Source: Ricordea florida
Lineage: Eukaryota; Cnidaria; Anthozoa; Corallimorpharia; Ricordeidae
Reading direction: 5' to 3'
DNA length: 64,000 nucleotides
Assembly: GCA_949710005.1 (NCBI GenBank)
Contig: OX453285.1
Coordinates: 21,345,503-21,409,502 of the forward strand
Part shown: positions 1-64,000 of the stretch, in pieces
Layout: each line of letters starts with the position of its first letter
Position numbering within the stretch: position 1 is the stretch's first letter
Translations under genes and position numbers: made by a program
The notes under the pieces: model-generated
What the model was told of the DNA's origin: nothing
Seen by the model: only the letters and a program-made list of their open reading frames with translations
Databases searched by the model: none

Positions 1-321
1 TCAAAAATGCACTTGTTGTATATTGATCTTCCAGCAAAAAGAAATCTTGGTGCAAGTTAAAGTTGAATATGGAGGGGACAGGTTCGTTAAGCCTTGGTCA
101 AACTATTGAAAAAAGTTGGATTCAACATCCAACATTGCTTCACTGGATATTCCACTATAGTATACACTCAGTTGATTGGATCTGCCCTTGAACACACACA
201 TACAAAACATGTCTTTGTGTGACGTCAGCAGTTTGATGCACATGACTGTAATTGTGACAAAGCCCCTCTTGTGTGCACTTCTTTGGTTTAAGCTTTTTTC
301 TTTTCTTCCATGAAAGGATAC

Positions 322-389
322 TCGCTTGTGATGAAGCTAATAAACTCTGATACACATTCCTGAACACATTCTTTGGCATCTTTTGCAAT
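322..389 (-). CDS. NFYB: NFYB coding exon 4 (histone-fold alpha-2)
   Basis: 68 nt; acceptor TTTCTAG|ATT, donor AGCGA|GTATCC. Encodes [16 protein letters not shown] and ISFITSE, the strongly conserved alpha-2 helix. It ends in a split codon, so the next exon lies outside the window. Confidence 0.94.
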
Positions 390-3300
390 CTAGAAATAAA
401 GAATAGTGATGGATAAAAAGAATTCAATCATCATAACATCTGAAAAAAACAGGGCTGGTTCTTGTACCTTAAATTTCTTCTTTGGAATTAAAATATAATG
501 GCCCCAAAAGCTACCTATTTTTAAATAATCAAAAAATTTGTTATAGGACGAAGCAAATAACTTGATAGGCTTCTTTTATTTCTGCTTTCAACAAATGAAT
601 GGAAAGAATGTCGACGTGTCTTTAGCATATGTTATTTCTCAAGAAAACAAGGGGGAAATCCTGAAAGAAAATACATGTACAGAGCAACATGCAAAATTTT
701 AGCTGAATTGTGGCAAAAAAGAGAAAAAGAGAGAAAGAGAGAGAGAGTGAGAGAGAGAGAGAGAGTCCCAAAAGTCAGAGAGGTTGGTTAGGCCCCAGCC
801 TTATTAGTTTCAATTCAGAATTTACCTGTAACTGCTACACTGTAATTGGACAAAGATATCAACCAATAAGAACATTTTCAATGTCACATTCAATTTGACT
901 TGTTATAACCGGGATCACAAAACAGAAGTAAAACTTGGGAATTTCCCCAGTCGGGGATGTTCTCCAGACTGTATTCTCCAAATTTAAAATTTGAGAGATG
1001 GTATGACTCTTATGAGTCCATGGAGTCTTGTTTTGATGTCTCTGGACTTGGCAGGTCTTTATTTTAAATCAGAGCCAGTGAGACTTCAATGGGTAAAAGC
1101 AATGGTGAATTACATACAAAAGCCTATCCAATACCACACAAAAATGAACATTATATATCATACCTTTCCTGTCTTTGGGATGGACTTCTTCATTATCCTG
1201 GCAACATTGGCAATTGGAAGAAACCGATCCTAGGATGAAAGATGACACAAAAAAACTTTCAACATAAACTTTGAGTGCATAAACATCCCTAGTACACAAC
1301 CATCGAAAACTACTAACACCTTTTTTTTCATTTCATGAATCCCTCACTTCCAAAACGTTATTAAATTAATTCTCTTTACTGGGTGCTAAACACGTTCACT
1401 TGTCAGGAGTTGTCAATGGTTGTCAATCTACTGTAGGTAAGAACGGCAGAATTCTTAAAAAACAACTTGGCAACATTTTGAATGGAATATGTCACAAACA
1501 AATTATAATGAGGTGCAATGTGTTCCTTTGGTATGATCCAGACTTGATTTGTGATCGGTTCATGGTGCATCAACAAAACCAATAAATCCATTCTAGAGAA
1601 GGATTCATTGCTTCTTTAATGCACCATGATCTAAGTGATCTCAGATCACAAATGTAGATCTGAGTCATACCAAAGGATGCACCCAGGTATCAAAGAAGTC
1701 ACCGGTAGCTACCCAGAATATTCTTTTAAAATTCCTGGAGGAGGAGGTGTTACCTTTAAAACATCATTTATTGTTTAACAATTACTCTAAATTTTCTTGC
1801 TTCTGCAATAACTTCTTTAAAAAGACCCTGGTTACACTACCTGTTCTCGTAAGACATCATCACGATCTTTCTCATCACCATCCACATCACCTCCATGTAC
1901 CCCCCCACTGTCCTCATTCCCTTGGGAGTTAAACAAAGTGATCAGTATGTAATTGTGAATAACTAGAAAATGTACATTCAAGCATAATGATATTTAGTAT
2001 AAATACTCATTTGATTATCCAAAATTACGCGCTCTGATTGGTTCGCTCTCTCGGATTATCAACCGATTATCACCTCAACGAACAAAATGGCTGCCAGTCA
2101 TTCGCACGCTTCTCATGAAATAAAAATTTTTTGTGTTGTACAGTGTACAATGCTTTTTCTCTTTGTTTTTGAAATAATAACCTGTGTATTTATACTAAAA
2201 CAATTATTCGCCTCAGGCTCAGTGATTATTGGTGAATATTCACCAAGACAAAGTCGAGGTGAATATTCACTGATAATCACTGAGCCTTAGGTGAATAATT
2301 GTTAATTATTTTCACTATCAGGGAAGCAAGGTTAGCACAGGGGTGAGAACAATCACGTCCCACCTCTGTTACCTGCGTTGAATTTCATGTGTTCTAGGAG
2401 CTTTTGTTCATGTTCTTTGGTTTTCCTCCCTCAATAAACAAACACCTCCACATTCCAATACGGCATGGATGTCTCCTGGGGACCACTGGTTTATTGGCTA
2501 CCAGCCTGTTACATGTGTGTGTCATCCATTGATTTCAAAGATAATTAGGTATGGCATGATAATCGCATGAGCGTCATGGCGGACGGCAGCAAATGTCAGT
2601 AGTCTGCCACCTTGTTCCCTGCAGTTATATGTAATGGAGGATAAGGATAAAGGAAAAGAGGGGCAAATTACATACTATTTCCCAGGTAAACGTGGCAAAA
2701 GAAGTGGTGACAGTGATAATTAGGGTATTATGTAAAAGCAGATCTAGATAAACAAGTGAGAGCTGCAAATAAGCAAAAATTTTTGGACACTTAACAACTG
2801 AATGAGAAGCCTCAAGTGAAGCAATATTATTCTAAGTGATAACTTGGATTTGAAAAAAACAAAACTGATAGATAATATAAGATAAATTTTTGAATGGAGA
2901 CTGTAATTCACTAGGAGATCAGCACCTGTGCCACATTATAGATTTCTTCATTTAAGCTTTACATTTCCAAGACTTAGGGCAAACAAAAAAGAACTCTTAT
3001 CAATATTCTCCTATTATCATTCTCCTAACTGGTGTTATATGAAATTTATAAAGACCACTACAAAGCATTTGTATTTTGTTATTGGGGTTCAAAGAGATAC
3101 AATTACCTATGTACGTCAGCTTGAAACCTAGTGGCATGAAAGCTGAAAAAAATTGTAAAATATTTTCTAGACTTGACTAACATCACAGTGAACTCAAAAC
3201 TCAACAAACAATTTATTATTTTTCAATAAAAATGCACAGGTTTTCTGTCAAATAGCATATTGATTTACCCCCTCCCTTCTAAACCTCTTTTTTTCTTTTA

Positions 3301-6300
3301 TACCCAACTGGTTGAAACAATTTGATTTTTTTGTGTCCCCTTAATCTTACATGCATGGTCTCCCCGCTACTCACAAGAATACCCATCCTAACAATATCAC
3401 TGAGTGAATGTCTAACCATCTAACAAGATCATTGTAATGAAATAAACAATTTTTCTTCGCAATACAATTTTGAAAGCTTCAATAGTGATCAAGAGAGTTA
3501 AATCTGTTCAAACTACAAGGTATATTTAAGTAATTCTTAAAGGAGAATGTACTAAACAAGACAATACTGTAACACAGCTGCAGTAGGGTTAAACATTCTC
3601 CCACAAATTGTCTCGGAACACTTGATCAAAACCAACAAAGATCTCAGGGAGCCAAACAGCTATAGTAAAGAAAACTTAATACAGCTGCAATTGAATGTTT
3701 CCCTTTTCACAAATCCCAGCCAAACAGCTCAAAAGCATTACCTCAATAAAGTACAATAAACTGTTCTTCAAATCAAAGAACATGATTCTGTTAAGATTGT
3801 ACATACAATGAACAACCACAGAGGACTGCTTCACACTGATTGGGAAGTGTTGTTGAGTTTTAGCCACTATTGGACAGGGAGAAAATTCTCCTATTTCACA
3901 GAATAACCCTTTAAAACATAAACTCCATTAAATCGTGATTGGAAGTGTGTGAAAGGTTCTTTGCATTATTGGTAAACCAGACAAATTCATCAAAGACAAC
4001 AGCCAATCAAAAGAATGTCGCTTCACCTTGCAACTATCTCCTACAAAGAACTAAACCCAGCCACAAGCCACTGAAAAAGAAACTTGAACAAACCTTTTGG
4101 AAACGCAAAAGGATTGAACGCTGGGGCAAAGTTTGGATCAAACGGCATCGGTGGGAACACACCGCCATAACCTAAGTTCATATTCATGGCAAATGGAAGC
4201 CTTGTAAGCCTTCTCCCTCTTCACCCTTTGAAAATTTAATAAACCGGTCCTAATTGCGTAATTACAACCTCACAAAATTGGATCACCAAGACCTTATCTG
4301 ATCAGGATTAATTAGCACTCATAAAAGATCTTTGCGATTGGATGAAAACTGATAAAATAAAATACTTGTACCACACATAGATCTTATTATCTCAAAGTGA
4401 ACAATGCATTATTTAAATCTCAGCAACACAAAAAAAGAAATAATTTGACGAGGTTCTTAAATAAACCTCTGAGATATTTGGGCTTTTCATTGAACTGTAC
4501 GAATCCAATGTCAATATTTTTCTCCCTTGAAGGTCACATGTTTCAAACACAAAGAAGAAATCCTACTTTTTAACATAAAAACAATTAAGCTTGCAAGTTA
4601 AAAGAGTTAAATAATAATTATTTTCTTTTCTTTTTCTGGGATATTATATCTGTAAAAATCACAGGGCAGTGTATCATTCAGTGAAACTGTAGTGAATAAT
4701 CAAACTATCCACTGGAATTCAAATAGTTCACTAAACTTAAAGTGATCAATTATTAATCATTATTTTCTCATGAACAGCACTCCCCTTTCCTTTGGAATAA
4801 ACAAGTTTTTGAATTCTTCCAATAAACTACAAATAGAAAGCTGAGAATAAATTTGACCATGAATTTAAGAGTCTCAAATTTTTAGAAAATCACGATTTAT
4901 ACATTATGCATATCAACGACTGCATGATACTTCAAAGCATGAAAGAAAAAATATTTTTTGATTTTGTATTATTCTTTCAACAGCAACAACAACACAAGAT
5001 ATGAAAATTTAAAAGAAAAACAAAAACACATTAAGAGCCACTGAGATTTCCAAGTATTATTTCCCACATACTGGTAATCAAATTTGTGCATTCCTGGTTC
5101 TTACATTATATACTAACCAAAATATTTTTAAATTGGGCTACAAAATTTAATTACCTTTGTGGCAATGTGCTCCGTAAAATAAATAGTTCTACAAAATATT
5201 GTTCAAAAAATATTGCCAGTTGCTAAAATAATGGAAAAAAGATTGTTAAATTCTTATTACCACTTTTATGCTGAGGATACTAAAAACAATTTGAAAGTAC
5301 GTATGAACTTTTCTGTGTACCACCAAAATCTTGTTAGTTATACAAATAATACTGGACATAAGACAGTATAATCTATAGATGATAAGTAAAAAAATGAGTG
5401 GAACCATAATTTTGTTACAACTTAAATTTGTATAACTGCACAATACATTATATTCCCTACTCTCAACAGCCTCTTTGTCTACTTTAATCTTTACTTTGAA
5501 ATACCATATTTGAAAATAAATTTACAAAAATCATTGGTACGAGTACCAAACAGTGAAAAAGAAAGAAATAATGACAGAGGTAAATACTGTACATCTAAAA
5601 TGTTCTAAACCTTCTTGATTGATTAATCCAAAAATATACATGTAGCCTCCTCTTCACATGTGGTCAGTATTAATACTAACAAAGAAGAGAATACTTTGAA
5701 ACAAAGGGTACATGTGGTCCTAATTAAGGCAGCCTGAATAATCCGATTCTCTTTCATTCAAAAGAACTGAAACACTTTCACAGTTAGTTCATTTCTATTT
5801 AGATTAATTTTTATATCTAACAGCTGCATGATGTACAATTGAGTCAAATTAAGGTGCTAAGGAAACGAGTGAAATGACATGGTTAAATAGATGTGTGCGA
5901 AACAATAAAGTGAGACCACTGTTTTTCGGTCAATGTTACAGCTAAGAACACGTTTTAAAAAGAACTCTTTCAGGATATTTTGAATATACTGATTGATGAC
6001 ATATTATTTTTAACAAAACTGCTTAATAAGTAACAAAAATGCCTTCTAATAGAACTGCAGGAGCATTCCAGTGTATTTAATCACCTTCTTTTTGAGATCA
6101 TTAATAAAACATGCTTCTTTCACTTCAGGCCTTCTATAGCCCTGAACAACAATTTTTTCAAAGCTATTTTTCCCTAAAACATTTTCATATAAAGAAACAA
6201 AGTGTTGCATGTACTGTACATTTAAAAATATTTTTAGAGTCTCTATCTTCACCCAGAGATAAGATTTTTTTATTATACATGTTCATGTAATTCAAAATCC

Positions 6301-7955
6301 TCTTAATTTCTACTAATTTCAGTGTCTGATTCATGAATTTTAAAGAGCTAAAAAGATATATTAATTTTACCTGGTTTATACTGTGGATTTCAAAGCAAAG
6401 ATTAAATCAAACAAAGTTTACTCTATCCATTTCTTTCTGGTTGCTCTGTTGCAAGCAGTTGGGAGGACTACAAGCAAGCAATTCCAAAATAAGTCTACAA
6501 TTACCGAAAACTCTCAAAAATTAAAAAAAGGCATATAACGTGGTCACAAACAAGACAAAATATTCCTCTCGCAGTGCTAAAAATATTTCCCTCATTTCCT
6601 GTGCTTCGTTATGATGGTAGTTTCCAACATGAGAAGAGAAAATTTTGTATCATAACCAACAAGCAAGCATGTCATGTTTTATCAACATCACTGAAATACC
6701 AAGCCAATTCACTGAAATATTTTTTACTCCTGCAGTGCAATGAATATCGATATAAATGGTATTATTATTATCATTATCATTATTATTATCATTATTATTA
6801 TTATTATCAATTATTGCATTGGTATTGCAAAGTTCAGGCCTGCCTTTCTTTTTCTTTCATACATGCAACTGCAATGACCTTTCCTGTATTACAGTAGATC
6901 TCTTTTCTACAGTTCAAACATATGGAATGCCATATACAAGTTTCATTCACATTACCATTATTATTACTTTTATGTAATCACAGTAGAGATGTCATTGTAT
7001 TGTTTACTTTGGCTAGATTTCTGTACCACCCTACATGTATATGTTAATGTAGTTCAATTTTTTCCTTGGTTCAAATTTTATTTTCCATTGTTTTCTGGTA
7101 TGGTAATGTATGATAATGAGTTTGAAACAAAGGAAAATAAAATTTGAACCAAGCATAAAATTGAACTACAACATATACACCATTATGCAAGCCATAGCTA
7201 TGTAAATTGGTTATAGGGTAATGCACACAGAAACGTTGCACTTCCAACGTTAACAATGAATCACTGTATTGGAATACAAGGAAATCTAGTCCTTAACTCC
7301 ACACCATCTCCCTCCACGCATGCGTACAAATGAATTGGTTAAAGGATGCCACTGGTAACCCTATGATGGACTGACATCTCACCTATGGGTGTGGGGGTGA
7401 GGATGGGAAGGACAGGGCCATTCAACTAGGAACCCAATGTAACAGAAACTGGAATAAGCCCTGACCCTATGGGTCTCATGAAAACATGCACTTTTTAACC
7501 AGAAGATTATATACTGACCACTTCTTATACAAAAGAGGGAACAATACACGTACCGGTAGCTAAGACCTTATTACTGATCAATATGCAGTAACCAGACTTT
7601 TATGTTGCATATTTTATGATGCATGCTGTAGCCATATTGTTTCATTCTTTGAAAACAAGTAATGTTTTCACATGCGTTACCCTAAACAGTTCTGCTATAG
7701 TTTAGAAAACAGTCCTAAGAAAGTATGCGCGCTGATTGGTTAGAAATCGTGTTTCTATAACTCGATAGAAACACAGAACTAGCACGAGCTGTTGACGTAA
7801 AGATGACGCGAGCAAAGAGAATTTACATTTTGATAATCAAAACTAACAAGTTGCTTTTCTTTTTTTCGTCGCGGTGTTTTCTAAAAGAAATAGAAAACAC
7901 GTTCTTCGTGTTTCTATTGAGTTATGGAAACACGAGTGCAAGTTTGGGAGAACTC

Positions 7956-7986
<31 letters not shown>

Positions 7987-7987
7987 C

Positions 7988-8018
<31 letters not shown>

Positions 8019-8027
8019 CTTTCACAC

Positions 8028-8059
<32 letters not shown>

Positions 8060-10622
8060 CGTGTTTTCTATTTCTTAAATACAAAGTAAAGTATGCGGTG
8101 ATATGAAAATCAAGCTCACGCAGTTTCTGTTAAGGGACCGGTGATTACTTGTAGGGTAGGGGAACATTGTGGGGGGGGAGGGGGTGGGGTGGTGGTGCAA
8201 ATAGGGGGTGGGTGACTAATTTTTATGCATGGAAAAAAGAGGAGCTACTGTATATAAATTTGTCAGAGCTAAAAGTTAACTCCAGTGCTTGGTGGCCAGT
8301 CAGGCCAGTTTCCTTGAATTCTTAGTGGCCCATCCGAAAATGAAGAGGCCTCAATTTTTTTTTTTTTTTTTTTTTAAACAGCTTGAAATTTCCACTTTAG
8401 AACTAAAAATTGACTGAATGGATGATCTTAGAGTCCAGGCAAAGAAACGAAGAGAAAGGTAGTCCAATTAAGCTACATATTGAGTTTTATTTTTAACTTC
8501 GTACTTCGTATAATTTAAATTGCAATGTTTCGAAATTCTGTAGCATAGTGTAGTCACACTTCGGACGTTCAAACCTGAACTTTTGGTAGCCCTGGTCAGT
8601 TTTAACTCGCCACTGGCGACCGTGCGACCGCCAATTTTTAACTCTGAATTTGTTCATATATATAGCTGGCAAAAACTCTCTTTGATTTTTATTTCATACA
8701 TTCAGGAGGAGGACAAAGAGGGGATCAGGAGAAATCGTGCCTACCAATAAGGGACGGGTGGAGGGTCAGGAAAAACTAAACATGACATATTCACTGTTGC
8801 CCCATCCACCCTTTGCGCTATAAATAATGACCGGTCCCTAACAGTGTCAATAAAATGTCAAGCGACCAAGTGCTGAGAAATGGAAATATTACCAAACTCA
8901 AAGGATCCTATATCATGATAATCAATAATAACCATGCAGAATAGTAACTGTAACAGAAAGATCGACATGACCAAGAAAACTTAAGTGGTGAAAGAATACT
9001 GTCTGGCCAATCAATAGCAGGAATGCATAATCTTGGCTAGATTTCTGTGTCACCCCATACTTCATTATGGATGCGGCATGTACATGAATTGTTTAAGATA
9101 ATTCATGTGCATATAATTCTTATTTGCTTGAACTGAGACAGTATGATAATAGTTGGGCGTTGATCATGACATTTCGACAGTTTACGGCGAGTCTCCTTCA
9201 CTTTGCTTAAAGACGACCAGCAGTAAGCATTCAAAAAGTTCTGATCAACATCCAAGTGACTCTGTTGAGAGACCAAAGAACAAATTTATATCATCATGCT
9301 ACCACAATGAATAACAATCTATTTCATAACAGTATGATTATAGCATGCATAATGAAGTAAGAAGTGATATAGAAATCTAGCCATAATTTTCAGCTCATGA
9401 GACAAGATTTACCTGATTCTATTTATAGCAACTTCTGTGCTTAAATATCAGAGACAAAATGTGTAATTGATGATCAGTAATGGCTTAGGTTTTGATTTCA
9501 AAAAAGTCAATTGAAAACAGCTGAAAAAACCTAAGAAACTGCAGCAATACCTTTTTCTGTTTAATTCTATTGGTTCTTTGGTTCATTCCAAATTTCCACC
9601 ATTATAAAATCCAAATAATACTTTGAATTAAATATAGTTTGACACATGTGTTTTCTGGAAATTTGACCACATTCTACGCTTGCCTATAAAACGCATTCAA
9701 ATAGAATTCAAGTTGAGATCTTAAGCAAATACACGCTTGTTTGCACTAATGGCAGAGGCATTTCGACAGACGAGAATTGGATAAATGGGTATGGAATTCT
9801 GATAACCATAGAATTGCAAGTCGAGAAATTCCATCTCCAACAAATTTAAACCGCAACTTAACGGTTATTAAAGCTTAATGAAGACATGAGCAAAATTAGC
9901 TGGAACGAGAAGCTCTACTTTTCAGGTAACTGAGGGAATTCGATCTCGCGTGTGTCAATTGATCAAAACAAAAATCACATTATTTATGAAATTTACATCA
10001 ACGGACACAACTGAAAGTGAAAGCCACGCGAGTTAATTAAAAAGAAAGCAATCACGACATAATAAAATTTGAGTTGCTTGTAAAATGCTTCTCTTTGGGA
10101 CCAAAAAGATCCACACAAAATGTTCCAAAAAATTATACGATATATGGTGACAGTTGATTCAGACTTACCTTCGTGGGCATCTTGAATAACGTACGAAGTC
10201 GATAGGGAACTTGGTAAGCCATAATCTGGGGGCAATGCTGTCACTAAACTTGTCGTACCATCTGACCTATCCACTGCTGCAGTACCACTCGGCAAATTGC
10301 CATCGACAACGCCAACTTCTTCAGAGGACGGAACAGAAGGAACCACGGCGACTTGCACTCCGCCAGGAACGTTTGAAATCGAGAGGCTTGTGTGACCATG
10401 TCGGTCGTCACCTAAACCAACGTGGGTTTCGCTTTCTTGTGCACGATTTTCGATGACTTGCGGGACTCCAGCAAGTCCAACCTGTTCTGTCCCATTTGGT
10501 ACTGTACTTCCTTGTGTGTAGGGTGCAAGTCCAGTTTGTGGATAGCTTGACTGCCCTGGTTCGGGAGGCTGTGTACTTAAACCGTCTGTGTTTTCATTGC
10601 GCGTGTCGTCCACAGCTTCCAT
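322..10622 (-). CDS. NFYB: NF-Y subunit beta (CCAAT-binding factor), 5' part of gene
   Basis: NF-YB pairs with NF-YC through a histone fold, and the dimer recruits NF-YA to bind CCAAT boxes in nuclear promoters. Four minus-strand exons join in frame: 10622-10169, 1920-1841, 1229-1164 and 389-322. Together they encode about 222 residues. The conserved core is unmistakable: [16 protein letters not shown], then KKSIPKTGK, then [16 protein letters not shown]. Phases match (exon 1 ends phase 1, exon 2 ends phase 0, exon 3 is exactly 22 codons). An in-frame TGA six codons upstream supports the ATG at 10622. The rest of the histone fold (CHQEKRKTINGED region in the family) is missing and must lie left of position 1. 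The N-terminus is about 150 residues, against about 50 before the core in vertebrates. It is rich in Gly, Ser, Pro, Thr and Val, and ends in a vertebrate-like DY...YVIQ patch. Very sure of identity; the large introns are filled with MITEs. Confidence 0.95.
712..768. repeat. (GA)n microsatellite
   Basis: Purine-only GA/GAAA tract on the plus strand inside an NFYB intron. Confidence 0.9.
1164..1229 (-). CDS. NFYB: NFYB coding exon 3 (histone-fold start)
   Basis: 66 nt, exactly 22 codons, phase 0-0; acceptor CATCCTAG|GAT and donor AAAG|GTATGA. Encodes [13 protein letters not shown] followed by KKSIPKTGK, the alpha-1 segment of the histone fold. Near-identical to animal NF-YB except a Ser-Ile-Pro-Lys variant of the usual Ala-Ile-Pro-Gln. 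Confidence 0.95.
1841..1920 (-). CDS. NFYB: NFYB coding exon 2
   Basis: 80 nt; the acceptor is CTCCCAAG|GG and the donor CAG|GTAGTG. It completes a Gly codon with exon 1 and encodes an acidic, glycine-rich linker ending VLREQ. The REQ is the family-conserved lead-in to the DNA-contacting DR(F/Y)LPIANV segment. Confidence 0.88.
2000..2310. mobile_element. Foldback MITE with GTGAATATTCAC palindromes
   Basis: The right half forms a hairpin: GGCTCAGTGATTATTGGTGA is mirrored by the complementary arm ending at about 2285. The left side begins with ATTACGCGCTCTGATTGG, a start seen in many cnidarian MITEs. It lies in an NFYB intron. Ends are approximate. Confidence 0.6.
2323..2540 (+). mobile_element. 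Degenerate SINE-like fragment
   Basis: Resembles a diverged tRNA-headed coral SINE (GGGGTGAGAACAATCACGTC, then a GGTTTTCCTCCC segment) similar in plan to the copy at 62233-62440. Diverged; boundaries uncertain. Confidence 0.35.
2541..6750. other. NFYB intron sequence, AT-rich
   Basis: Apart from the candidate cassette exon at 4094-4171, I see only AT-rich intronic DNA. The short open frames here have no recognisable products. Confidence 0.6.
4094..4171 (-). CDS. Possible NFYB cassette exon (78 nt, phase 1-1)
   Basis: A 78-nt segment with an AG before it (CTTAG|GTTATGG) and a weak GT donor (AAAAG|GTTTGT) would slot between exon 1 and exon 2 without changing frame. It would add about 26 residues very rich in Phe, Pro and Gly (for example [11 protein letters not shown]). 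The open frame also extends upstream of the proposed acceptor to an ATG, and the polypyrimidine tract is poor. It could be an independent small ORF or chance. No known NF-YB segment matches it. Confidence 0.3.
6757..6812. repeat. (ATT)n/(ATC)n microsatellite
   Basis: Imperfect TTATTATCA trinucleotide run in an NFYB intron. Confidence 0.85.
7700..8110. mobile_element. Long-hairpin MITE (AACACGAAGAACGTG family)
   Basis: The arm GAAAACACGTTCTTCGTGTT (about 7892-7911) is repeated inverted near 8055-8078, with internal inverted copies of the GTTTCTATAACTCGATAGAA motif. The left end carries GCGCGCTGATTGGTTAGAAA. A foldback element inside an NFYB intron. Confidence 0.7.
8134..8838. mobile_element. 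PIF/Harbinger-like MITE, TAA target duplication
   Basis: Terminal inverted repeats GGGACCGGTGATTA and TAATGACCGGTCCC, flanked on both sides by TAA (8131-8133 and 8839-8841). TWA duplications and GGG termini fit the PIF/Harbinger superfamily. The interior contains a poly-T tract near 8356-8378 and G-rich runs. No transposase. Confidence 0.65.
9034..9387. mobile_element. MITE with GGCTAGATTTCTGT ends and nested element
   Basis: Ends GGCTAGATTTCTGT and ATAGAAATCTAGCC are inverted. Internally, CATACTTCATTATG and CATAATGAAGTA pair. A nested unit at about 9120-9295 (ATCAACATCCAAGTGACT) is related to the element at 23652-23872. A related end also occurs near 7010. Confidence 0.6.
10169..10622 (-). 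CDS. NFYB: NFYB coding exon 1
   Basis: Encodes residues 1-151 plus one base. The donor is GAAG|GTAAGT at 10169/10168. The exon ends with the patch SYVIQDAHE, matching the DY...YVIQ segment of vertebrate NF-YB. The rest is low-complexity (Gly, Thr, Ser, Pro, Val), as expected of a transactivation-type region. Open reading past the donor is intron read-through. Confidence 0.9.
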
Positions 10623-11200
10623 AAGTCGCTTCGTAGATCAGGCTCTAAATCCATTTTCAAAACAAGAAAACGACTTTAAAAACCAAAAGTTGTGTTCCCA
10701 CGAGCTTGAATCCTCACCCAAAATGTAAAAAGGCTAACGGGGTGTTATCAACTTCCCGGAAAAGTCGATGAAAACAAAATTTGAGACACATTTCCGAGGC
10801 AAAAAGCCGCCGCCAAAACTAAGCGGTTATTTAAGCGTCAACCTTCGAAACGGTTCGAAAAATTTAGCGTATAAAACGAGGAATCGCAAAACCAAGAAAT
10901 GTTATTGGTGGAGGGCGTGAAGGTAAAACAAACCTTTCTCGACTTTTTGTTGGTTGGCCGGTGTTTCGTTTGAGTTAGAGTAGCCAACGAAAACGCGAGA
11001 AGCAGTCGCATGCGAGTGGCTGCCGGATCGCTTTCTTCACCACTCACAAACGAGCTCCCTGAGCACAACTTCCACACGCAGCCATCGCCCGTCAATCTTC
11101 ACATCTGGCTGTCAAACTAAACCAATCATAACAGCTGTACTGACAAGCTATTGTTCTTTTTGACCAATCATTATATCCCTAAAATTCAATAGTGTATGAA
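10623..11200 (-). promoter_or_regulatory. NFYB 5' leader and probable promoter with two CCAAT boxes
   Basis: The stretch upstream of the NFYB start is GC-richer than its surroundings up to about 11.1 kb. It contains two plus-strand CCAAT boxes, ACCAATCA at 11121-11128 and the same core at 11163-11170. No TATA box was identified. The open frame at 11095-10838 (minus) matches nothing I recognise and is probably leader. Confidence 0.45.
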
Positions 11201-12899
11201 TTAGAACTTTGTTTTCAATCAATTAAAAAAGCAGTAACTTTTCACCGCACAAATTGTTTAGTTATCCTACTACAAATAAGAAAGGAAACGAAATTCCAAG
11301 TTGTAGAACGGTGAAAGAAAAATATTTAAAGGCCAACGCGCAACAGAATACGGCATGGAAATTTCCAACTTTCACAAAATTTGTTTTGTTTGCGGACAAT
11401 AAATTATACATGTTATTTGTGGGAAGTCGAATCGCCGATGTTCCGCAAAATTCAATAACTTTTTCTCTATTCCCCGCAGCGAAACCTACAAACATTTTTG
11501 CTTTACTCCAGGAAAAAAATAACATTGTCATGGAATGATTTCTTCAAGTGATTTTCCATTGCTAGTTCTAAAATCGATTTTGTCGTGCCACAATGTAGAA
11601 TTTTACATCTGCCTTCTTTCTTCGCACCTGCCTAAACATCATAATCTGCAATAGCTCCTTATCTTTCACAAGTAATAAAGAAAAAATCACGATGAAAAAT
11701 GTATGAATCAAAACCACCTCGAGTAAGACAGACGATGTCTCGGGTTAATCTAAGAAATTATTGAATTTGCAAGTTGAAACACTTAAAATAAAATCGGCTT
11801 CAAAACTTATGAAGCGCTATTGTATCAATATTAAGATTACTAGGTAAAGCTTGTGTTCTTGATTTGTTTGCTAAAGCCAAGATGGGCTAATCGTATTCAA
11901 AATGACATGTATGAAGACACCGCGAATTTTGTCGGTTTTTGTCGGTTTCTTCTTTTATGCCTGTCCAACCCTGGTCACATTTGCAAAACATGGCAATGCA
12001 ATAAACAAAAAAAAAAATCAGATTCCTTTTCCTTTTTTTGTATCATAATTGATAGTTTTAAATCTATTTCATTAAGAAATACGACTTCTGACCACTTCTT
12101 TCTCTTTCCATATGGTATCGTCCCCAAAGCTCCCACACTGCCTTTCGGTCACAAGGGAGCAACGCCCTATTGTCCTTCGAGTTGCTCCTTTTCATATTGA
12201 TATCTTTATTTTAAATGGCAGTTCTCACGTGACGGATGGCCGTGAAGCTCAATTTTTTTCTGCTCTTTAGATCCAAATGTAAAACGTTCGTAACTACAAC
12301 TGATCAGAAAGCGAACCCTCCGAGCCTGCGGTTGTTGGTCAGCCTCCATCTTTGATAAAAGAAATGAAAGCGAAGAACTCTTATATGCACGTAAGTGCAA
12401 GCAAGTCATATTTTTTGTTTATTATGATAAGCTACAGAGTTCCCATCACAGTTACCTTAGCAAAAACAAAGAAACATGAAAAAAAGAAAAGACAAGAGAA
12501 CAAGAAACAAATTTGTCTCCAACACATTTCCCACAGTAAAGACGTGAAAAATAAACGAGTCGAGATTTAGTTCTGTCATTCGCTGCTTAATTTATAGTAA
12601 ACAGTTAATATTGGGCCTTGAAGGGTTAAGGGTATCTTGTAAAACCGTTTCATGCCGGAAAATTCAATTTGTAGTGGGAAAGAGTTTAGCGGATATTGGC
12701 ATAAAACAGCTTCGCATCGCAGTGGGACATGGGTAATGGGCGTCTTAGTGAGGGTAAACTTATTGTGATATCGCTGATTACACATCTTAATTCGATCTGC
12801 ATGCAGCTAGCAGTGCTTCTATAAATGCAAACAGTTTCTCCGAGTAAAACCAATCCCAACAAAATGCACCTTTTCAGTTCGGCTTGTTTCTCGCCACAG
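11200..12899. other. Intergenic region between NFYB and GPCR-1
   Basis: No convincing gene. Overlapping open frames at 11254-11538 on both strands and one at 12409-12206 (minus, KMEADQQPQARR...) have no recognised family and no supporting splice context. The second half includes the leader/intron of GPCR-1. Confidence 0.5.
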
Positions 12900-12931
12900 C
12901 TTCACCAGTCGAGAAAGTTGATAACAGCAAA

Positions 12932-14068
12932 ATGAACACGAGCTGTAACGTTTCATCAATCTACTTTCACGGTACTTCAACAGCAAAACAAACTTTAAAT
13001 GTGACTTTGAATTACTCGTCATGCTTGCAAGATCTTTCCTCAAGCCCAGAAAACGTTGCATCTGGATACTCGACCTTCCCCAAAGCTGCCTTTGGTTCTT
13101 CAATGTACATCCTGGTCGTTGCATTCGTCACAGTTTTGGCCAACAGCGTTCTTCTGTATGTTCTATACAAAGATCCTTTGAAGATCTTTCGCAATGCTAC
13201 GACGTTTTTTATCATCGGTTTGGCTATTGTTGACTTGTTGACTGCGCTGGTACAAGAACCCTTGTACGCCACCTGTTTTATTCTACTTTACCTTCAAAAT
13301 CCTCTGGTCAGACAGTGTGGTTCCATCATGGATTTCTCACTTTATTTTGCCGCCTTTACTATGACAGTATCGTATTTCATAATGCTTGCCTTCACTCTAA
13401 CTCAGTACATTGTGGTCGCATCGCCTCTAAAGTACGCCCGTTTGATAACCAAACGAAAAGTCATCGCCACTGTGGCAATCATTTACATTTACTCTGCTAT
13501 CTTTTGGTCCTTGCATCTGATTGGTATTCCCGCAGATGTGCAGTCAAAGATAGAATTGTTTCTTCATTCTTACGCTATAGTTTTTCTAACAATTCTGCTC
13601 TATATTCTGCTGCATCGCACCGTGACAAGAAAGATGGCTGCCGGAGAGTCCCTCCAAGGCGAAGGCCAAACCCGAGGTGCAGGACAGCACAATCGAGTGC
13701 AGCGTCACTTCGTTCGAGCAAATTTCCTGTTGTTGGCTGTTTTGGTTGTGTGTTCACTATCAAAAATTATACTGTCAACGATCCATGCCTTTTTAGAAAC
13801 AAGTGAAACCGTTTTTATTGTGCACTTGATGGCCGATAACGTGCTGTACCTGAAATTCCTCTTAGATCCGTTTGTGTACGCGTGGCGTATACCAAAATAC
13901 CGTGAATCGCTTCGTTGGAGTGTTCGAAATCGATCGCCAGGCAAGAGCACAGGTGTGAATGATTTGAGAAGCAATGTTACCTTAAAGGAAACCACTGATA
14001 CAGCCACCGTTTCTATATCACAAGGATCCACAATAGCTTTGTTGAGCTTTAAAATCACCACCAAGTGA
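12932..14068 (+). CDS. Orphan class A (rhodopsin-family) GPCR, GPCR-1
   Basis: Predicted seven-helix plasma-membrane receptor, 378 residues in one exon; ligand unknown. The start at 12932 is preferred over the ATG at 12884 because the paralogue GPCR-2 begins with the same MNTSCNVSS and is also 378 residues. In addition a splice acceptor (TTCTCGCCACAG|) ends at 12899. The N-terminus has several N-glycosylation sites. TM2 carries LAIVD (Asp 2.50) and TM3 follows a conserved Cys. The DRY position reads TQY, and TM7 ends DPFVYAWRIPKYR in place of NPxxY. The usual TM6 proline is replaced (CSLSKI here, CSLPTS in GPCR-2), which is unusual. From about residue 174 to 356 it is otherwise identical to GPCR-2. 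Class sure; subfamily not. Confidence 0.9.
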   Translation: MNTSCNVSSIYFHGTSTAKQTLNVTLNYSSCLQDLSSSPENVASGYSTFPKAAFGSSMYILVVAFVTVLANSVLLYVLYKDPLKIFRNATTFFIIGLAIVDLLTALVQEPLYATCFILLYLQNPLVRQCGSIMDFSLYFAAFTMTVSYFIMLAFTLTQYIVVASPLKYARLITKRKVIATVAIIYIYSAIFWSLHLIGIPADVQSKIELFLHSYAIVFLTILLYILLHRTVTRKMAAGESLQGEGQTRGAGQHNRVQRHFVRANFLLLAVLVVCSLSKIILSTIHAFLETSETVFIVHLMADNVLYLKFLLDPFVYAWRIPKYRESLRWSVRNRSPGKSTGVNDLRSNVTLKETTDTATVSISQGSTIALLSFKITTK

Positions 14069-14320
14069 ACTTAAAGTTTACATTGTATTTGCTTTCCTCT
14101 TCTTTGCGATTTCCTATTTGATCCTTCATTGGGTGGGGTTCGTTTCTATGGCAAAGCGGATTAGGATTTGTGATCCAGGATAAGTGATTTCATGACGCAT
14201 CACAATCGCCACGATCCGTGTAACCTTAGATCTCAATTCCAGATCTGGATCACACCTAAGGAACGCACCAGTTATTTGATAGAAGATTTGACCCACTCAA
14301 GATTAACCCAGTTCTGGTTG
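14069..14320 (+). repeat. 3' flank of GPCR-1, inverted copy of 28785-29065
   Basis: The flank downstream of GPCR-1 (TTTGCGATTTCCTAT, TTCATGACGCATCACAATCG, GACCCACTCAAGATTAACCC) recurs in reverse complement downstream of GPCR-2. The inverted duplication therefore covers the coding 3' half plus about 250 bp of flank. It ends at the border of the receptor fragment. Confidence 0.8.
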
Positions 14321-14516
14321 TGTGCACTTTCCTCAGATAATCTTGCTGTCAACCCAGAACGTTCTGAAAGAAAATGAAACCGTTTCGATTCTTTACCTGA
14401 TGGCAGATAATATGCTGTATCAGAAGGTCTTTTTAGACCCATCTGCGTACGCCTGGCGAATACCGAAATACAGGGAATCCCTCCGCAGTATCGCTCGGCC
14501 TACAAGAAAAAATTAA
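14312..14516 (+). pseudogene. GPCR fragment (TM6-TM7), broken
   Basis: Matches the TM6-TM7 end of the neighbouring receptors: a VLVVC-like start in one frame, then a frame break, then SILYLMADNMLYQKVFLDP and YAWRIPKYRESLR. Nothing of TM1-TM5 is present. The TM7 motif is DPSAY rather than DPFVY. A truncated, frameshifted relic of a further paralogue, directly abutting the duplicated flank. Confidence 0.8.
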
Positions 14517-14699
14517 GGGTCGTCTGGGGAACAAAGAAGGGGACACGCTATTTTTCCGAGACATGAAACGACTGTGGTTGCTACATAGAAGAAATCCACA
14601 GTCGCTTTGTCAATCTGCAAAACCTTGCGAAGTAAGGAATCCCTGTGTTGTTAATCTAACAACATTCAATAGCTGTCATCGTGCCCCGCTCCGATCAAG

Positions 14700-15382
14700 A
14701 AGCGATCTTACACGTCACTCGTTCGACCAATCTTCGACTACGGGTCGGTGGCATGGTCTCCGCACACCAAGAGGGACATCTACATGGTGGAATCCGTCCA
14801 GCGCAGAGCCGCCCGTTGTACGACAGAGGACTACCGCAGGTCAAGTAGTGTCACGGAGATGATATGTATGTTAAGTTGGCAGTCTCTTCAACATCTTAGA
14901 ACAGTGCAAGATCTCTCGCTGTTTTACAAGATTAACTTTGGACTTGTTAGAATTAACTTCCCACCCGACATTTTACCTAAGCCCGTATCCCACTCTACAA
15001 GAGCCAGTGTCCGTAATAATTACCTGTTCTTCCTTCTTCCAGCCAAAATCAGTGCCTTCCAATTCTATTTCTACTCTCGCACCATTCCTATCTAGAACGC
15101 TCTACCCGAGGCAGTTTTCCCTCGATCGCACTTTACCGTCAGTAACCAACTTTGTTGCGGCCTTACCTAGTGAGCTAACCCGGTGATGGGCTAGTCCGGT
15201 CTTACGTTGTTTGTTTGTCATTTATATCGTTGTGACATTTTTCTTTTTTTCATTCATTCACTCATTCATTCAATTATCTATTTATTGTTCGTTATCGTTC
15301 TCACGGGTCAGCCTCCGCTGACCGCCAATTGCCGGATAAGCTTGCTAGTGGCAATTACATTATTTAAAGGTTAAAGGTTAAC
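14700..15382 (+). mobile_element. 3' end of a CR1/L2-like non-LTR retrotransposon
   Basis: The translation contains VRPIFDYGSVAWSPHTKRD, VQRRAARC and LFYKINFGL, the typical C-terminal end of CR1/L2-type reverse transcriptase ORF2. A stop (about 15092) and a frameshift interrupt the final part. The 3' end is a short tandem (TTTAAAGG/TTAAAGG, about 15363-15382), as is usual in this clade. 5'-truncated, not active. Confidence 0.8.
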
Positions 15383-15850
15383 GCTGCAAGTATTGTACCC
15401 AGACATTCTTTAGGCTTCGTCACGCTTTCTTCCACTAACCTCCTGCGCAGTCATTCTTTAGGCTTCGTCACGCTTTCCTCCACTAACCTCCTTTGGGCTT
15501 TGAAACTCATTTCTCCAGCAGCCTTCAACGCAGGCTGGGCTTCGTCACGCGTTTCTCCAGTAGCTTCCTAAGCACATGTTCTTTGCGTGTCGTCACGCGT
15601 TTATCCCTGACGAACGCCTGCACGAACAAGCGACTACTTCCGTTTGCTAATAACGGACCAATCAGAGACAGTTTACTAGTTCTGGATAAGCTGGATTCAG
15701 CAGCAGACTTTGATGTCGTTTTGGACTGCGTGTACGAAAGGTGTCGTACTAAGGAGCTAAATACGCAACAAGGAATAAGCACACATACCACCTTTTCCAG
15801 AGGGAGTCAGATATTTTAGGTACTCTTCCAAAAGGATTTGGGAAATCCCC
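15383..15850. repeat. Duplicated TTAGGCTTCGTCACGC segment
   Basis: A segment of about 60 bp beginning ATTCTTTAGGCTTCGTCACG occurs twice at about 15407 and 15454, with shorter echoes (GGCTTCGTCACGCGTTTCTC) near 15538. Followed by unannotated DNA. Probably part of a dispersed repeat. Confidence 0.5.
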
Positions 15851-16142
15851 TAACGAAGCTAAAGGAAAGCTTAGAGCAGTATTGGATAGCTGCTATATAA
15901 ATATCTTAATACCATTATTAATATTGTTATTATTACCACTATTATTAATATCAAAACCAATATTAATAGACATTACAATTGCAGCTTTTATCACCATCGT
16001 CACCATCGTTACTATAATTGTAAGTTAAAGCAAGGACATGAACCTTAATTGATTTATTTTACTAACAGAGCCAAGTTTTACAATCAGTCGTCCTAAGGAA
16101 TCGTGCGAACAATAAAAATTATAACACTTTGCACTTCAGTCT
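15851..16142. other. AT-rich intergenic DNA
   Basis: Contains imperfect ATT/AATATT runs around 15910-15970. I see nothing else. Confidence 0.5.
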
Positions 16143-16695
16143 TTAGATAATTTATTACATGGCTGGTTCCGTAAGCGGGCAAGATGAGGCAAATCCTGAG
16201 TTCTGATTTGCTACCCGAGCGGGCAAGATGAGGCAAATCCTGAGTTCTGATTGGCTACCCCAGCGTCCAAGATGAGGCGAATCCTGAGTTCTGATTGGCT
16301 ACCAGAGCGTGAAAGATGAGGCGAATCCTGGGTTCTGATTGGCTACCCGAGCGTGCAAGATGAGGTGAATCCTGGGTTCTGATTGGCTACCAGAGCGTGC
16401 AAGATGAGGCGAATCCTGAGTTCTGATTGGCTACCCGAGCGTGCAAGATGAGGCGAATCCTGGGTTCCGATTGGCTACCCGAGCGGGCAAGATGAGGCGA
16501 ATCCTGAGTTCCTGTCCCGCGAAACAAAACAAAGCAAAATGGCCATATAATGGTCTATAATAAATTCTCTATTGACCACGTTTGTTCGGTCAAGGCGGCT
16601 GGTATTGGCCTCGCTCTTTTCTTCCTTGACCTCGAACTCAGCCAAAATGCGGCCATTTCGACCTCACGTTTGGTCAATAACACGTATATATCACT
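16143..16695 (+). mobile_element. MITE-like element carrying a 44-bp tandem array
   Basis: The left end (ACATGGCTGGTTC), core (CGGGCAAGATGAGG) and right part (AATGGCCATATAATGG, then TTGACCACGTTTGTTCGGTC) match, in the opposite orientation, the element at 19983-20490. The copy here has eight core monomers against one in the other copy. No coding capacity. Ends approximate. Confidence 0.6.
16166..16516 (+). repeat. 44-bp tandem repeat, 8 units, each with an inverted CCAAT box
   Basis: Monomer contains GCAAGATGAGGCGAATCCTG followed by a GAGTTCTGATTGGCTACC-type segment. Units differ at a few positions. Six of the units carry CTGATTGGCTAC, an inverted CCAAT (Y-box) consensus. Confidence 0.9.
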
Positions 16696-16703
16696 TTATG
16701 TTA

Positions 16704-17035
16704 GGGACCGTTCATTTTTTTTACAAGGCAGAGGGGGGGGGGGGGGGCTGGTGTGATTCGGGAAGCACCATTTAAAATTTAAGAGACTCCCCTCAGCTAA
16801 AATTTTTTTTCACATGCCCCCCCCCCCCCCACTTGAAGAAGCAATTTGATTGATGGGCTCCTGTTAAGACATTATGCCATTTCAAATTATAGCGAAAATA
16901 TTGCATGTGACCCTCCTTTTTCCTGTTATTTTTTTTGGCATGCCTCCCCCCGAAAGCTGTTTTTTTCGCATGCCCGCCCCCCCCCCCCGAAATCCCACCA
17001 GGAGCCCACCTTCCTCGTAGTAAAAGAACGGTCCC
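16704..17035. mobile_element. PIF/Harbinger-like MITE, TTA target duplication
   Basis: Termini GGGACCGTTC and GAACGGTCCC, flanked by TTA at 16701-16703 and 17036-17038. The interior holds long G and C runs that could pair. Confidence 0.7.
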
Positions 17036-17572
17036 TTACCAAATGCAGCACACTGCAACCGATTGATAATAATCCACTAATTACCAAACGCGGGCGAGAA
17101 CCGTACTGGAGAATATTGGCACCGGGGCAGATACAGTAAAACGCCGCGAAGAAAAACCTAGTTTGGCAAAATAGATTCTTATAGTTTGGAGTACTTATTG
17201 GATGTTTAGGCTTAATTGGTTCTTAATTTTTATGAAGAAGGTTACTGTTGTTGTTTACAAGAAATTGTTATAAATGGTATTTGTCCTTCATAATAGAAAA
17301 TAAAACGTTTTGGGTCACTTTCAAAGAACCCCTGTTCAACTAGAAAGGCAAAAATGAAAACGGAAATTGTCTCTCGAACACGAGAGGGTTTGATTCTGAG
17401 CACTCTTTCGAAAGTGTTAGTTTGTAATATCAATTGGTGACCTGTCCATCTCAGCAGTCCAAACTGGGGACTTTGCACCCCTCAAAGATCCAATGAGAGA
17501 ACTCTTTTATGCCTCAGATTAAGCCAGTCACAGGGTTTGATAGACCTATTGTAGGCTGTTATAATTTTGGCT

Positions 17573-17662
17573 TCACAGATGTTGTGATGACTCCTGTACG
17601 TGAACGGCTGCCATTCGTTCTATGTCATCAAGATTCACTGACCACACCCAAGCTTTGAGATC
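17573..17662 (-). CDS. UBL4A: UBL4A exon 4 (terminal)
   Basis: 90 nt ending in TGA; acceptor TTTCTTTAG|GAT. Encodes DLKAWVWSVN followed by LDDIERMAAV and a short tail. Phase 0 continues directly from exon 3. The tail is about 16 residues shorter than the human one. Confidence 0.9.
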   Translation of the reverse strand, partial: DLKAWVWSVNLDDIERMAAVHVQESSQHL

Positions 17663-20600
17663 CTAAAGAAACAAAGAAGACATAAGAGGGAGGTAAAAAG
17701 ATGACACAGATAGACAGTTTTGGGCAAATATTTTACGACAAATGGACGTTGCCATGGCAGGAGCCCATTACCCAGAGCGTGTTACTCCCATACTGGGTCT
17801 GTGAAACGGCGTTTTCACAAGTAAGGTTATTTTTAGATCGTCTCACCCCCGAATTGGTTTGGTAGAGCCAATCACAAGCTAGTGCATGATTGATATGTAG
17901 GTAGGTACGTGGTGTAAGCATCGTGTATGGCTATGGAGAGCAATGTATGCCATATATTCACTAACGGGGAACCACTATATGATGCTTACACCACGTACCT
18001 ACCGATATGTAGCATGATAACCGCCTGTAGCGACAACGAACATAGCCGACATACACGAGTCTTCATCGGAGTGTTCGGACAGCATTTCTGACGATATTCA
18101 AGGTATTTAGTAGCTCCAATGAGATAACTGAGGCAGCGGAAACAACTTTTTTTCGCGGGAGAGGCCGCTCTAAAAATAACCTTACTTGAGAAAACGCCGT
18201 TGCATAAATCTATAGGGTATCCGGTCATTTCGCACCACGGTCATTTCGCTCCCAGTCATTTCGCACCAAACCAGAATCAGATCGTTCCGCGTAATGGTCA
18301 CTTCGTTCCATCATACAGTCAATTCACTCCATGTTAAAGACGATGTTTACATGTTGTTGAGTAGAGAACAACAATTGCCAGAACATGATCACGAGCGTTC
18401 CCTGCCGATACTACATGTTGTCAATTTACCGTTTCATACTGGTCCCAGGGCATGCATGGAACGAGTTACTTTCATGTTTACATGTAACTGAGTGTTGGAA
18501 GAGGCAAAACGAAGTCCGGTAAACAAGGATCAAAAGCGTCATTTGAATAAAACTCTTTTTCCTTTTTAAGGGATATAGAATGGTCCCTGTAAAAAAATAA
18601 GTCTCGGCAAATTAAAAGTGGGTCTCGAAATCTCGGCGTCACAAACTAGAGTCTCGGAATCTCGAGCTCGCAAAAAAAAAACAGGTCTCGAAATCTCGAA
18701 TTTTTAAAATGTGAGTCTCAGAGTCAGTGTCAAACCTAAAGCAAATTCTCATGAAAAACTGGCATTTAATAGAACAACAACCATTACTGAGCGGAATCTA
18801 CAAAAAACCGCCCCTCGTATCTTACAAAAGAGGGCGGTCGCTCAAAGACATACTCGTGAGAGCCAAACTATATAAAGGCTATTTTGAACACGCGCTGGGA
18901 GTCGTGTAGGCCTGTCAACCCCATTTTACGCGGAGTCTCGGGCTCGGATTTTAAAAAAACAGTTAAGTCTCGGTCTCGGATTTTTTAACGAGGGTCTCGG
19001 CGAGTCTCGGATTTTACCATTCTATACCCCTTTTTTACTAATCAAGAACAATATTTTTGCGATCATGATCGCTCCATTCCACGTTGGAACAGGTAAGACC
19101 TAGCGCGCTTTTCTCTCTTTCTTAATTTTCAAATGCTTTTATCTTGATGGAGCGAAATGACCATGGTGCGAAATGACCGTAAACGAATGATGCAGGTTTC
19201 GCTCCCAACCGAGTTCGCACCCACCGAGTTCGCACCTTACACTTACCGCGTTCGCACCCAATAAGACCGAGTCTGAGTTTTTAGGGTCTGAGTTTTCGAG
19301 ACACCCAGAGGGTCTCAGTTTTTAGGGTCTGAGTTTTTAGGGTCTGAGTTTTCGAGACACCCAGAGGGTCTGAGTTTTTAGGGTCTGAGTTTTCGAGACA
19401 CCCAGAGGGTCTGAGTTTTTAGGGTCTGAGTTTTCGAGACACCCAGAGGGTCTGAGTTTTTAGGGTCTGAGTTTTCGAGACACCCAGAAGGTCTGAGTTT
19501 TTAGGGTTTGAGGTCTGAGTTTTCGAGGTCTGAGTTTTCGAGACACTCAACTCGATCTTACTGGGTGCGAACGCGGTAAGTGTAAGGTGCGAACTCGGTG
19601 GGGAGCGAAACCTCCTGCTACCCCGTAAACCATCTATAGCAGTTGCACGCTCCGGGTAATGGGCTCCTGGTCGTGGCTAATTTCAAAACAAGACCACACA
19701 GTAGAATCCTTCTTTCTCTAACCCTCAGTTTCTCGAACCTCCCCATAACTCAAACCTATTTTTATTTCCCTTCAGGTCATTTTCTATGCAATTTTACCCA
19801 GATCAATGTCAGTAACTGGGCGACTGTGCACCTACCCCTCCCATAACTCAACGCTAATACTCACTTTTTACCTTATTATAACTTTTTGGGTTAGGGGAGG
19901 GGTAGGTGCACAGTTGTCCAGATACTGACATTGTTAATTTTACCCTCAATAACTCCAACTCCCAAACAAATTTTCGTTTCCCTTGGAGGTTCAAGAAATC
20001 GGGATTCTACTGTACGTAGCCTTAGTTGAAGTCAATAAGACAAAAGAAGAACTAGGCCAAAATCTAGCCATCTTGGCCAAACAAGCTTGGTCAATAGCGG
20101 ATTTATTACATGACCATTTTGTTTGGTTTTGTTTTGCCATTGTGGTCGAGTATACTCAGCTGGCGAAGTCTTCAATGAAATATTTGCTGATCAAGATTCT
20201 GATACAATAAGGTGTGTCAAGGAAGGGGTCAGATTAGTTGAAGAAATTGGGATTCTACTGTACGTAGCCTTAGTTGAAGTCAATAAGACAAAAGAAGAGC
20301 AAGGCCAATATGCAGCCATTTTGACCAAACAAGCTCGGTCAATAAAGGATTTACAATATGGCCAATTTTGTTTTGTTTTGTTTTGCAGCACAATGCGGGC
20401 AAGATAGGTCCATCTTGCGCACTTGCATAGCCAATCAGAATTGGGATTAACCTCATTTTGCACGCTCAATGAACCAGCCATATAATACAGCTCCTTAAAA
20501 CACTTGTGATTACAAAGAGTTCCCCCCCCCTCCCACAAAAAACAATGTTGAAGTCTGCCTGGATTATTACTGCATGTCTGAACAACATTGATCAGGGTGT

Positions 20601-23600
20601 GGCAGGGGGGGTCAGTCATTGTGGCAATGAATCTACAAGATGGGTGTCCTTAGGGTTGGGAAGTGCAAAATTGCCATCACATTTTTTTACAAGAATGTAA
20701 ACCAGCTGACTGGGATATCTAAACTGTCTCACATGAATGGGTTTCCTGTGGTTCACCTACTCCAAAACTGTTTTATAAGGCAAAGAACAAAAGACATTCA
20801 ATTCAAATGAGAAACAAAAACTCATAAACTAAGTAGATGAAAAGAAAAATGCAGATACAAACCTCCTTGAATTTCACCAAGATATGTTCCACGTCTCTTT
20901 CATTGAAGTGAGCCCTGAGGAACTTCCTAAGCTGGACAGTAAATTCTGAAGAAGTTTCAACTTTTGTTCCCTCAGCAGGTTTTCTTACAAACAAATGTAG
21001 CTTGCTCCCATCTGCAATGTGGTAATGTCTTAAACAGGAGGAATCTGACAAAAAGAATAGAATATCCCTTCAAGAATGAGACACACATTTTGACATCTGA
21101 AATGCATTTATAGGAAAGGAAACACAAGAAATCCCTTGAACAAAAAAACACCCCCTAGTACAAAAATACCCCTCCCCCCTCCCCTAAAAAATAAAATAAA
21201 AAATAAAATAAAAAAGCTTTGCGTTCCCATAGTAACATAAGAGGTACATTGGGATAAAATTTAGACTGACAAAACACTCAGAAAACTCAGGATTATAACA
21301 TGGGGAACTTTAGTTAATGAGTGTATTTTTGGAGTTGACTGTAATATATCTAACTTAAATTTCTCTTGCTAACTGAATTTGAGGTCCGTACTGTAAATTA
21401 CCAAGCAAGTTTTTTCTACTCGGATTTACAGCCCAAGCGCAAAGCGAGTGGGCCATAAATCCAAGCGGAAAAAAACAAGGATCCATAACTTACAGTACGG
21501 ACAGAGAAGACAAGGTTTGTAAGATATTTATTATATGATAATAAAAATTCTTCTTTTGTCACACAATATAGTCAATGGATGTGGATCGCGCATCATCACA
21601 TTTTCTAAGATGAACAACAACCCATTCATTTACCCATTCGCCCCTGAACTGCCCGGAACAGCTTGCGCCAAACCTCGACCCTTGTACCGCTTGTGACGTC
21701 ATCAGTTTTAATGGTCAAGGACAACTTTGACAGGTAACTTGTCCAGCAGGAAACAATCTTTCAAACCATTCCCAAATCAGACTGTGTGATTAGGTCACAC
21801 AGTCCAGAGAAACACACAAAAAACCACGTAACCTTGACCACAAAATTATAAGGATGATTTTGCTCCACTACCCTCCCAGACCTTGTTCAATATAATTTCA
21901 TGGTCCTTGGAGATTTTGTGAAAATGTTTCCCACAAAACCAAAGCTTACTAAACACCCAGCCAAGTCAAGAAAAATGGAGCGAGAAAAACAAAAGAAGCA
22001 GCGAGAAGAGGGAGCAAAAACTAGAGGGGGCAACGAAACGTTTCAACCCAAAAATGAAATTTTGCGTTCTGTGCATGCCTGAACTTCAGATGCTGTAATT
22101 TACTATCTGGTATAGAAGCTTGTTTACTGGTTGATTTTCAAGCAAATTTGGGCAAGTTTCAGTACATTTTAGGCAAACGGTTAGTAGGAAACTATGTAAA
22201 TAGCTTCAGAAGCCATTTTTCAGCAAAAGTTCCAGGAGTGAATGGGTTAACATATTTATTATATCTCTAGAGACATTTTGGAACCAAAACAAACTTTTGA
22301 ATATTGCAGGCCGTACAGTGAAGTACAACCCGGTGAATTGACCAATCACAGCGCGCATAGTAACACGAGAGATATAATAGTCAATGGTTAAAACCAAGTC
22401 AGGAGCAAAAGGCAGTGGGAAATTTGGTAATGCAATCTATGAGGAGTCACCACCTCTTTGTACATATAAACAGTCTAAGCCTAGATTGCTCCCACAAGTT
22501 CACTATAGGTCAGTGGTACATGCAGAGTATTGACACTTATAACCAGAGAGGCCCTGTTAGGGGGGTTCTTTATGTCGCCTGTCTGAGTTTCAAACCTTTT
22601 CATGTTGCAATTTCGGAAGGTTCGCAGGTTACTGTCGTAATTTCACGTGAGCCGCTCATCACATCGTCATTTCAGCTCCTTCATGTTGCCGTTTCAGGGC
22701 CACATTGCTTGTCAGAATTTGCCTCTAACAGGGCCTCATCAGAAGGTCATAGATTCAGCACTTATTGGGTGAGCTCAGATCACTTTCAACAAGTTTGCCT
22801 TTGACAGTGCAGAAAAAAAAATTAATAGACCCATGACAAATTCACCAGGCCCAAAATACGCCTATTTACAGACCTGCCAGTGTTTTTCCCTTAAACACCA
22901 ACCGTTGCTGTGAAACTGGAATTTCAAGTTTATCTGAGACAAGTCTTTTCACCATAAGGATCTGGTCATCCTCAGAAACCTGCAAAGTCATGAGAAAGAT
23001 TTTGCTTAGGCACTTGCTACACTGATCCCTTCAAATGCCATATGCTAGGGTAAAGTTTATGATGGAACAGATTGAACAGGGTGAAATTGTACAAAAAAAC
23101 CCAAAACAATAATCCAGTTTTTGTTAAGAAACAGCCAAAGGCGCACACAAGCCTTAAGCCCACATGGCCGGAGCTTATCCCGGTTTCAATAGCATGAAGC
23201 ACCTGGGAGTATTATTACTCCCCCCTGGAAGGAATGCTAGTCCATCGCAGGGTCACTCCCAGCAATGTATCGCTGGTACCCATTTATACACCTGGGTGGT
23301 GAGAGACAGTGTGGAGTAAAGTTTCTTGTTACGCGAGATGACGTAGTCAGCCAGCGTATAAAATTCGGTAGCGCATTCCTTTCGTCGTCTTGGGAGTCAA
23401 AAATTGCCTTGTTTTTTTAACTTTCCCATATCCCGAGCCCGTCCCGAAAAAAATGTGTGATTTTTATTGGCTGTAACTCCGAATCACGTGCAAGTCAGGT
23501 TGGATTGCACCATGGATATCCATGATCGCACAACCCACAAGAAACATACTGCATCAGCAATTTTAAACCAACACATCCCACGTAAACGCCTTCAGGCGTC

Positions 23601-25173
23601 TTCTTGTCTAAGGAAACAACACAGTGCCAGCACTGCTAATAGTGGAAAGTGTGATAATATTAATTTTTCTTTTGTCACACGATGTAGTCACTGGATGTTG
23701 ATCACAATGTTTTGACTGCTTACCAATCAGAGCAGACCACACAGCTACATAACGGTGAGCTGGAATCAGTCGACTCCATCACCTGCAGAAGACTAGCAGA
23801 AAGCAGTCGAAATGTCACAATCAACATCCAGTGACTTCATTGTGTGCCAAATAAAAAATTTATATTATCAATCCAGTTTTTCTTTTTTTTTTTATTTGAC
23901 TTACTCCTACAAACAAACAGTTTACAGGTAATACTGTATAACAAAGATATCTGTTTACAAATAGTGATAGAAACAAATTGAACATATGAAATCATAACTA
24001 TTGGATTAGTGCAGTGTTCTTATGATGAGAATATGCCTGCTATTAAAACAATAAGAAACTTTGTTTCATCAGCCAATAACTGAAATCTTTGACTAGATTT
24101 CATTTCTGTACAACCCAAAATACGGACCGAGTTTTTTCCCGTCGATTTATGCCCCAAGCGCGAAGCGCGCGGGCCATAAATCGACGGGAAAAAACTAGGA
24201 TCCGTATTTTACAGTACGGACCGAGAAAACGAGGTTAATAAGATATTTATTATATCTCTGGAGTCATTTTGGCAACCAAAACAAACTTTAGCGGGCCGTA
24301 CAGTGAAGTACGGCCCGCTAAACTGACCAATCACAGCGTGCGTACTAGCTGAGATATATAATAAAGTGAAGTACTGGGTGGCTTGCACAAATTTGGACAG
24401 CACATGCCTTTCAATGGCTCAGTTTCTAGGAGAAGGATATTTTTGCTATAATTATGGAAGGGTCTCTGGATTTCAAAAATAACAAAAATTAAAAGGATAC
24501 CATCTATCCTAACTTTTTCCATCTAAACTCAACGCGGCAAGATTTCCCCACAGGTCCCTACTTCATTATGCATGCTGTAGTTGAATTGTCTTGGGAAGTG
24601 CACGTGCAAACATTTTCTGAGAACGAAACTGTACGGCTACAGCATGCATAATGAAGTGGGGACCTGTGCGGAAATCATTCCGAAGGATATTTTTGCTATA
24701 ATTATGGAAGGGTCTTTGGATTTCAAAAATAACAAAAATTAAAAAGGATAACATCTATCCTAACTTTTTCCATGTAAACTCAACGCTTTTATTGTCAAGA
24801 AATGGCCATCGACTGACGATACGTTGTGAATTTGTGCTTCATGCTTACATACAGTCTAAATAAACTTTAAGCCATTTGCGATTGAAAAACTGGAAATCAC
24901 TGTGGTATAGCTCGTCTAAGCTCTATAAATTCAGTCAAATTTCAGCAAGAAGAAAATTTGAAGGCAATAAGCTGGTAATAAGCCGATGTCCGCGACAAAT
25001 GGATGTTTAAGTTCATAAATGAATTTGCCGACACAGAAAATTTATAGAGCTAGATGCCTTAAATAAAAGTTGATGTGACTGCAAAATCAAGTCTTGTTAT
25101 ATTTAAAACTTCATTGACGTCTTACCTGTAACTTAACTTCATCACCATTCAGTATCTTCACAGTAATCTGCAT
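17573..25173 (-). CDS. UBL4A: Ubiquitin-like protein 4A (GET5/BAG6-complex subunit)
   Basis: UBL4A is a cytosolic, non-conjugated ubiquitin-like protein. In the BAG6-GET4 complex it passes tail-anchored membrane proteins from SGTA to GET3. Four minus-strand exons (25173-25126, 22979-22874, 21044-20863, 17662-17573) join in frame to 141 residues (human is 157). The UBL fold runs from MQITVKILNGDEVKLQ through QQRLVFKGKTLAD to HYHIADGSKLHLFV. The C-terminal BAG6-binding segment is short and ends with LDDIERMA, matching the human LDDIERLA motif. There is no terminal Gly-Gly. All junctions are GT-AG with matching phases. The last intron (20862-17663) is packed with foldback elements. Its gene end faces that of GPCR-1 (convergent). 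Confidence 0.93.
17801..18203. mobile_element. Foldback MITE (AACGGCGTTTTC ends)
   Basis: Left arm AACGGCGTTTTCACAAGTAA plus GGTTATTTTTAGA is mirrored at 18166-18203. A second inverted pair inside, TAGGTACGTGGTGTAAGCAT at about 17899 and its complement at 17981-18000, makes a nested hairpin. Lies in the last UBL4A intron. Confidence 0.75.
18218..19187. mobile_element. Foldback element with GGTCATTTCGCACC ends
   Basis: GGTCATTTCGCACCACGGTC at the left (18224 on) is complementary to TGGTGCGAAATGACCGT at the right (about 19161-19178), with GGAGCGAAATGACC next to it. The interior carries many GTCTCGGAATCTCG-like repeats (18600-19015). No coding capacity seen; the open frame at 18727-18909 has no recognised product. 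Confidence 0.65.
19197..19612. mobile_element. Foldback element with internal 41-bp minisatellite
   Basis: About 63-bp terminal inverted repeats: GTTTCGCTCCCAACCGAGTT and CGCGTTCGCACCCAATAAGA at the left mirror TTACTGGGTGCGAACGCGG and GAGCGAAACC at the right. Between them lie about six copies of a 41-bp unit (GGGTCTGAGTTTTTAGGGTC plus TGAGTTTTCGAGACACCCAG). Confidence 0.8.
19800..19937. mobile_element. hAT-like palindromic MITE, copy 1
   Basis: The arm TGTGCACCTACCCCTCCC is mirrored by GGGGAGGGGTAGGTGCACAG, with ends AGATCAATGTC and GACATTGTTAA. An exact 8-bp direct repeat TTTTACCC flanks it (19792-19799 and 19938-19945), the hAT signature. Confidence 0.75.
19983..20490 (-). mobile_element. 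Second copy of the 16.1-kb element, with internal direct duplication
   Basis: In reverse complement this matches 16143-16695: ATATGGCTGGTTC end, one TGAGG/TTCTGATTGGCTA monomer, and GGCCATATTGTAAATCC. A segment of about 130 bp (GGGATTCTACTGTACGTAGC on) occurs twice, at about 19998 and 20248. Open frames through both copies look like repeat read-through. Confidence 0.6.
20491..20862. other. UBL4A intron sequence
   Basis: No recognisable feature apart from a short C run at 20521-20534. Confidence 0.5.
20863..21044 (-). CDS. UBL4A: UBL4A exon 3
   Basis: 182 nt; acceptor TTTGTCAG|AT, donor AAGGAG|GTTTGT. Encodes the end of the UBL (LRHYHIADGSKLHLFVRKP), a linker, and the start of the C-terminal helical region (FLRAHFNERDVEHILVKFKE). 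Confidence 0.92.
21385..21560. mobile_element. GTACGGAC-family MITE, copy 1
   Basis: GGTCCGTACTGTAAATTACC is mirrored by TAACTTACAGTACGGAC; the interior hairpin is GGATTTACAGCCCAAGCGCA against GGGCCATAAATCC. The tail AGATATTTATTATAT is shared with the copies at 22235-22385, 24105-24365 and 63820-64000. Confidence 0.7.
22235..22385. mobile_element. GTACGGAC-family MITE, right-half copy
   Basis: Contains ATATTTATTATATCTC, ACCAAAACAAACTTTTGAAT, GGCCGTACAGTGAAGTAC and TTGACCAATCACAGCGCGC, the right half of the family. Lies in a UBL4A intron. Confidence 0.65.
22548..22737. mobile_element. GAGGCCCTGTTAG MITE, copy 1
   Basis: 190-bp element with ends GAGGCCCTGTTAG and CTAACAGGGCCTC. The interior (GAGTTTCAAACCTTTTCA, TTCGGAAGG) is shared with the copy at 52743-52933. 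Confidence 0.75.
22874..22979 (-). CDS. UBL4A: UBL4A exon 2
   Basis: 106 nt; acceptor CTTTGCAG|GTT, donor GGCAG|GTCTGT. Encodes the UBL helix (ILMVKRLVSDKLEIPVS) and the strand QQRLVFKGKTLA. Ends phase 1. Confidence 0.93.
23190..23330. repeat. Dispersed invertebrate repeat fragment
   Basis: GCTAGTCCATCGCAGGGTCA and CCCATTTATACACCTGGGTG are segments I recognise from a repeat common in marine invertebrate genomes. Family name not assigned. Confidence 0.4.
23652..23872. mobile_element. MITE with GTCACTGGATGTTGATC arms
   Basis: The arm GTCACTGGATGTTGATCA is mirrored by ATCAACATCCAGTGAC, with outer ends GATAATATTAAT and ATTTATATTATC. A related unit is nested at about 9120-9295, and a partial one occurs near 21555. 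Confidence 0.65.
24105..24365. mobile_element. GTACGGAC-family MITE, full copy
   Basis: Hairpin CCCGTCGATTTATG against CATAAATCGACGGG, then TACAGTACGGACCGAGAAAA, AGATATTTATTATATCTC, a second hairpin GCGGGCCGTACAGTGAAGTA/CGGCCCGC, and an end near GAGATATATAATAA. Confidence 0.75.
24432..24786. mobile_element. MITE flanked by a 104-bp direct duplication
   Basis: A 104-bp segment beginning GAAGGATATTTTTGCTATAA occurs at 24432-24535 and 24682-24786. Between them is a TIR element with arms GGTCCCTACTTCATTATGCA and TGCATAATGAAGTGGGGACC. Confidence 0.75.
25126..25173 (-). CDS. UBL4A: UBL4A exon 1
   Basis: 48 nt encoding MQITVKILNGDEVKLQ, the first beta strands of the UBL fold. Donor TTACAG|GTAAGA, phase 0. 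The ATG is at 25173-25171. Confidence 0.92.
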
Positions 25174-25654
25174 GTTAGTTCTTCTCGGAATATTAAACGT
25201 GGCAGTGAAGAAACCTCAGCTTAGGAATGGACGGCAAAGGAAACAGAAGTGAAGGGAGCGTGGTTACTTAGCAGTGGCCGGGTTTCCAAGCTTACCAGTT
25301 CCAGTCTCCTTCTATCCTGTTCCCTTTTCAAAATTCGATTTTTTAAAAAGAAGGTATAGATAACACTTGTTACTGAGTTGCCATGGGCAACCCCAGGCGC
25401 GGATCTAGAGTAAAAGGTGACCGATTTCCTAAAAGAGCGCCGAAGGTGCAAGTTTCTAGGAGGATCCGGGGGCATGTTCACCGGGGGAATTTTTTGGGAT
25501 TTAACTCCCTTAAGTCCCGTTTCCTAGGTCTCTGAGTTATTCACACGGGATATTGGCCAGTTCCATTCTCCTCATATTTAAACTTGGAAAGTTTTCCTTT
25601 TTATTAAAAATATATTATTCATCAGGGAAAATCTGACCGATTCCGGTAAAACGG

Positions 25655-25759
25655 TAGTCTCCTTCGCAGCCGTTATTAGGGTCGTCACGCAACGCTCCTC
25701 CCCACTAAGTGGGGAGGAGCGTTGCGTGACGACCCTAATAACGGCTGCGAAGGAGACTA
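25655..25759. mobile_element. 105-nt perfect palindrome (foldback MITE) with 10-bp direct repeat
   Basis: Reads identically on both strands around the central base 25707. The arms begin TAGTCTCCTTCGCAGCCG and close through CTCCTCCCCACT. The direct repeat GTAAAACGGT lies at 646-655 and 760-769 of this kilobase (25646-25655, 25760-25769), so the outermost base overlaps it. Confidence 0.92.
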
Positions 25760-25769
25760 GTAAAACGGT

Positions 25770-26520
25770 GGAAACCGGTGTGGATCCGCGCCTGAACCCA
25801 GTTGTAAGGTCTCGCTCGTCTAGGTACACATGACAAGAATAAAATCGAACGGGGTAAGGAATGAACACACAGAAGTTAATGTAGTAGAGAAGAGTCCTCA
25901 CGAGGCGCGACTTAACTGTTCAAGACGCACTGAACTTGTTAATGGACCGAAGCGAAAGACGAAAGAAATTAAAACTTGCCAAAAATGAAAGGGAACAATA
26001 TCTTATCAGTACGGATCGAACAAACTAGTTCAATAAAGGTTTTTCATGATGATTAAGCCTTCCAGGGAGACTTCCCTAGTGATGCGTTTTCTCACGTGAC
26101 AAAATTCAGAAAAAAAAAGAAAACAGTGTAGAAAACGTTTGCAACACTTTTGAGGATTTTAACCTCAAATTGAAAGCCAGAAAAGGAAACAGAAAGTGCC
26201 TATCGTACAAAACGGTGACAGTTCGATTTCGAGCACTCACTGTTTCGAAATTACAAGTAAGCAAACTCGATTGTTGAACGTCAATTCTTGCGACTATACA
26301 GTGAAATTCGGACCGCTCATCACACCAATCAGAAATCTCCTTTAGGCCTTGCAACAAACCAGCCATTATAAAGCATCATGGAACACCCATTTTCTCCCAC
26401 ACTCCTGAATAGTCGAGCCATGATGTTGACAAGAAGTTGACAACATTTTGACAATATACTGGGAAATATGCTACTATTTATCAGGGACGAACAAACTAAT
26501 TGGCCTTTCCGCTTTGAATT
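25770..26520. other. Intergenic, no gene recognised
   Basis: Upstream of UBL4A on the other side of the palindrome. The short open frames here have no recognised products. Confidence 0.5.
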
Positions 26521-26529
26521 GAAATTGCG

Positions 26530-26605
26530 AATAATAATAATAAAAACAATGATAATAATGATAATGATAATAAAAACGATAATGACAATAACAATAACAA
26601 TGACA

Positions 26606-26646
<41 letters not shown>

Positions 26647-26870
26647 AGTGACGATGACGATGACGATGACGATGACAGTGACGATGACGATGATGATGAC
26701 GATGACAATGACAATGACAATGACAATTACAATGACGATGACGATGACAATGACCATGACCATCACCATGACGATTAAAATGACGATGACGATGACGACG
26801 TCCATGTCAATGATAATGACGTAGACAATGATAAAGATAATGATAATTATAAGAATGATAATGATAATGA
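26530..26870. repeat. (GATGAC)n / (AATGAT)n microsatellite
   Basis: Begins AATAATAATAA, becomes a GATGAC hexamer run at about 26600-26760, then reverts to AATGATAATGAT. The long open frames on both strands (MTMT..., VIVIVI...) are by-products of the repeat. Confidence 0.95.
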
Positions 26871-28340
26871 TATTTTCTTGAATATCCCAAAGTGTCTTGC
26901 AGTGTTTTGTATTTTATTCCCGTGAGGGAATGTAATTTATTTCATCACTTAAAAGCGTACACTGGAAAGCTATACCATATTTGGGCGACTTAGGGCTCTA
27001 GATCTTTAATATATTACTTCACGTTACAGCTATGTACACGACGGAAAAGCAAGCTGGCAAAGAACATCCTTTACAAAATCCCCACATCTATCAAGTTTGA
27101 GAACATGAAATATCACAATTATTATACTTGTGACCCCAATTAATAAGCTTGTTAATTAATTGCTTAACACCATTACATTGAAATACAGTCTACATACATA
27201 AATATAACTTCCTCATACATGTATGTCACAAAACCGCGGTATATTTTCACCAGTTAATCCACAAACGTAAACTTGACATTGATTCAATCATTTGTATAGC
27301 TCTAGCATCACTCTTAATATATAGATTTAGCCAAGCCTAAAAGCGGAGCTCCTCACACAGACCCTCACACATTGAAAATGCTGTCACTTAAGTTATTTAA
27401 TATGCCTGGTGTATGCAACTACTTAAAGAAGATTCGATAGCTGAAATAAATCGTCAAAAAAAAAACATCTATCTCGCGACTCAAAGGAAGAGCCATTGCG
27501 CGAAAAACAAAGCCTCGTTTCGGTTTAAGACCTTCTAAATATCCCGGATGACTATGGCCGCCATGTTGGGGCAACGTTGTCGTCGTCGTCGCTAGGCGCA
27601 CGCGCCCGCGAGCCATACCGCTAGCCACGATGACCATGAAAACTCAAACGCATGGTTTTCTCAATTTCTATCCTCGCACGGTAGTTATGGGGCTCCGCTC
27701 TGCGGCTCTTCGAGCCGCTGTGGAGCTCCGCTATGAAGCCGATCCCAGGTCCAAAGTTTCACAAATGTTCTAAGACCGAAAGCCAAATTGACCGTTTGAC
27801 CTTCAATCAACTTGATGCAAGGCTTATAAAACTAGGCCTTGCGGCAATTAATCAGGTGCTCAACTATTGGTAAGAGCAGAGTGGAGCAGGAGAGAAACTA
27901 TTACCTCCCAGTTTGAACCTAACAGATGAATTTCCACAGCTTATCATTCGATCAAATTTAGTGCTAATTTAATAGCTGACAGAAGTTCACGAAAATTTGA
28001 GTAAGCAGTAAATTTTCTCACTTAGGCGTTCCTCTAGCCAGCCCGCTTAGGGAACGAAGCATCCTGGATGAGGCCTAACACCTAAATTAAACGTTTCAGT
28101 TAAGCATGCATGCGGAAAAAGCGCTTACGAACGCGTACGAGAACGGGTTATGTTCGGTTCGTTTATTGCGTTCAATTGTGGAGTGCTATGATGCGACGGA
28201 CGAAACGTCTGTTGTGATAACTGATGATCCCACCATTACATTATTACATCCCAACATTACATTAAATTCAAATTGAAGACGTGCGCGTTAACTGTAACGT
28301 TCGGATTTCTGAGTGAGACTTGCATCGATGAAGGTGGACA
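26871..28340. other. Intergenic, no gene recognised
   Basis: Contains a GC-rich island around 27540-27620 with GCCGCCATGTTG (a YY1-type consensus in reverse) and GTCGTCGTCGTCG, which could be a promoter. No coding exon could be supported. Confidence 0.45.
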
Positions 28341-28344
28341 GTGT

Positions 28345-28765
28345 TATCATTATTATTATCATTATTATTATTATTATTATTATAAGATACTTCATTATTA
28401 TTATTATCAATTTATACAGCGCAGTACTTATGTAAATATTCAACTGTGCCTTACAAGACTTAAATTACAATCAGACCACTCAACACCGGGATCTACGTCC
28501 CCTGCTCTTCAATAACAGTGTGTGGGTTCTGTAACGTCCCACGAAGTTACTACGAACAAAGGTTGTGAGACGGACCTACGGTTTATCGTCCTTGTCCGAG
28601 AAGATTAGAGAGTCTAACCATTTACAGATCTCATTGCAAAGGCAGCACTTTCTCCTTAGCTTTTTTAAGAGCACAAGTGATGGTTCGGCCGAGGTTCGAA
28701 CCAACGACCTCTCGCACGATAGTCCAGTGCTCTACCAACTGAGCTAACCGGTCGGAGGCCAGTGG
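28345..28765 (-). mobile_element. tRNA-derived SINE
   Basis: The minus strand starts with a tRNA-like head (TTAGCTCAGTTGGTAGAGCA box A at about 28750-28730, GGTTCGAACC box B at about 28700). A body of about 300 bp follows, ending in an (ATT)n tail at about 28345-28405. The anticodon arm does not pair, so it is not a functional tRNA. Confidence 0.7.
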
Positions 28766-29068
28766 ACACCTGAAAATCAATCCCTTAAAAGATTCATTTT
28801 CAGGCGCTAAATCGCAATCTTTAGAACTGGGTTAATCTTGAGTGGGTCAAATCTTCTCTCAAATGACTGGGCGTTCCTTTGGTGTTCGGATCCGGATCTG
28901 AAATTTAGATCCAAGATGACACGGATCGTGGCGATTGTGATGCGTCATGAAATCACTTATCCTGCATCACAAATCCTAATCCAGATTGTCATAGAAACGT
29001 ACCCCATCCAAAGGATCAGATAGGAAATCGCAAAGAAGAGGAAAACAAATATCATGTAAGCTTTACGT
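28766..29068 (-). repeat. 3' flank of GPCR-2, inverted copy of 14069-14320
   Basis: Contains TTAATCTTGAGTGGGTCAAA, TGATGCGTCATGAAATCACT and ATAGGAAATCGCAAAGAAGA, reverse complements of the GPCR-1 3' flank. Confidence 0.8.
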
Positions 29069-30205
29069 TCATTTCGTGGTGTTTTTAAAGCTCAACAAAG
29101 TTATTGTGGATCCTTGTGTTATAGAAATGGTGGCTGCATCAGTGGTTTCCTTTAAGGTAACATTGCTTCTCAAATCATTCACACCTGTGCTCTTGCCTGG
29201 CGATCGATTTCGAACACTCCAACGAAGCGATTCACGGTATTTTGGTATACGCCACGCGTACACAAACGGATCTAAGAGGAATTTCAGGTACAGCACGTTA
29301 TCGGCCATCAAGTGCACAATAAAAACGGTTTCACTTGTTTCTAAAAAGGCATGGATCGTTGACAGTATACTTGTTGGTAGTGAGCACACAACCAAAACAG
29401 CCAACAACAGGAAATTTGCTCGAACGAAGTGACGCTGCACTCGATTGTGCTGTCCTGCACCTCGGGTTTGGCCTTCACCTTGGAGGGACTCTCCGGCAGC
29501 CATCTTTCTTGTCACGGTGCGATGCAGCAGAATATAGAGCAGAATTGTTAGAAAAACTATAGCGTAAGAATGAAGAAACAATTCTATCTTTGACTGCACA
29601 TCTGCGGGAATACCAATCAGATGCAAGGACCAAAAGATAGCAGAGTAAATGTAAATGATTGCCACAGTGGCGATGACTTTTCGTTTGGTTACCAAACGGG
29701 CGTACTTTAAAGGCGATGCGACCACAATGTACTGAGTTAGAGTGAAGGCAAGCAGGATGACATACGATACTGTCATAGTAAAAGCGGCAAAATAAAGTGA
29801 GAAATCCATGATAGACGCACACTTTTTGACAAGAGGATTTTGAAGGTAAAGGAGAATAAAACAGGTGGCGTACACGGGTTCTTGTACCAGCGCAGTCAAC
29901 AAGTCAACGATAGCCAAACCGATGAGAAAAAACGTCGTGGCATTGCGAAAGATCTTCAAAGGATCTTTGTAGAAAACATACAGAAGAACGCTGTTGGCCA
30001 AGACTGTGATGAACGCAACGACGAGCATGTAGATTGAAGAACCAAAGGCAACTTTGGCGAAGGTCGCGAAGGGAGGTGTAGAACCTTGGGTGCTCATGGC
30101 AGGATCTTGCAAGCATACCGAAGAATTTGCTGTTGCATTTAAAGCTTCGACGATAGTTGAATTGCTCTGAAAGACAAGTGATGAAACGTTGCAGCTCGTG
30201 TTCAT
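29069..30205 (-). CDS. Orphan class A GPCR, GPCR-2
   Basis: A 378-residue single-exon receptor. Approximate helices: TM1 54-78, TM2 90-108 (D101), TM3 131-160 after C129, TM4 176-198, TM5 210-227, TM6 262-285 (P277), TM7 296-320. DRY is TQY (157-159), followed by SPLKYA as in many class A receptors. TM7 ends DPFVYAWRIPKYR. N-glycosylation sequons at 2, 6, 15, 23 and 27. A splice acceptor-like TTTCACATAG lies just upstream of the ATG, so a leader intron is possible. It has the intact TM6 proline that GPCR-1 lacks. No ligand can be assigned. Confidence 0.92.
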   Translation of the reverse strand: MNTSCNVSSLVFQSNSTIVEALNATANSSVCLQDPAMSTQGSTPPFATFAKVAFGSSIYMLVVAFITVLANSVLLYVFYKDPLKIFRNATTFFLIGLAIVDLLTALVQEPVYATCFILLYLQNPLVKKCASIMDFSLYFAAFTMTVSYVILLAFTLTQYIVVASPLKYARLVTKRKVIATVAIIYIYSAIFWSLHLIGIPADVQSKIELFLHSYAIVFLTILLYILLHRTVTRKMAAGESLQGEGQTRGAGQHNRVQRHFVRANFLLLAVLVVCSLPTSILSTIHAFLETSETVFIVHLMADNVLYLKFLLDPFVYAWRIPKYRESLRWSVRNRSPGKSTGVNDLRSNVTLKETTDAATISITQGSTITLLSFKNTTK

Positions 30206-30429
30206 CTTTTGGCCTTCAGAAACTCCCCTATGTGAAAGTTATAAACAGATTTTTATGGTTCAAGTGAAGTGTCTGGACGTTTTGAGATTCGTGCTCTCTC
30301 AAAATCCTGTTCCTGTTACATCCAGCGCTTTTCAATTGAATTTTTTCTTATGTAACATAGCCACTGCGTTGGTTTAATTTTGTATTGATACGAAAGGTAA
30401 TTGGCGCAAAATTCTCACGCCACAATCTA

Positions 30430-30600
30430 AGCCAATCAAAAATGAAGCTAAAATTAATTGTCAATCAGTTGCGTTCGTTTTCACTCGCTTTTTGCTGACG
30501 TCGTCAGGGTGTATTAGGTCTGATTGGTTCGCGGACCGTGTTCAACTGCTGTGATTGGCTAAGTCAATCACATTAGCCTATTGAGAGCCAATTGAAACCG
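30430..30600 (-). promoter_or_regulatory. CCAAT/CRE-like cluster upstream of GPCR-2
   Basis: Within 230-390 bp upstream of the ATG are CCAAT cores in both orientations at about 30432, 30523, 30554 and 30588, and a CRE-like TGACGTCG at 30496. Could be the promoter or a MITE remnant (TCTGATTGGTTCGC also occurs in MITEs here). Confidence 0.35.
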
Positions 30601-30619
30601 AATAAGATTTCCTTGAAAA

Positions 30620-31750
30620 ACCTCCAAGTGATTGCTGCAGATGTTAGTATATAATTATAATTGGATTCGTAATTTGCTGTACGAATTGAGGACACGCGAT
30701 AGCACAATTAACTTACGTTAACAAAGGAAACAATAAAACGATAAAACGAAAAAGGAAATGTTTATTGAAGTTTTATTATTTGACAGTTTAAAGCGTAAGT
30801 GAAAAAGCCTCTTCCAGGTGTTTTGATATCTACTTTGCACCCGAAAATCAAAGTCGTGAGCGATGGAAAGAAACAACAGCATCTCTCTCGCCCAGCTTCT
30901 ATACTGTAACTGAGTTCCTTGAACAGGTTATTAGGCAAACGAACATAACTTCCCTTTGCACGCGTTTGTTTCTAAAGAGCTTTTCGCCTGCTGGGAGACT
31001 TACAATCAAAATTCTTGACCATATTTTTAATTTTAAGTCCTTTATAAGTAATGACATCTACTTTGTTTACGACGGTTCTTTCATGAGTGTGATGTTAACA
31101 TAAACATCACTTCTAAATCATTTATTCTTATGACTTCTAATCTAACTGTCAAATTGGAAACAAATGGTTTGGGTAAACACCTCTCACGACAACTCTAGTC
31201 TAAAATAGGCATGAGTATTTTTTTAATCAACGGATGCTCAAGCTGTGTCAAAGGGAAAAAGTCTTCCCGTTTTACGGATTAAAACAAAAGCTGAACAAGA
31301 ATAATGAATAGCTATATCGTTAGCTTAAAAAACTGAAATCAAAATGTAAAGAGTTAAGTAAAGAAATAAATGCAAAGCAGTTGTTGCCACGGTTCCCTTG
31401 GTTAGATTTTGGCATACACAGTAATCTTAAGCTTTAAATAAATAATGAACTTAAGTTATGCATTAATTATCTGATTCAAATTGATTTCGTATTCTATCGT
31501 TGTACTAAAACTAAAAAATAAAATAAATTATTTTTTCATCGCTCGAGTTCACGTATCTCATCTCTATCTTGTTTTTATGAATACTCCTCCACACCCGGAG
31601 TAAAGAATGAATTTTAGCCGAAAAGCTTCAGATATTTCACGACTAATGACCACTCACGTCACAGTATGAAGTGCCTTAATTAAAGTTTGATTTGATTGAA
31701 ATTTTAATTTTTAGAGGATTCACAAGTGCCTCGCTATTTGTAGCTAGTAT
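30620..31750. other. Intergenic, no gene recognised
   Basis: AT-rich DNA between GPCR-2 and the first 106-bp array. The end (AATTAAAGTTTGATTTGATT, about 31680) looks like a SINE tail fragment. Confidence 0.5.
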
Positions 31751-31752
31751 GC

Positions 31753-32285
31753 TGCGTGGTTTCAACTTTTTCATCGGTGTGTGGAACCATGCGGTGCAAC
31801 CACTCTTCGAACTGTGGTTCTATCTTTTTCATCTGTGGATCAAACCATGCAGTGTGACCATTCTTTGTAAAGCTACTGAACAGTACTGTACTGTGGTACT
31901 GTATGTTTTACTATACAGTGTGGTTCTATCTTTTTCATCTGTAGATCAAACCATGCAGTGTGACCATTCCTTGGAAAGCTACTGAACAGTACTGTACTGT
32001 GGTACTGTTTGTTTTACTATACAGTGTGGTTCTATCTTTTTCATCTGTGGATCAAACCATGCAGTGTGACCATTTTTTGTAAAGCTACTGAACAGTACTG
32101 TACTGTGGTACTGTTTGTTTTACTATACAGTGTGGTTCTAACTTTTTCATCTGAGGATCAAACCATGCAGTGTGACCATTCTTTGTAACGCTACTGAACA
32201 GTACTGTACTGTGGTACTTTTGTTTTACTATACTGTGTTGTTCTAACTTTTTCATTCATGAAATAAACCATGCAGTGTGACCAAG
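31753..32285 (+). repeat. 106-bp tandem array A (+), about 5 units
   Basis: Unit contains GATCAAACCATGCAGTGTGA, AAAGCTACTGAACAGTACTG, GTGGTACTGTTTGTTTTACT and ATACAGTGTGGTTCTA. The first unit is the most diverged and the last is truncated. Confidence 0.95.
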
Positions 32286-32412
32286 CTACTTTGATACAGT
32301 GTAGTTTGACTCAGTTTTAAATATTTTTAACGTATAGTGACCGTTAATCTTTTACGAGAAAGGGGGAAACTGGTGGAATTTAGAGGGAGGGGGTGCAGGT
32401 GTAAAACACAGG

Positions 32413-32650
32413 AAAATGGGTAAATCAAACGAGTTGATTAAGTAAGTAATACCTGACCACCGTGAGGTAAAAAGGAGGTGCTGACGTTTCGAGCGTTAGC
32501 CCTTCGTCGGAGCGCTCGAAACGTCAGCACCTCCTTTTTACCTTACGGTGGTATAACTTACTTAATCAACTCGTTTGATTTACCCATTTTCTTGTTTTTC
32601 AACTTCCCACCGACGCAGCACCAGTTTCTTTACAAAATATCCCCACAATA
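32413..32650. mobile_element. Hairpin repeat (GACGTTTCGAGCGTTAG), copy 1
   Basis: Arms GGTAAATCAAACGAGTTGAT and ATCAACTCGTTTGATTTACC enclose GGTGCTGACGTTTCGAGCG and its complement. A tail CACCGACGCAGCACCAGTTT follows. Second copy at 41523-41765. Confidence 0.75.
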
Positions 32651-32919
32651 CAGGTGTAAAAGAACTTCTTTCGAGGGGGGCCATCGCAAAAAATAGGGGG
32701 AAGGGGAGGGGGGGGGGGTGTCACCGGAAATATTTTCGCAATACTTTGAAATGTTTTAACTGGAACTCCATCAATGAAATCGCCGCTCCAACGGGGCAAG
32801 CTGAGGGTCACGCAATTTTTAAACGGTTCTTCCCAAATCACACCGGCACCCCCTCCATCGTAAAAAAATTAACGGTCCCATATAGGTGTTACTTTTTATC
32901 AAACGTGTCTTGTTACTTA

Positions 32920-33216
32920 GGGACGGACCATTAGAAAAGTGATGGGGGGGGGGGGGTGGGGAAAAAAACAAAAAAAAAACTCATGCAAGGGAAAATGCCA
33001 AGAAAAAAAATTCATGCAAGGAAGAAGGTAAAAAAAAAAAAATTCGTGCAGAAGGAAGGTCCAATTGTGACTTTTTCGCACGTAGTAAAAAAAATTCGTG
33101 CAGAGGGGTTCACCTGAAAAAAAATTCCTGCACAAGTAGTGAGCGGAAAAAAAAATTCGTGCAAGCTGAAAATTCCCCACCCCCCCCCCCCCATCACTTT
33201 TCTGATGGTCCGTCCC
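32920..33216. mobile_element. PIF/Harbinger-like MITE with AAAAAATTCATGCA repeats
   Basis: Ends GGGACGGACCATTAGAAAAG and CTTTTCTGATGGTCCGTCCC, flanked by TTA at 32917-32919 and 33217-33219. The interior is several copies of an AAAAAAATTCGTGCA(A/G) motif between G and C runs. Confidence 0.75.
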
Positions 33217-33294
33217 TTAGCTACAGTCCTTAGGAATCTCGTTATTGTGTCTGTTTAACAGTTTCTTAGTAGGATCGTACGTTAGTCTGTGGGC

Positions 33295-34401
33295 TCAATC
33301 TTCGGTGATACTCTTGAAATCCAATGTGACCACCGTCTCACGTGACTTGCTCATCTGGGCTGTGACGCGGTCTTGAAATTTGGACTTAGTCTCCGCGGAG
33401 TCGGGGTGGCAACAGCACAGCACAATCTTGAGCGCCTGGCGGTATTTTGGGATTCTCCACGCGTAGACAAACGGATCCAGCATGAACTTGAGGTAAAGCG
33501 CGTTATCCACCATAAGATTGATAATCAGGACTTTCGGATCGTCGGGATCCAGATCGGTGAATAGCAGAGAAACCCACAGCATTGCCGAGGGCTGGGAGCA
33601 AAGGAACAGGATTAAAATCAACAGGAAGTTGATGACAACAAACTTGCGCTCTACTCGAGTCTGTTTTCCTTCGTTGCTTCGTTCTTGAATGGTGTTCTCC
33701 CCTCGAAGACTCTTTGAAGCTGCCATGCTTTTCTTGAAAGCTATATACAGAAGGATGTAGACAATGATTGTGAGATATATTAAGATAATCGAGTGGAAAA
33801 TGTTGTCAATTTTGTGCAACAGCTCCTCGGGCACGCCCCACAAACGCGACGCGCTGAACAGAATCGTGTAGGCGTAAATGACCAACACGCAGATTATCAC
33901 GCGTCTTTTCGTGACTTTGCGCGCGTAATTCAGTGGTGAAATAACCACGATATACTGCGTGACCGTGAACGCGAACACGATAAAAAACGAAGTGTTCATA
34001 GCCGTCACGGACATTGCCATTCCGATCTGAAATAAATCGACGCAAATGACGACTTTAGGGTCAGCGAAGTACATCATCATGAAACACGACGCGTAAAGCG
34101 GCATCTGAGCGGCGGCGGTTACTATGTCCACGAACGCTAAACCGACGAGAAAATACGTTGTGGCGTTGCGGAACGTCTTGAGCGGATCGATGAAGAAAAC
34201 GACGAGCAGTAATCCGTTGGCAGCGATGGTCACTAACGCAACGACAATCATGTAGATTGCAGAACCGAAAGCATACTTGTAAAACTCGAGAAATGGGTTT
34301 ATCATCGGTGGCACAGTTGATGGAGGAGGTTCGTTGCATAGAGAGCTATTGCCAGTGAAGTTTGCCGTGGTATTGCATATTGGTGGCGTAGAAGCACTCA
34401 T
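33295..34401 (-). CDS. Orphan class A GPCR, GPCR-3
   Basis: A 368-residue single-exon receptor, clearly a paralogue of GPCR-1, -2 and -4 but more diverged. TM1 contains AANGLLLVVFF (Asn 1.50) and TM2 LAFVD (Asp 2.50). TM3 ends FTVTQYIVVISPLNYA (TQY for DRY), TM6 has CSQPS (proline kept), and TM7 is LDPFVYAWRIPKYR. The tail has a CCC cluster after helix 8, a likely palmitoylation site, and ends with ETVVTLDFKS, similar to GPCR-4. The N-terminus has sequons (NTT, NFT, NSS). Possible splice acceptor ACACTGTAG in the leader. Flanked by oppositely oriented 106-bp arrays A and B. Confidence 0.92.
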   Translation of the reverse strand: MSASTPPICNTTANFTGNSSLCNEPPPSTVPPMINPFLEFYKYAFGSAIYMIVVALVTIAANGLLLVVFFIDPLKTFRNATTYFLVGLAFVDIVTAAAQMPLYASCFMMMYFADPKVVICVDLFQIGMAMSVTAMNTSFFIVFAFTVTQYIVVISPLNYARKVTKRRVIICVLVIYAYTILFSASRLWGVPEELLHKIDNIFHSIILIYLTIIVYILLYIAFKKSMAASKSLRGENTIQERSNEGKQTRVERKFVVINFLLILILFLCSQPSAMLWVSLLFTDLDPDDPKVLIINLMVDNALYLKFMLDPFVYAWRIPKYRQALKIVLCCCHPDSAETKSKFQDRVTAQMSKSRETVVTLDFKSITED

Positions 34402-35590
34402 CCTCTTTTCGCTATGTTTCTTTAATTCCTACAGTGTAATACCAGTGAGGAACGTTCTGATGTTTGTTCTGATTTCCGTCAACGCTTATCTTTTTATAGC
34501 CCAGCGGTTACACCAGAGGCAAATTGCTCAATATGACCAGAACAAAAACCAAGTAACGGATGTTAAGATTAAAACTCGGGGAGCGATCGTTAAAGAGAGA
34601 CGGCTCGCTGTGGTGCAATTACTTGTCAAGTCGGTGGTAGCTTCCAAAACCGCAACAATTCAAAAACCAGCTTTGAAGGTGTTTTAATGAAAATCAGTTA
34701 AGTAAATTGTTTATTTAGATATCATTGTCAGATTTAAACGCCTCTGAAACTCAGATTAATTTGTAGCTTAATTTGACTCTTAACGCCCATAATAAAGGTA
34801 AATAGAACTCGTTTCCGCCTATGCCGAGGAAAGGCTGGCAAAAAAGCAAGAACTATTAAACAATACGATCCATTCTGGAAAGGGCGTCAATAGAATATGT
34901 TAATTTACACCGGAGGGGAATTGGAATAAACTTCGCGGCAGGAAAATTCTCCCTCAACAAATCCTTTAATTGATCATATTTTCATGAGTTTCCAGAAAAA
35001 AACGATTTTTTATCTTTAAGAAGTTTTGATAAGTGGGTCGACATTCCTAAGAGGGCATTCGGTCTCCACAGCAACCGTACCAAGTTGATACGGTTCTGCA
35101 AATTTTTTCCTTTTGATTTTCAACGTTCATAATTTAACCAATAATTTAAACATTGGAGCACCCCAGAGAGAAGAAATATTCACGACACGAAGCTTTTGCT
35201 TAATTTTGTTATTTATGAATACCAAGCCTGCCGCGAGTCTTTGGTTTGGAAAACCACGAGAGATTCAATAACTTAATTTCACAGATTGAGTAACTTCCCA
35301 GTTAAGTTATATTCGGCAATGGTCTTCAAATTTAAGAAATTTCATTGCGCGCTGTTTTATCGGGCTGTGAAATCCAAACGAAATCCTTTGCAAAGTTGTG
35401 AAGTTTCCACTTAGCTATATTTCTATTCATGTTTGATTTTTCCCCGACGAGTTCAAAGTAATTAGAAAAATAAAACTAAAATGTTTACAATTATCTTTTT
35501 CAAGGGTACTTTTGCAGACTAAACAAGTAGTGCCACACAGCAGTTTCACGAAGAGAAATCTCGCATGAAAAACTAAAACTCCAAATTTAA
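34402..35590. other. Upstream region of GPCR-3
   Basis: The open frame 34334-34687 (+) is antisense to the GPCR start and its leader; I do not accept it. Nothing else recognised. Confidence 0.5.
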
Positions 35591-35591
35591 A

Positions 35592-36213
35592 CAAAACAAA
35601 CAGTACCACAGTACAGTACTGTTCAGTAGCTTTCCAAAGAATGGTCAAACTGCATGGTTTGATCTACAGATGAAAATTAAAGTTAGCACCACACTGTATA
35701 GTAAAACAAACAGTACCACAGTACAGTACTGTTCAGTAGCTTTCCAAAGAATGGTCAAACTACATGGTTTGATCTACAGATGAAAATTAAAGTTAGCACC
35801 ACACTGTATAGTAAAACAAACAGTACCACAGTACAGTACTGTTCAGTAGCTTTACAAAGAATGGTCACACTGCATGGTTTGATCCACAGATGAAAAAGTT
35901 AGAACCACACTGTATAGTAAAACAAACAGTACCACAGTACAGTACTGTTCAGTAGCTTTACAAAGAATGGTCACACTGCATGGTTTGATCCACAGATGAA
36001 AAAGTTAGAACCACACTGTATAGTAAAACAAACAGTACCACAGTACAGTACTGTTCAGTAGCTTTACAAAGAATGGTCACACTGCATGGTTTGATCCACA
36101 GATGAAAAAGATAGAATCACACTGTATAGTAAAACAAACAGTACCACAGTACAGTACTGTTCAGTAGCTTTACAAAGAATGGTCACACTGCATGGTTTGA
36201 TCCACAGATGAAA
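35592..36213 (-). repeat. 106-bp tandem array B (-), about 6 units
   Basis: Same unit as array A in reverse complement. The first two units differ as a subtype (GATGAAAATTAAAGTTAGCA) from the later ones, showing local unit duplication. Confidence 0.95.
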
Positions 36214-37040
36214 AACACTAAACTAGCTTTCTATTTATATCGAAGTACAGAGCGATTTAGGGGATGTCGGATAGAATGAAATCGTTGAATTAAATTAAAT
36301 TTTTTTATTAACGGGGGAAAGTAAGTTCAAAAATTGGGTAACAGAACAGCTGCACCGCTTTATCGAAACGACGAATCTAATTGAAATAGGGTAGAACTGA
36401 GAAATTTCACTTAAATATGATGAAATGGAAGTTCTGGTTTACTGAGGCTTAAAAGTTTTTCTGTGACTTGGCAGACTCTTGTGTCATTTGTGTTCTGATG
36501 CCTCCGTCATTTTTAAATATTTTTTGTAAAGTTTCTTTTTTCTATCGATTACAATTTGTGCCTTTTAGATACAAAAAGTCATTTAGTAGAGTAGAAGAAG
36601 TTTCCAGTAGAAGGCTTGTAAGAAATTTAACATGTTTTTGTGAAGAAAGTTCGGTAGAGGTTATTTTCGGTATAAACAATGCTAACATGGAACCTTGCCG
36701 AATTCTGTCCTTTCGAATTTTCCTTTTAAACATGTATGTAATAATATACACCTTTTAGCTTTGAAGATTCGGCAAAATCTTTTGTTCAATGCCGTCTTCA
36801 GTTTTCCATGCAAGCTTTTCCACTGTTCAAGGCTAAATCAAAAATAAGGCTCGTCTTGTGAAAGGTGTGTTGAGGATTTATTAGTACCATGCCACAAGCA
36901 TTGAGTAGACATTTTGAAGTGGACTACCACACAACAACTTGTTAAAATCGCTTGTTCTCCATCAAGTTTCAATTAATGATTCAGCTACTTGAGTAAGCAA
37001 AAGGATGGGACTCGAAAGCTGTAAGTATGAAAAATCAAGA
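36214..37040. other. Intergenic, no gene recognised
   Basis: AT-rich DNA. The open frame 36468-36758 has no recognised product. Confidence 0.5.
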
Positions 37041-37043
37041 ATT

Positions 37044-37170
37044 AGGCCCGGTTGAAACATCAAACTTTGCATCTGCCGAATCTAATGCAAATGAGGGAAA
37101 ACAAAAGATTTTTTTCTTATTTGCATTAGGTTCGGTACATGACAAGTTCGACGTTTGAACCGGGCACTAA
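37044..37170. mobile_element. Short MITE with GGCCCGGTTGAAAC ends
   Basis: Arms GGCCCGGTTGAAACATCAAA and GACGTTTGAACCGGGC, with an inner pair around TTTGCAT/ATTTGCATTAGGTTCGG. The left flank is TTA, but the right flank (CTAA) is not an exact match. Confidence 0.6.
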
Positions 37171-39977
37171 TTTTTCCGAGGCCGTAAAGTTTGGCATGGC
37201 AACAGTGTAGAAATATCGACTTTGTAATGAATCTCTAACGTCTGATATTTCGCCACTGACTAAAATTTTAAATAATTCTAAACACAATTTCCTTTACTTT
37301 GCCTATATCATCATTACTTATAATAAGCTTAATTTGCAGAGGAATGTTCAGGCACAACAAAACCGAAACACAATTTATTTCTCAATGCTTTCCTTCTTTT
37401 TTAAGGAATTAATCTCAAGCGAAGCCAGTTGGATGATCAAACCGGGTGCCATAAGAAAAGTGAATTTACTTGAAATATTATATCGGTTTCAGTTTGTTTG
37501 AATAATGTTAGTTCACTAAGGTAAATTAGTATACAGGTGACATTCGTGGTAACCTCAATTGATTTTACAGTTTAAAAACTTCTGACAACGCATTTACTGT
37601 AACAAGTGTCGCTCTCACACAAACATCAGAAGGTTTAGCTTTCCGTGTGTTTTAAACGAAACTTTGCAAAGAATTCAGGAAAAAACGCACAGATAAGCTT
37701 TATCCCACTACCCAAGCTTTCTAAAGGCGAAAAATAAAGTCGTAAATTTTACGTGTTTCTGATGTTTGGAATCGCTACTTATCACTGACACAATTTTGTC
37801 AGCAGGATAAAACCTAATTTAATAAATACGTGTGGTGGAAACTAATTAAAATTGCCGCTGGAGGTTAAATAATTTGCAAAAAAAATGAAACTCATCCTTT
37901 CTAGAACTACACCACGAAAAAAACTTTAAGGAATTAGCTATGGCCAACTGAAAGCATTCTTGTAGGTGCAAAAGTGGAAACTGGTCTATATTTTTGGAGG
38001 ATTTTCGTCGCCCTGGGAGAGAATTTGTTCCTTTATTCCTTTGTCCCCATTAGATAAATTATTTAATTACAACTGGAAATATTATTTACAAAATACATCG
38101 TTTCAATTAATTTTCTTGACGTCTCTGTTAAATTAAATATTTAGTAGATACTTTCATGAGATTGAGAGCCTAGGGAAACATGAAAGGCTCGACAACTAAT
38201 TTGAGCTTTTTCAGGGTGAATAAAAAGGTCCCACTGCGACTCCTGTCCGATGAATTTGAGAGAAAGAGAAAAGCATTCATAGATGTTCCATTTGAAGATA
38301 AATTTTGAATGAAAACTTTCCAACTGTGGCTTTTCTTGCATCAACGAAAGAAACTCATGAAAAGCTAAGCGGGGAAGCGCGTTATTTACCACGCACTTCT
38401 GTGAATCCTAACAGTTCTCGGGTCATAAGTGTAAGAGATGGTCCAAAGTTTTTTGTATAAAAGTATACTTTTGTGGAAAAAAATGTTGGTCTCGTTTCTT
38501 GTTTGTTTTTTGCAAGGCTATGGCTCGCGCTTTTCATTTTGCAAAATTAGAACTTTGTCAAATATCTCAGGTTAAACTTCGGTTTCATTTGATTGAACCA
38601 GCAAACTTGTGATTGAGGAAGATAGATTAGCAAAATTGAACTTAAGCAATATTTTACCACTTCTGTGAATCGTAACAGTTCTGGGTCATAAATGTAAGAG
38701 ATAGGCCCAAGTTTTTTGTATAAAAGTATACTTTTGTCGAAATAAATTTAATCAGTGAAAGTACAGAAAACGTTACGATACGAAAATGTTGCCTTCTCAC
38801 TGACGTTTACTTCAGTCTTAAGAAATACTTAAACATGAAAGTGACAAAGTGAAAAGTGTTATGTATAATTTAAAATTAAAATGTTGTCTGAGAAACAGAA
38901 CGCTATTTGGAAAAACATACTAGCTGTAATTTTACTAACGGCTCAGTAGTCAGTTTATTTTTCCTATTGTTGCAGGCGTTTACGTAAGTTAGCTTCAAGG
39001 AAAAGACTTAAAAACAAAACCCGGCCAAGTAAATTTCATTTCTAGATAAATCTCCGCATTTTTGACGAAGTTCCCAACCACATGCGAAGTATAAGTTTAA
39101 TAAGTGGCTTTCCATGCACCATTTCTTAACCTAATAACTTGGCATTTCACCAGAAGTTTGTGAGCAATTTTGCTTTTGGTTTGCAAGTTTGAACAACTCA
39201 AACGTAACATCTGTTACCATAAAAACGCACCGCTTAATAGAAAATTTCTCAAGTAAGTTCCCTGTGAACTTTTTCGCTCACAATCAAGGTTATCTTCAAG
39301 AACTTGATAACTATGTTGCTTGGGTTTCATTTGCCTTCGATCGTACACGCATTTTCGCGTCTTGGTCCGTTCTTTTCCGCCGACAAAGTTGGACCCCATT
39401 GCTATTTTCCAGCGACGAGGAGGGAAAACAAACCAAAAATATTTCTTTTTTCACAGACTTTCCTTTCTACGGTTTCAGGTGAGTTTTTTCCTCAACGCGA
39501 CTGTTTTTCTATCCTTTTCATGATTCTTGTGATTGCTTCAACCCAACATTGTTGGTAAAAAAATCTCTCATTTAAAATGATTAGGTTTCGAGGGAAGAAA
39601 CATACTTTCTTTGCACCGGAATTCCTAAATGATTGTTCAAGAATAATTTTCTCAGCTCAAGTTTCTTGGCAAAAAATGTTCCCTTCAATTTCCTTTTAAC
39701 GTTTCAACTTTTATTTCTTCATTTAAAATGCAAGCACTTTTTTTCCATAACCGCAATGTTTCTATGACAACGCTTGCTGTTTGTTTAGAAAAAAGGCAAA
39801 AATTACGTTTCGCAGTTTACTTGTTTCGATTTATGTATTAATTTTAAAAACAAATTACCTGCAAAATAAGAAAATGTTGGTATGGAAAGAATTGAACAAG
39901 CCATATCGAAATTTACTTCACAGAAGTACGATGAACGATATTGTCCCCCTTTAAAGAGTTTTTTTTTTATTTCCACG
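37171..39977. other. Intergenic with a short direct repeat
   Basis: A segment of about 80 bp (GTTTTTTGTATAAAAGTATA with its upstream part) occurs at about 38398-38475 and 38660-38745. The stretch TTGGTCTCGTTTCTTGTTTG at 38487-38595 recurs at 41928-42035. An open frame at 39189-39482 ends at a strong donor (TTTCAG|GTGAGT) and could be an unplaced plus-strand exon. Confidence 0.5.
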
Positions 39978-40349
39978 GTCAAACTGCGTGGTTTGAACCA
40001 TAAATAGGAAAGATAGCACTACATTGTGATGTAAAAGAAACAAGGCCACAGTACAGTACTATTCAGTAGCTTTATAGAGAATGATCACACTGCATGGTTT
40101 GATCCACAGATGAAAAAGTTAGAACCACACTGTATAGTAAAACAAACAGTACAACAGTACAGTACTGTTCAGTAGCTTTACAAAGAATGGTCACACTGCA
40201 TGGTTTGATCCACAGATGAAAAAGTTAGAACCACACTGTATAGTAAAACAAACAGTATCACAGTACGGTACTGTTCAGTAGCTCAGTTTACAAAGAATGG
40301 TCACACTGTATGGTTTGATCCACAGATGAAAAAGTTAGAACCACACTTG
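39978..40349 (-). repeat. 106-bp tandem array C (-), about 3.5 units
   Basis: Reverse-complement units of the same family; one has a 4-bp CTCA insertion near 40283. Confidence 0.95.
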
Positions 40350-40485
40350 GTGTGCCTTATCTTAAAGGTTAAAATTGGTTTTATCACCAGCAAAGGTTAC
40401 TGAAACAGCACTAGCAATTCTCAGTCACAACGCTTTCGTTAATTATCAGTCTTATCCGATGGGGGGATCTCACAGGGCTGAAATT

Positions 40486-40995
40486 ATTACTATACAGTGT
40501 GGTTCTCCCTTTTTTATCTGTGGATCAAACCATGCGGTGTGATCTATCTCTGAAAAGCTACTGAACAGTACTGTACTGTGGCACTGTTTGTTTTACTATA
40601 CAATGTGGTTCTAACTTTTTCAACTGTGGATCAAACCATGCGGTGTGATCATTCTTTGAAAAGCTACTGAACAGTACTGTACTGTGGCACTGTTTGTTTT
40701 ACTATACAATGTGGTTCTAACTTTTTCAACTGTGGATCAAACCATGCGGTGTGATCATTCTTTGAAAAGCTACTGAACAGTACTGTACTGTGGCACTGTT
40801 TGTTTTACTATACAGCGTGGTTCTATCTTTTTCATCTGTGGATCAAACCATGCAGTGTGACCATTCTTTGTAAAGCTACTGAACAGTACTGTACTGTGGT
40901 ACTGTTTGTTTTACTATACAGTGTGGTTCTATCTTTTTCATTTGTCGATCAAACCATGCAGTGTGACCATTCTTTGGAAAGCTACTGAACAGTAT
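40486..40995 (+). repeat. 106-bp tandem array D (+), about 4.7 units
   Basis: Same family. The first units form a subtype (CATGCGGTGTGATCATTC, GGCACTGTTTG) distinct from the later CATGCAGTGTGACC type. With array C it forms an inverted pair about 136 bp apart. Confidence 0.95.
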
Positions 40996-41522
40996 TGCAA
41001 TCTGTTGGATAAACTTTAAATAACCTTTTCTAAAATAAAACAATTCGAAGACCCATTCAAAACTCTGAAGAAGGAAGATAGATCTGCGGGAAAAAACACC
41101 CACTTTCAGTGCAATATAAAGTGTGAGTGAATCAAAATTACAACTTTATGGGAGCGTCCGACTTGTTCTGAACTGTAACGTATCCAGTAATTTTTTGTTT
41201 TAATAACTTTTTCAATATTGCAGTTTATTATAATGCTTTTCAGTTCCGAGGCGTAAAAGAGAATTCTGATTGGTTGCCTGACAGGTCCGATATTTTCCTA
41301 CATTGACATTGATGATAAATTTCTAACCAGTTTATTTTAATTAACTAGACTGTCTCGTATTCTCCAGATTCGTTGGTTTCTATTTACATTCTTCAAACAG
41401 AAACAAAATCACGGTATTACAGTCCTAGCTCTGTCAGTTAATTAGAAGGCGCACAAAACGTCTTCACGAAAAGTTACAGAAGAGTTATATAACGATAAAC
41501 GCTGTATCGGAAGTACAAGAAA
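40996..41522. other. Intergenic, no gene recognised
   Basis: Nothing recognised beyond a GAATTCTGATTGGTTGCC CCAAT-type motif near 41260. Confidence 0.45.
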
Positions 41523-41765
41523 TTGGGTAAATCAAACGAATTGATTAAGTAAGTTATACCACCATAAGGTAAAAGAGAGGTGCTGACGTTTCAAGCGTTA
41601 GTCATTCGTCGGAGGGAAGGGCTAACGCTCGAAACGTCGGCACCTTCTTTTTACCTTATGGCGGTATCATAACTTGCTTAATCAATTCGTTTGGTTTACC
41701 CAATTTCTTGTGTTTCAATTCCCCACCGACGCAGCACCAGTTTCTTTAGAAACTATCCACACAAT
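41523..41765. mobile_element. Hairpin repeat (GACGTTTCGAGCGTTAG), copy 2
   Basis: Same plan and tail as 32413-32650. A degenerate third copy may be present at about 42800-42900 (GCTTATCCTTCGTCATTCCC). Confidence 0.75.
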
Positions 41766-41924
41766 AGCTGTATTGAAGTAGCCTGTATGAATGTACTTGT
41801 TTTGTTCATGTACTACAGGGTTGCCACCCATTAGAACCCAAAAAAATCCCCGAGTTTTTCCTGACCTTGAAAAATTTTTGTTTTTTCCTGACTTTTCCCT
41901 GATCGTGGCAACCTTGTAGAAAAA

Positions 41925-43700
41925 AATGTTGGTCTCGTTTCTTGTTTGTTTTTTGCAAGGAAATGGCTCGCGCTTTTCATTTTGCAAAATTAGAATTTGG
42001 TTAAATATCTCAGGTTAAACTTCTCAGTTTCATTTGATCAATCTTGTGATTGAGGAAGATAGATTAACAAAAATTCAGTGAACTTAAGCAATATTTTGCA
42101 ATAAAATCTGGAAATTTGGGTAAAATTAACCCTAACACTTCGGTTCAAATTTTGTGTTGAACGTGCAAGGTCGTAATTGAGGACAAAAAAATTAACAAAA
42201 TTGAAATTTAGGAATATTTTACCCGTATGGACCTTTTGATCGTTCAAATTTATCTATATTTCCCTTGTAATTACCTCACGTCAGTTCAGTAAAGTCTGTA
42301 TATTCGGAAAAACGGTTTTATCTTTAATTGAACTTGCAAAGTCGTAATTACGGACGATAAATAAAGAAGACAGACCTTGACTAAAACTCTGCCCGTACTG
42401 ACGAAGCTCACGTTAGTTAAATAACAGCGATATACTTTGGTAAAAATATACGGTTAAACTTCGGCTTATTTTTAAATTGAACTTGTAGCTTACTTAAATT
42501 CGGGATGCAACAGAATGAAATGGGCTCGCCGACAATATTAAAAACACTAAAGAAATTGATAGTTTTAAGCGGACACTTTTTAATAGTATGTTTCATGCGA
42601 AATGATTTTGGATATATTTTTATACTTTCGAATATATTTAAAATTTAATTATTTGAAAAAAGGTTTCTTTATTGTTAACATTGTGACTCAAAAGCCGTGT
42701 TGAAGGGAGTCTAAATAAGTATGTATCTTTGTAAAGGTGTAATTAACACACAAGATTAACAAAATTGAACTTGACCAATATTTTTCCACTACGAATTTTA
42801 CGTTAAAGGAATTCGTTCCAAAGATATTGGTGTTGCGTCTTTTCGAGGGCTTATCCTTCGTCATTCCCTCTGATGAAGGGCAAACGCTTGAGCTTGCTTT
42901 ATTGTGTAAAACTACCAGAGTCGTATACCGAGTGGTATCAAATTGATAAATATGATATCACACGTGTGGGTATCCGCATATATGAGTGATATCACTGGCA
43001 GGGTAGCGTTTCTAGCGATTTATACCACTAAATTTTATATAACAAAAAGAAAATTGCATTGTCGCTTGGAGATACGAAAATTCCTCTTCTCATGTTGGAA
43101 AATATTTCAACCCGGTTTGATAAACCACCTTTTATGAATCTCACGTCAGTTCAGTAACATGTTTATATTTTGGTAAAAGTATTCAGATACACTTCACTTT
43201 AATTTTGAATTGAGCTTGCAATGTTGTTTCTCTGTAATGCCACGTAATATCCTGTATTTATCAACCCGTTTGATAAAAATCTTTTAATGAATCTCACATC
43301 ACTTCAGTAACATCTTTATATTTTGGTAAAAATATACAGATGCACTTCACTTTAATTTTGAATTGAGCTTGCAATGTTGTTTCTCTGTAATGCCATGCAA
43401 TATCCTGTATTTATCAACCCGTTTGATAAAAATTCTTTTTATGAATCTCACGTCAGTTCAGTAACATCTTTATATTTTGGTAAAAATATCCAGATGCACT
43501 TCACTTTAATTTTGAATTGAGCTTGCAACGTTGTTTCTCTGTATGGGCATGTAATATCCTGTATTTATCAACCCGTTTGATAAAACATTTTTTTTTATGA
43601 ATCTCGCGTCAGTTCAGTATTGGACTTCCATCTAGAGACACTTCACTTTAGTTTTGAATTGAGCTTGCAATGTTGTAATTAAGGACGACCAATTAAGATA
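41925..43700. repeat. Old tandem repeat region, about 155-bp units
   Basis: GAATCTCACGTCAGTTCAGT recurs at about 43135, 43293, 43443 and 43598 with TTTGAATTGAGCTTGCAA between. Weaker related units precede it (for example near 42280). No gene recognised. Confidence 0.75.
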
Positions 43701-44880
43701 AGCTTGGAAGTTTCCCTTTTCACTGCTGCTATTATTTCTTTCTTCTTCGTTTCTCCTCTTTTTTACTTTATCACCTATGATTGTTATGGTGTCTGCGGGG
43801 CGAAAAGATAAGTCCAATTAAACGCAATTTCTTAATTTTTGTTTTCTCAATTGTCCGAGTAATAACATCGTGGGGTTATAAATTAAATTGAGAACTTTGA
43901 CTCAAAATAATTAACTGGGACAGAATTTTCATGAAAGTTAGATATTAATATTTTTATATATATTTTTAGTTTTTATGACCTTCTTAAACGCAAAATAAAA
44001 CACCATTTTATCCAACAAACCACGAGATAAATCTTTCACTTTTCAGATCAGAAAAACCAGCGAAATGTTTACAGAAAAATAAAATTGTAGCTTTGATCAG
44101 GTGTGTTGCATTTAGCTGACCCTTTCCTTACATTTCTTTTTAAACACAACCATAAAATCCTTAGTATTCATTTTAAGATTCAAGTGTTGGGTCCATTGAA
44201 GCTTTAATGATAGCTATAAAAATTTAACTTTGTTTACGGTTGATATTGACTCATCGTTAAAAACAACATTTATTGGGAAAGTCGCGGAAATTGATGATAA
44301 CAGTCGACGGCAAAAATACGGGATAAAGAAGGAATCTTGGAGAAATCTTAACATTTTCAAGTTAACAGTGACTACGAGAAATAAAGCGAAATAAAAGCGA
44401 ATATAAATTGTGGGAATATGTGTCAAGGGGTCGTATTCAAGTATTCAACTGCATGGGAAAATACCCATATGGAGCGATAGATAAAATAATACGCTTTAGT
44501 GCCCCCGATAGATTAATATGTTTTAGCAACCGTGGGCAATATAATTAATCGGATGGACAAACTTTATAAAAGCGCAGTGTTTGAGGTTCTTAGTAGTACT
44601 AGGCGACGCCCAGGGACCGAGCTTTCAACCGCTGGAAAAAGGTTTATCACACGACTTGACGATATAACTTGTACAACCGTAAGTTTTGAGGTGATTTTAG
44701 GGTGACACTAGACGACGCCCAGGGTCTGTCTATAACTGAGCTTTAAATCGCTGGTAGGAGGTTTTAGTTTATGTACGTTGTACCACTGCAAGTTTAAACA
44801 GGTGACGTTTCGAGCGTTGGCGGCGGTTACGAGTGGCTAAAACGAAGTTTCTCTCAAGGCTAATTACATATTTCATTACA
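43701..44880. other. Upstream region of GPCR-4
   Basis: AT-rich, with a doubled GGCGACGCCCAGGG-like segment near 44602 and 44715. A strong splice acceptor (TTTCATTACAG|GTGCC) ends at 44881, so part of this is a leader intron; its donor was not identified. Confidence 0.5.
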
Positions 44881-44933
44881 GGTGCCAGTACTAACACAGT
44901 CAACAAGAGAGTTTAATTTCTTTGGCTTCAAGA

Positions 44934-46040
44934 ATGAACGCATCCATTGACTGTTACAGTTCAGCAAACCTGACTTCAAACTCGTCTGCGTTTGACGGTT
45001 CTTGTGGCCCTCCATTGCCACTCGAAAATCCTTTCGCGGACTTTGCAAAGTGGGCGTTTGGGTCAGCCATTTACATCAGCATCGTGTCCTTCATCAGCGT
45101 CATTGCCAACAGCTTGCTGCTCCTTGTCTTCTTCATCGATCCATTCAAGACTTTCAGCAACCCAACCTCCTACTTTCTCATTGGCTTGGCAATCGGTGAT
45201 TTGCTGACAGCGGTCGTCCAAGAACCGATCTTCGCCGCTTGCTTCATGATGCTGTACTTGCAGGGTCCCCTAAAAGGTCTCGAGCTTTGCGAGAAATCGT
45301 TGCTAAATGTGGCGCACGTTCAATCCGCCATAACGATGACCGCCAGTTTTCTTATTATTTTGTTCTTCACTTTTACTCAGCTAACCGTGGTTGCGTCTCC
45401 ACTTAAGCACGCCCGAAAGGTGACCACAAAACGTGTATGCGCATGTGTAATATTCGTTTACATATATTCAATTCTCTACTGGGTTTCCAAGTATTGGGGC
45501 GTCCCAGAACAGTACCTATACAAAATTGATGTCTTCCTTAATAGTCTTTCCGGGGCAATCATCTCTGTCATATTCTATATTGTTCTATACTGCATGTTTC
45601 GACGAAAAATGAGCTCTTCCGCGGCGCTTTCAGGTGAAAGCCGCATGCAGAGAGCAGACACCAAGGCCAAGCACAACCGAGTGCAACGGAAGTTCATCGT
45701 TGTAAACTTTCTCCTCCTCGCAATTCTTCTGGTTTGTTCTTTGCCTTCAGCTCTGTTTTGGCTCGCTAAGGAGTTTTGGTATCTCAAGTTCACCCCAAAG
45801 TTGCTGATCGCTAATTTAATGATTGATAATTTGCTTTATCTAAAATTCATGTTGGATCCGTTTGTTTACGCTTGGCGCATACCAAAATACCGACAGGCTC
45901 TCGCCACCATTTGTCCAATTCTCAAAAAGTTGAAGTTAAAACGCAAGTCACCATACGAGGCTTCCCTGGAGACCACAATGTCCGTCGGTCAGTCGAAAGA
46001 AACAGTGATCACTCTAGACATGCGAAAATTTGAAGAATAA
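44934..46040 (+). CDS. Orphan class A GPCR, GPCR-4
   Basis: Single coding exon, 368 residues from the ATG at 44934 (372 if the in-frame ATG at 44922 is used). The later one is preferred because it gives an MNAS start like the paralogues' MNTS. TM2 has LAIGDLLTAVVQEP. TM3 ends FTFTQLTVVASPLKHA, so DRY is TQL, more diverged than TQY. TM6 has CSLPS and TM7 LDPFVYAWRIPKYR. A two-residue-longer loop precedes TM3 (GPLKGLELCEK). The tail ends ETVITLDMRKFEE, related to GPCR-3. Ligand unknown. Confidence 0.92.
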   Translation: MNASIDCYSSANLTSNSSAFDGSCGPPLPLENPFADFAKWAFGSAIYISIVSFISVIANSLLLLVFFIDPFKTFSNPTSYFLIGLAIGDLLTAVVQEPIFAACFMMLYLQGPLKGLELCEKSLLNVAHVQSAITMTASFLIILFFTFTQLTVVASPLKHARKVTTKRVCACVIFVYIYSILYWVSKYWGVPEQYLYKIDVFLNSLSGAIISVIFYIVLYCMFRRKMSSSAALSGESRMQRADTKAKHNRVQRKFIVVNFLLLAILLVCSLPSALFWLAKEFWYLKFTPKLLIANLMIDNLLYLKFMLDPFVYAWRIPKYRQALATICPILKKLKLKRKSPYEASLETTMSVGQSKETVITLDMRKFEE

Positions 46041-46111
46041 TATTTAAGAATGCATGCTGTGCATTCTCAGCGTCAGATTCCACAGTACTTGAGAACGGGG
46101 CAAACACACTG

Positions 46112-46265
46112 TCCGAGTGCTCGGGCCTTCTTCGTTCCGGGTACTCGGGTCGTCTTCACTTCGGGTAATCGGGTCGTGTTCGCTTCGGGTACTCGGGCCT
46201 TCTTCGCTTCAGGTACTCGGGCCTTCTTCGCTTAGGGAACTCGGGTCGTCTTCGCTCCGTGCACT
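46112..46265 (+). repeat. 24-bp minisatellite downstream of GPCR-4
   Basis: About six units built on CGGGTACTCGGGCCTTCTTC, beginning about 70 bp after the stop codon and therefore probably in the 3' UTR. Confidence 0.85.
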
Positions 46266-46960
46266 AGGGCTATCTGCTGGCTCCGAAGAATTCCACATTT
46301 CCGAATTACGATTCAATAGACTCTCAGACCAGCTGAAGAAACCACCCTTGGGGGAGGCTACATCCTGGCGAAGCACTGTTACTTGTTTTCTTCAGAAGTT
46401 AAGTTGTATACAAACTGAACCTAAGAGGCTGTAAAACAGATTTCTTGGCGAAATTTCTTGCTTTATATATATGTAATATTAAGGAACATGGAGAAGTTTT
46501 AGTTTGATAATTGGACCTCACTCCGCGATTGCTTTGGTTTATCATTGCCTCGACACTTCATTGGCTAAGGAATCTCGAGCTACGTTATGAAACCAATCGG
46601 GTTTTCCCGCGTTTGGAGCTTACACGTGTTTATTTTGCGTTTTGATTGGTTCGTTGGACGGTAAGCATCTGTTCTGATTGGCTGCAGGAACTGTGTGGTG
46701 ATTTAAATACCAGTACGTTATTTTGGCGTTAAACTTAGCAACAGTTTGATTCCTTGGAGAAGATTAAAACTTTTAGCTGAGGATGGTAGAGAAAAATAGA
46801 AGAAATTGCAAGCTTTCTAAATATAGAAATACAGTGTGTCAAGATTGACTTAATTCAAAATTTTGAATGATTGTAGGACCGTATTAGTCACCTTCGAAAG
46901 GATCAGATTAAAACATTTGAAGAACGGTGAATGAATCAGAATATGACTATAGTTAATTCT
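46266..46960. other. Intergenic with CCAAT cluster
   Basis: Four CCAAT-type cores (TTCATTGGCTAAGG, GAAACCAATCGGG, TTGATTGGTTCG, CTGATTGGCTGC) between 46550 and 46690. No downstream gene was found for them to serve, so they may belong to a MITE. Confidence 0.4.
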
Positions 46961-46964
46961 TCAA

Positions 46965-47930
46965 CGGTGGTTCTAACGTTTTCATCTGTGGATCAAACCA
47001 TGCAGTGTGACCATTCTTTGTAAAGCTACTGAACAGTACTGTACTGTGGTACTGTTTGTTTTACTATACAGTGTGGTTCTAACTTTTTCATCTGTGGATC
47101 AAACCATGCAGTGTGACCATTCTATGTAAAGCTACTGAACAGTACTGTACTGTGGTACTGTTTGTTTTACTATACAGTGTGGTTCTAACTTTTTCATCTG
47201 TGGATCAAACCATGCAGTGTGACCATTCTTTGTAAAGCTACTGAACAGTACTGTACTGTGGTACTGTTTGGTTTACTGTACAGTGTGGTTCTATCTTTTT
47301 CATCTGTGGATCAAACCATGCAGTGTGACCATTCTTTGTAAAGCTACTGAACAGTACTGTACTGTGGTACTGTTTGTTTTACTATACAGTGTGGTTCTAA
47401 CTTTTTCATCTGTGGATCAAACCATGCAGTGTGACCATTCTTTGTAAAGCTACTGAACAGTACTGTACTGTGGTACTGTTTGTTTTACTATACAGTGTGG
47501 TTCTATCTTTTTCATCTGTGGATCAAACCATGCAGTGTGAACATTCTTTGTAAAGCTACTGAACATTACTGTACTGTGGTACTGTTTGTTTTACTATACA
47601 CTGTGGTTCTAACTTTTTCATCTGTGGATCAAACCATGCAGTGTGACCATTCTTTGTAAAGCTACTGAACAGTACTGTACTGTGGTACTGTTTGTTTTAC
47701 TATACAGTGTGGTTCTATCTTTTTCATCTGTGGATCAAACCATGCAGTGTGACCATTCTTTGTAAAGCTACTGAACAGTACTGTACTGTGGTACTGTTTG
47801 TTTTACTATACAGTGTGGTTCTAACGTTTTCATCTGTGGATCAAACCATGCAGTGTGACCATTCTTTGTAAAGCTACTGAACAGTACTGTACTGTCGTAC
47901 TGTTTGTCCTACCATAGAGTGTGGTTACAA
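46965..47930 (+). repeat. 106-bp tandem array E (+), about 9 units
   Basis: The longest and most homogeneous array of the family. Units alternate mainly in TTCTAAC/TTCTATC before TTTTTCAT. Confidence 0.96.
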
Positions 47931-48557
47931 TAATCTGCAATGATTGAAAGGAAATGGGAAAGAAAAGGACCAGTCACGCGGATTCAAAACAGATCTATTT
48001 ATTGCTTCTTCGTTCATAAGTTATAATAATCTTACACCAAAATATTCTTTCACTATTTTTTCAACTTCGTTTGTACTAGAGCTAGTGTGATTGAAACCTA
48101 CGATGCACACCACTAAAACTAACAAGGAACAAACAGAATCTGAACTAAGCTATCACTCCTCCTAATTAAACTGTGAACAATTGTTACCATGTCGGTGGGG
48201 AGATTATGGTATCACATCAACAGTACGAAGTTCCATACAATTTTTTACCATGCTTGAGTGGAAAATTATTTTACATCGAAAAACGTTCTTGGCTAATTTT
48301 CTTCGTACCATTTTAGTGTGGGAATTTCAACGTTATATCAAGTTAAGGCCAGTTTAGAATTACGTTACTTATACCTCACAGAGATAAGCGAAGTCGAAGT
48401 CGAGGAAAAACAAAACCCAAAAAGTTTAAAGTATTCCACTGAAGCCTGTCTCTATTACTTTGTGATGAGCTAAGCGAATTCGATATTGATAAGGCATGTT
48501 CAATTTTTTCAGTTGTGAGAACGCCTTTACTTTATTTTATTGTGAGTGGAAATTACC
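47931..48557. other. Intergenic, no gene recognised
   Basis: I see nothing supportable. Confidence 0.5.
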
Positions 48558-48695
48558 GGATCAACACCAGTTTCTGGGCAACCGTGCACCTACCCCTCCC
48601 CTAAACTAACATTAACGCTAACTTTTTAACTCATTATAACTTGTTGGATTAGGGGAGGGGTAGGTGCACAGTTGCCCAGATACTGACATTGATCC
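48558..48695. mobile_element. hAT-like palindromic MITE, copy 2
   Basis: Ends GGATCAACACCAG and CTGACATTGATCC, arms GTGCACCTACCCCTCCCCTA and its complement. An exact 8-bp duplication AAATTACC lies at 48550-48557 and 48696-48703. Confidence 0.85.
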
Positions 48696-49329
48696 AAATT
48701 ACCTTAGCATGTGTTATGCAACCCAGTAAGGTTATTTGGAGAATTTGTCATTAGATCAGCTTGAATCAGCCGGAATGCCGATTAATGCCGGGTTACCTTG
48801 GCGAGGCCAGGCGCTAGCGTTCCCCAGGTTACAAAATCAGTGAAAGAAAAAATGGAGAGAACAAAAACAGAACGAAATCAGATTCCCAGAATGACGAAGC
48901 GTTCTTCAAGACAATGAAAGTTTTCTCACAGCTACAGTCGACAACTGTGCCTCTACAGTCACCAATTTATTAACGATTTCATATTTACAGCACAATTACA
49001 AATTCGACCTTTGATTCTCAATTTTGAAAAAACTAAATGATTCCGTTCACTTTCAGTACAAACCTACGGAGCGTGCCTAACCCTCCCCACCCTAACGACA
49101 AATTGTACCATGTAGGTTTTCTTTGGAATTATAATGAAGGTTGGACATTGCCCCCCCCCCTTTTTCCTTCAATTGAAAATAAAAAATTGTCTCATTTGAA
49201 AACGATCTGTACCAAGAAACAATCTCCCGCACCCCACCCCTAAAAGTGTCCTTTTGGAAAGCGACTTGTACCCCATCACACCAATGTAAGTAACTTATTT
49301 GAAATTTGAAAGCACCCTGTTTTAAGCCA

Positions 49330-49470
49330 CTAACCCCACGGTCCAACCCCACGGTCCAACCCCACGGTCCAACCCCACGGTCCAATCCCATGGTCCAACC
49401 CCACGGTCCAACCCCACGGTCCAACCCCAAGGTCCAATCCCACGGTCCAATCCCACGGTCCAACCCCACC
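49330..49470. repeat. 13-bp minisatellite in srGAP 3' region
   Basis: About eleven copies of CGGTCCAACCCCA, about 70 bp past the srGAP stop codon and so probably within its 3' UTR. Open frames in all directions are repeat artefacts. Confidence 0.95.
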
Positions 49471-49534
49471 CTCCTTTTTGAGTCTGTACCCCTGCCCCAA
49501 ACAAACCCAAACCCCAACGGTCATTTCTTGTGTT

Positions 49535-50499
49535 CTAAAACGACGTTTCGTCACCAACCGAGCCCCTGCTCTTTCTGGGTTCGTCCCCACTCGAACTCCC
49601 CCTGTTACTTCGCACAGCCTGAGCCGCTTGTAGAGTCGCTAGAAGATCATCGGAATTCTTGCGGAAAGGGGCGGTAGGACCACGATTGCCCTTTGGTTTG
49701 GGAAGAACTGCTGGGGGAACTTTGGTTACGGATGTCGCTCGCGGGCTTCCTGGAGGAGTCTGCGGTGCAGGTGAACTTGTCTCTCTCTGTTGCCAGACTA
49801 CTTCATTTGACTTCCGGTTTCCCTCTTTGATCACACTTGTGGCTCCTTTCTGGTCTTTCTCTGGTGATTCATTCTTTATTTCTCCCTTATCCTCCTCTTC
49901 CGGTTTCTCCTGGTTTGTGGTCAGTGATTTTCGCGTAGGCGAAGTACTGCGCAGCCGTGGAATGTTAAACGGTGGATCTTTATCTTTATCCGGGGTTTTA
50001 GCTCCCGAGTCCTGATCATCTTTGGACTTGCGCAGAAGTGTCAACTGGCGCTTGACGATTTCCTCTGACGAAATGGCCGGTCCCACTGTTCTTTTAAACG
50101 TAGACGCACTCATCGAGGAAGCGTGGGGACTAGTTGCTGTGGGGCTGGCAATTTCCGCCACTGGGGATGGAGCATCATCTCGTCCTTTGAGAGAACCCTC
50201 TCGCTTTGGAATCCTCGGAGGCACGTTGAAGTCCTTCGGCCTTTCGGCCGACTTCGGCGACGGTTCACCGCCAATGGACAAGTTTCCTTCGCCATCAGTC
50301 ATTTCCGAATCGTTTTCATCGGTCTGTGTTCGGATGTACGTCGCGGGCACGAATCCATCAACACCGTTAAATGTACCGTCCCACCAATCAGCATTGAACC
50401 TCCGAAACACGTGAATGATATCGCCTTTTTTGAAGGAGAGCTCTTTCGACGAACGCGCAGAGTAGTCAAAAAGCGCTTCGGCATCTCGGGGTTCGAAGT
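49535..50499 (-). CDS. srGAP terminal exon: SH3 and Pro/Ser-rich tail
   Basis: 965 nt ending in a stop; acceptor TGTCTTTCAG|AC. Encodes [51 protein letters not shown], then about 260 residues of low-complexity tail with several PPxxP-type stretches ([17 protein letters not shown]) that could bind SH3 domains. Confidence 0.93.
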
Positions 50500-53400
50500 C
50501 TGAAAGACATTACAGAACTGAATCACAACTAAGCAGGTACGGTACTGCTTCTCTACAAAAGATGATGCAAACACGGGTAGTGGGCCAATCAAACCGCGCG
50601 TTATATTGATTTTATACCGATTTCGAAAGCAAAGATTCCTTTTCCCGAACACGTCTTGGTCACGCTCGGTAAAATGAGATGCTCTGGGGGAAGAACGTCA
50701 CACACGAAAAATAGGGATAAGTAATAAGGGTTAACACACAACTGAGCTGTTTTCTGATTATCTACAGTTTACGTTTCCCACTTCATTGTTTTTTACCTTC
50801 CTCACTATCGCTTTCCTCCGTCTCAGAGATTGCTGAATCCAGGGAATCCCCACCTCCAGGGAACACTTCATCAGAGTGTTTGATCATGAGTTCTACCATG
50901 CCGTTCACTTGACTCTGATAGGCGATCATGTCCTGCTCTGATGGGATGCGAAGCAGCGTTGGACCAAATACCACAGCAAGATTGTGCGCATCCATCTTGT
51001 TTTTATCGCTGTGTTCTGCGACCCTATAAGGAATAAAGAATCAAATTAACATTTTAATGATGAATGCACAACCACACAAAACCGTCTTAGAAAAATGTTT
51101 AGTCCATAAATAAAAGAAAACAAACACACAAAAAAAATCATCATCATCATCTTATTCGCGGGTTAATAATGGTCACACATCATGCGTTTGCCCACCGATG
51201 GAAACGTCAGAGCCACACTGTATAGTAAAATCAAAGTAGGACTATGGTGAACTCGTGGATATGTTTACAAAACAGAGAAAAAAGAAATAATTTAAAAATT
51301 ACCGAGGTGTTTTTTCAGAGTTGTGATTGAATGAACTTGAAGATAATTTTAATAATCTATAATCACAACATAAAAGTGACCAGGGAGCTGAGTAGCTTTT
51401 TGAAATAAACATACAGTGAGTACATGACGCCAATCATTTGACTACACTAGGCATCAGTTATAAGGCAGGTGGCAAGCATACAGTTGTTAAAAAATTTGAT
51501 AACTTAACATAAGGGTACAGGATTAAATGGCACCGAAACCAAATGTAGTTCTGGTATCCTGCTGCTCACTGTCTGTGTGTTCAAAGTAACAGGGTCCTTC
51601 TGAATAAGGTCTGAATTTTGTTGCCATGACATTGTCAATTTTATCATCATTATAGTTTTTGTTGTCTACAAGTCTATTCAATGTATTCAACAGAAATATC
51701 CACCTTGATTCTGCAGCTGATAATGAACAAAACCATGTAGGATAGCCCAGCTGACGAATCATACCAAACAAGTCTTTCTTGCATTTTTGCAAAGTATGTT
51801 AGTGATGATCTTAAAATCCTTAAGACTCTCAATCCTTTATCAAGTTGAATTACTTTATTTACATTACCATCTCATTTTAGGTTATCAGTGGTATATATAT
51901 TCAGAGTTGCACTTAAAAAAAAATCACACTTGCCATCATTAATACAGCAATACATATTTGTTTTTATCCTTATAACTTCTTGTTTTTACAATGTAAATGA
52001 GTCACACAACAGTAAGCAAAACAGGTAAGCCTATTTTTCCAACATGTCTACTTCAACACAATCTAGTTCACTTCAAGGTAAATTCGGAAATCAATAGACA
52101 GAAAACTTTTCATTGTAACGGCTTGTGGTGTATTGTATATAATATAACGCTTAATACATTTTCTACATGACTTACTGTTTTCGAACCCTTTAATGACTTT
52201 CTTACATTGTAACCTTCGTGGTTCTCCGTCACGGCAGCCGCCTCCATATTTACAAGTAAATGCTGACATACTTCTTGGCCGTCCCAATACTTCTACAACT
52301 CCATTCCTGTTAGTACTAACACTTAAATCAGTAGAAAAGTCCTACATGCGATGTTTCTTATCCAGGTTGGCCACAGAAGTTCTTCGGTTTCACATCATGG
52401 ATTCGTCAATTTATAGTAGTTTCGTTCAATAACGAGTACTCATTTCGCTCATATAAGTTCTCATTCAAGTGCTAATTTCGCTCTATGAGTTCTCACCAAA
52501 GCTTACTACATTAGCAAGAGATTTTCTCATCTTCAGATCACTTTCGAGCCAACTGAAATTCATATACTGCTTGTAATCTTGGGGGCGGTCGATGGCGGTC
52601 GATGTCGGAAAAGCGAATAGTTATCATCTGTTCACGTTTAGCGCCTGGCCGAGTAAAAGGCTCATGAAATTCAGTCTCCAAGTTGGTCATTGTCCTAACT
52701 GGAAACATTTAAACTCCTTTTGATTTTAGTAAGACCGCTAATGAGGCCCTATTAGTGAGGTTGTTTATGTCGCGCGTCTGAGTTTCAAACCTTTTCACGT
52801 CGCAATTTCGGAAGGTCGAAGGTCGCTGTCGTAATTTCCCGTGAGCGGCTCGTCGTTCGTCGCCATTTCAGGTCCTTTATGTCGCCGTTTCAAGGCCATG
52901 TTGCTTGTCGAAATTTACCCCTAACAGGGCCTCGCTAATCGTCCTCTTAAGCTACAAAATCATTACAAACTCTGGCAACGGTACGATACACTTTCAGCGT
53001 GAACTTTCATCAACAGACTTCCGTGACTTCGGTCACGAGAATTGTCGTCTTCATATCGGTGCCCCCGAGTTCTATCCGACTAATTACGAAGTGTGTCTAC
53101 ACTGGAGTGAGTGAGTGAGTGAGTGAGTGAGCGAGTGAGTGAGTGAGTGAGTGAGTAAGTGAGTGACAATTTGCATATCGGAGTCCCCACAAAAACTCGC
53201 AAATACGCTTCGCGTATCCACGAGTTAAAAAAGTACCACAGTACAGTACTGTTCAGTAGCTTTACAAAGAATGGTCGCACTGCATGGTTTGATCCACAGA
53301 TGAAAAAGTTAGAACCACACTGCATAGTAAAAAAAAGTACCACAGTACAGTACTGTTCAGTAGCTTTACAAAGAATGGTCTCACTGCATGGTCTGATCCA

Positions 53401-56400
53401 CAGATGAAAAAGTTAGAACCACACTGTATAGTAAAACAAACAGTACCACAGTACAGTACTGTTCAGTAGCTTTACAAACAATGGTCACACTGTATGGTTT
53501 GATCCACAGATGAAAATGTTAGAACCACAGTGTATAGTAAAACAAACAGTACCACAGCACAGTACTGTTCAGTAGCTTTACAAAGAATGGTCACACTGTA
53601 TGGTTTGATCCACAGATGAAAATGTTAGAACCACACTGTATAGTAAAACAAACAGTACCACAGTACAGTACTGTTCAGTAGCTTTACAAAGAATGGTCAC
53701 ACTGTATGGTTTGATCCACAGATGAAAATGTTAGAACCACAGTGTATAGTAAGACAAGATTACATCAATCGCAGTCATACTTACAATGTGAGAAAAGAAA
53801 AGAGGTACTTCATAACTTTTACTACAGATTCGGGAACCAAACTGAGTGCACCGGAAACTTCCTTTATGCCATCCTCCAATGACGTAGCCACTGTTAACAG
53901 AAAAAGAGACTGAGCATCACCAACCAGCACCCCCTCCCTAAGAATTCATTTTACAGATCACGCACCCACCCTTCCCTAAAAACAACTGCTATGGAGTTAC
54001 CTTCCTTCTGTGAAATTTTAATCTCTTTACCCATTCATACTTTATCTATCTATTCATTTGTGTATTACTTAACCATACAAAAAGGAACTTACTGCTAGCC
54101 TTGATAAACGCTTGATAACATGAGCTTGGATAAAGAGAATCTTCCAACTCTCGGAAGTAAACTCTCATTAATCCTGCTACGGCGTTAATATCTTTCCAGT
54201 GATTGAGGCCAGCTAAAGGATCACGACCTACGAGAAAAGAACTCAGGCCATAATGTGATATGCACTGATGCAGGGTTGGGCAGTGTGGAAAAGTGTAGGC
54301 TTTTGTAGTGTAGTAAGTGCAGTGTAGTGCAGTGCAATGTAGTGCAGTGTAGTGTAGTGCAATGTAGTGTAGTAAAGTGTAGTGCAGTGCAATTTAGTAC
54401 AGTGTAGTGCGGTGCAGTGTAGTGCACAGTAAGGCAGTGTAGTGCACAGTAAGGCAGTGTAGTGCACAGTAGTGCAGTGTAGTGTAGCGTACTGTAGTGT
54501 AGTGTAGTGTAGTGTGCTGCAGTGTAGTGTAGTATAGTGTGGTGCAGTGGAGTGTAGTGTAGTGTGGCGTAGTGTAGTGCAGTGTAGTGCAGTGGAGTGT
54601 AGTGTGCTGCAGTGCAGGGTAGTGTAGTATAGTGTGGGGCAGTGAAGTGTAGTGCAGTGTAGTGTAGTGCAGTGTAGTGTAGTGCAGAGTAGTGTAGTGT
54701 GCTGCAGTGTAGTGAAGTGTAGTGTAGTATAGTGTGAAGCAGTGCAGTGTAGTGTAGTGTAGTGTAGTGCAGTGTAGTGTAGTGCAGTGTAGTGTAGTGC
54801 AGAGTAGTGTAGTGTGCTGCAGTGTAGTGAAGTGTAGTATAGTATAGTGTGAAGCAGTGCAGTGTAGTGTAGTGTAGTGCAGAGTAGTGCAGTGTAGTGT
54901 AGTGCAGAGTAGTGTAGTGTAGTGTGCAGCAGTGTAGTGTAGTATAGTGTGGTGCAGTGTAGTGTAGTATAGTGTGGTGCAGGGTAGTGTAGTATAGTGT
55001 GCTGCAGTGTGGTGCAGTAGAGTGTGCTGCAGTGTAGTGTAGTGTGCTGCAGTGTAGTGCAGCATAGTGTGGTGCCGTGTAGTGTAGTGGGATGCAGTGT
55101 AGTGCAGTATAGTGTGCTGCAGAGTAGTGTATTTTTCTGCAGTCTAGTGCAGTGTAGTGTAGTGCAGTGTAGTGTAGTGTAGTGCAGTGTGGTAGAGTAG
55201 TGTGGTGCAGTGTACTGTAGTGTGGTGCAGTGTATTGCAGTATAGTGTAGTGAAGTGTAGTGTAGTGCAGAGTAGTGCAGTGTAGTGCAGAGTAGTGCAG
55301 TGTAGTGTAGTGTGCTGCAGTGTAGTGTAGTATAGTGTGCTGTAGTGTAGTGTAGTGCAGTGTAGTGCAGAGTAGTGCCGTGTAGTGTAGTGTGCTGCAG
55401 TGTAGTGCAGTATAGTGTAGTGCAGTGTAGTAAAGTGTGGTACAGTGTAGTATAGTGTGGTGCAGTGTAGAGTAGTGCAGAGTAGTGCCGTGTAGTGTAG
55501 TGTGCTGCAGTGTAGTGTACGATAGTGTGGTGCAGGGCAGTGTAGTGCAGTGTAGTGTAGTATAGTGTGCTGCAGTGTAGTGTGGTGCAGAGTAGTGCAG
55601 TGTAGTGAAGTGTAATGTAATGAAGTGTAGTGTAGTGTAGTAAAGTGTAGTGCAGTGTAGTATAGTGTGGTGTAGTGTAGTGTAGTGTGCTGCAGTTTTA
55701 GTGTAGTATATTGTGGTGCAGTGCAGTGTAGTGTAGTGTGCTGCAGTGTAGTGCAGTATAGTGTGGTGCAGGGTAGTGTAGTGTAGTGTGCTGCAGTGTA
55801 GTGCAGTATAGTGTGGTGCAGTGTAGTGTAGTGTGCTGCAGTGTAGTGCAGTATAGTGTAGTGTAGTATAGTGTGGTGTCGTGCAGTGTAGTGTAGTGTG
55901 CTGCAGTGTAGTGTAGTATAGTGTGGTACAGTGTAGTGTAGTATAGTGTAGTGCAGTGTAGTGTAGTGTAATGTGCTGCAGTGTAGTGTAGGATAGTGTG
56001 GTGCAGGGTAGTGTAGTGTGCTGCAGTGTAGTGTAGTATAGTGTGGTGCAGTGTAGTGTAGTGTAGTGTGCTGCAGTGTAGTGTAGTATAGTGTGGTGCA
56101 GTGCAGTGTAGTGTGCTGGAGTGTAGTGTAGTATAGTGTGCTGCAGCGTAGTGTAGTGTGGTGCAGTGAAGTGTAGTATAGTGTGGTGCAGTGTAGTGTA
56201 GTGTAATGTGCTGCAGTGTAGTGTAGTATAGTGTGGTGCAGTGTAGTGCAGTATAGTGTGGTGCAGTGTAGTGCAGTATAGTGTGCTGCAGTGTAGTGTA
56301 GTATAGTGTGGTGCAGTGTAGTGTAGTATAGCGTGGTGCAGTGCAGTGTAGTATAGTGTGCTGCAGTGTAGTGCAGTATAGTGTGGTGCAGGGTAGTGTA

Positions 56401-59400
56401 GTGTAGTGTGCTGCAGTGTAGTGTAGTATAGTGTGGTGCAGTGTAGTGTAGTGTGGTGCAGTGTAGTGCAGTGTAGTGTGCTGGAGTGTAGTGTAGTGTG
56501 CTGCAGTGTAGTGTAGTGTGCTGCAGTGTAGTGTAGTGTAGTGTAATGCAGTGTAGTGTAGTGTAGTGTGGTGCAGTGTAGTGTAGTATAGTGTGCTGCA
56601 TGGTAGTGTAGTGTAGTGTGCTGCAGTGTAGTGTAGTATAGTGTGGTGCAGTGCAGTGTAGTGTGCTGGAGTGCAGTGTAGTATAGTGTGCTGGAGTGTA
56701 GTGTAGTATAGTGTGGTGCAGTGTAGTGTAGTATAGTGTGGTGCAGTGTAGTGCAGTATAGTGTGGTGCAGTGTAGTGCAGTATAGTGTGCTGCAGTGTA
56801 GTATAGTGTCGTGCAGTGTAGTGTAGTATAGCGTGATGCAGTGCAGTGTAGTGTAGTGTGCTGCAGTGTAGTGTAGTGTAGTATAGTGTGCTGCAGTGTA
56901 GTGCAGTATAGTGTGGTGCAGTGTAGTGCAGTATAGTGTGGTGCAGTGTAGTGCAGTATAGTGTGGTGCAGGGTAGTGTAGTGTAGTGTGCTGCAGTGTA
57001 GTGTAGTATAGTGTGGTGCAGTATAGTGTAGTATAGTGTGGTGCAGTGTAGTGTAGTATAGTGTGGTGCAGTGCAGTGTAGTGTAGTGTGGTGCAGTGCA
57101 GTGTAGTGTAGTGTGCTGCAGTGTAGTGTAGTATAGTGTGGTGCAGTGTAGTGTAGTGTGCTGCAGTGTAGTGTAGTATAGTGTGGTGCAGTGCAGTGTA
57201 GTGCAGTGTAGTGCAGAGTAGTGTAGTGTAGTGTAGTATAGTGTGGTACAGGGTAGTGTAGTGTAGTGTGCTGCAGTGTAGTGTAGTATAGTGTGGTGCA
57301 GTGTAGTGTAGTATATTGTGGTGCAGTGTAGTGTAGTAAAGTGTGGTGCAGTGTAGTGTAGTATAGTTTGGTGCAGTGTAGTGTATTGTGCTGCAGTGTA
57401 GTGTAGTATAGTGTCGTGCAGTGTAGTGTAGTATAGTGTCGTGCAGTGTAGTGTAGTGTAGTGTGCTGCAGTGTCGTGCAGTGCAGTGTAGTGCAGGGTA
57501 GTGTAGTGTGCTGCAGTGCAGTGTAGTATAGTGTGGTGCAGTGTAGTGTAGTGTAGTGTGCTGCAGTGTAGTGTAGTATAGTGACGTGCAGTGTAGTGTA
57601 GTGTAGTGTGCTGCAGTGTAGTGCAGTATAGTGTGGTGCAGTGTAGTGTAGTGTGCTGCAGTGTAGTGTAGTATAGTGTGGTGCAGGGTAGTGTAGTGTG
57701 CTGCAGTGTAGTGTAGTATAGTGTGGTGCAGTGTAGTGTAGTATAGTGTGCTGCAGTGTGGTGCAGTAGAGTGTGCTGCAGTGTAGTGTAGTGTGCTGCA
57801 GTGTAGTGCAGCATAGTGTGGTGCCGTGTAGTGTAGTGGGATGCAGTGTAGTGCAGTATAGTGTGCTGCAGAGTAGTGTATTTTTCTGCAGTCTAGTGCA
57901 GTGTAGTGTAGTGCAGTGTAGTGTAGTGTAGTGCAGTGTGGTAGAGTAGTGTGGTGCAGTGTACTGTAGTGTGGTGCAGTGTATTGCAGTATAGTGTAGT
58001 GAAGTGTAGTGTAGTGCAGAGTAGTGCAGTGTAGTGCAGAGTAGTGCAGTGTAGTGTAGTGTGCTGCAGTGTAGTGTAGTATAGTGTGCTGTAGTGTAGT
58101 GTAGTGCAGTGTAGTGCAGAGTAGTGCCGTGTAGTGTAGTGTGCTGCAGTGTAGTGCAGTATAGTGTAGTGCAGTGTAGTAAAGTGTGGTACAGTGTAGT
58201 ATAGTGTGGTGCAGTGTAGAGTAGTGCAGAGTAGTGCCGTGTAGTGTAGTGTGCTGCAGTGTAGTGTACGATAGTGTGGTGCAGGGCAGTGTAGTGCAGT
58301 GTAGTGTAGTATAGTGTGCTGCAGTGTAGTGTGGTGCAGAGTAGTGCAGTGTAGTGAAGTGTAATGTAATGAAGTGTAGTGTAGTGTAGTAAAGTGTAGT
58401 GCAGTGTAGTGTGCTGCAGTTTTAGTGTAGTATATTGTGGTGCAGTGCAGTGTAGTGTAGTGTGCTGCAGTGTAGTGCAGTATAGTGTGGTGCAGGGTAG
58501 TGTAGTGTAGTGTGCTGCAGTGTAGTGCAGTATAGTGTGGTGCAGTGTAGTGTAGTGTGCTGCAGTGTAGTGCAGTATAGTGTAGTGTAGTATAGTGTGG
58601 TGTCGTGCAGTGTAGTGTAGTGTGCTGCAGTGTAGTGTAGTATAGTGTGGTACAGTGTAGTGTAGTATAGTGTAGTGCAGTGTAGTGTAGTGTAATGTGC
58701 TGCAGTGTAGTGTAGGATAGTGTGGTGCAGGGTAGTGTAGTGTGCTGCAGTGTAGTGTAGTATAGTGTGGTGCAGTGTAGTGTAGTGTAGTGTGCTGCAG
58801 TGTAGTGTAGTATAGTGTGGTGCAGTGCAGTGTAGTGTGCTGGAGTGTAGTGTAGTATAGTGTGCTGCAGCGTAGTGTAGTGTGGTGCAGTGAAGTGTAG
58901 TATAGTGTGGTGCAGTGTAGTGTAGTGTAATGTGCTGCAGTGTAGTGTAGTATAGTGTGGTGCAGTGTAGTGCAGTATAGTGTGGTGCAGTGTAGTGCAG
59001 TATAGTGTGCTGCAGTGTAGTGTAGTATAGTGTGGTGCAGTGTAGTGTAGTATAGCGTGGTGCAGTGCAGTGTAGTATAGTGTGCTGCAGTGTAGTGCAG
59101 TATAGTGTGGTGCAGGGTAGTGTAGTGTAGTGTGCTGCAGTGTAGTGTAGTATAGTGTGGTGCAGTGTAGTGTAGTGTGGTGCAGTGTAGTGCAGTGTAG
59201 TGTGCTGGAGTGTAGTGTAGTATAGTGTCGTGCAGTGTAGTGTAGTGTAGTGTGCTGCAGTGTCGTGCAGTGCAGTGTAGTGCAGGGTAGTGTAGTGTGC
59301 TGCAGTGCAGTGTAGTATAGTGTGGTGCAGTGTAGTGTAGTGTAGTGTGCTGCAGTGTAGTGTAGTATAGTGACGTGCAGTGTAGTGTAGTGTAGTGTGC

Positions 59401-61707
59401 TGCAGTGTAGTGCAGTATAGTGTGGTGCAGTGTAGTGTAGTGTGCTGCAGTGTAGTGTAGTATAGTGTGGTGCAGGGTAGTGTAGTGTGCTGCAGTGTAG
59501 TGTAGTATAGTGTGGTGCAGTGTAGTGTAGTGTGCTGCAGTGTAGTGTAGTGTGCTGCAGTGTAGTGTAGTGTGCTGCAGTGTAGTGCAGTATAGTGTGG
59601 TGCAGTGTAGTGTAGTGTGCTGCAGTGTAGTGTAGTATAGTGTGGTGCAGTGTAGTGTAGTGTAGTGTGGTGCAGTGTAGTGTAGTGTAGTGTGCTGCAG
59701 TGTAGTGTAGTGTGCTGCAGTGTAGTGTAGTATAGTGGGGTGCAGTGCAGTGTAGTGTAGTGTGGTGCAGTGCAGTGTAGTGTAGTGTGCTGCAGTGTAG
59801 TGTAGTATAGTGTGGTGCAGTGTAGTGTATTGTTGTGTGCTGCAGTGGAGTGTAGTATAGTGTGCTGCAGTGCAGTGTAGTGTAGTGTGCTGCAGTGTAG
59901 TGTAGTATAGTGTGGTGCAGGGTAGTGTAGTGTGCTGCAGTGTAGTGTAGTATAGTGTGGTGCAGTGTAGTGTAGTATAGTGTGCTGCAGTGTAGTGTAG
60001 TATAGTGTGTTGCAGGGTAGTGTAGTGCAGTTCGGTGTAGTGTGGTGCAATGTAGTATAGAGTAGCGTAGAGTTTGTAGGGTAGAGTTTGCAGTGTAGTG
60101 TGGTGTAGTATTCGCTCTCCTAAACCTCTTATTTGAATGGATCTCTGTGTCACTTCTCCATTGTTTTAGGGCTAGGAGCATTGTATTGTAGAGTAGTCTG
60201 GTTTTTGCAGTGAAGATAGGTTTTCGAAAGAAATAAAGGATCTAGACATTCCTTACCATTTTCAAACAATTGTTTCATGTCGTTTATTTCCGTGGTCGAC
60301 CCCGACAACCGAAATATTCCCTGGTGGTCGAGCCCTTCAAACAGAATGAAAAACGTTTACTGTTGGCAACTTTCTTTTCTTCTCATCGATCTCAACACAA
60401 ACGATAGAACGAAGGCGAAATTACGAACACGGGGTGGGGTGGGGTGGGGATGCACTTACCACCCCTCCCTTCCTTACCTTCATCTCTCCCCTCACCCGCT
60501 CCCTTACCCTTTTATCTCAGAAGCGGCGTGGTGCGGGATTCTTGGGTTTGAATCCTGTTAACATTACGGGCCCAGAGCTCCAAAATTCAGGCGGAACTTT
60601 TCAAACGTTTGTGCAGTTTTTAGCGTATAAACCAGCTGGATCAATATCAGTATCCGGGCAACTGAGCACCTACCCCTCCCCTAACCCAACATTAACGCTA
60701 ACTTTTTAACCTATTATAACTTGTTGGGTTAAGGGAGGGGTGGGTGCACAGTTTCCCCAGATACCGACATTGATTCAACCACTCAACGTGCAAGTTAACT
60801 TGGCGTTATATTGCTTAACTTAGGACCAATCAAGATCGTAATACACACTGTAAATAGTACCATCACTGAAGAGCTTTTGGCGTCCGAAAAGTTAATGGGG
60901 CTTACGATGAAAGGGGTCTCTGGATAAGATTCAACTAAGTTCTTCTTTGTTAACCCGTTAAGCCCCAATAGTGTCTTTATCGATTTTACTCTGTATAACG
61001 CCAGACGATTTTACTCGTCACAGGGAGAATAGAAAATAAAAATAAAATAGAACTTTGAGTGAATGGTATGAACCCAGGAGTCTCATACGTTGTTTGTCCG
61101 ATCGTCCGGGTTTAGGTAGTTCTGAAAAGAACCATTCTTTACTTCTCAAACTCATTATTAATGCAAAGGAAGAATACAAAGGAAATCAGGGACCGTGACG
61201 TGTTTGGATATCTGATGAAAAACTGCTGGTTTTTGCATCTCTGCTTTCTCTTTCCAAATCACTTCCTTTAAGAAGCTATATCAAACACTCGATACATGTG
61301 TTTCATCACATATCAAACACTTGTTACACGTGTTTCATCGCATATCAAACACTCGATACATGTGTTTCGTCACGTAACAAACACCTCGAATTGCGCCAAA
61401 CATACTCCGCTGTGCGACGTATTTTCAGTTCTATTCTCGGTGTTTTATATGTGATGAAAAAATCCACCTCGTGCTTGATATATTTAGTCAACAACGGTCC
61501 GATTCTCTAGCCATGATTATCAGACGTCGAAATATAATGATAGGAAACAATTTAGCGCAGTGAACAGTTCAACAAGCTTTCTGCTACTACTAAACGAACG
61601 TTACAGCCCCCAAAAAAACCATTGGTGCGCATTATCGAATACTCACCAAATTTCTTGATGAACTTCACACAACTTTCTACGACTTCAGGAATTTCCCTGC
61701 CAGTTAT
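49535..61707 (-). CDS. SLIT-ROBO Rho GTPase-activating protein, 3' half
   Basis: srGAPs are cytosolic F-BAR/RhoGAP/SH3 proteins that act below Robo receptors, shaping membranes and switching off Rac/Cdc42. Six minus-strand exons join in frame: 61707-61647, 60334-60257, 54227-54093, 53890-53785, 51023-50797 and 50499-49535. The RhoGAP domain runs from [15 protein letters not shown] through GIFRLSG (arginine finger) and [13 protein letters not shown] to [10 protein letters not shown]. The SH3 follows ([30 protein letters not shown]), then a Pro/Ser-rich tail ending in SVGDETSF. The order RhoGAP then SH3 and the [14 protein letters not shown] segment favour srGAP over GRAF-type proteins. The F-BAR part lies beyond the right edge. 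Which vertebrate paralogue it matches cannot be said. Confidence 0.9.
50797..51023 (-). CDS. srGAP exon: RhoGAP end and acidic linker
   Basis: 227 nt; acceptor CTTATAG|GG, donor GGAAG|GTAAAA. Encodes [31 protein letters not shown], and an acidic stretch ([10 protein letters not shown]) leading to the SH3. Confidence 0.93.
51172..51240 (-). repeat. Partial 106-bp repeat unit
   Basis: GCCACACTGTATAGTAAAA and the preceding CATGCGTTTGCCCACCGATG form a diverged single unit of the 106-bp family, in an srGAP intron. Confidence 0.6.
51523..51792 (-). pseudogene. Helitron N-terminal (helitron-like) fragment
   Basis: Encodes [27 protein letters not shown] and [10 protein letters not shown], the typical IRQLG.PT.F.SLSAAE.RW block of Helitron-like N-terminal domains that precede the Rep/helicase part. 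It stops after about 89 residues with no Rep or helicase domain nearby. A further odd frame at 52287-52063 ([11 protein letters not shown]) may be part of the same insertion. It sits in an srGAP intron. Confidence 0.7.
52743..52933. mobile_element. GAGGCCCTATTAG MITE, copy 2
   Basis: Second copy of the element at 22548-22737, in an srGAP intron. A 6-bp duplication GCTAAT flanks it (52737-52742 and 52934-52939). Confidence 0.8.
53101..53166. repeat. (GAGT)n microsatellite
   Basis: About 15 GAGT/GAGC units immediately before array F. Confidence 0.95.
53227..53758 (-). repeat. 106-bp tandem array F (-), about 5 units
   Basis: Reverse-complement units inside the srGAP intron. The array ends about 27 bp from the donor of exon 53890-53785. 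Two units lack ACAA from the AAACAAACAG link. Confidence 0.95.
53785..53890 (-). CDS. srGAP exon: RhoGAP
   Basis: 106 nt; acceptor TTAACAG|TG, donor ACATT|GTAAGT. Encodes [20 protein letters not shown] and [15 protein letters not shown], the RhoGAP helix before the NLAVVFGP motif. Confidence 0.9.
54093..54227 (-). CDS. srGAP exon: central RhoGAP
   Basis: 135 nt; acceptor TTCTCGTAG|GT, donor GCTAGCA|GTAAG. Encodes [20 protein letters not shown] and [16 protein letters not shown]. Separated from the previous exon by the 6-kb satellite intron. Confidence 0.92.
54290..60110. repeat. 5.8-kb satellite on a 5-bp lattice, in an srGAP intron
   Basis: The plus strand is built almost wholly of 5-bp words: AGTGT, with variants AGTAT, AGTGC, GGTGC and GCTGC. 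CTGCAG sites fall at multiples of 5 bp (20, 45, 65). The minus strand (srGAP sense) reads CACTA/CACTG words with almost no G, so no stop codons occur over several kilobases in any frame. The open frames of 1669, 1197, 762 and 542 codons here are by-products. Larger segments are duplicated inside the array. Confidence 0.97.
60257..60334 (-). CDS. srGAP exon: arginine finger
   Basis: 78 nt; acceptor GTTTGAAG|GG, donor AATG|GTAAGG. Encodes [12 protein letters not shown] and [11 protein letters not shown]. The Arg of GIFRLSG is the GAP catalytic residue. Confidence 0.92.
60638..60776. mobile_element. hAT-like palindromic MITE, copy 3
   Basis: Same arms as copies 1 and 2 (GCACCTACCCCTCCCCTAAC). 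The flanking 8-mers AACCAGCT and AACCACTC match only partly, so this copy is older. In an srGAP intron. Confidence 0.75.
61284..61390. repeat. Short tandem of CACTCGATACATGTGTTTC
   Basis: Three units of about 35 bp (ATATCAAACACTCGATACAT, GTGTTTCATCAC) in an srGAP intron. Confidence 0.8.
61647..61707 (-). CDS. srGAP exon: RhoGAP start
   Basis: 61 nt; acceptor CCTTGTAG|ATA, donor TTTG|GTGAGT. Encodes [20 protein letters not shown], the family-typical first RhoGAP helix. Ends phase 1. Confidence 0.88.
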
Positions 61708-61837
61708 CTACAAGGTAACGTCATAACAGCTATTAATCCTGCCAATTAAAGGTGTAATCAGTACGCAGGTTCTTCTTACGGCGACAGAAAAACAGATGAT
61801 GAAACTTGGGACACCTGCTTCCAAAGCTCAGCTGGTT

Positions 61838-62248
61838 ACAAGGTTGCTGGCAAGGTTGCTGGCAAGGTTGGTGGCAAGGTTGGTGGCAAGGTTGGTGGCA
61901 AGGTTTGTAGCAAGGTTGGTGGCAAGTTTGGTAGCAAGGTTGGTGGCAAGGTTGGTGGCAAGGTTGGTGGCAAGGTTTGTAGAAAGGTTGGTGGCAAGTT
62001 TGGTAGCATGGTTGGTGGCAAGGTTGGTGGCAAGGTTGGTGACAAGGTTGGTGACAAGGTTTGTAGCAAGGTTGGTGGCAAGTTTGGTAGCAAGGTTGGT
62101 GGCAAGGTTGGTGGCAAAATTTGTAGCAAGGTTGGTAGCAAGTTTGGTAGCAAGGTTGGTGGCAAGGTTGGTGGCAAGGTTGGTGGCAAAATTTGTAGCA
62201 AGGTTGGTAGCAAGGTTGGTGGTACGATTGGTCGCAAGGTTGGTGCAA
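61838..62248. repeat. 12-bp G-rich minisatellite (GGTTGGTGGCAA)
   Basis: About 34 units with variants GGTTTGTAGCAA and GTTTGGTAGCAA. Because 12 is a multiple of 3, each frame gives a four-residue repeat on either strand, explaining the several open frames. Lies 130 bp upstream of an srGAP exon in its intron. Confidence 0.96.
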
Positions 62249-62440
62249 TGGTAAGAGCACTCGCTCACCTCTGTGGATTGAGTATGTCGTTGGTTCTCTC
62301 CTTGTGCTCAGCGTTTTCTCCGGGCTCTCCGATTTTCTACCCTTCATAAAAATTGACAACTCCAAATTCCCGACTACTGTCCCCAGTTAATGTGGTCATT
62401 TGTGATATAGTTGTTGTTATTATTATTATGATTCTCATTA
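62233..62440 (+). mobile_element. tRNA-headed SINE fragment
   Basis: Head GGTGCAATGGTAAGAGCACT, body GTCGTTGGTTCTCTCC and GCGTTTTCTCCGGGCTCTCC, then CTGTCCCCAGTTAATG and an (ATT) tail near 62418. The body is one I recognise as common in coral genomes. Confidence 0.6.
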
Positions 62441-62568
62441 TCATTGTCATCATCGGTTTCGCGATCATTATCTACAATTATAACTTACTTTACAGAGCTG
62501 CACACACCTTTAAGTATTCCTCTAAGTTACAACCAAACACTTTCGTCTTCTTATGTACAGATTCCAAG

Positions 62569-62649
62569 ATGGCGGACGCCTCCTTGGAGGACATATCCAG
62601 ACGAGGTCTGCGGAGTCTGATAAATAGATTACGAAATAATTACCCTTTA
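62569..62649 (+). other. Open frame MADASLEDISRR interrupted by a MITE
   Basis: An ATG in a CAAGATGGCGGAC context opens a frame of about 26 codons up to the MITE at 62650. The frame is closed inside the MITE and would continue on its far side at 63577 to a stop at 63667-63669. No family recognised; may be chance. Confidence 0.25.
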
Positions 62650-63576
62650 GGGCTGGTTCACACTTTGACATAAGCATAAGCATAAGCATAAGCATAAACA
62701 TAAGCATAAGAAAAATATGTGTGAACCGGGCTTACATAAGTATAAGCATAAGGATGGCTATTGCGCAAGCGCAGTTCACTTCTCGGGAATCAAAGATGGT
62801 GGATGACGAAGTCGAAATTGGATTGTTGTTACTGTTAATAAGCCGAGGAAATCGAAGAACATTGCTTATGCAAAGACATAACCGAGGTCTGGATAAGGAA
62901 CATGTTTACGGGAAAAAAGACACAAGGCGATTATAACCTTGTACAAGAACGAAAACTGGGAGACAGTGAATTTTATTTGAAGTACTTGTAGGAGGGAATA
63001 TTACAATGTGTACGTTTAGTGATAGATAGGTGTAATTAAAACGTTATGTGCTTTATGGGAAATGAATTCTTGCAAACGTTTAAAGAATGGAGGAATCAGA
63101 GAAGGCAAGAAAACAGTGTAATAGTGATTAATATTTTAGAAATTTTGTAACTTAATTCCATTTATTCATCTACGTTTGTTCTCTTATCCAACCTAGGCTT
63201 GTTTTTGCCTTTAAAGTCTGCTGATTTTTTGTCGCACAAACAAGGATAATAGCGGACAGATTCCGCCAACTTTTCGGTCATCTGCGTCACCATGTTTTCA
63301 GCTGACAGATTCTGTCAGAGCAGGCAGAGCGGGACTGAATTTTTTTTGTGTGTATTTCCGTTGACAAGAAAACTGTTATGCTTACGCTTATGCTTATGTA
63401 CTGCCCGGTTCACACTCAAGTATTCACAACATAAGCATAAGGAGAAGCATAAGAAAATGGAAAAAGTTCCATTCCTTGTGCTCATCCTTATGCTATGCTT
63501 GTGCAACCCTGGTTCGCACACATTTTACTTCTGCTTCTGTTTATTCTTATGCTTATGTCAAAGTGTGAACCAGCCC
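62650..63576. mobile_element. PIF/Harbinger-like foldback element with CATAAG hexamer arms
   Basis: Ends GGGCTGGTTCACACTTTGAC and GTCAAAGTGTGAACCAGCCC, exact inverted repeats, flanked by TTA at 62647-62649 and 63577-63579. The arms continue into AAGCATAAGCAT runs. An inner inverted pair (TGTGAACCGGGC near 62720, GCCCGGTTCACAC near 63403) marks a nested copy. Confidence 0.85.
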
Positions 63577-63752
63577 TTACTCATCATCAGCAGTAGTTAT
63601 AAGCAGCAATATCTAACCAGCTTCTGTTTCATCTGTCGAAGGCACAACTTATATCGACAACTCGCTTGATACACCCATTTGGTTTGAGTTACATTTGATA
63701 AACTCACAAGACGGGAACTATTTACATACTGTCACTGTCAGGATAAGCTTAC

Positions 63753-63783
63753 CTGGCTCCGACGATATCAGGGGTAACTTCAC
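63753..63783 (-). CDS. Possible upstream srGAP micro-exon
   Basis: 31 nt between TCTTGCAG| and |GTAAGC on the minus strand. It joins in frame only if the next exon uses an alternative acceptor (GGCAG|GGAAATT, inside 61647-61707). The encoded EVTPDIVGAR has no clear family match. The splice signals are good, the coding evidence poor. Confidence 0.25.
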
Positions 63784-63819
63784 CTGCAAGACAATTCATA
63801 CCTCTTACTAACCGAGTTC

Positions 63820-64000
63820 GAGTTCCGTACTGTAAGTTAGAAAACCGATTTGTTTTCCGAGTTGGGATCCGTAACTTACAGTACGGACCGAGAAAACGTG
63901 GTTTGTAAGATGTTTATTATATCTCTTGAAACATTCCGGCGACCAAAACAAACTCTTGAATTTTTACAATTTCAATGAAGTACGGCCCGTTAAATTGACC
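63820..64000. mobile_element. GTACGGAC-family MITE, cut by the right edge
   Basis: GTTCCGTACTGTAAGTTAGA is mirrored by CGTAACTTACAGTACGGAC; then GAGAAAACGTGGTTTGTAAG, ATGTTTATTATATCTC and AAGTACGGCCCG, as in the copy at 24105-24365. Confidence 0.8.

What the first reader, a model, noticed from the sequence alone, without database searches (positions are those of the whole stretch)
31753..53758. One 106-bp tandem repeat forms six arrays in both orientations, only across the GPCR-srGAP half
Arrays at 31753-32285 (+), 35592-36213 (-), 39978-40349 (-), 40486-40995 (+), 46965-47930 (+) and 53227-53758 (-), plus a stray unit at 51172, share one monomer. None occurs in the first 31 kb. Each array has its own subtypes, so units spread between loci and then duplicated locally. 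Every monomer carries an 8-bp stem (AACAGTAC/GTACTGTT) around a 9-nt loop. Arrays A and B flank GPCR-3 in inverted orientation; C and D form an inverted pair 136 bp apart. A transposing or recombination-driven minisatellite is the simplest reading.
Basis: partly seen in the sequence, partly recalled or inferred. Interest (0 to 1): 0.7.

Follow-up and report, generated by a model that had tools for sequence, protein, structure and literature searches.

The report
Scattered coral-type satellite DNA arrays
A 106-base repeat occurs as short tandem arrays scattered through this animal genome in tens of thousands of copies; it is an ordinary kind of dispersed satellite DNA for which no transposon carrier was found, and the apparent lone copy is the end of one array cut in two by a jumping element.

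Summary
The six arrays are real and at the stated places, but not special to this window. The 106-bp monomer is an abundant dispersed satellite of a 537.8-Mb genome (from recalled mitochondrial features probably a hexacoral): one 24-mer of it occurs 22,505 times at up to 2 mismatches, reversed control 0; the exact 106-mer 555 times. I found no transposon carrying it: among 77 array segments the ends fall at almost any monomer phase, lengths are not whole multiples, and no common flank, target-site duplication or clear target motif appeared. Array interiors are more homogeneous than edges. Best reading: a euchromatic satellite, homogenised locally by unequal exchange and seeded now and then at new sites by repair-type insertion; the seeding is inferred. 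The 'stray unit' is explained: a 1,998-bp non-coding Helentron-like element (51230-53227), with 40 long copies elsewhere among 40 scored candidates, jumped into array 53228-53757 and split it. The stem folds no better than shuffles. Loci with intact units lie mostly towards contig ends, unlike Helitron Rep genes. New member of a known kind.

The parts
31753..32285 (+). Array A: degenerate half unit 31756-31807, then about 4.5 units
35593..36215 (-). Array B, 5.8 units, two of them identical to the monomer used as reference
39977..40347 (-). Array C, 3.5 units, degenerate edge unit
40487..40997 (+). Array D, 4.8 units, on average the furthest from the other window arrays
46967..47926 (+). Array E, 9.1 units, two of them identical to the monomer used as reference
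53228..53757 (-). Array F, larger piece, 5 units, ends at monomer phase 92
51165..51229 (-). Array F, cut-off piece (the 'stray unit'), resumes at monomer phase 90
   Evidence: the alignment runs to 51235, six letters into the element
51230..53227 (-). 1,998-bp non-coding Helentron-like (HINE-like) element inserted in array F; not part of the satellite

Best explanation
A dispersed satellite DNA family of the euchromatic kind. Shown: a 106-bp monomer in short head-to-tail arrays in both orientations at very many loci, with ends at almost any phase, no carrier flanks in the sample, and interiors more alike than edges. Inferred: arrays grow, shrink and homogenise in place by unequal exchange or replication slippage, and new loci are seeded when satellite DNA (for example circles released from arrays) is joined into breaks by end-joining or repair synthesis. 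It would need no transposase of its own. Other mobile elements (a Helentron-like element here; MITE-like and tRNA-SINE-like repeats elsewhere) jump into the arrays and split them.
For: 22,505 and 21,816 matches of two separate 24-mers of the monomer, controls 0: two parts of the monomer have like copy number, so the whole monomer is the unit. Exact 106-mer 555 times; the places shown run from contig C1 to C7, where the list was cut: recent spread or exchange between loci. Of 83 array segments, 77 have both ends inside the piece: start phase uniform (Rayleigh p 0.62), length modulo 106 uniform (p 0.26). TSD-like repeats of 6 bp or more: 0 of 77 (0.6 expected by shuffling); of 5 or more: 2 (2.4 expected); no strong base preference to the eye at the ends, not tested formally. 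No 9-mer shared by more than 3 of the 77 left or right flanks; control maximum 3.3 on average. Terminal units diverge more than internal ones (0.061 against 0.049, 45 arrays, p 0.005). The 21 arrays under 3% divergence also show varied end phases, by inspection.
Against: No empty site of a satellite insertion was found (17 of 77 junctions searched), so the seeding step is not shown. End phases lean: Rayleigh p 0.023, p 0.0498 with one segment per piece; 29 of 77 ends fall in the hairpin (18 expected, p 0.007), starts do not (19 of 77, p 0.79), and scan tests are not significant. Whole-circle insertion would predict lengths in whole multiples of 106, which is not seen. The two flank searches scored only the 40 best candidates each. 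The sample is not random.
Confidence: 0.62

Rival explanations
1. The arrays are the central repeats of a non-autonomous Helitron or Helentron (as Cg_HINE in the oyster) and spread with it.
For: Helitron Rep genes are plentiful here (150 of 150 scored candidates above cut-off, 428 candidates in all), a Helentron-like element abuts array F, and its 31 loci on contigs of known length lean to contig ends like the satellite (0.37, p 0.017).
Against: That element lies inside the array and splits one monomer between phases 92 and 90; in short pieces of three other copies (L091-L093) the best match to the monomer is 12 of 13 letters, E 0.09. 77 array segments share no common left or right flank, whereas arrays of the oyster clusters share 50-100 bp flanks (PMC7492417). 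Rep genes lie towards contig centres, loci with intact satellite units towards ends.
Confidence: 0.08
2. Old vertically inherited arrays with no recent movement: loci are ancient and kept alike by gene conversion between arrays.
For: Degenerate units at edges and debris nearby; arrays of the C1 sample differ by 8% from consensus on average; only modest difference within and between arrays.
Against: 555 units identical over 106 bp and 21 sampled arrays under 3% divergence; long-distance conversion among very many loci would have to be efficient.
Confidence: 0.22
3. A retrozyme: tandem repeats with a hammerhead ribozyme, spread through circular RNA.
For: Retrozymes form short tandem arrays in the coral Acropora millepora (PMC7229834, passages).
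Against: No ribozyme family among the 21 Rfam matches at E up to 10 in 31000-54300; the monomer has no CTGANGA core on either strand; 106 bp is below the 150-450 bp given in that paper.
Confidence: 0.03
4. A centromere or heterochromatin satellite with some escaped arrays.
For: An array of 14.6 kb exists (C11).
Against: Loci with an exact unit lie towards contig ends (mean relative distance 0.32, 46 loci, p 4e-6). Large collapsed arrays cannot be excluded, and centromeres were not mapped.
Confidence: 0.05

Closest known systems
Dispersed euchromatic satellites: TCAST1-like elements of Tribolium (PMC3411249, PMC5844308) and 1.688 of Drosophila (PMC7642928); search listings with abstract starts only
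   Same: Tandem arrays of a satellite partly dispersed in euchromatin near genes
   Different: Sequences were not compared; TCAST1 also forms large pericentromeric blocks, which I did not find here (assembly limits apply)
Scattered satellites of the oyster Crassostrea gigas (PMC8268682, passages; PMC7492417, abstract and first part of Results)
   Same: Very many short arrays across the genome (there 0.85% of the assembly for 13 clusters; here very roughly 0.44%)
   Different: The 13 oyster clusters of PMC7492417 sit in Helentron-type elements with shared flanks; no shared flanks were found here
DINE-1 / HINE Helentrons (PMC4067079, passages): closest to the 1,998-bp inserted element, not to the satellite
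   Same: 12-bp subterminal inverted repeats, inverted repeat beside the 5' one, microsatellite, T-rich target without duplication, no coding
   Different: Weak 3' palindrome; 3' repeat about 20 bp from the end (38-60 in the mite HINEs of that paper); autonomous partner with the same ends not sought

Membership tests
Dispersed euchromatic satellite DNA | Head-to-tail monomers at many loci in both orientations | tested here: met
Dispersed euchromatic satellite DNA | Concerted evolution (units within an array more alike) | tested here: met
   0.064 within, 0.086 between; modest
Dispersed euchromatic satellite DNA | Arrays among genes, outside centromeric blocks | tested here: inconclusive
   Window arrays A-E lie around GPCR reading frames; contig-end bias; centromeres and chromatin not mapped
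Dispersed euchromatic satellite DNA | Extrachromosomal circles of the monomer (if the circle route is right) | not testable with these tools
   needs circle sequencing or 2D gels
Cg_HINE-type Helentron with central repeats | Conserved left and right flanks next to arrays | tested here: not met
   none common to the 77 sampled segments
TIR transposon / MITE | Fixed ends and target-site duplication | tested here: not met
   variable phases; 0 of 77 duplications of 6 bp or more (short duplications such as TA could not be excluded)
Retrozyme | Hammerhead ribozyme in each monomer | tested here: not met
Helentron/HINE (the 1,998-bp element only) | Subterminal inverted repeats and inverted repeat at the 5' end | tested here: met
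   12-bp repeat near one end, its complement in the last 60 bp; hairpin at that first end -19 kcal/mol (RNA parameters)
Helentron/HINE (the 1,998-bp element only) | Insertion in T-rich target without duplication | tested here: met
   a neighbouring unit has a run of 8 T; here 6 T before and 4 T after the element, consistent with 8 plus one T at each element end
Helentron/HINE (the 1,998-bp element only) | Palindrome near the 3' end | tested here: inconclusive
   weak fold, -0.8 kcal/mol
Helentron/HINE (the 1,998-bp element only) | Autonomous partner with the same ends | not tested
   Rep genes exist; their ends were not read

The most novel reading that the evidence does not exclude
The satellite colonises chromosome arms as an element in its own right: circles or fragments of satellite DNA are inserted at breaks in open chromatin without any transposon ends, giving very many arrays at arbitrary phases, while the Helitron-rich contig centres stay nearly free of intact units.
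Probability: 0.35. Interest if true: 0.55.

Novelty: new member of a known kind. Interest (0 to 1): 0.3.

Why it matters
How satellites reach new euchromatic sites without a transposon is an open question. This family has very many small arrays, some with intact units, in a contiguous assembly, so presence/absence comparison between individuals would give empty sites directly. For annotators it is a repeat to mask, and a reminder that a lone unit can be the severed end of an array.

Tried and rejected
Carrier transposon: flank against flank, k-mers, duplications, target bases, negative. One search's apparent peak of end phases at positions 1 and 106 was an artefact of linearising the query; redone with wraparound alignment. 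One search compared flanks without masking satellite remnants (543 pairs, output cut); redone masked (91 rows within 60 bp of an end; I read out the sequence behind some of them, and the rest I judged from the table as other repeats or local duplications at differing distances). Inserts of about 317 and 372 bp inside two other copies of the Helentron-like element, close to 3 and 3.5 units in length, were read in the hope of an empty site: they do not match the monomer at E 0.001. Joined flanks of six window segments (arrays B to F and the stray piece; array A was dropped because its flank holds satellite remnants) and of eleven C1 arrays were searched genome-wide, 17 of the 49 junctions that passed the filter out of 77: no satellite empty site. 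In one search two left flanks (L020, L033) matched other places at 79-100% over 31 to 87 letters, none passing the junction by more than a letter. Ribozyme: negative. Viral contigs: no exact match of one 24-mer. Species: the mitochondrial contig has COX1 in two pieces and the order ND4L-ND3-ATP8-COX1-COX3-COX2 (genes other than COX1 named by eye), which from memory suggests a hexacoral; not settled. No 106-bp coral satellite appeared in the listings, nor in the passages seen of one coral cytogenetics paper (PMC9005458); that does not show that none is in print.

Full report
The window lies in an unnamed 537.8-Mb genome in 48 contigs (C14:21345503-21409502). All six arrays are there with a period of 106 bp, and BLAST of a single monomer finds nothing before 31756.

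The repeat is genome-wide. One 24-mer of the monomer has 10,870 forward and 11,635 reverse matches at up to two mismatches, control 0; a second 24-mer from another part of the monomer has 10,602 and 11,214, control 0. At 106 bp each, 22,505 units are about 2.4 Mb, 0.44% of the assembly; this is rough, since units with more mismatches are missed and not every match need be a whole unit. On the first 8.27 Mb of C1 there are 55 arrays with an exact match to either 24-mer (6.7 per Mb; at most 3 in 22 kb), so the window is a dense local cluster of a common repeat. 15 of 54 gaps there are under 25 kb against 8.3 expected, so arrays cluster mildly.

I cut arrays out of 64 genome pieces (L041 and L042 joined, as they are contiguous) and the window by wraparound alignment: 83 array segments, 77 with both ends inside the piece. 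The sample is not random: 30 pieces are best matches to array A and 34 come from the first 5.2 Mb of C1; some segments belong to one locus. Start phases are uniform (Rayleigh p 0.62), end phases lean (p 0.023), and length modulo 106 is uniform (p 0.26). 29 of 77 ends, but only 19 of 77 starts, lie in the hairpin (18 expected); scan tests are not significant. With one segment per piece and all seven window segments, 65 in all, start p is 0.43 and end p 0.0498, with 23 ends in the hairpin (15 expected). I take this as at most a weak preference for breakage at the palindrome.

No carrier was found. After masking satellite sequence, the flanks share no common neighbour; matches near array ends are to other repeats at varying distances or local duplications. 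There is no target-site duplication of 6 bp or more in 77 segments (0.6 expected), no strong base preference at the junction by eye, and no enriched 9-mer in the flanks. This differs from the oyster, where 50-100 bp flanks are shared by arrays of one cluster (PMC7492417, abstract and first part of Results).

Local turnover is visible. Units within arrays differ by 0.064 on average, between arrays by 0.086 (468 of 780 units used, at most 12 per array). Window arrays are no closer to each other than to the well-matching arrays elsewhere, so proximity brings little kinship. Terminal units are more diverged than internal ones (45 arrays, p 0.005). In L067 another repeat inside the array recurs with it at 982-bp spacing. 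L076 and L077, about 1.4 kb apart on C1, share parts of both flanks, one of them in the opposite sense, but hold about 4.6 and 2 units. Exchange or spread between loci is also recent, since 555 units are identical over all 106 bp, among them four in the window.

The stray unit is explained. A search with joined flanks showed that the sequence on one side of array F and on one side of the stray unit is repetitive, and that at ten listed places the two lie next to each other. A search with the whole interval gave 41 rows of about 1.9-2.0 kb or more, 40 of them elsewhere at 95-99% identity and most of them full length; 40 of 2,979 candidates were scored. The element runs from 53227 down to 51230 on the minus strand, 1,998 bp, longest open stretch 94 codons, with a 12-bp subterminal inverted repeat, a strong hairpin at one end, a CACT microsatellite beside it, and insertion within a run of T. 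Head-to-tail junctions with the same sequence were read at C10 and C16 (L091, L092). These are marks of Helentron-related elements (PMC4067079, passages). Array F stops at monomer phase 92 and resumes at phase 90 beyond the element, and a neighbouring unit of array F shows an uninterrupted T run. So the element jumped into the satellite; it does not carry it. One further copy, on C2, also has satellite beside it, but the query held satellite, which favours such copies.

Rfam gives no ribozyme among 21 weak matches in 31000-54300.

Position along contigs: merged loci with an exact unit on C1 and C3-C6 (46 loci; C2 dropped for unknown length, C7 for a cut list) lie nearer contig ends than chance (mean relative distance 0.32, p 4e-6), as do 27 merged loci of best-matching arrays over the genome (0.36, p 5e-4), while 92 merged Helitron Rep loci lie towards centres (0.62, p 3e-5). 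The 1,998-bp element also leans to ends (31 loci, 0.37, p 0.017), so the contrast is with Rep genes, not with every mobile element. That contigs are whole chromosomes is assumed; positions were copied by hand; intact units are only part of the family; places on contigs of unknown length were dropped.

Mechanism: the data show tandem arrays, local homogenisation and absence of carrier marks in the sample. That new loci are seeded by satellite fragments or circles joined into breaks is inference, at about even odds; long-range gene conversion among old loci is the main rival.

Noticed in passing
51230-53227: 1,998-bp Helentron-like non-coding element with 40 long copies at 95-99% identity among 40 scored candidates, and head-to-tail junctions elsewhere in the genome.
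   Followed up: yes
L067 1084-3507: A repeat with GGCCGGTTG-type ends sits inside a satellite array and recurs with it at 982-bp spacing.
   Followed up: partly
32404-32645 and 41515-41761: Fold-back MITE-like repeat, a family that also abuts satellite arrays in L069 and L072.
   Followed up: partly
37048-37163; 48557-48696: Inverted repeats that weakly trigger microRNA models; probably fold-back elements.
   Followed up: no
5271 (+); 30507, 22975, 22742 (-): A loose hammerhead-core pattern matches at these four places, all outside the arrays; not tested further.
   Followed up: no
54304-60109: 5.8-kb array of a GTAGT-rich 25/50-bp repeat.
   Followed up: no
43107-43619: 154-bp tandem repeat, 3.3 copies, between arrays D and E.
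   Followed up: no
12884-14068; 29069-30205; 33295-34401; 44922-46040: Four GPCR-like single reading frames; the last three match 7tm_1, the first was judged by eye and not scanned.
   Followed up: partly
G000:C48 (L089, L090): Mitochondrial contig with COX1 in two pieces about 1.1 kb apart and gene order ND4L-ND3-ATP8-COX1-COX3-COX2, genes other than COX1 named by eye.
   Followed up: partly
L057 2404-2720: An array end passes into a CAGTA microsatellite resembling the palindromic core, next to a tRNA-SINE-like repeat named by eye.
   Followed up: no
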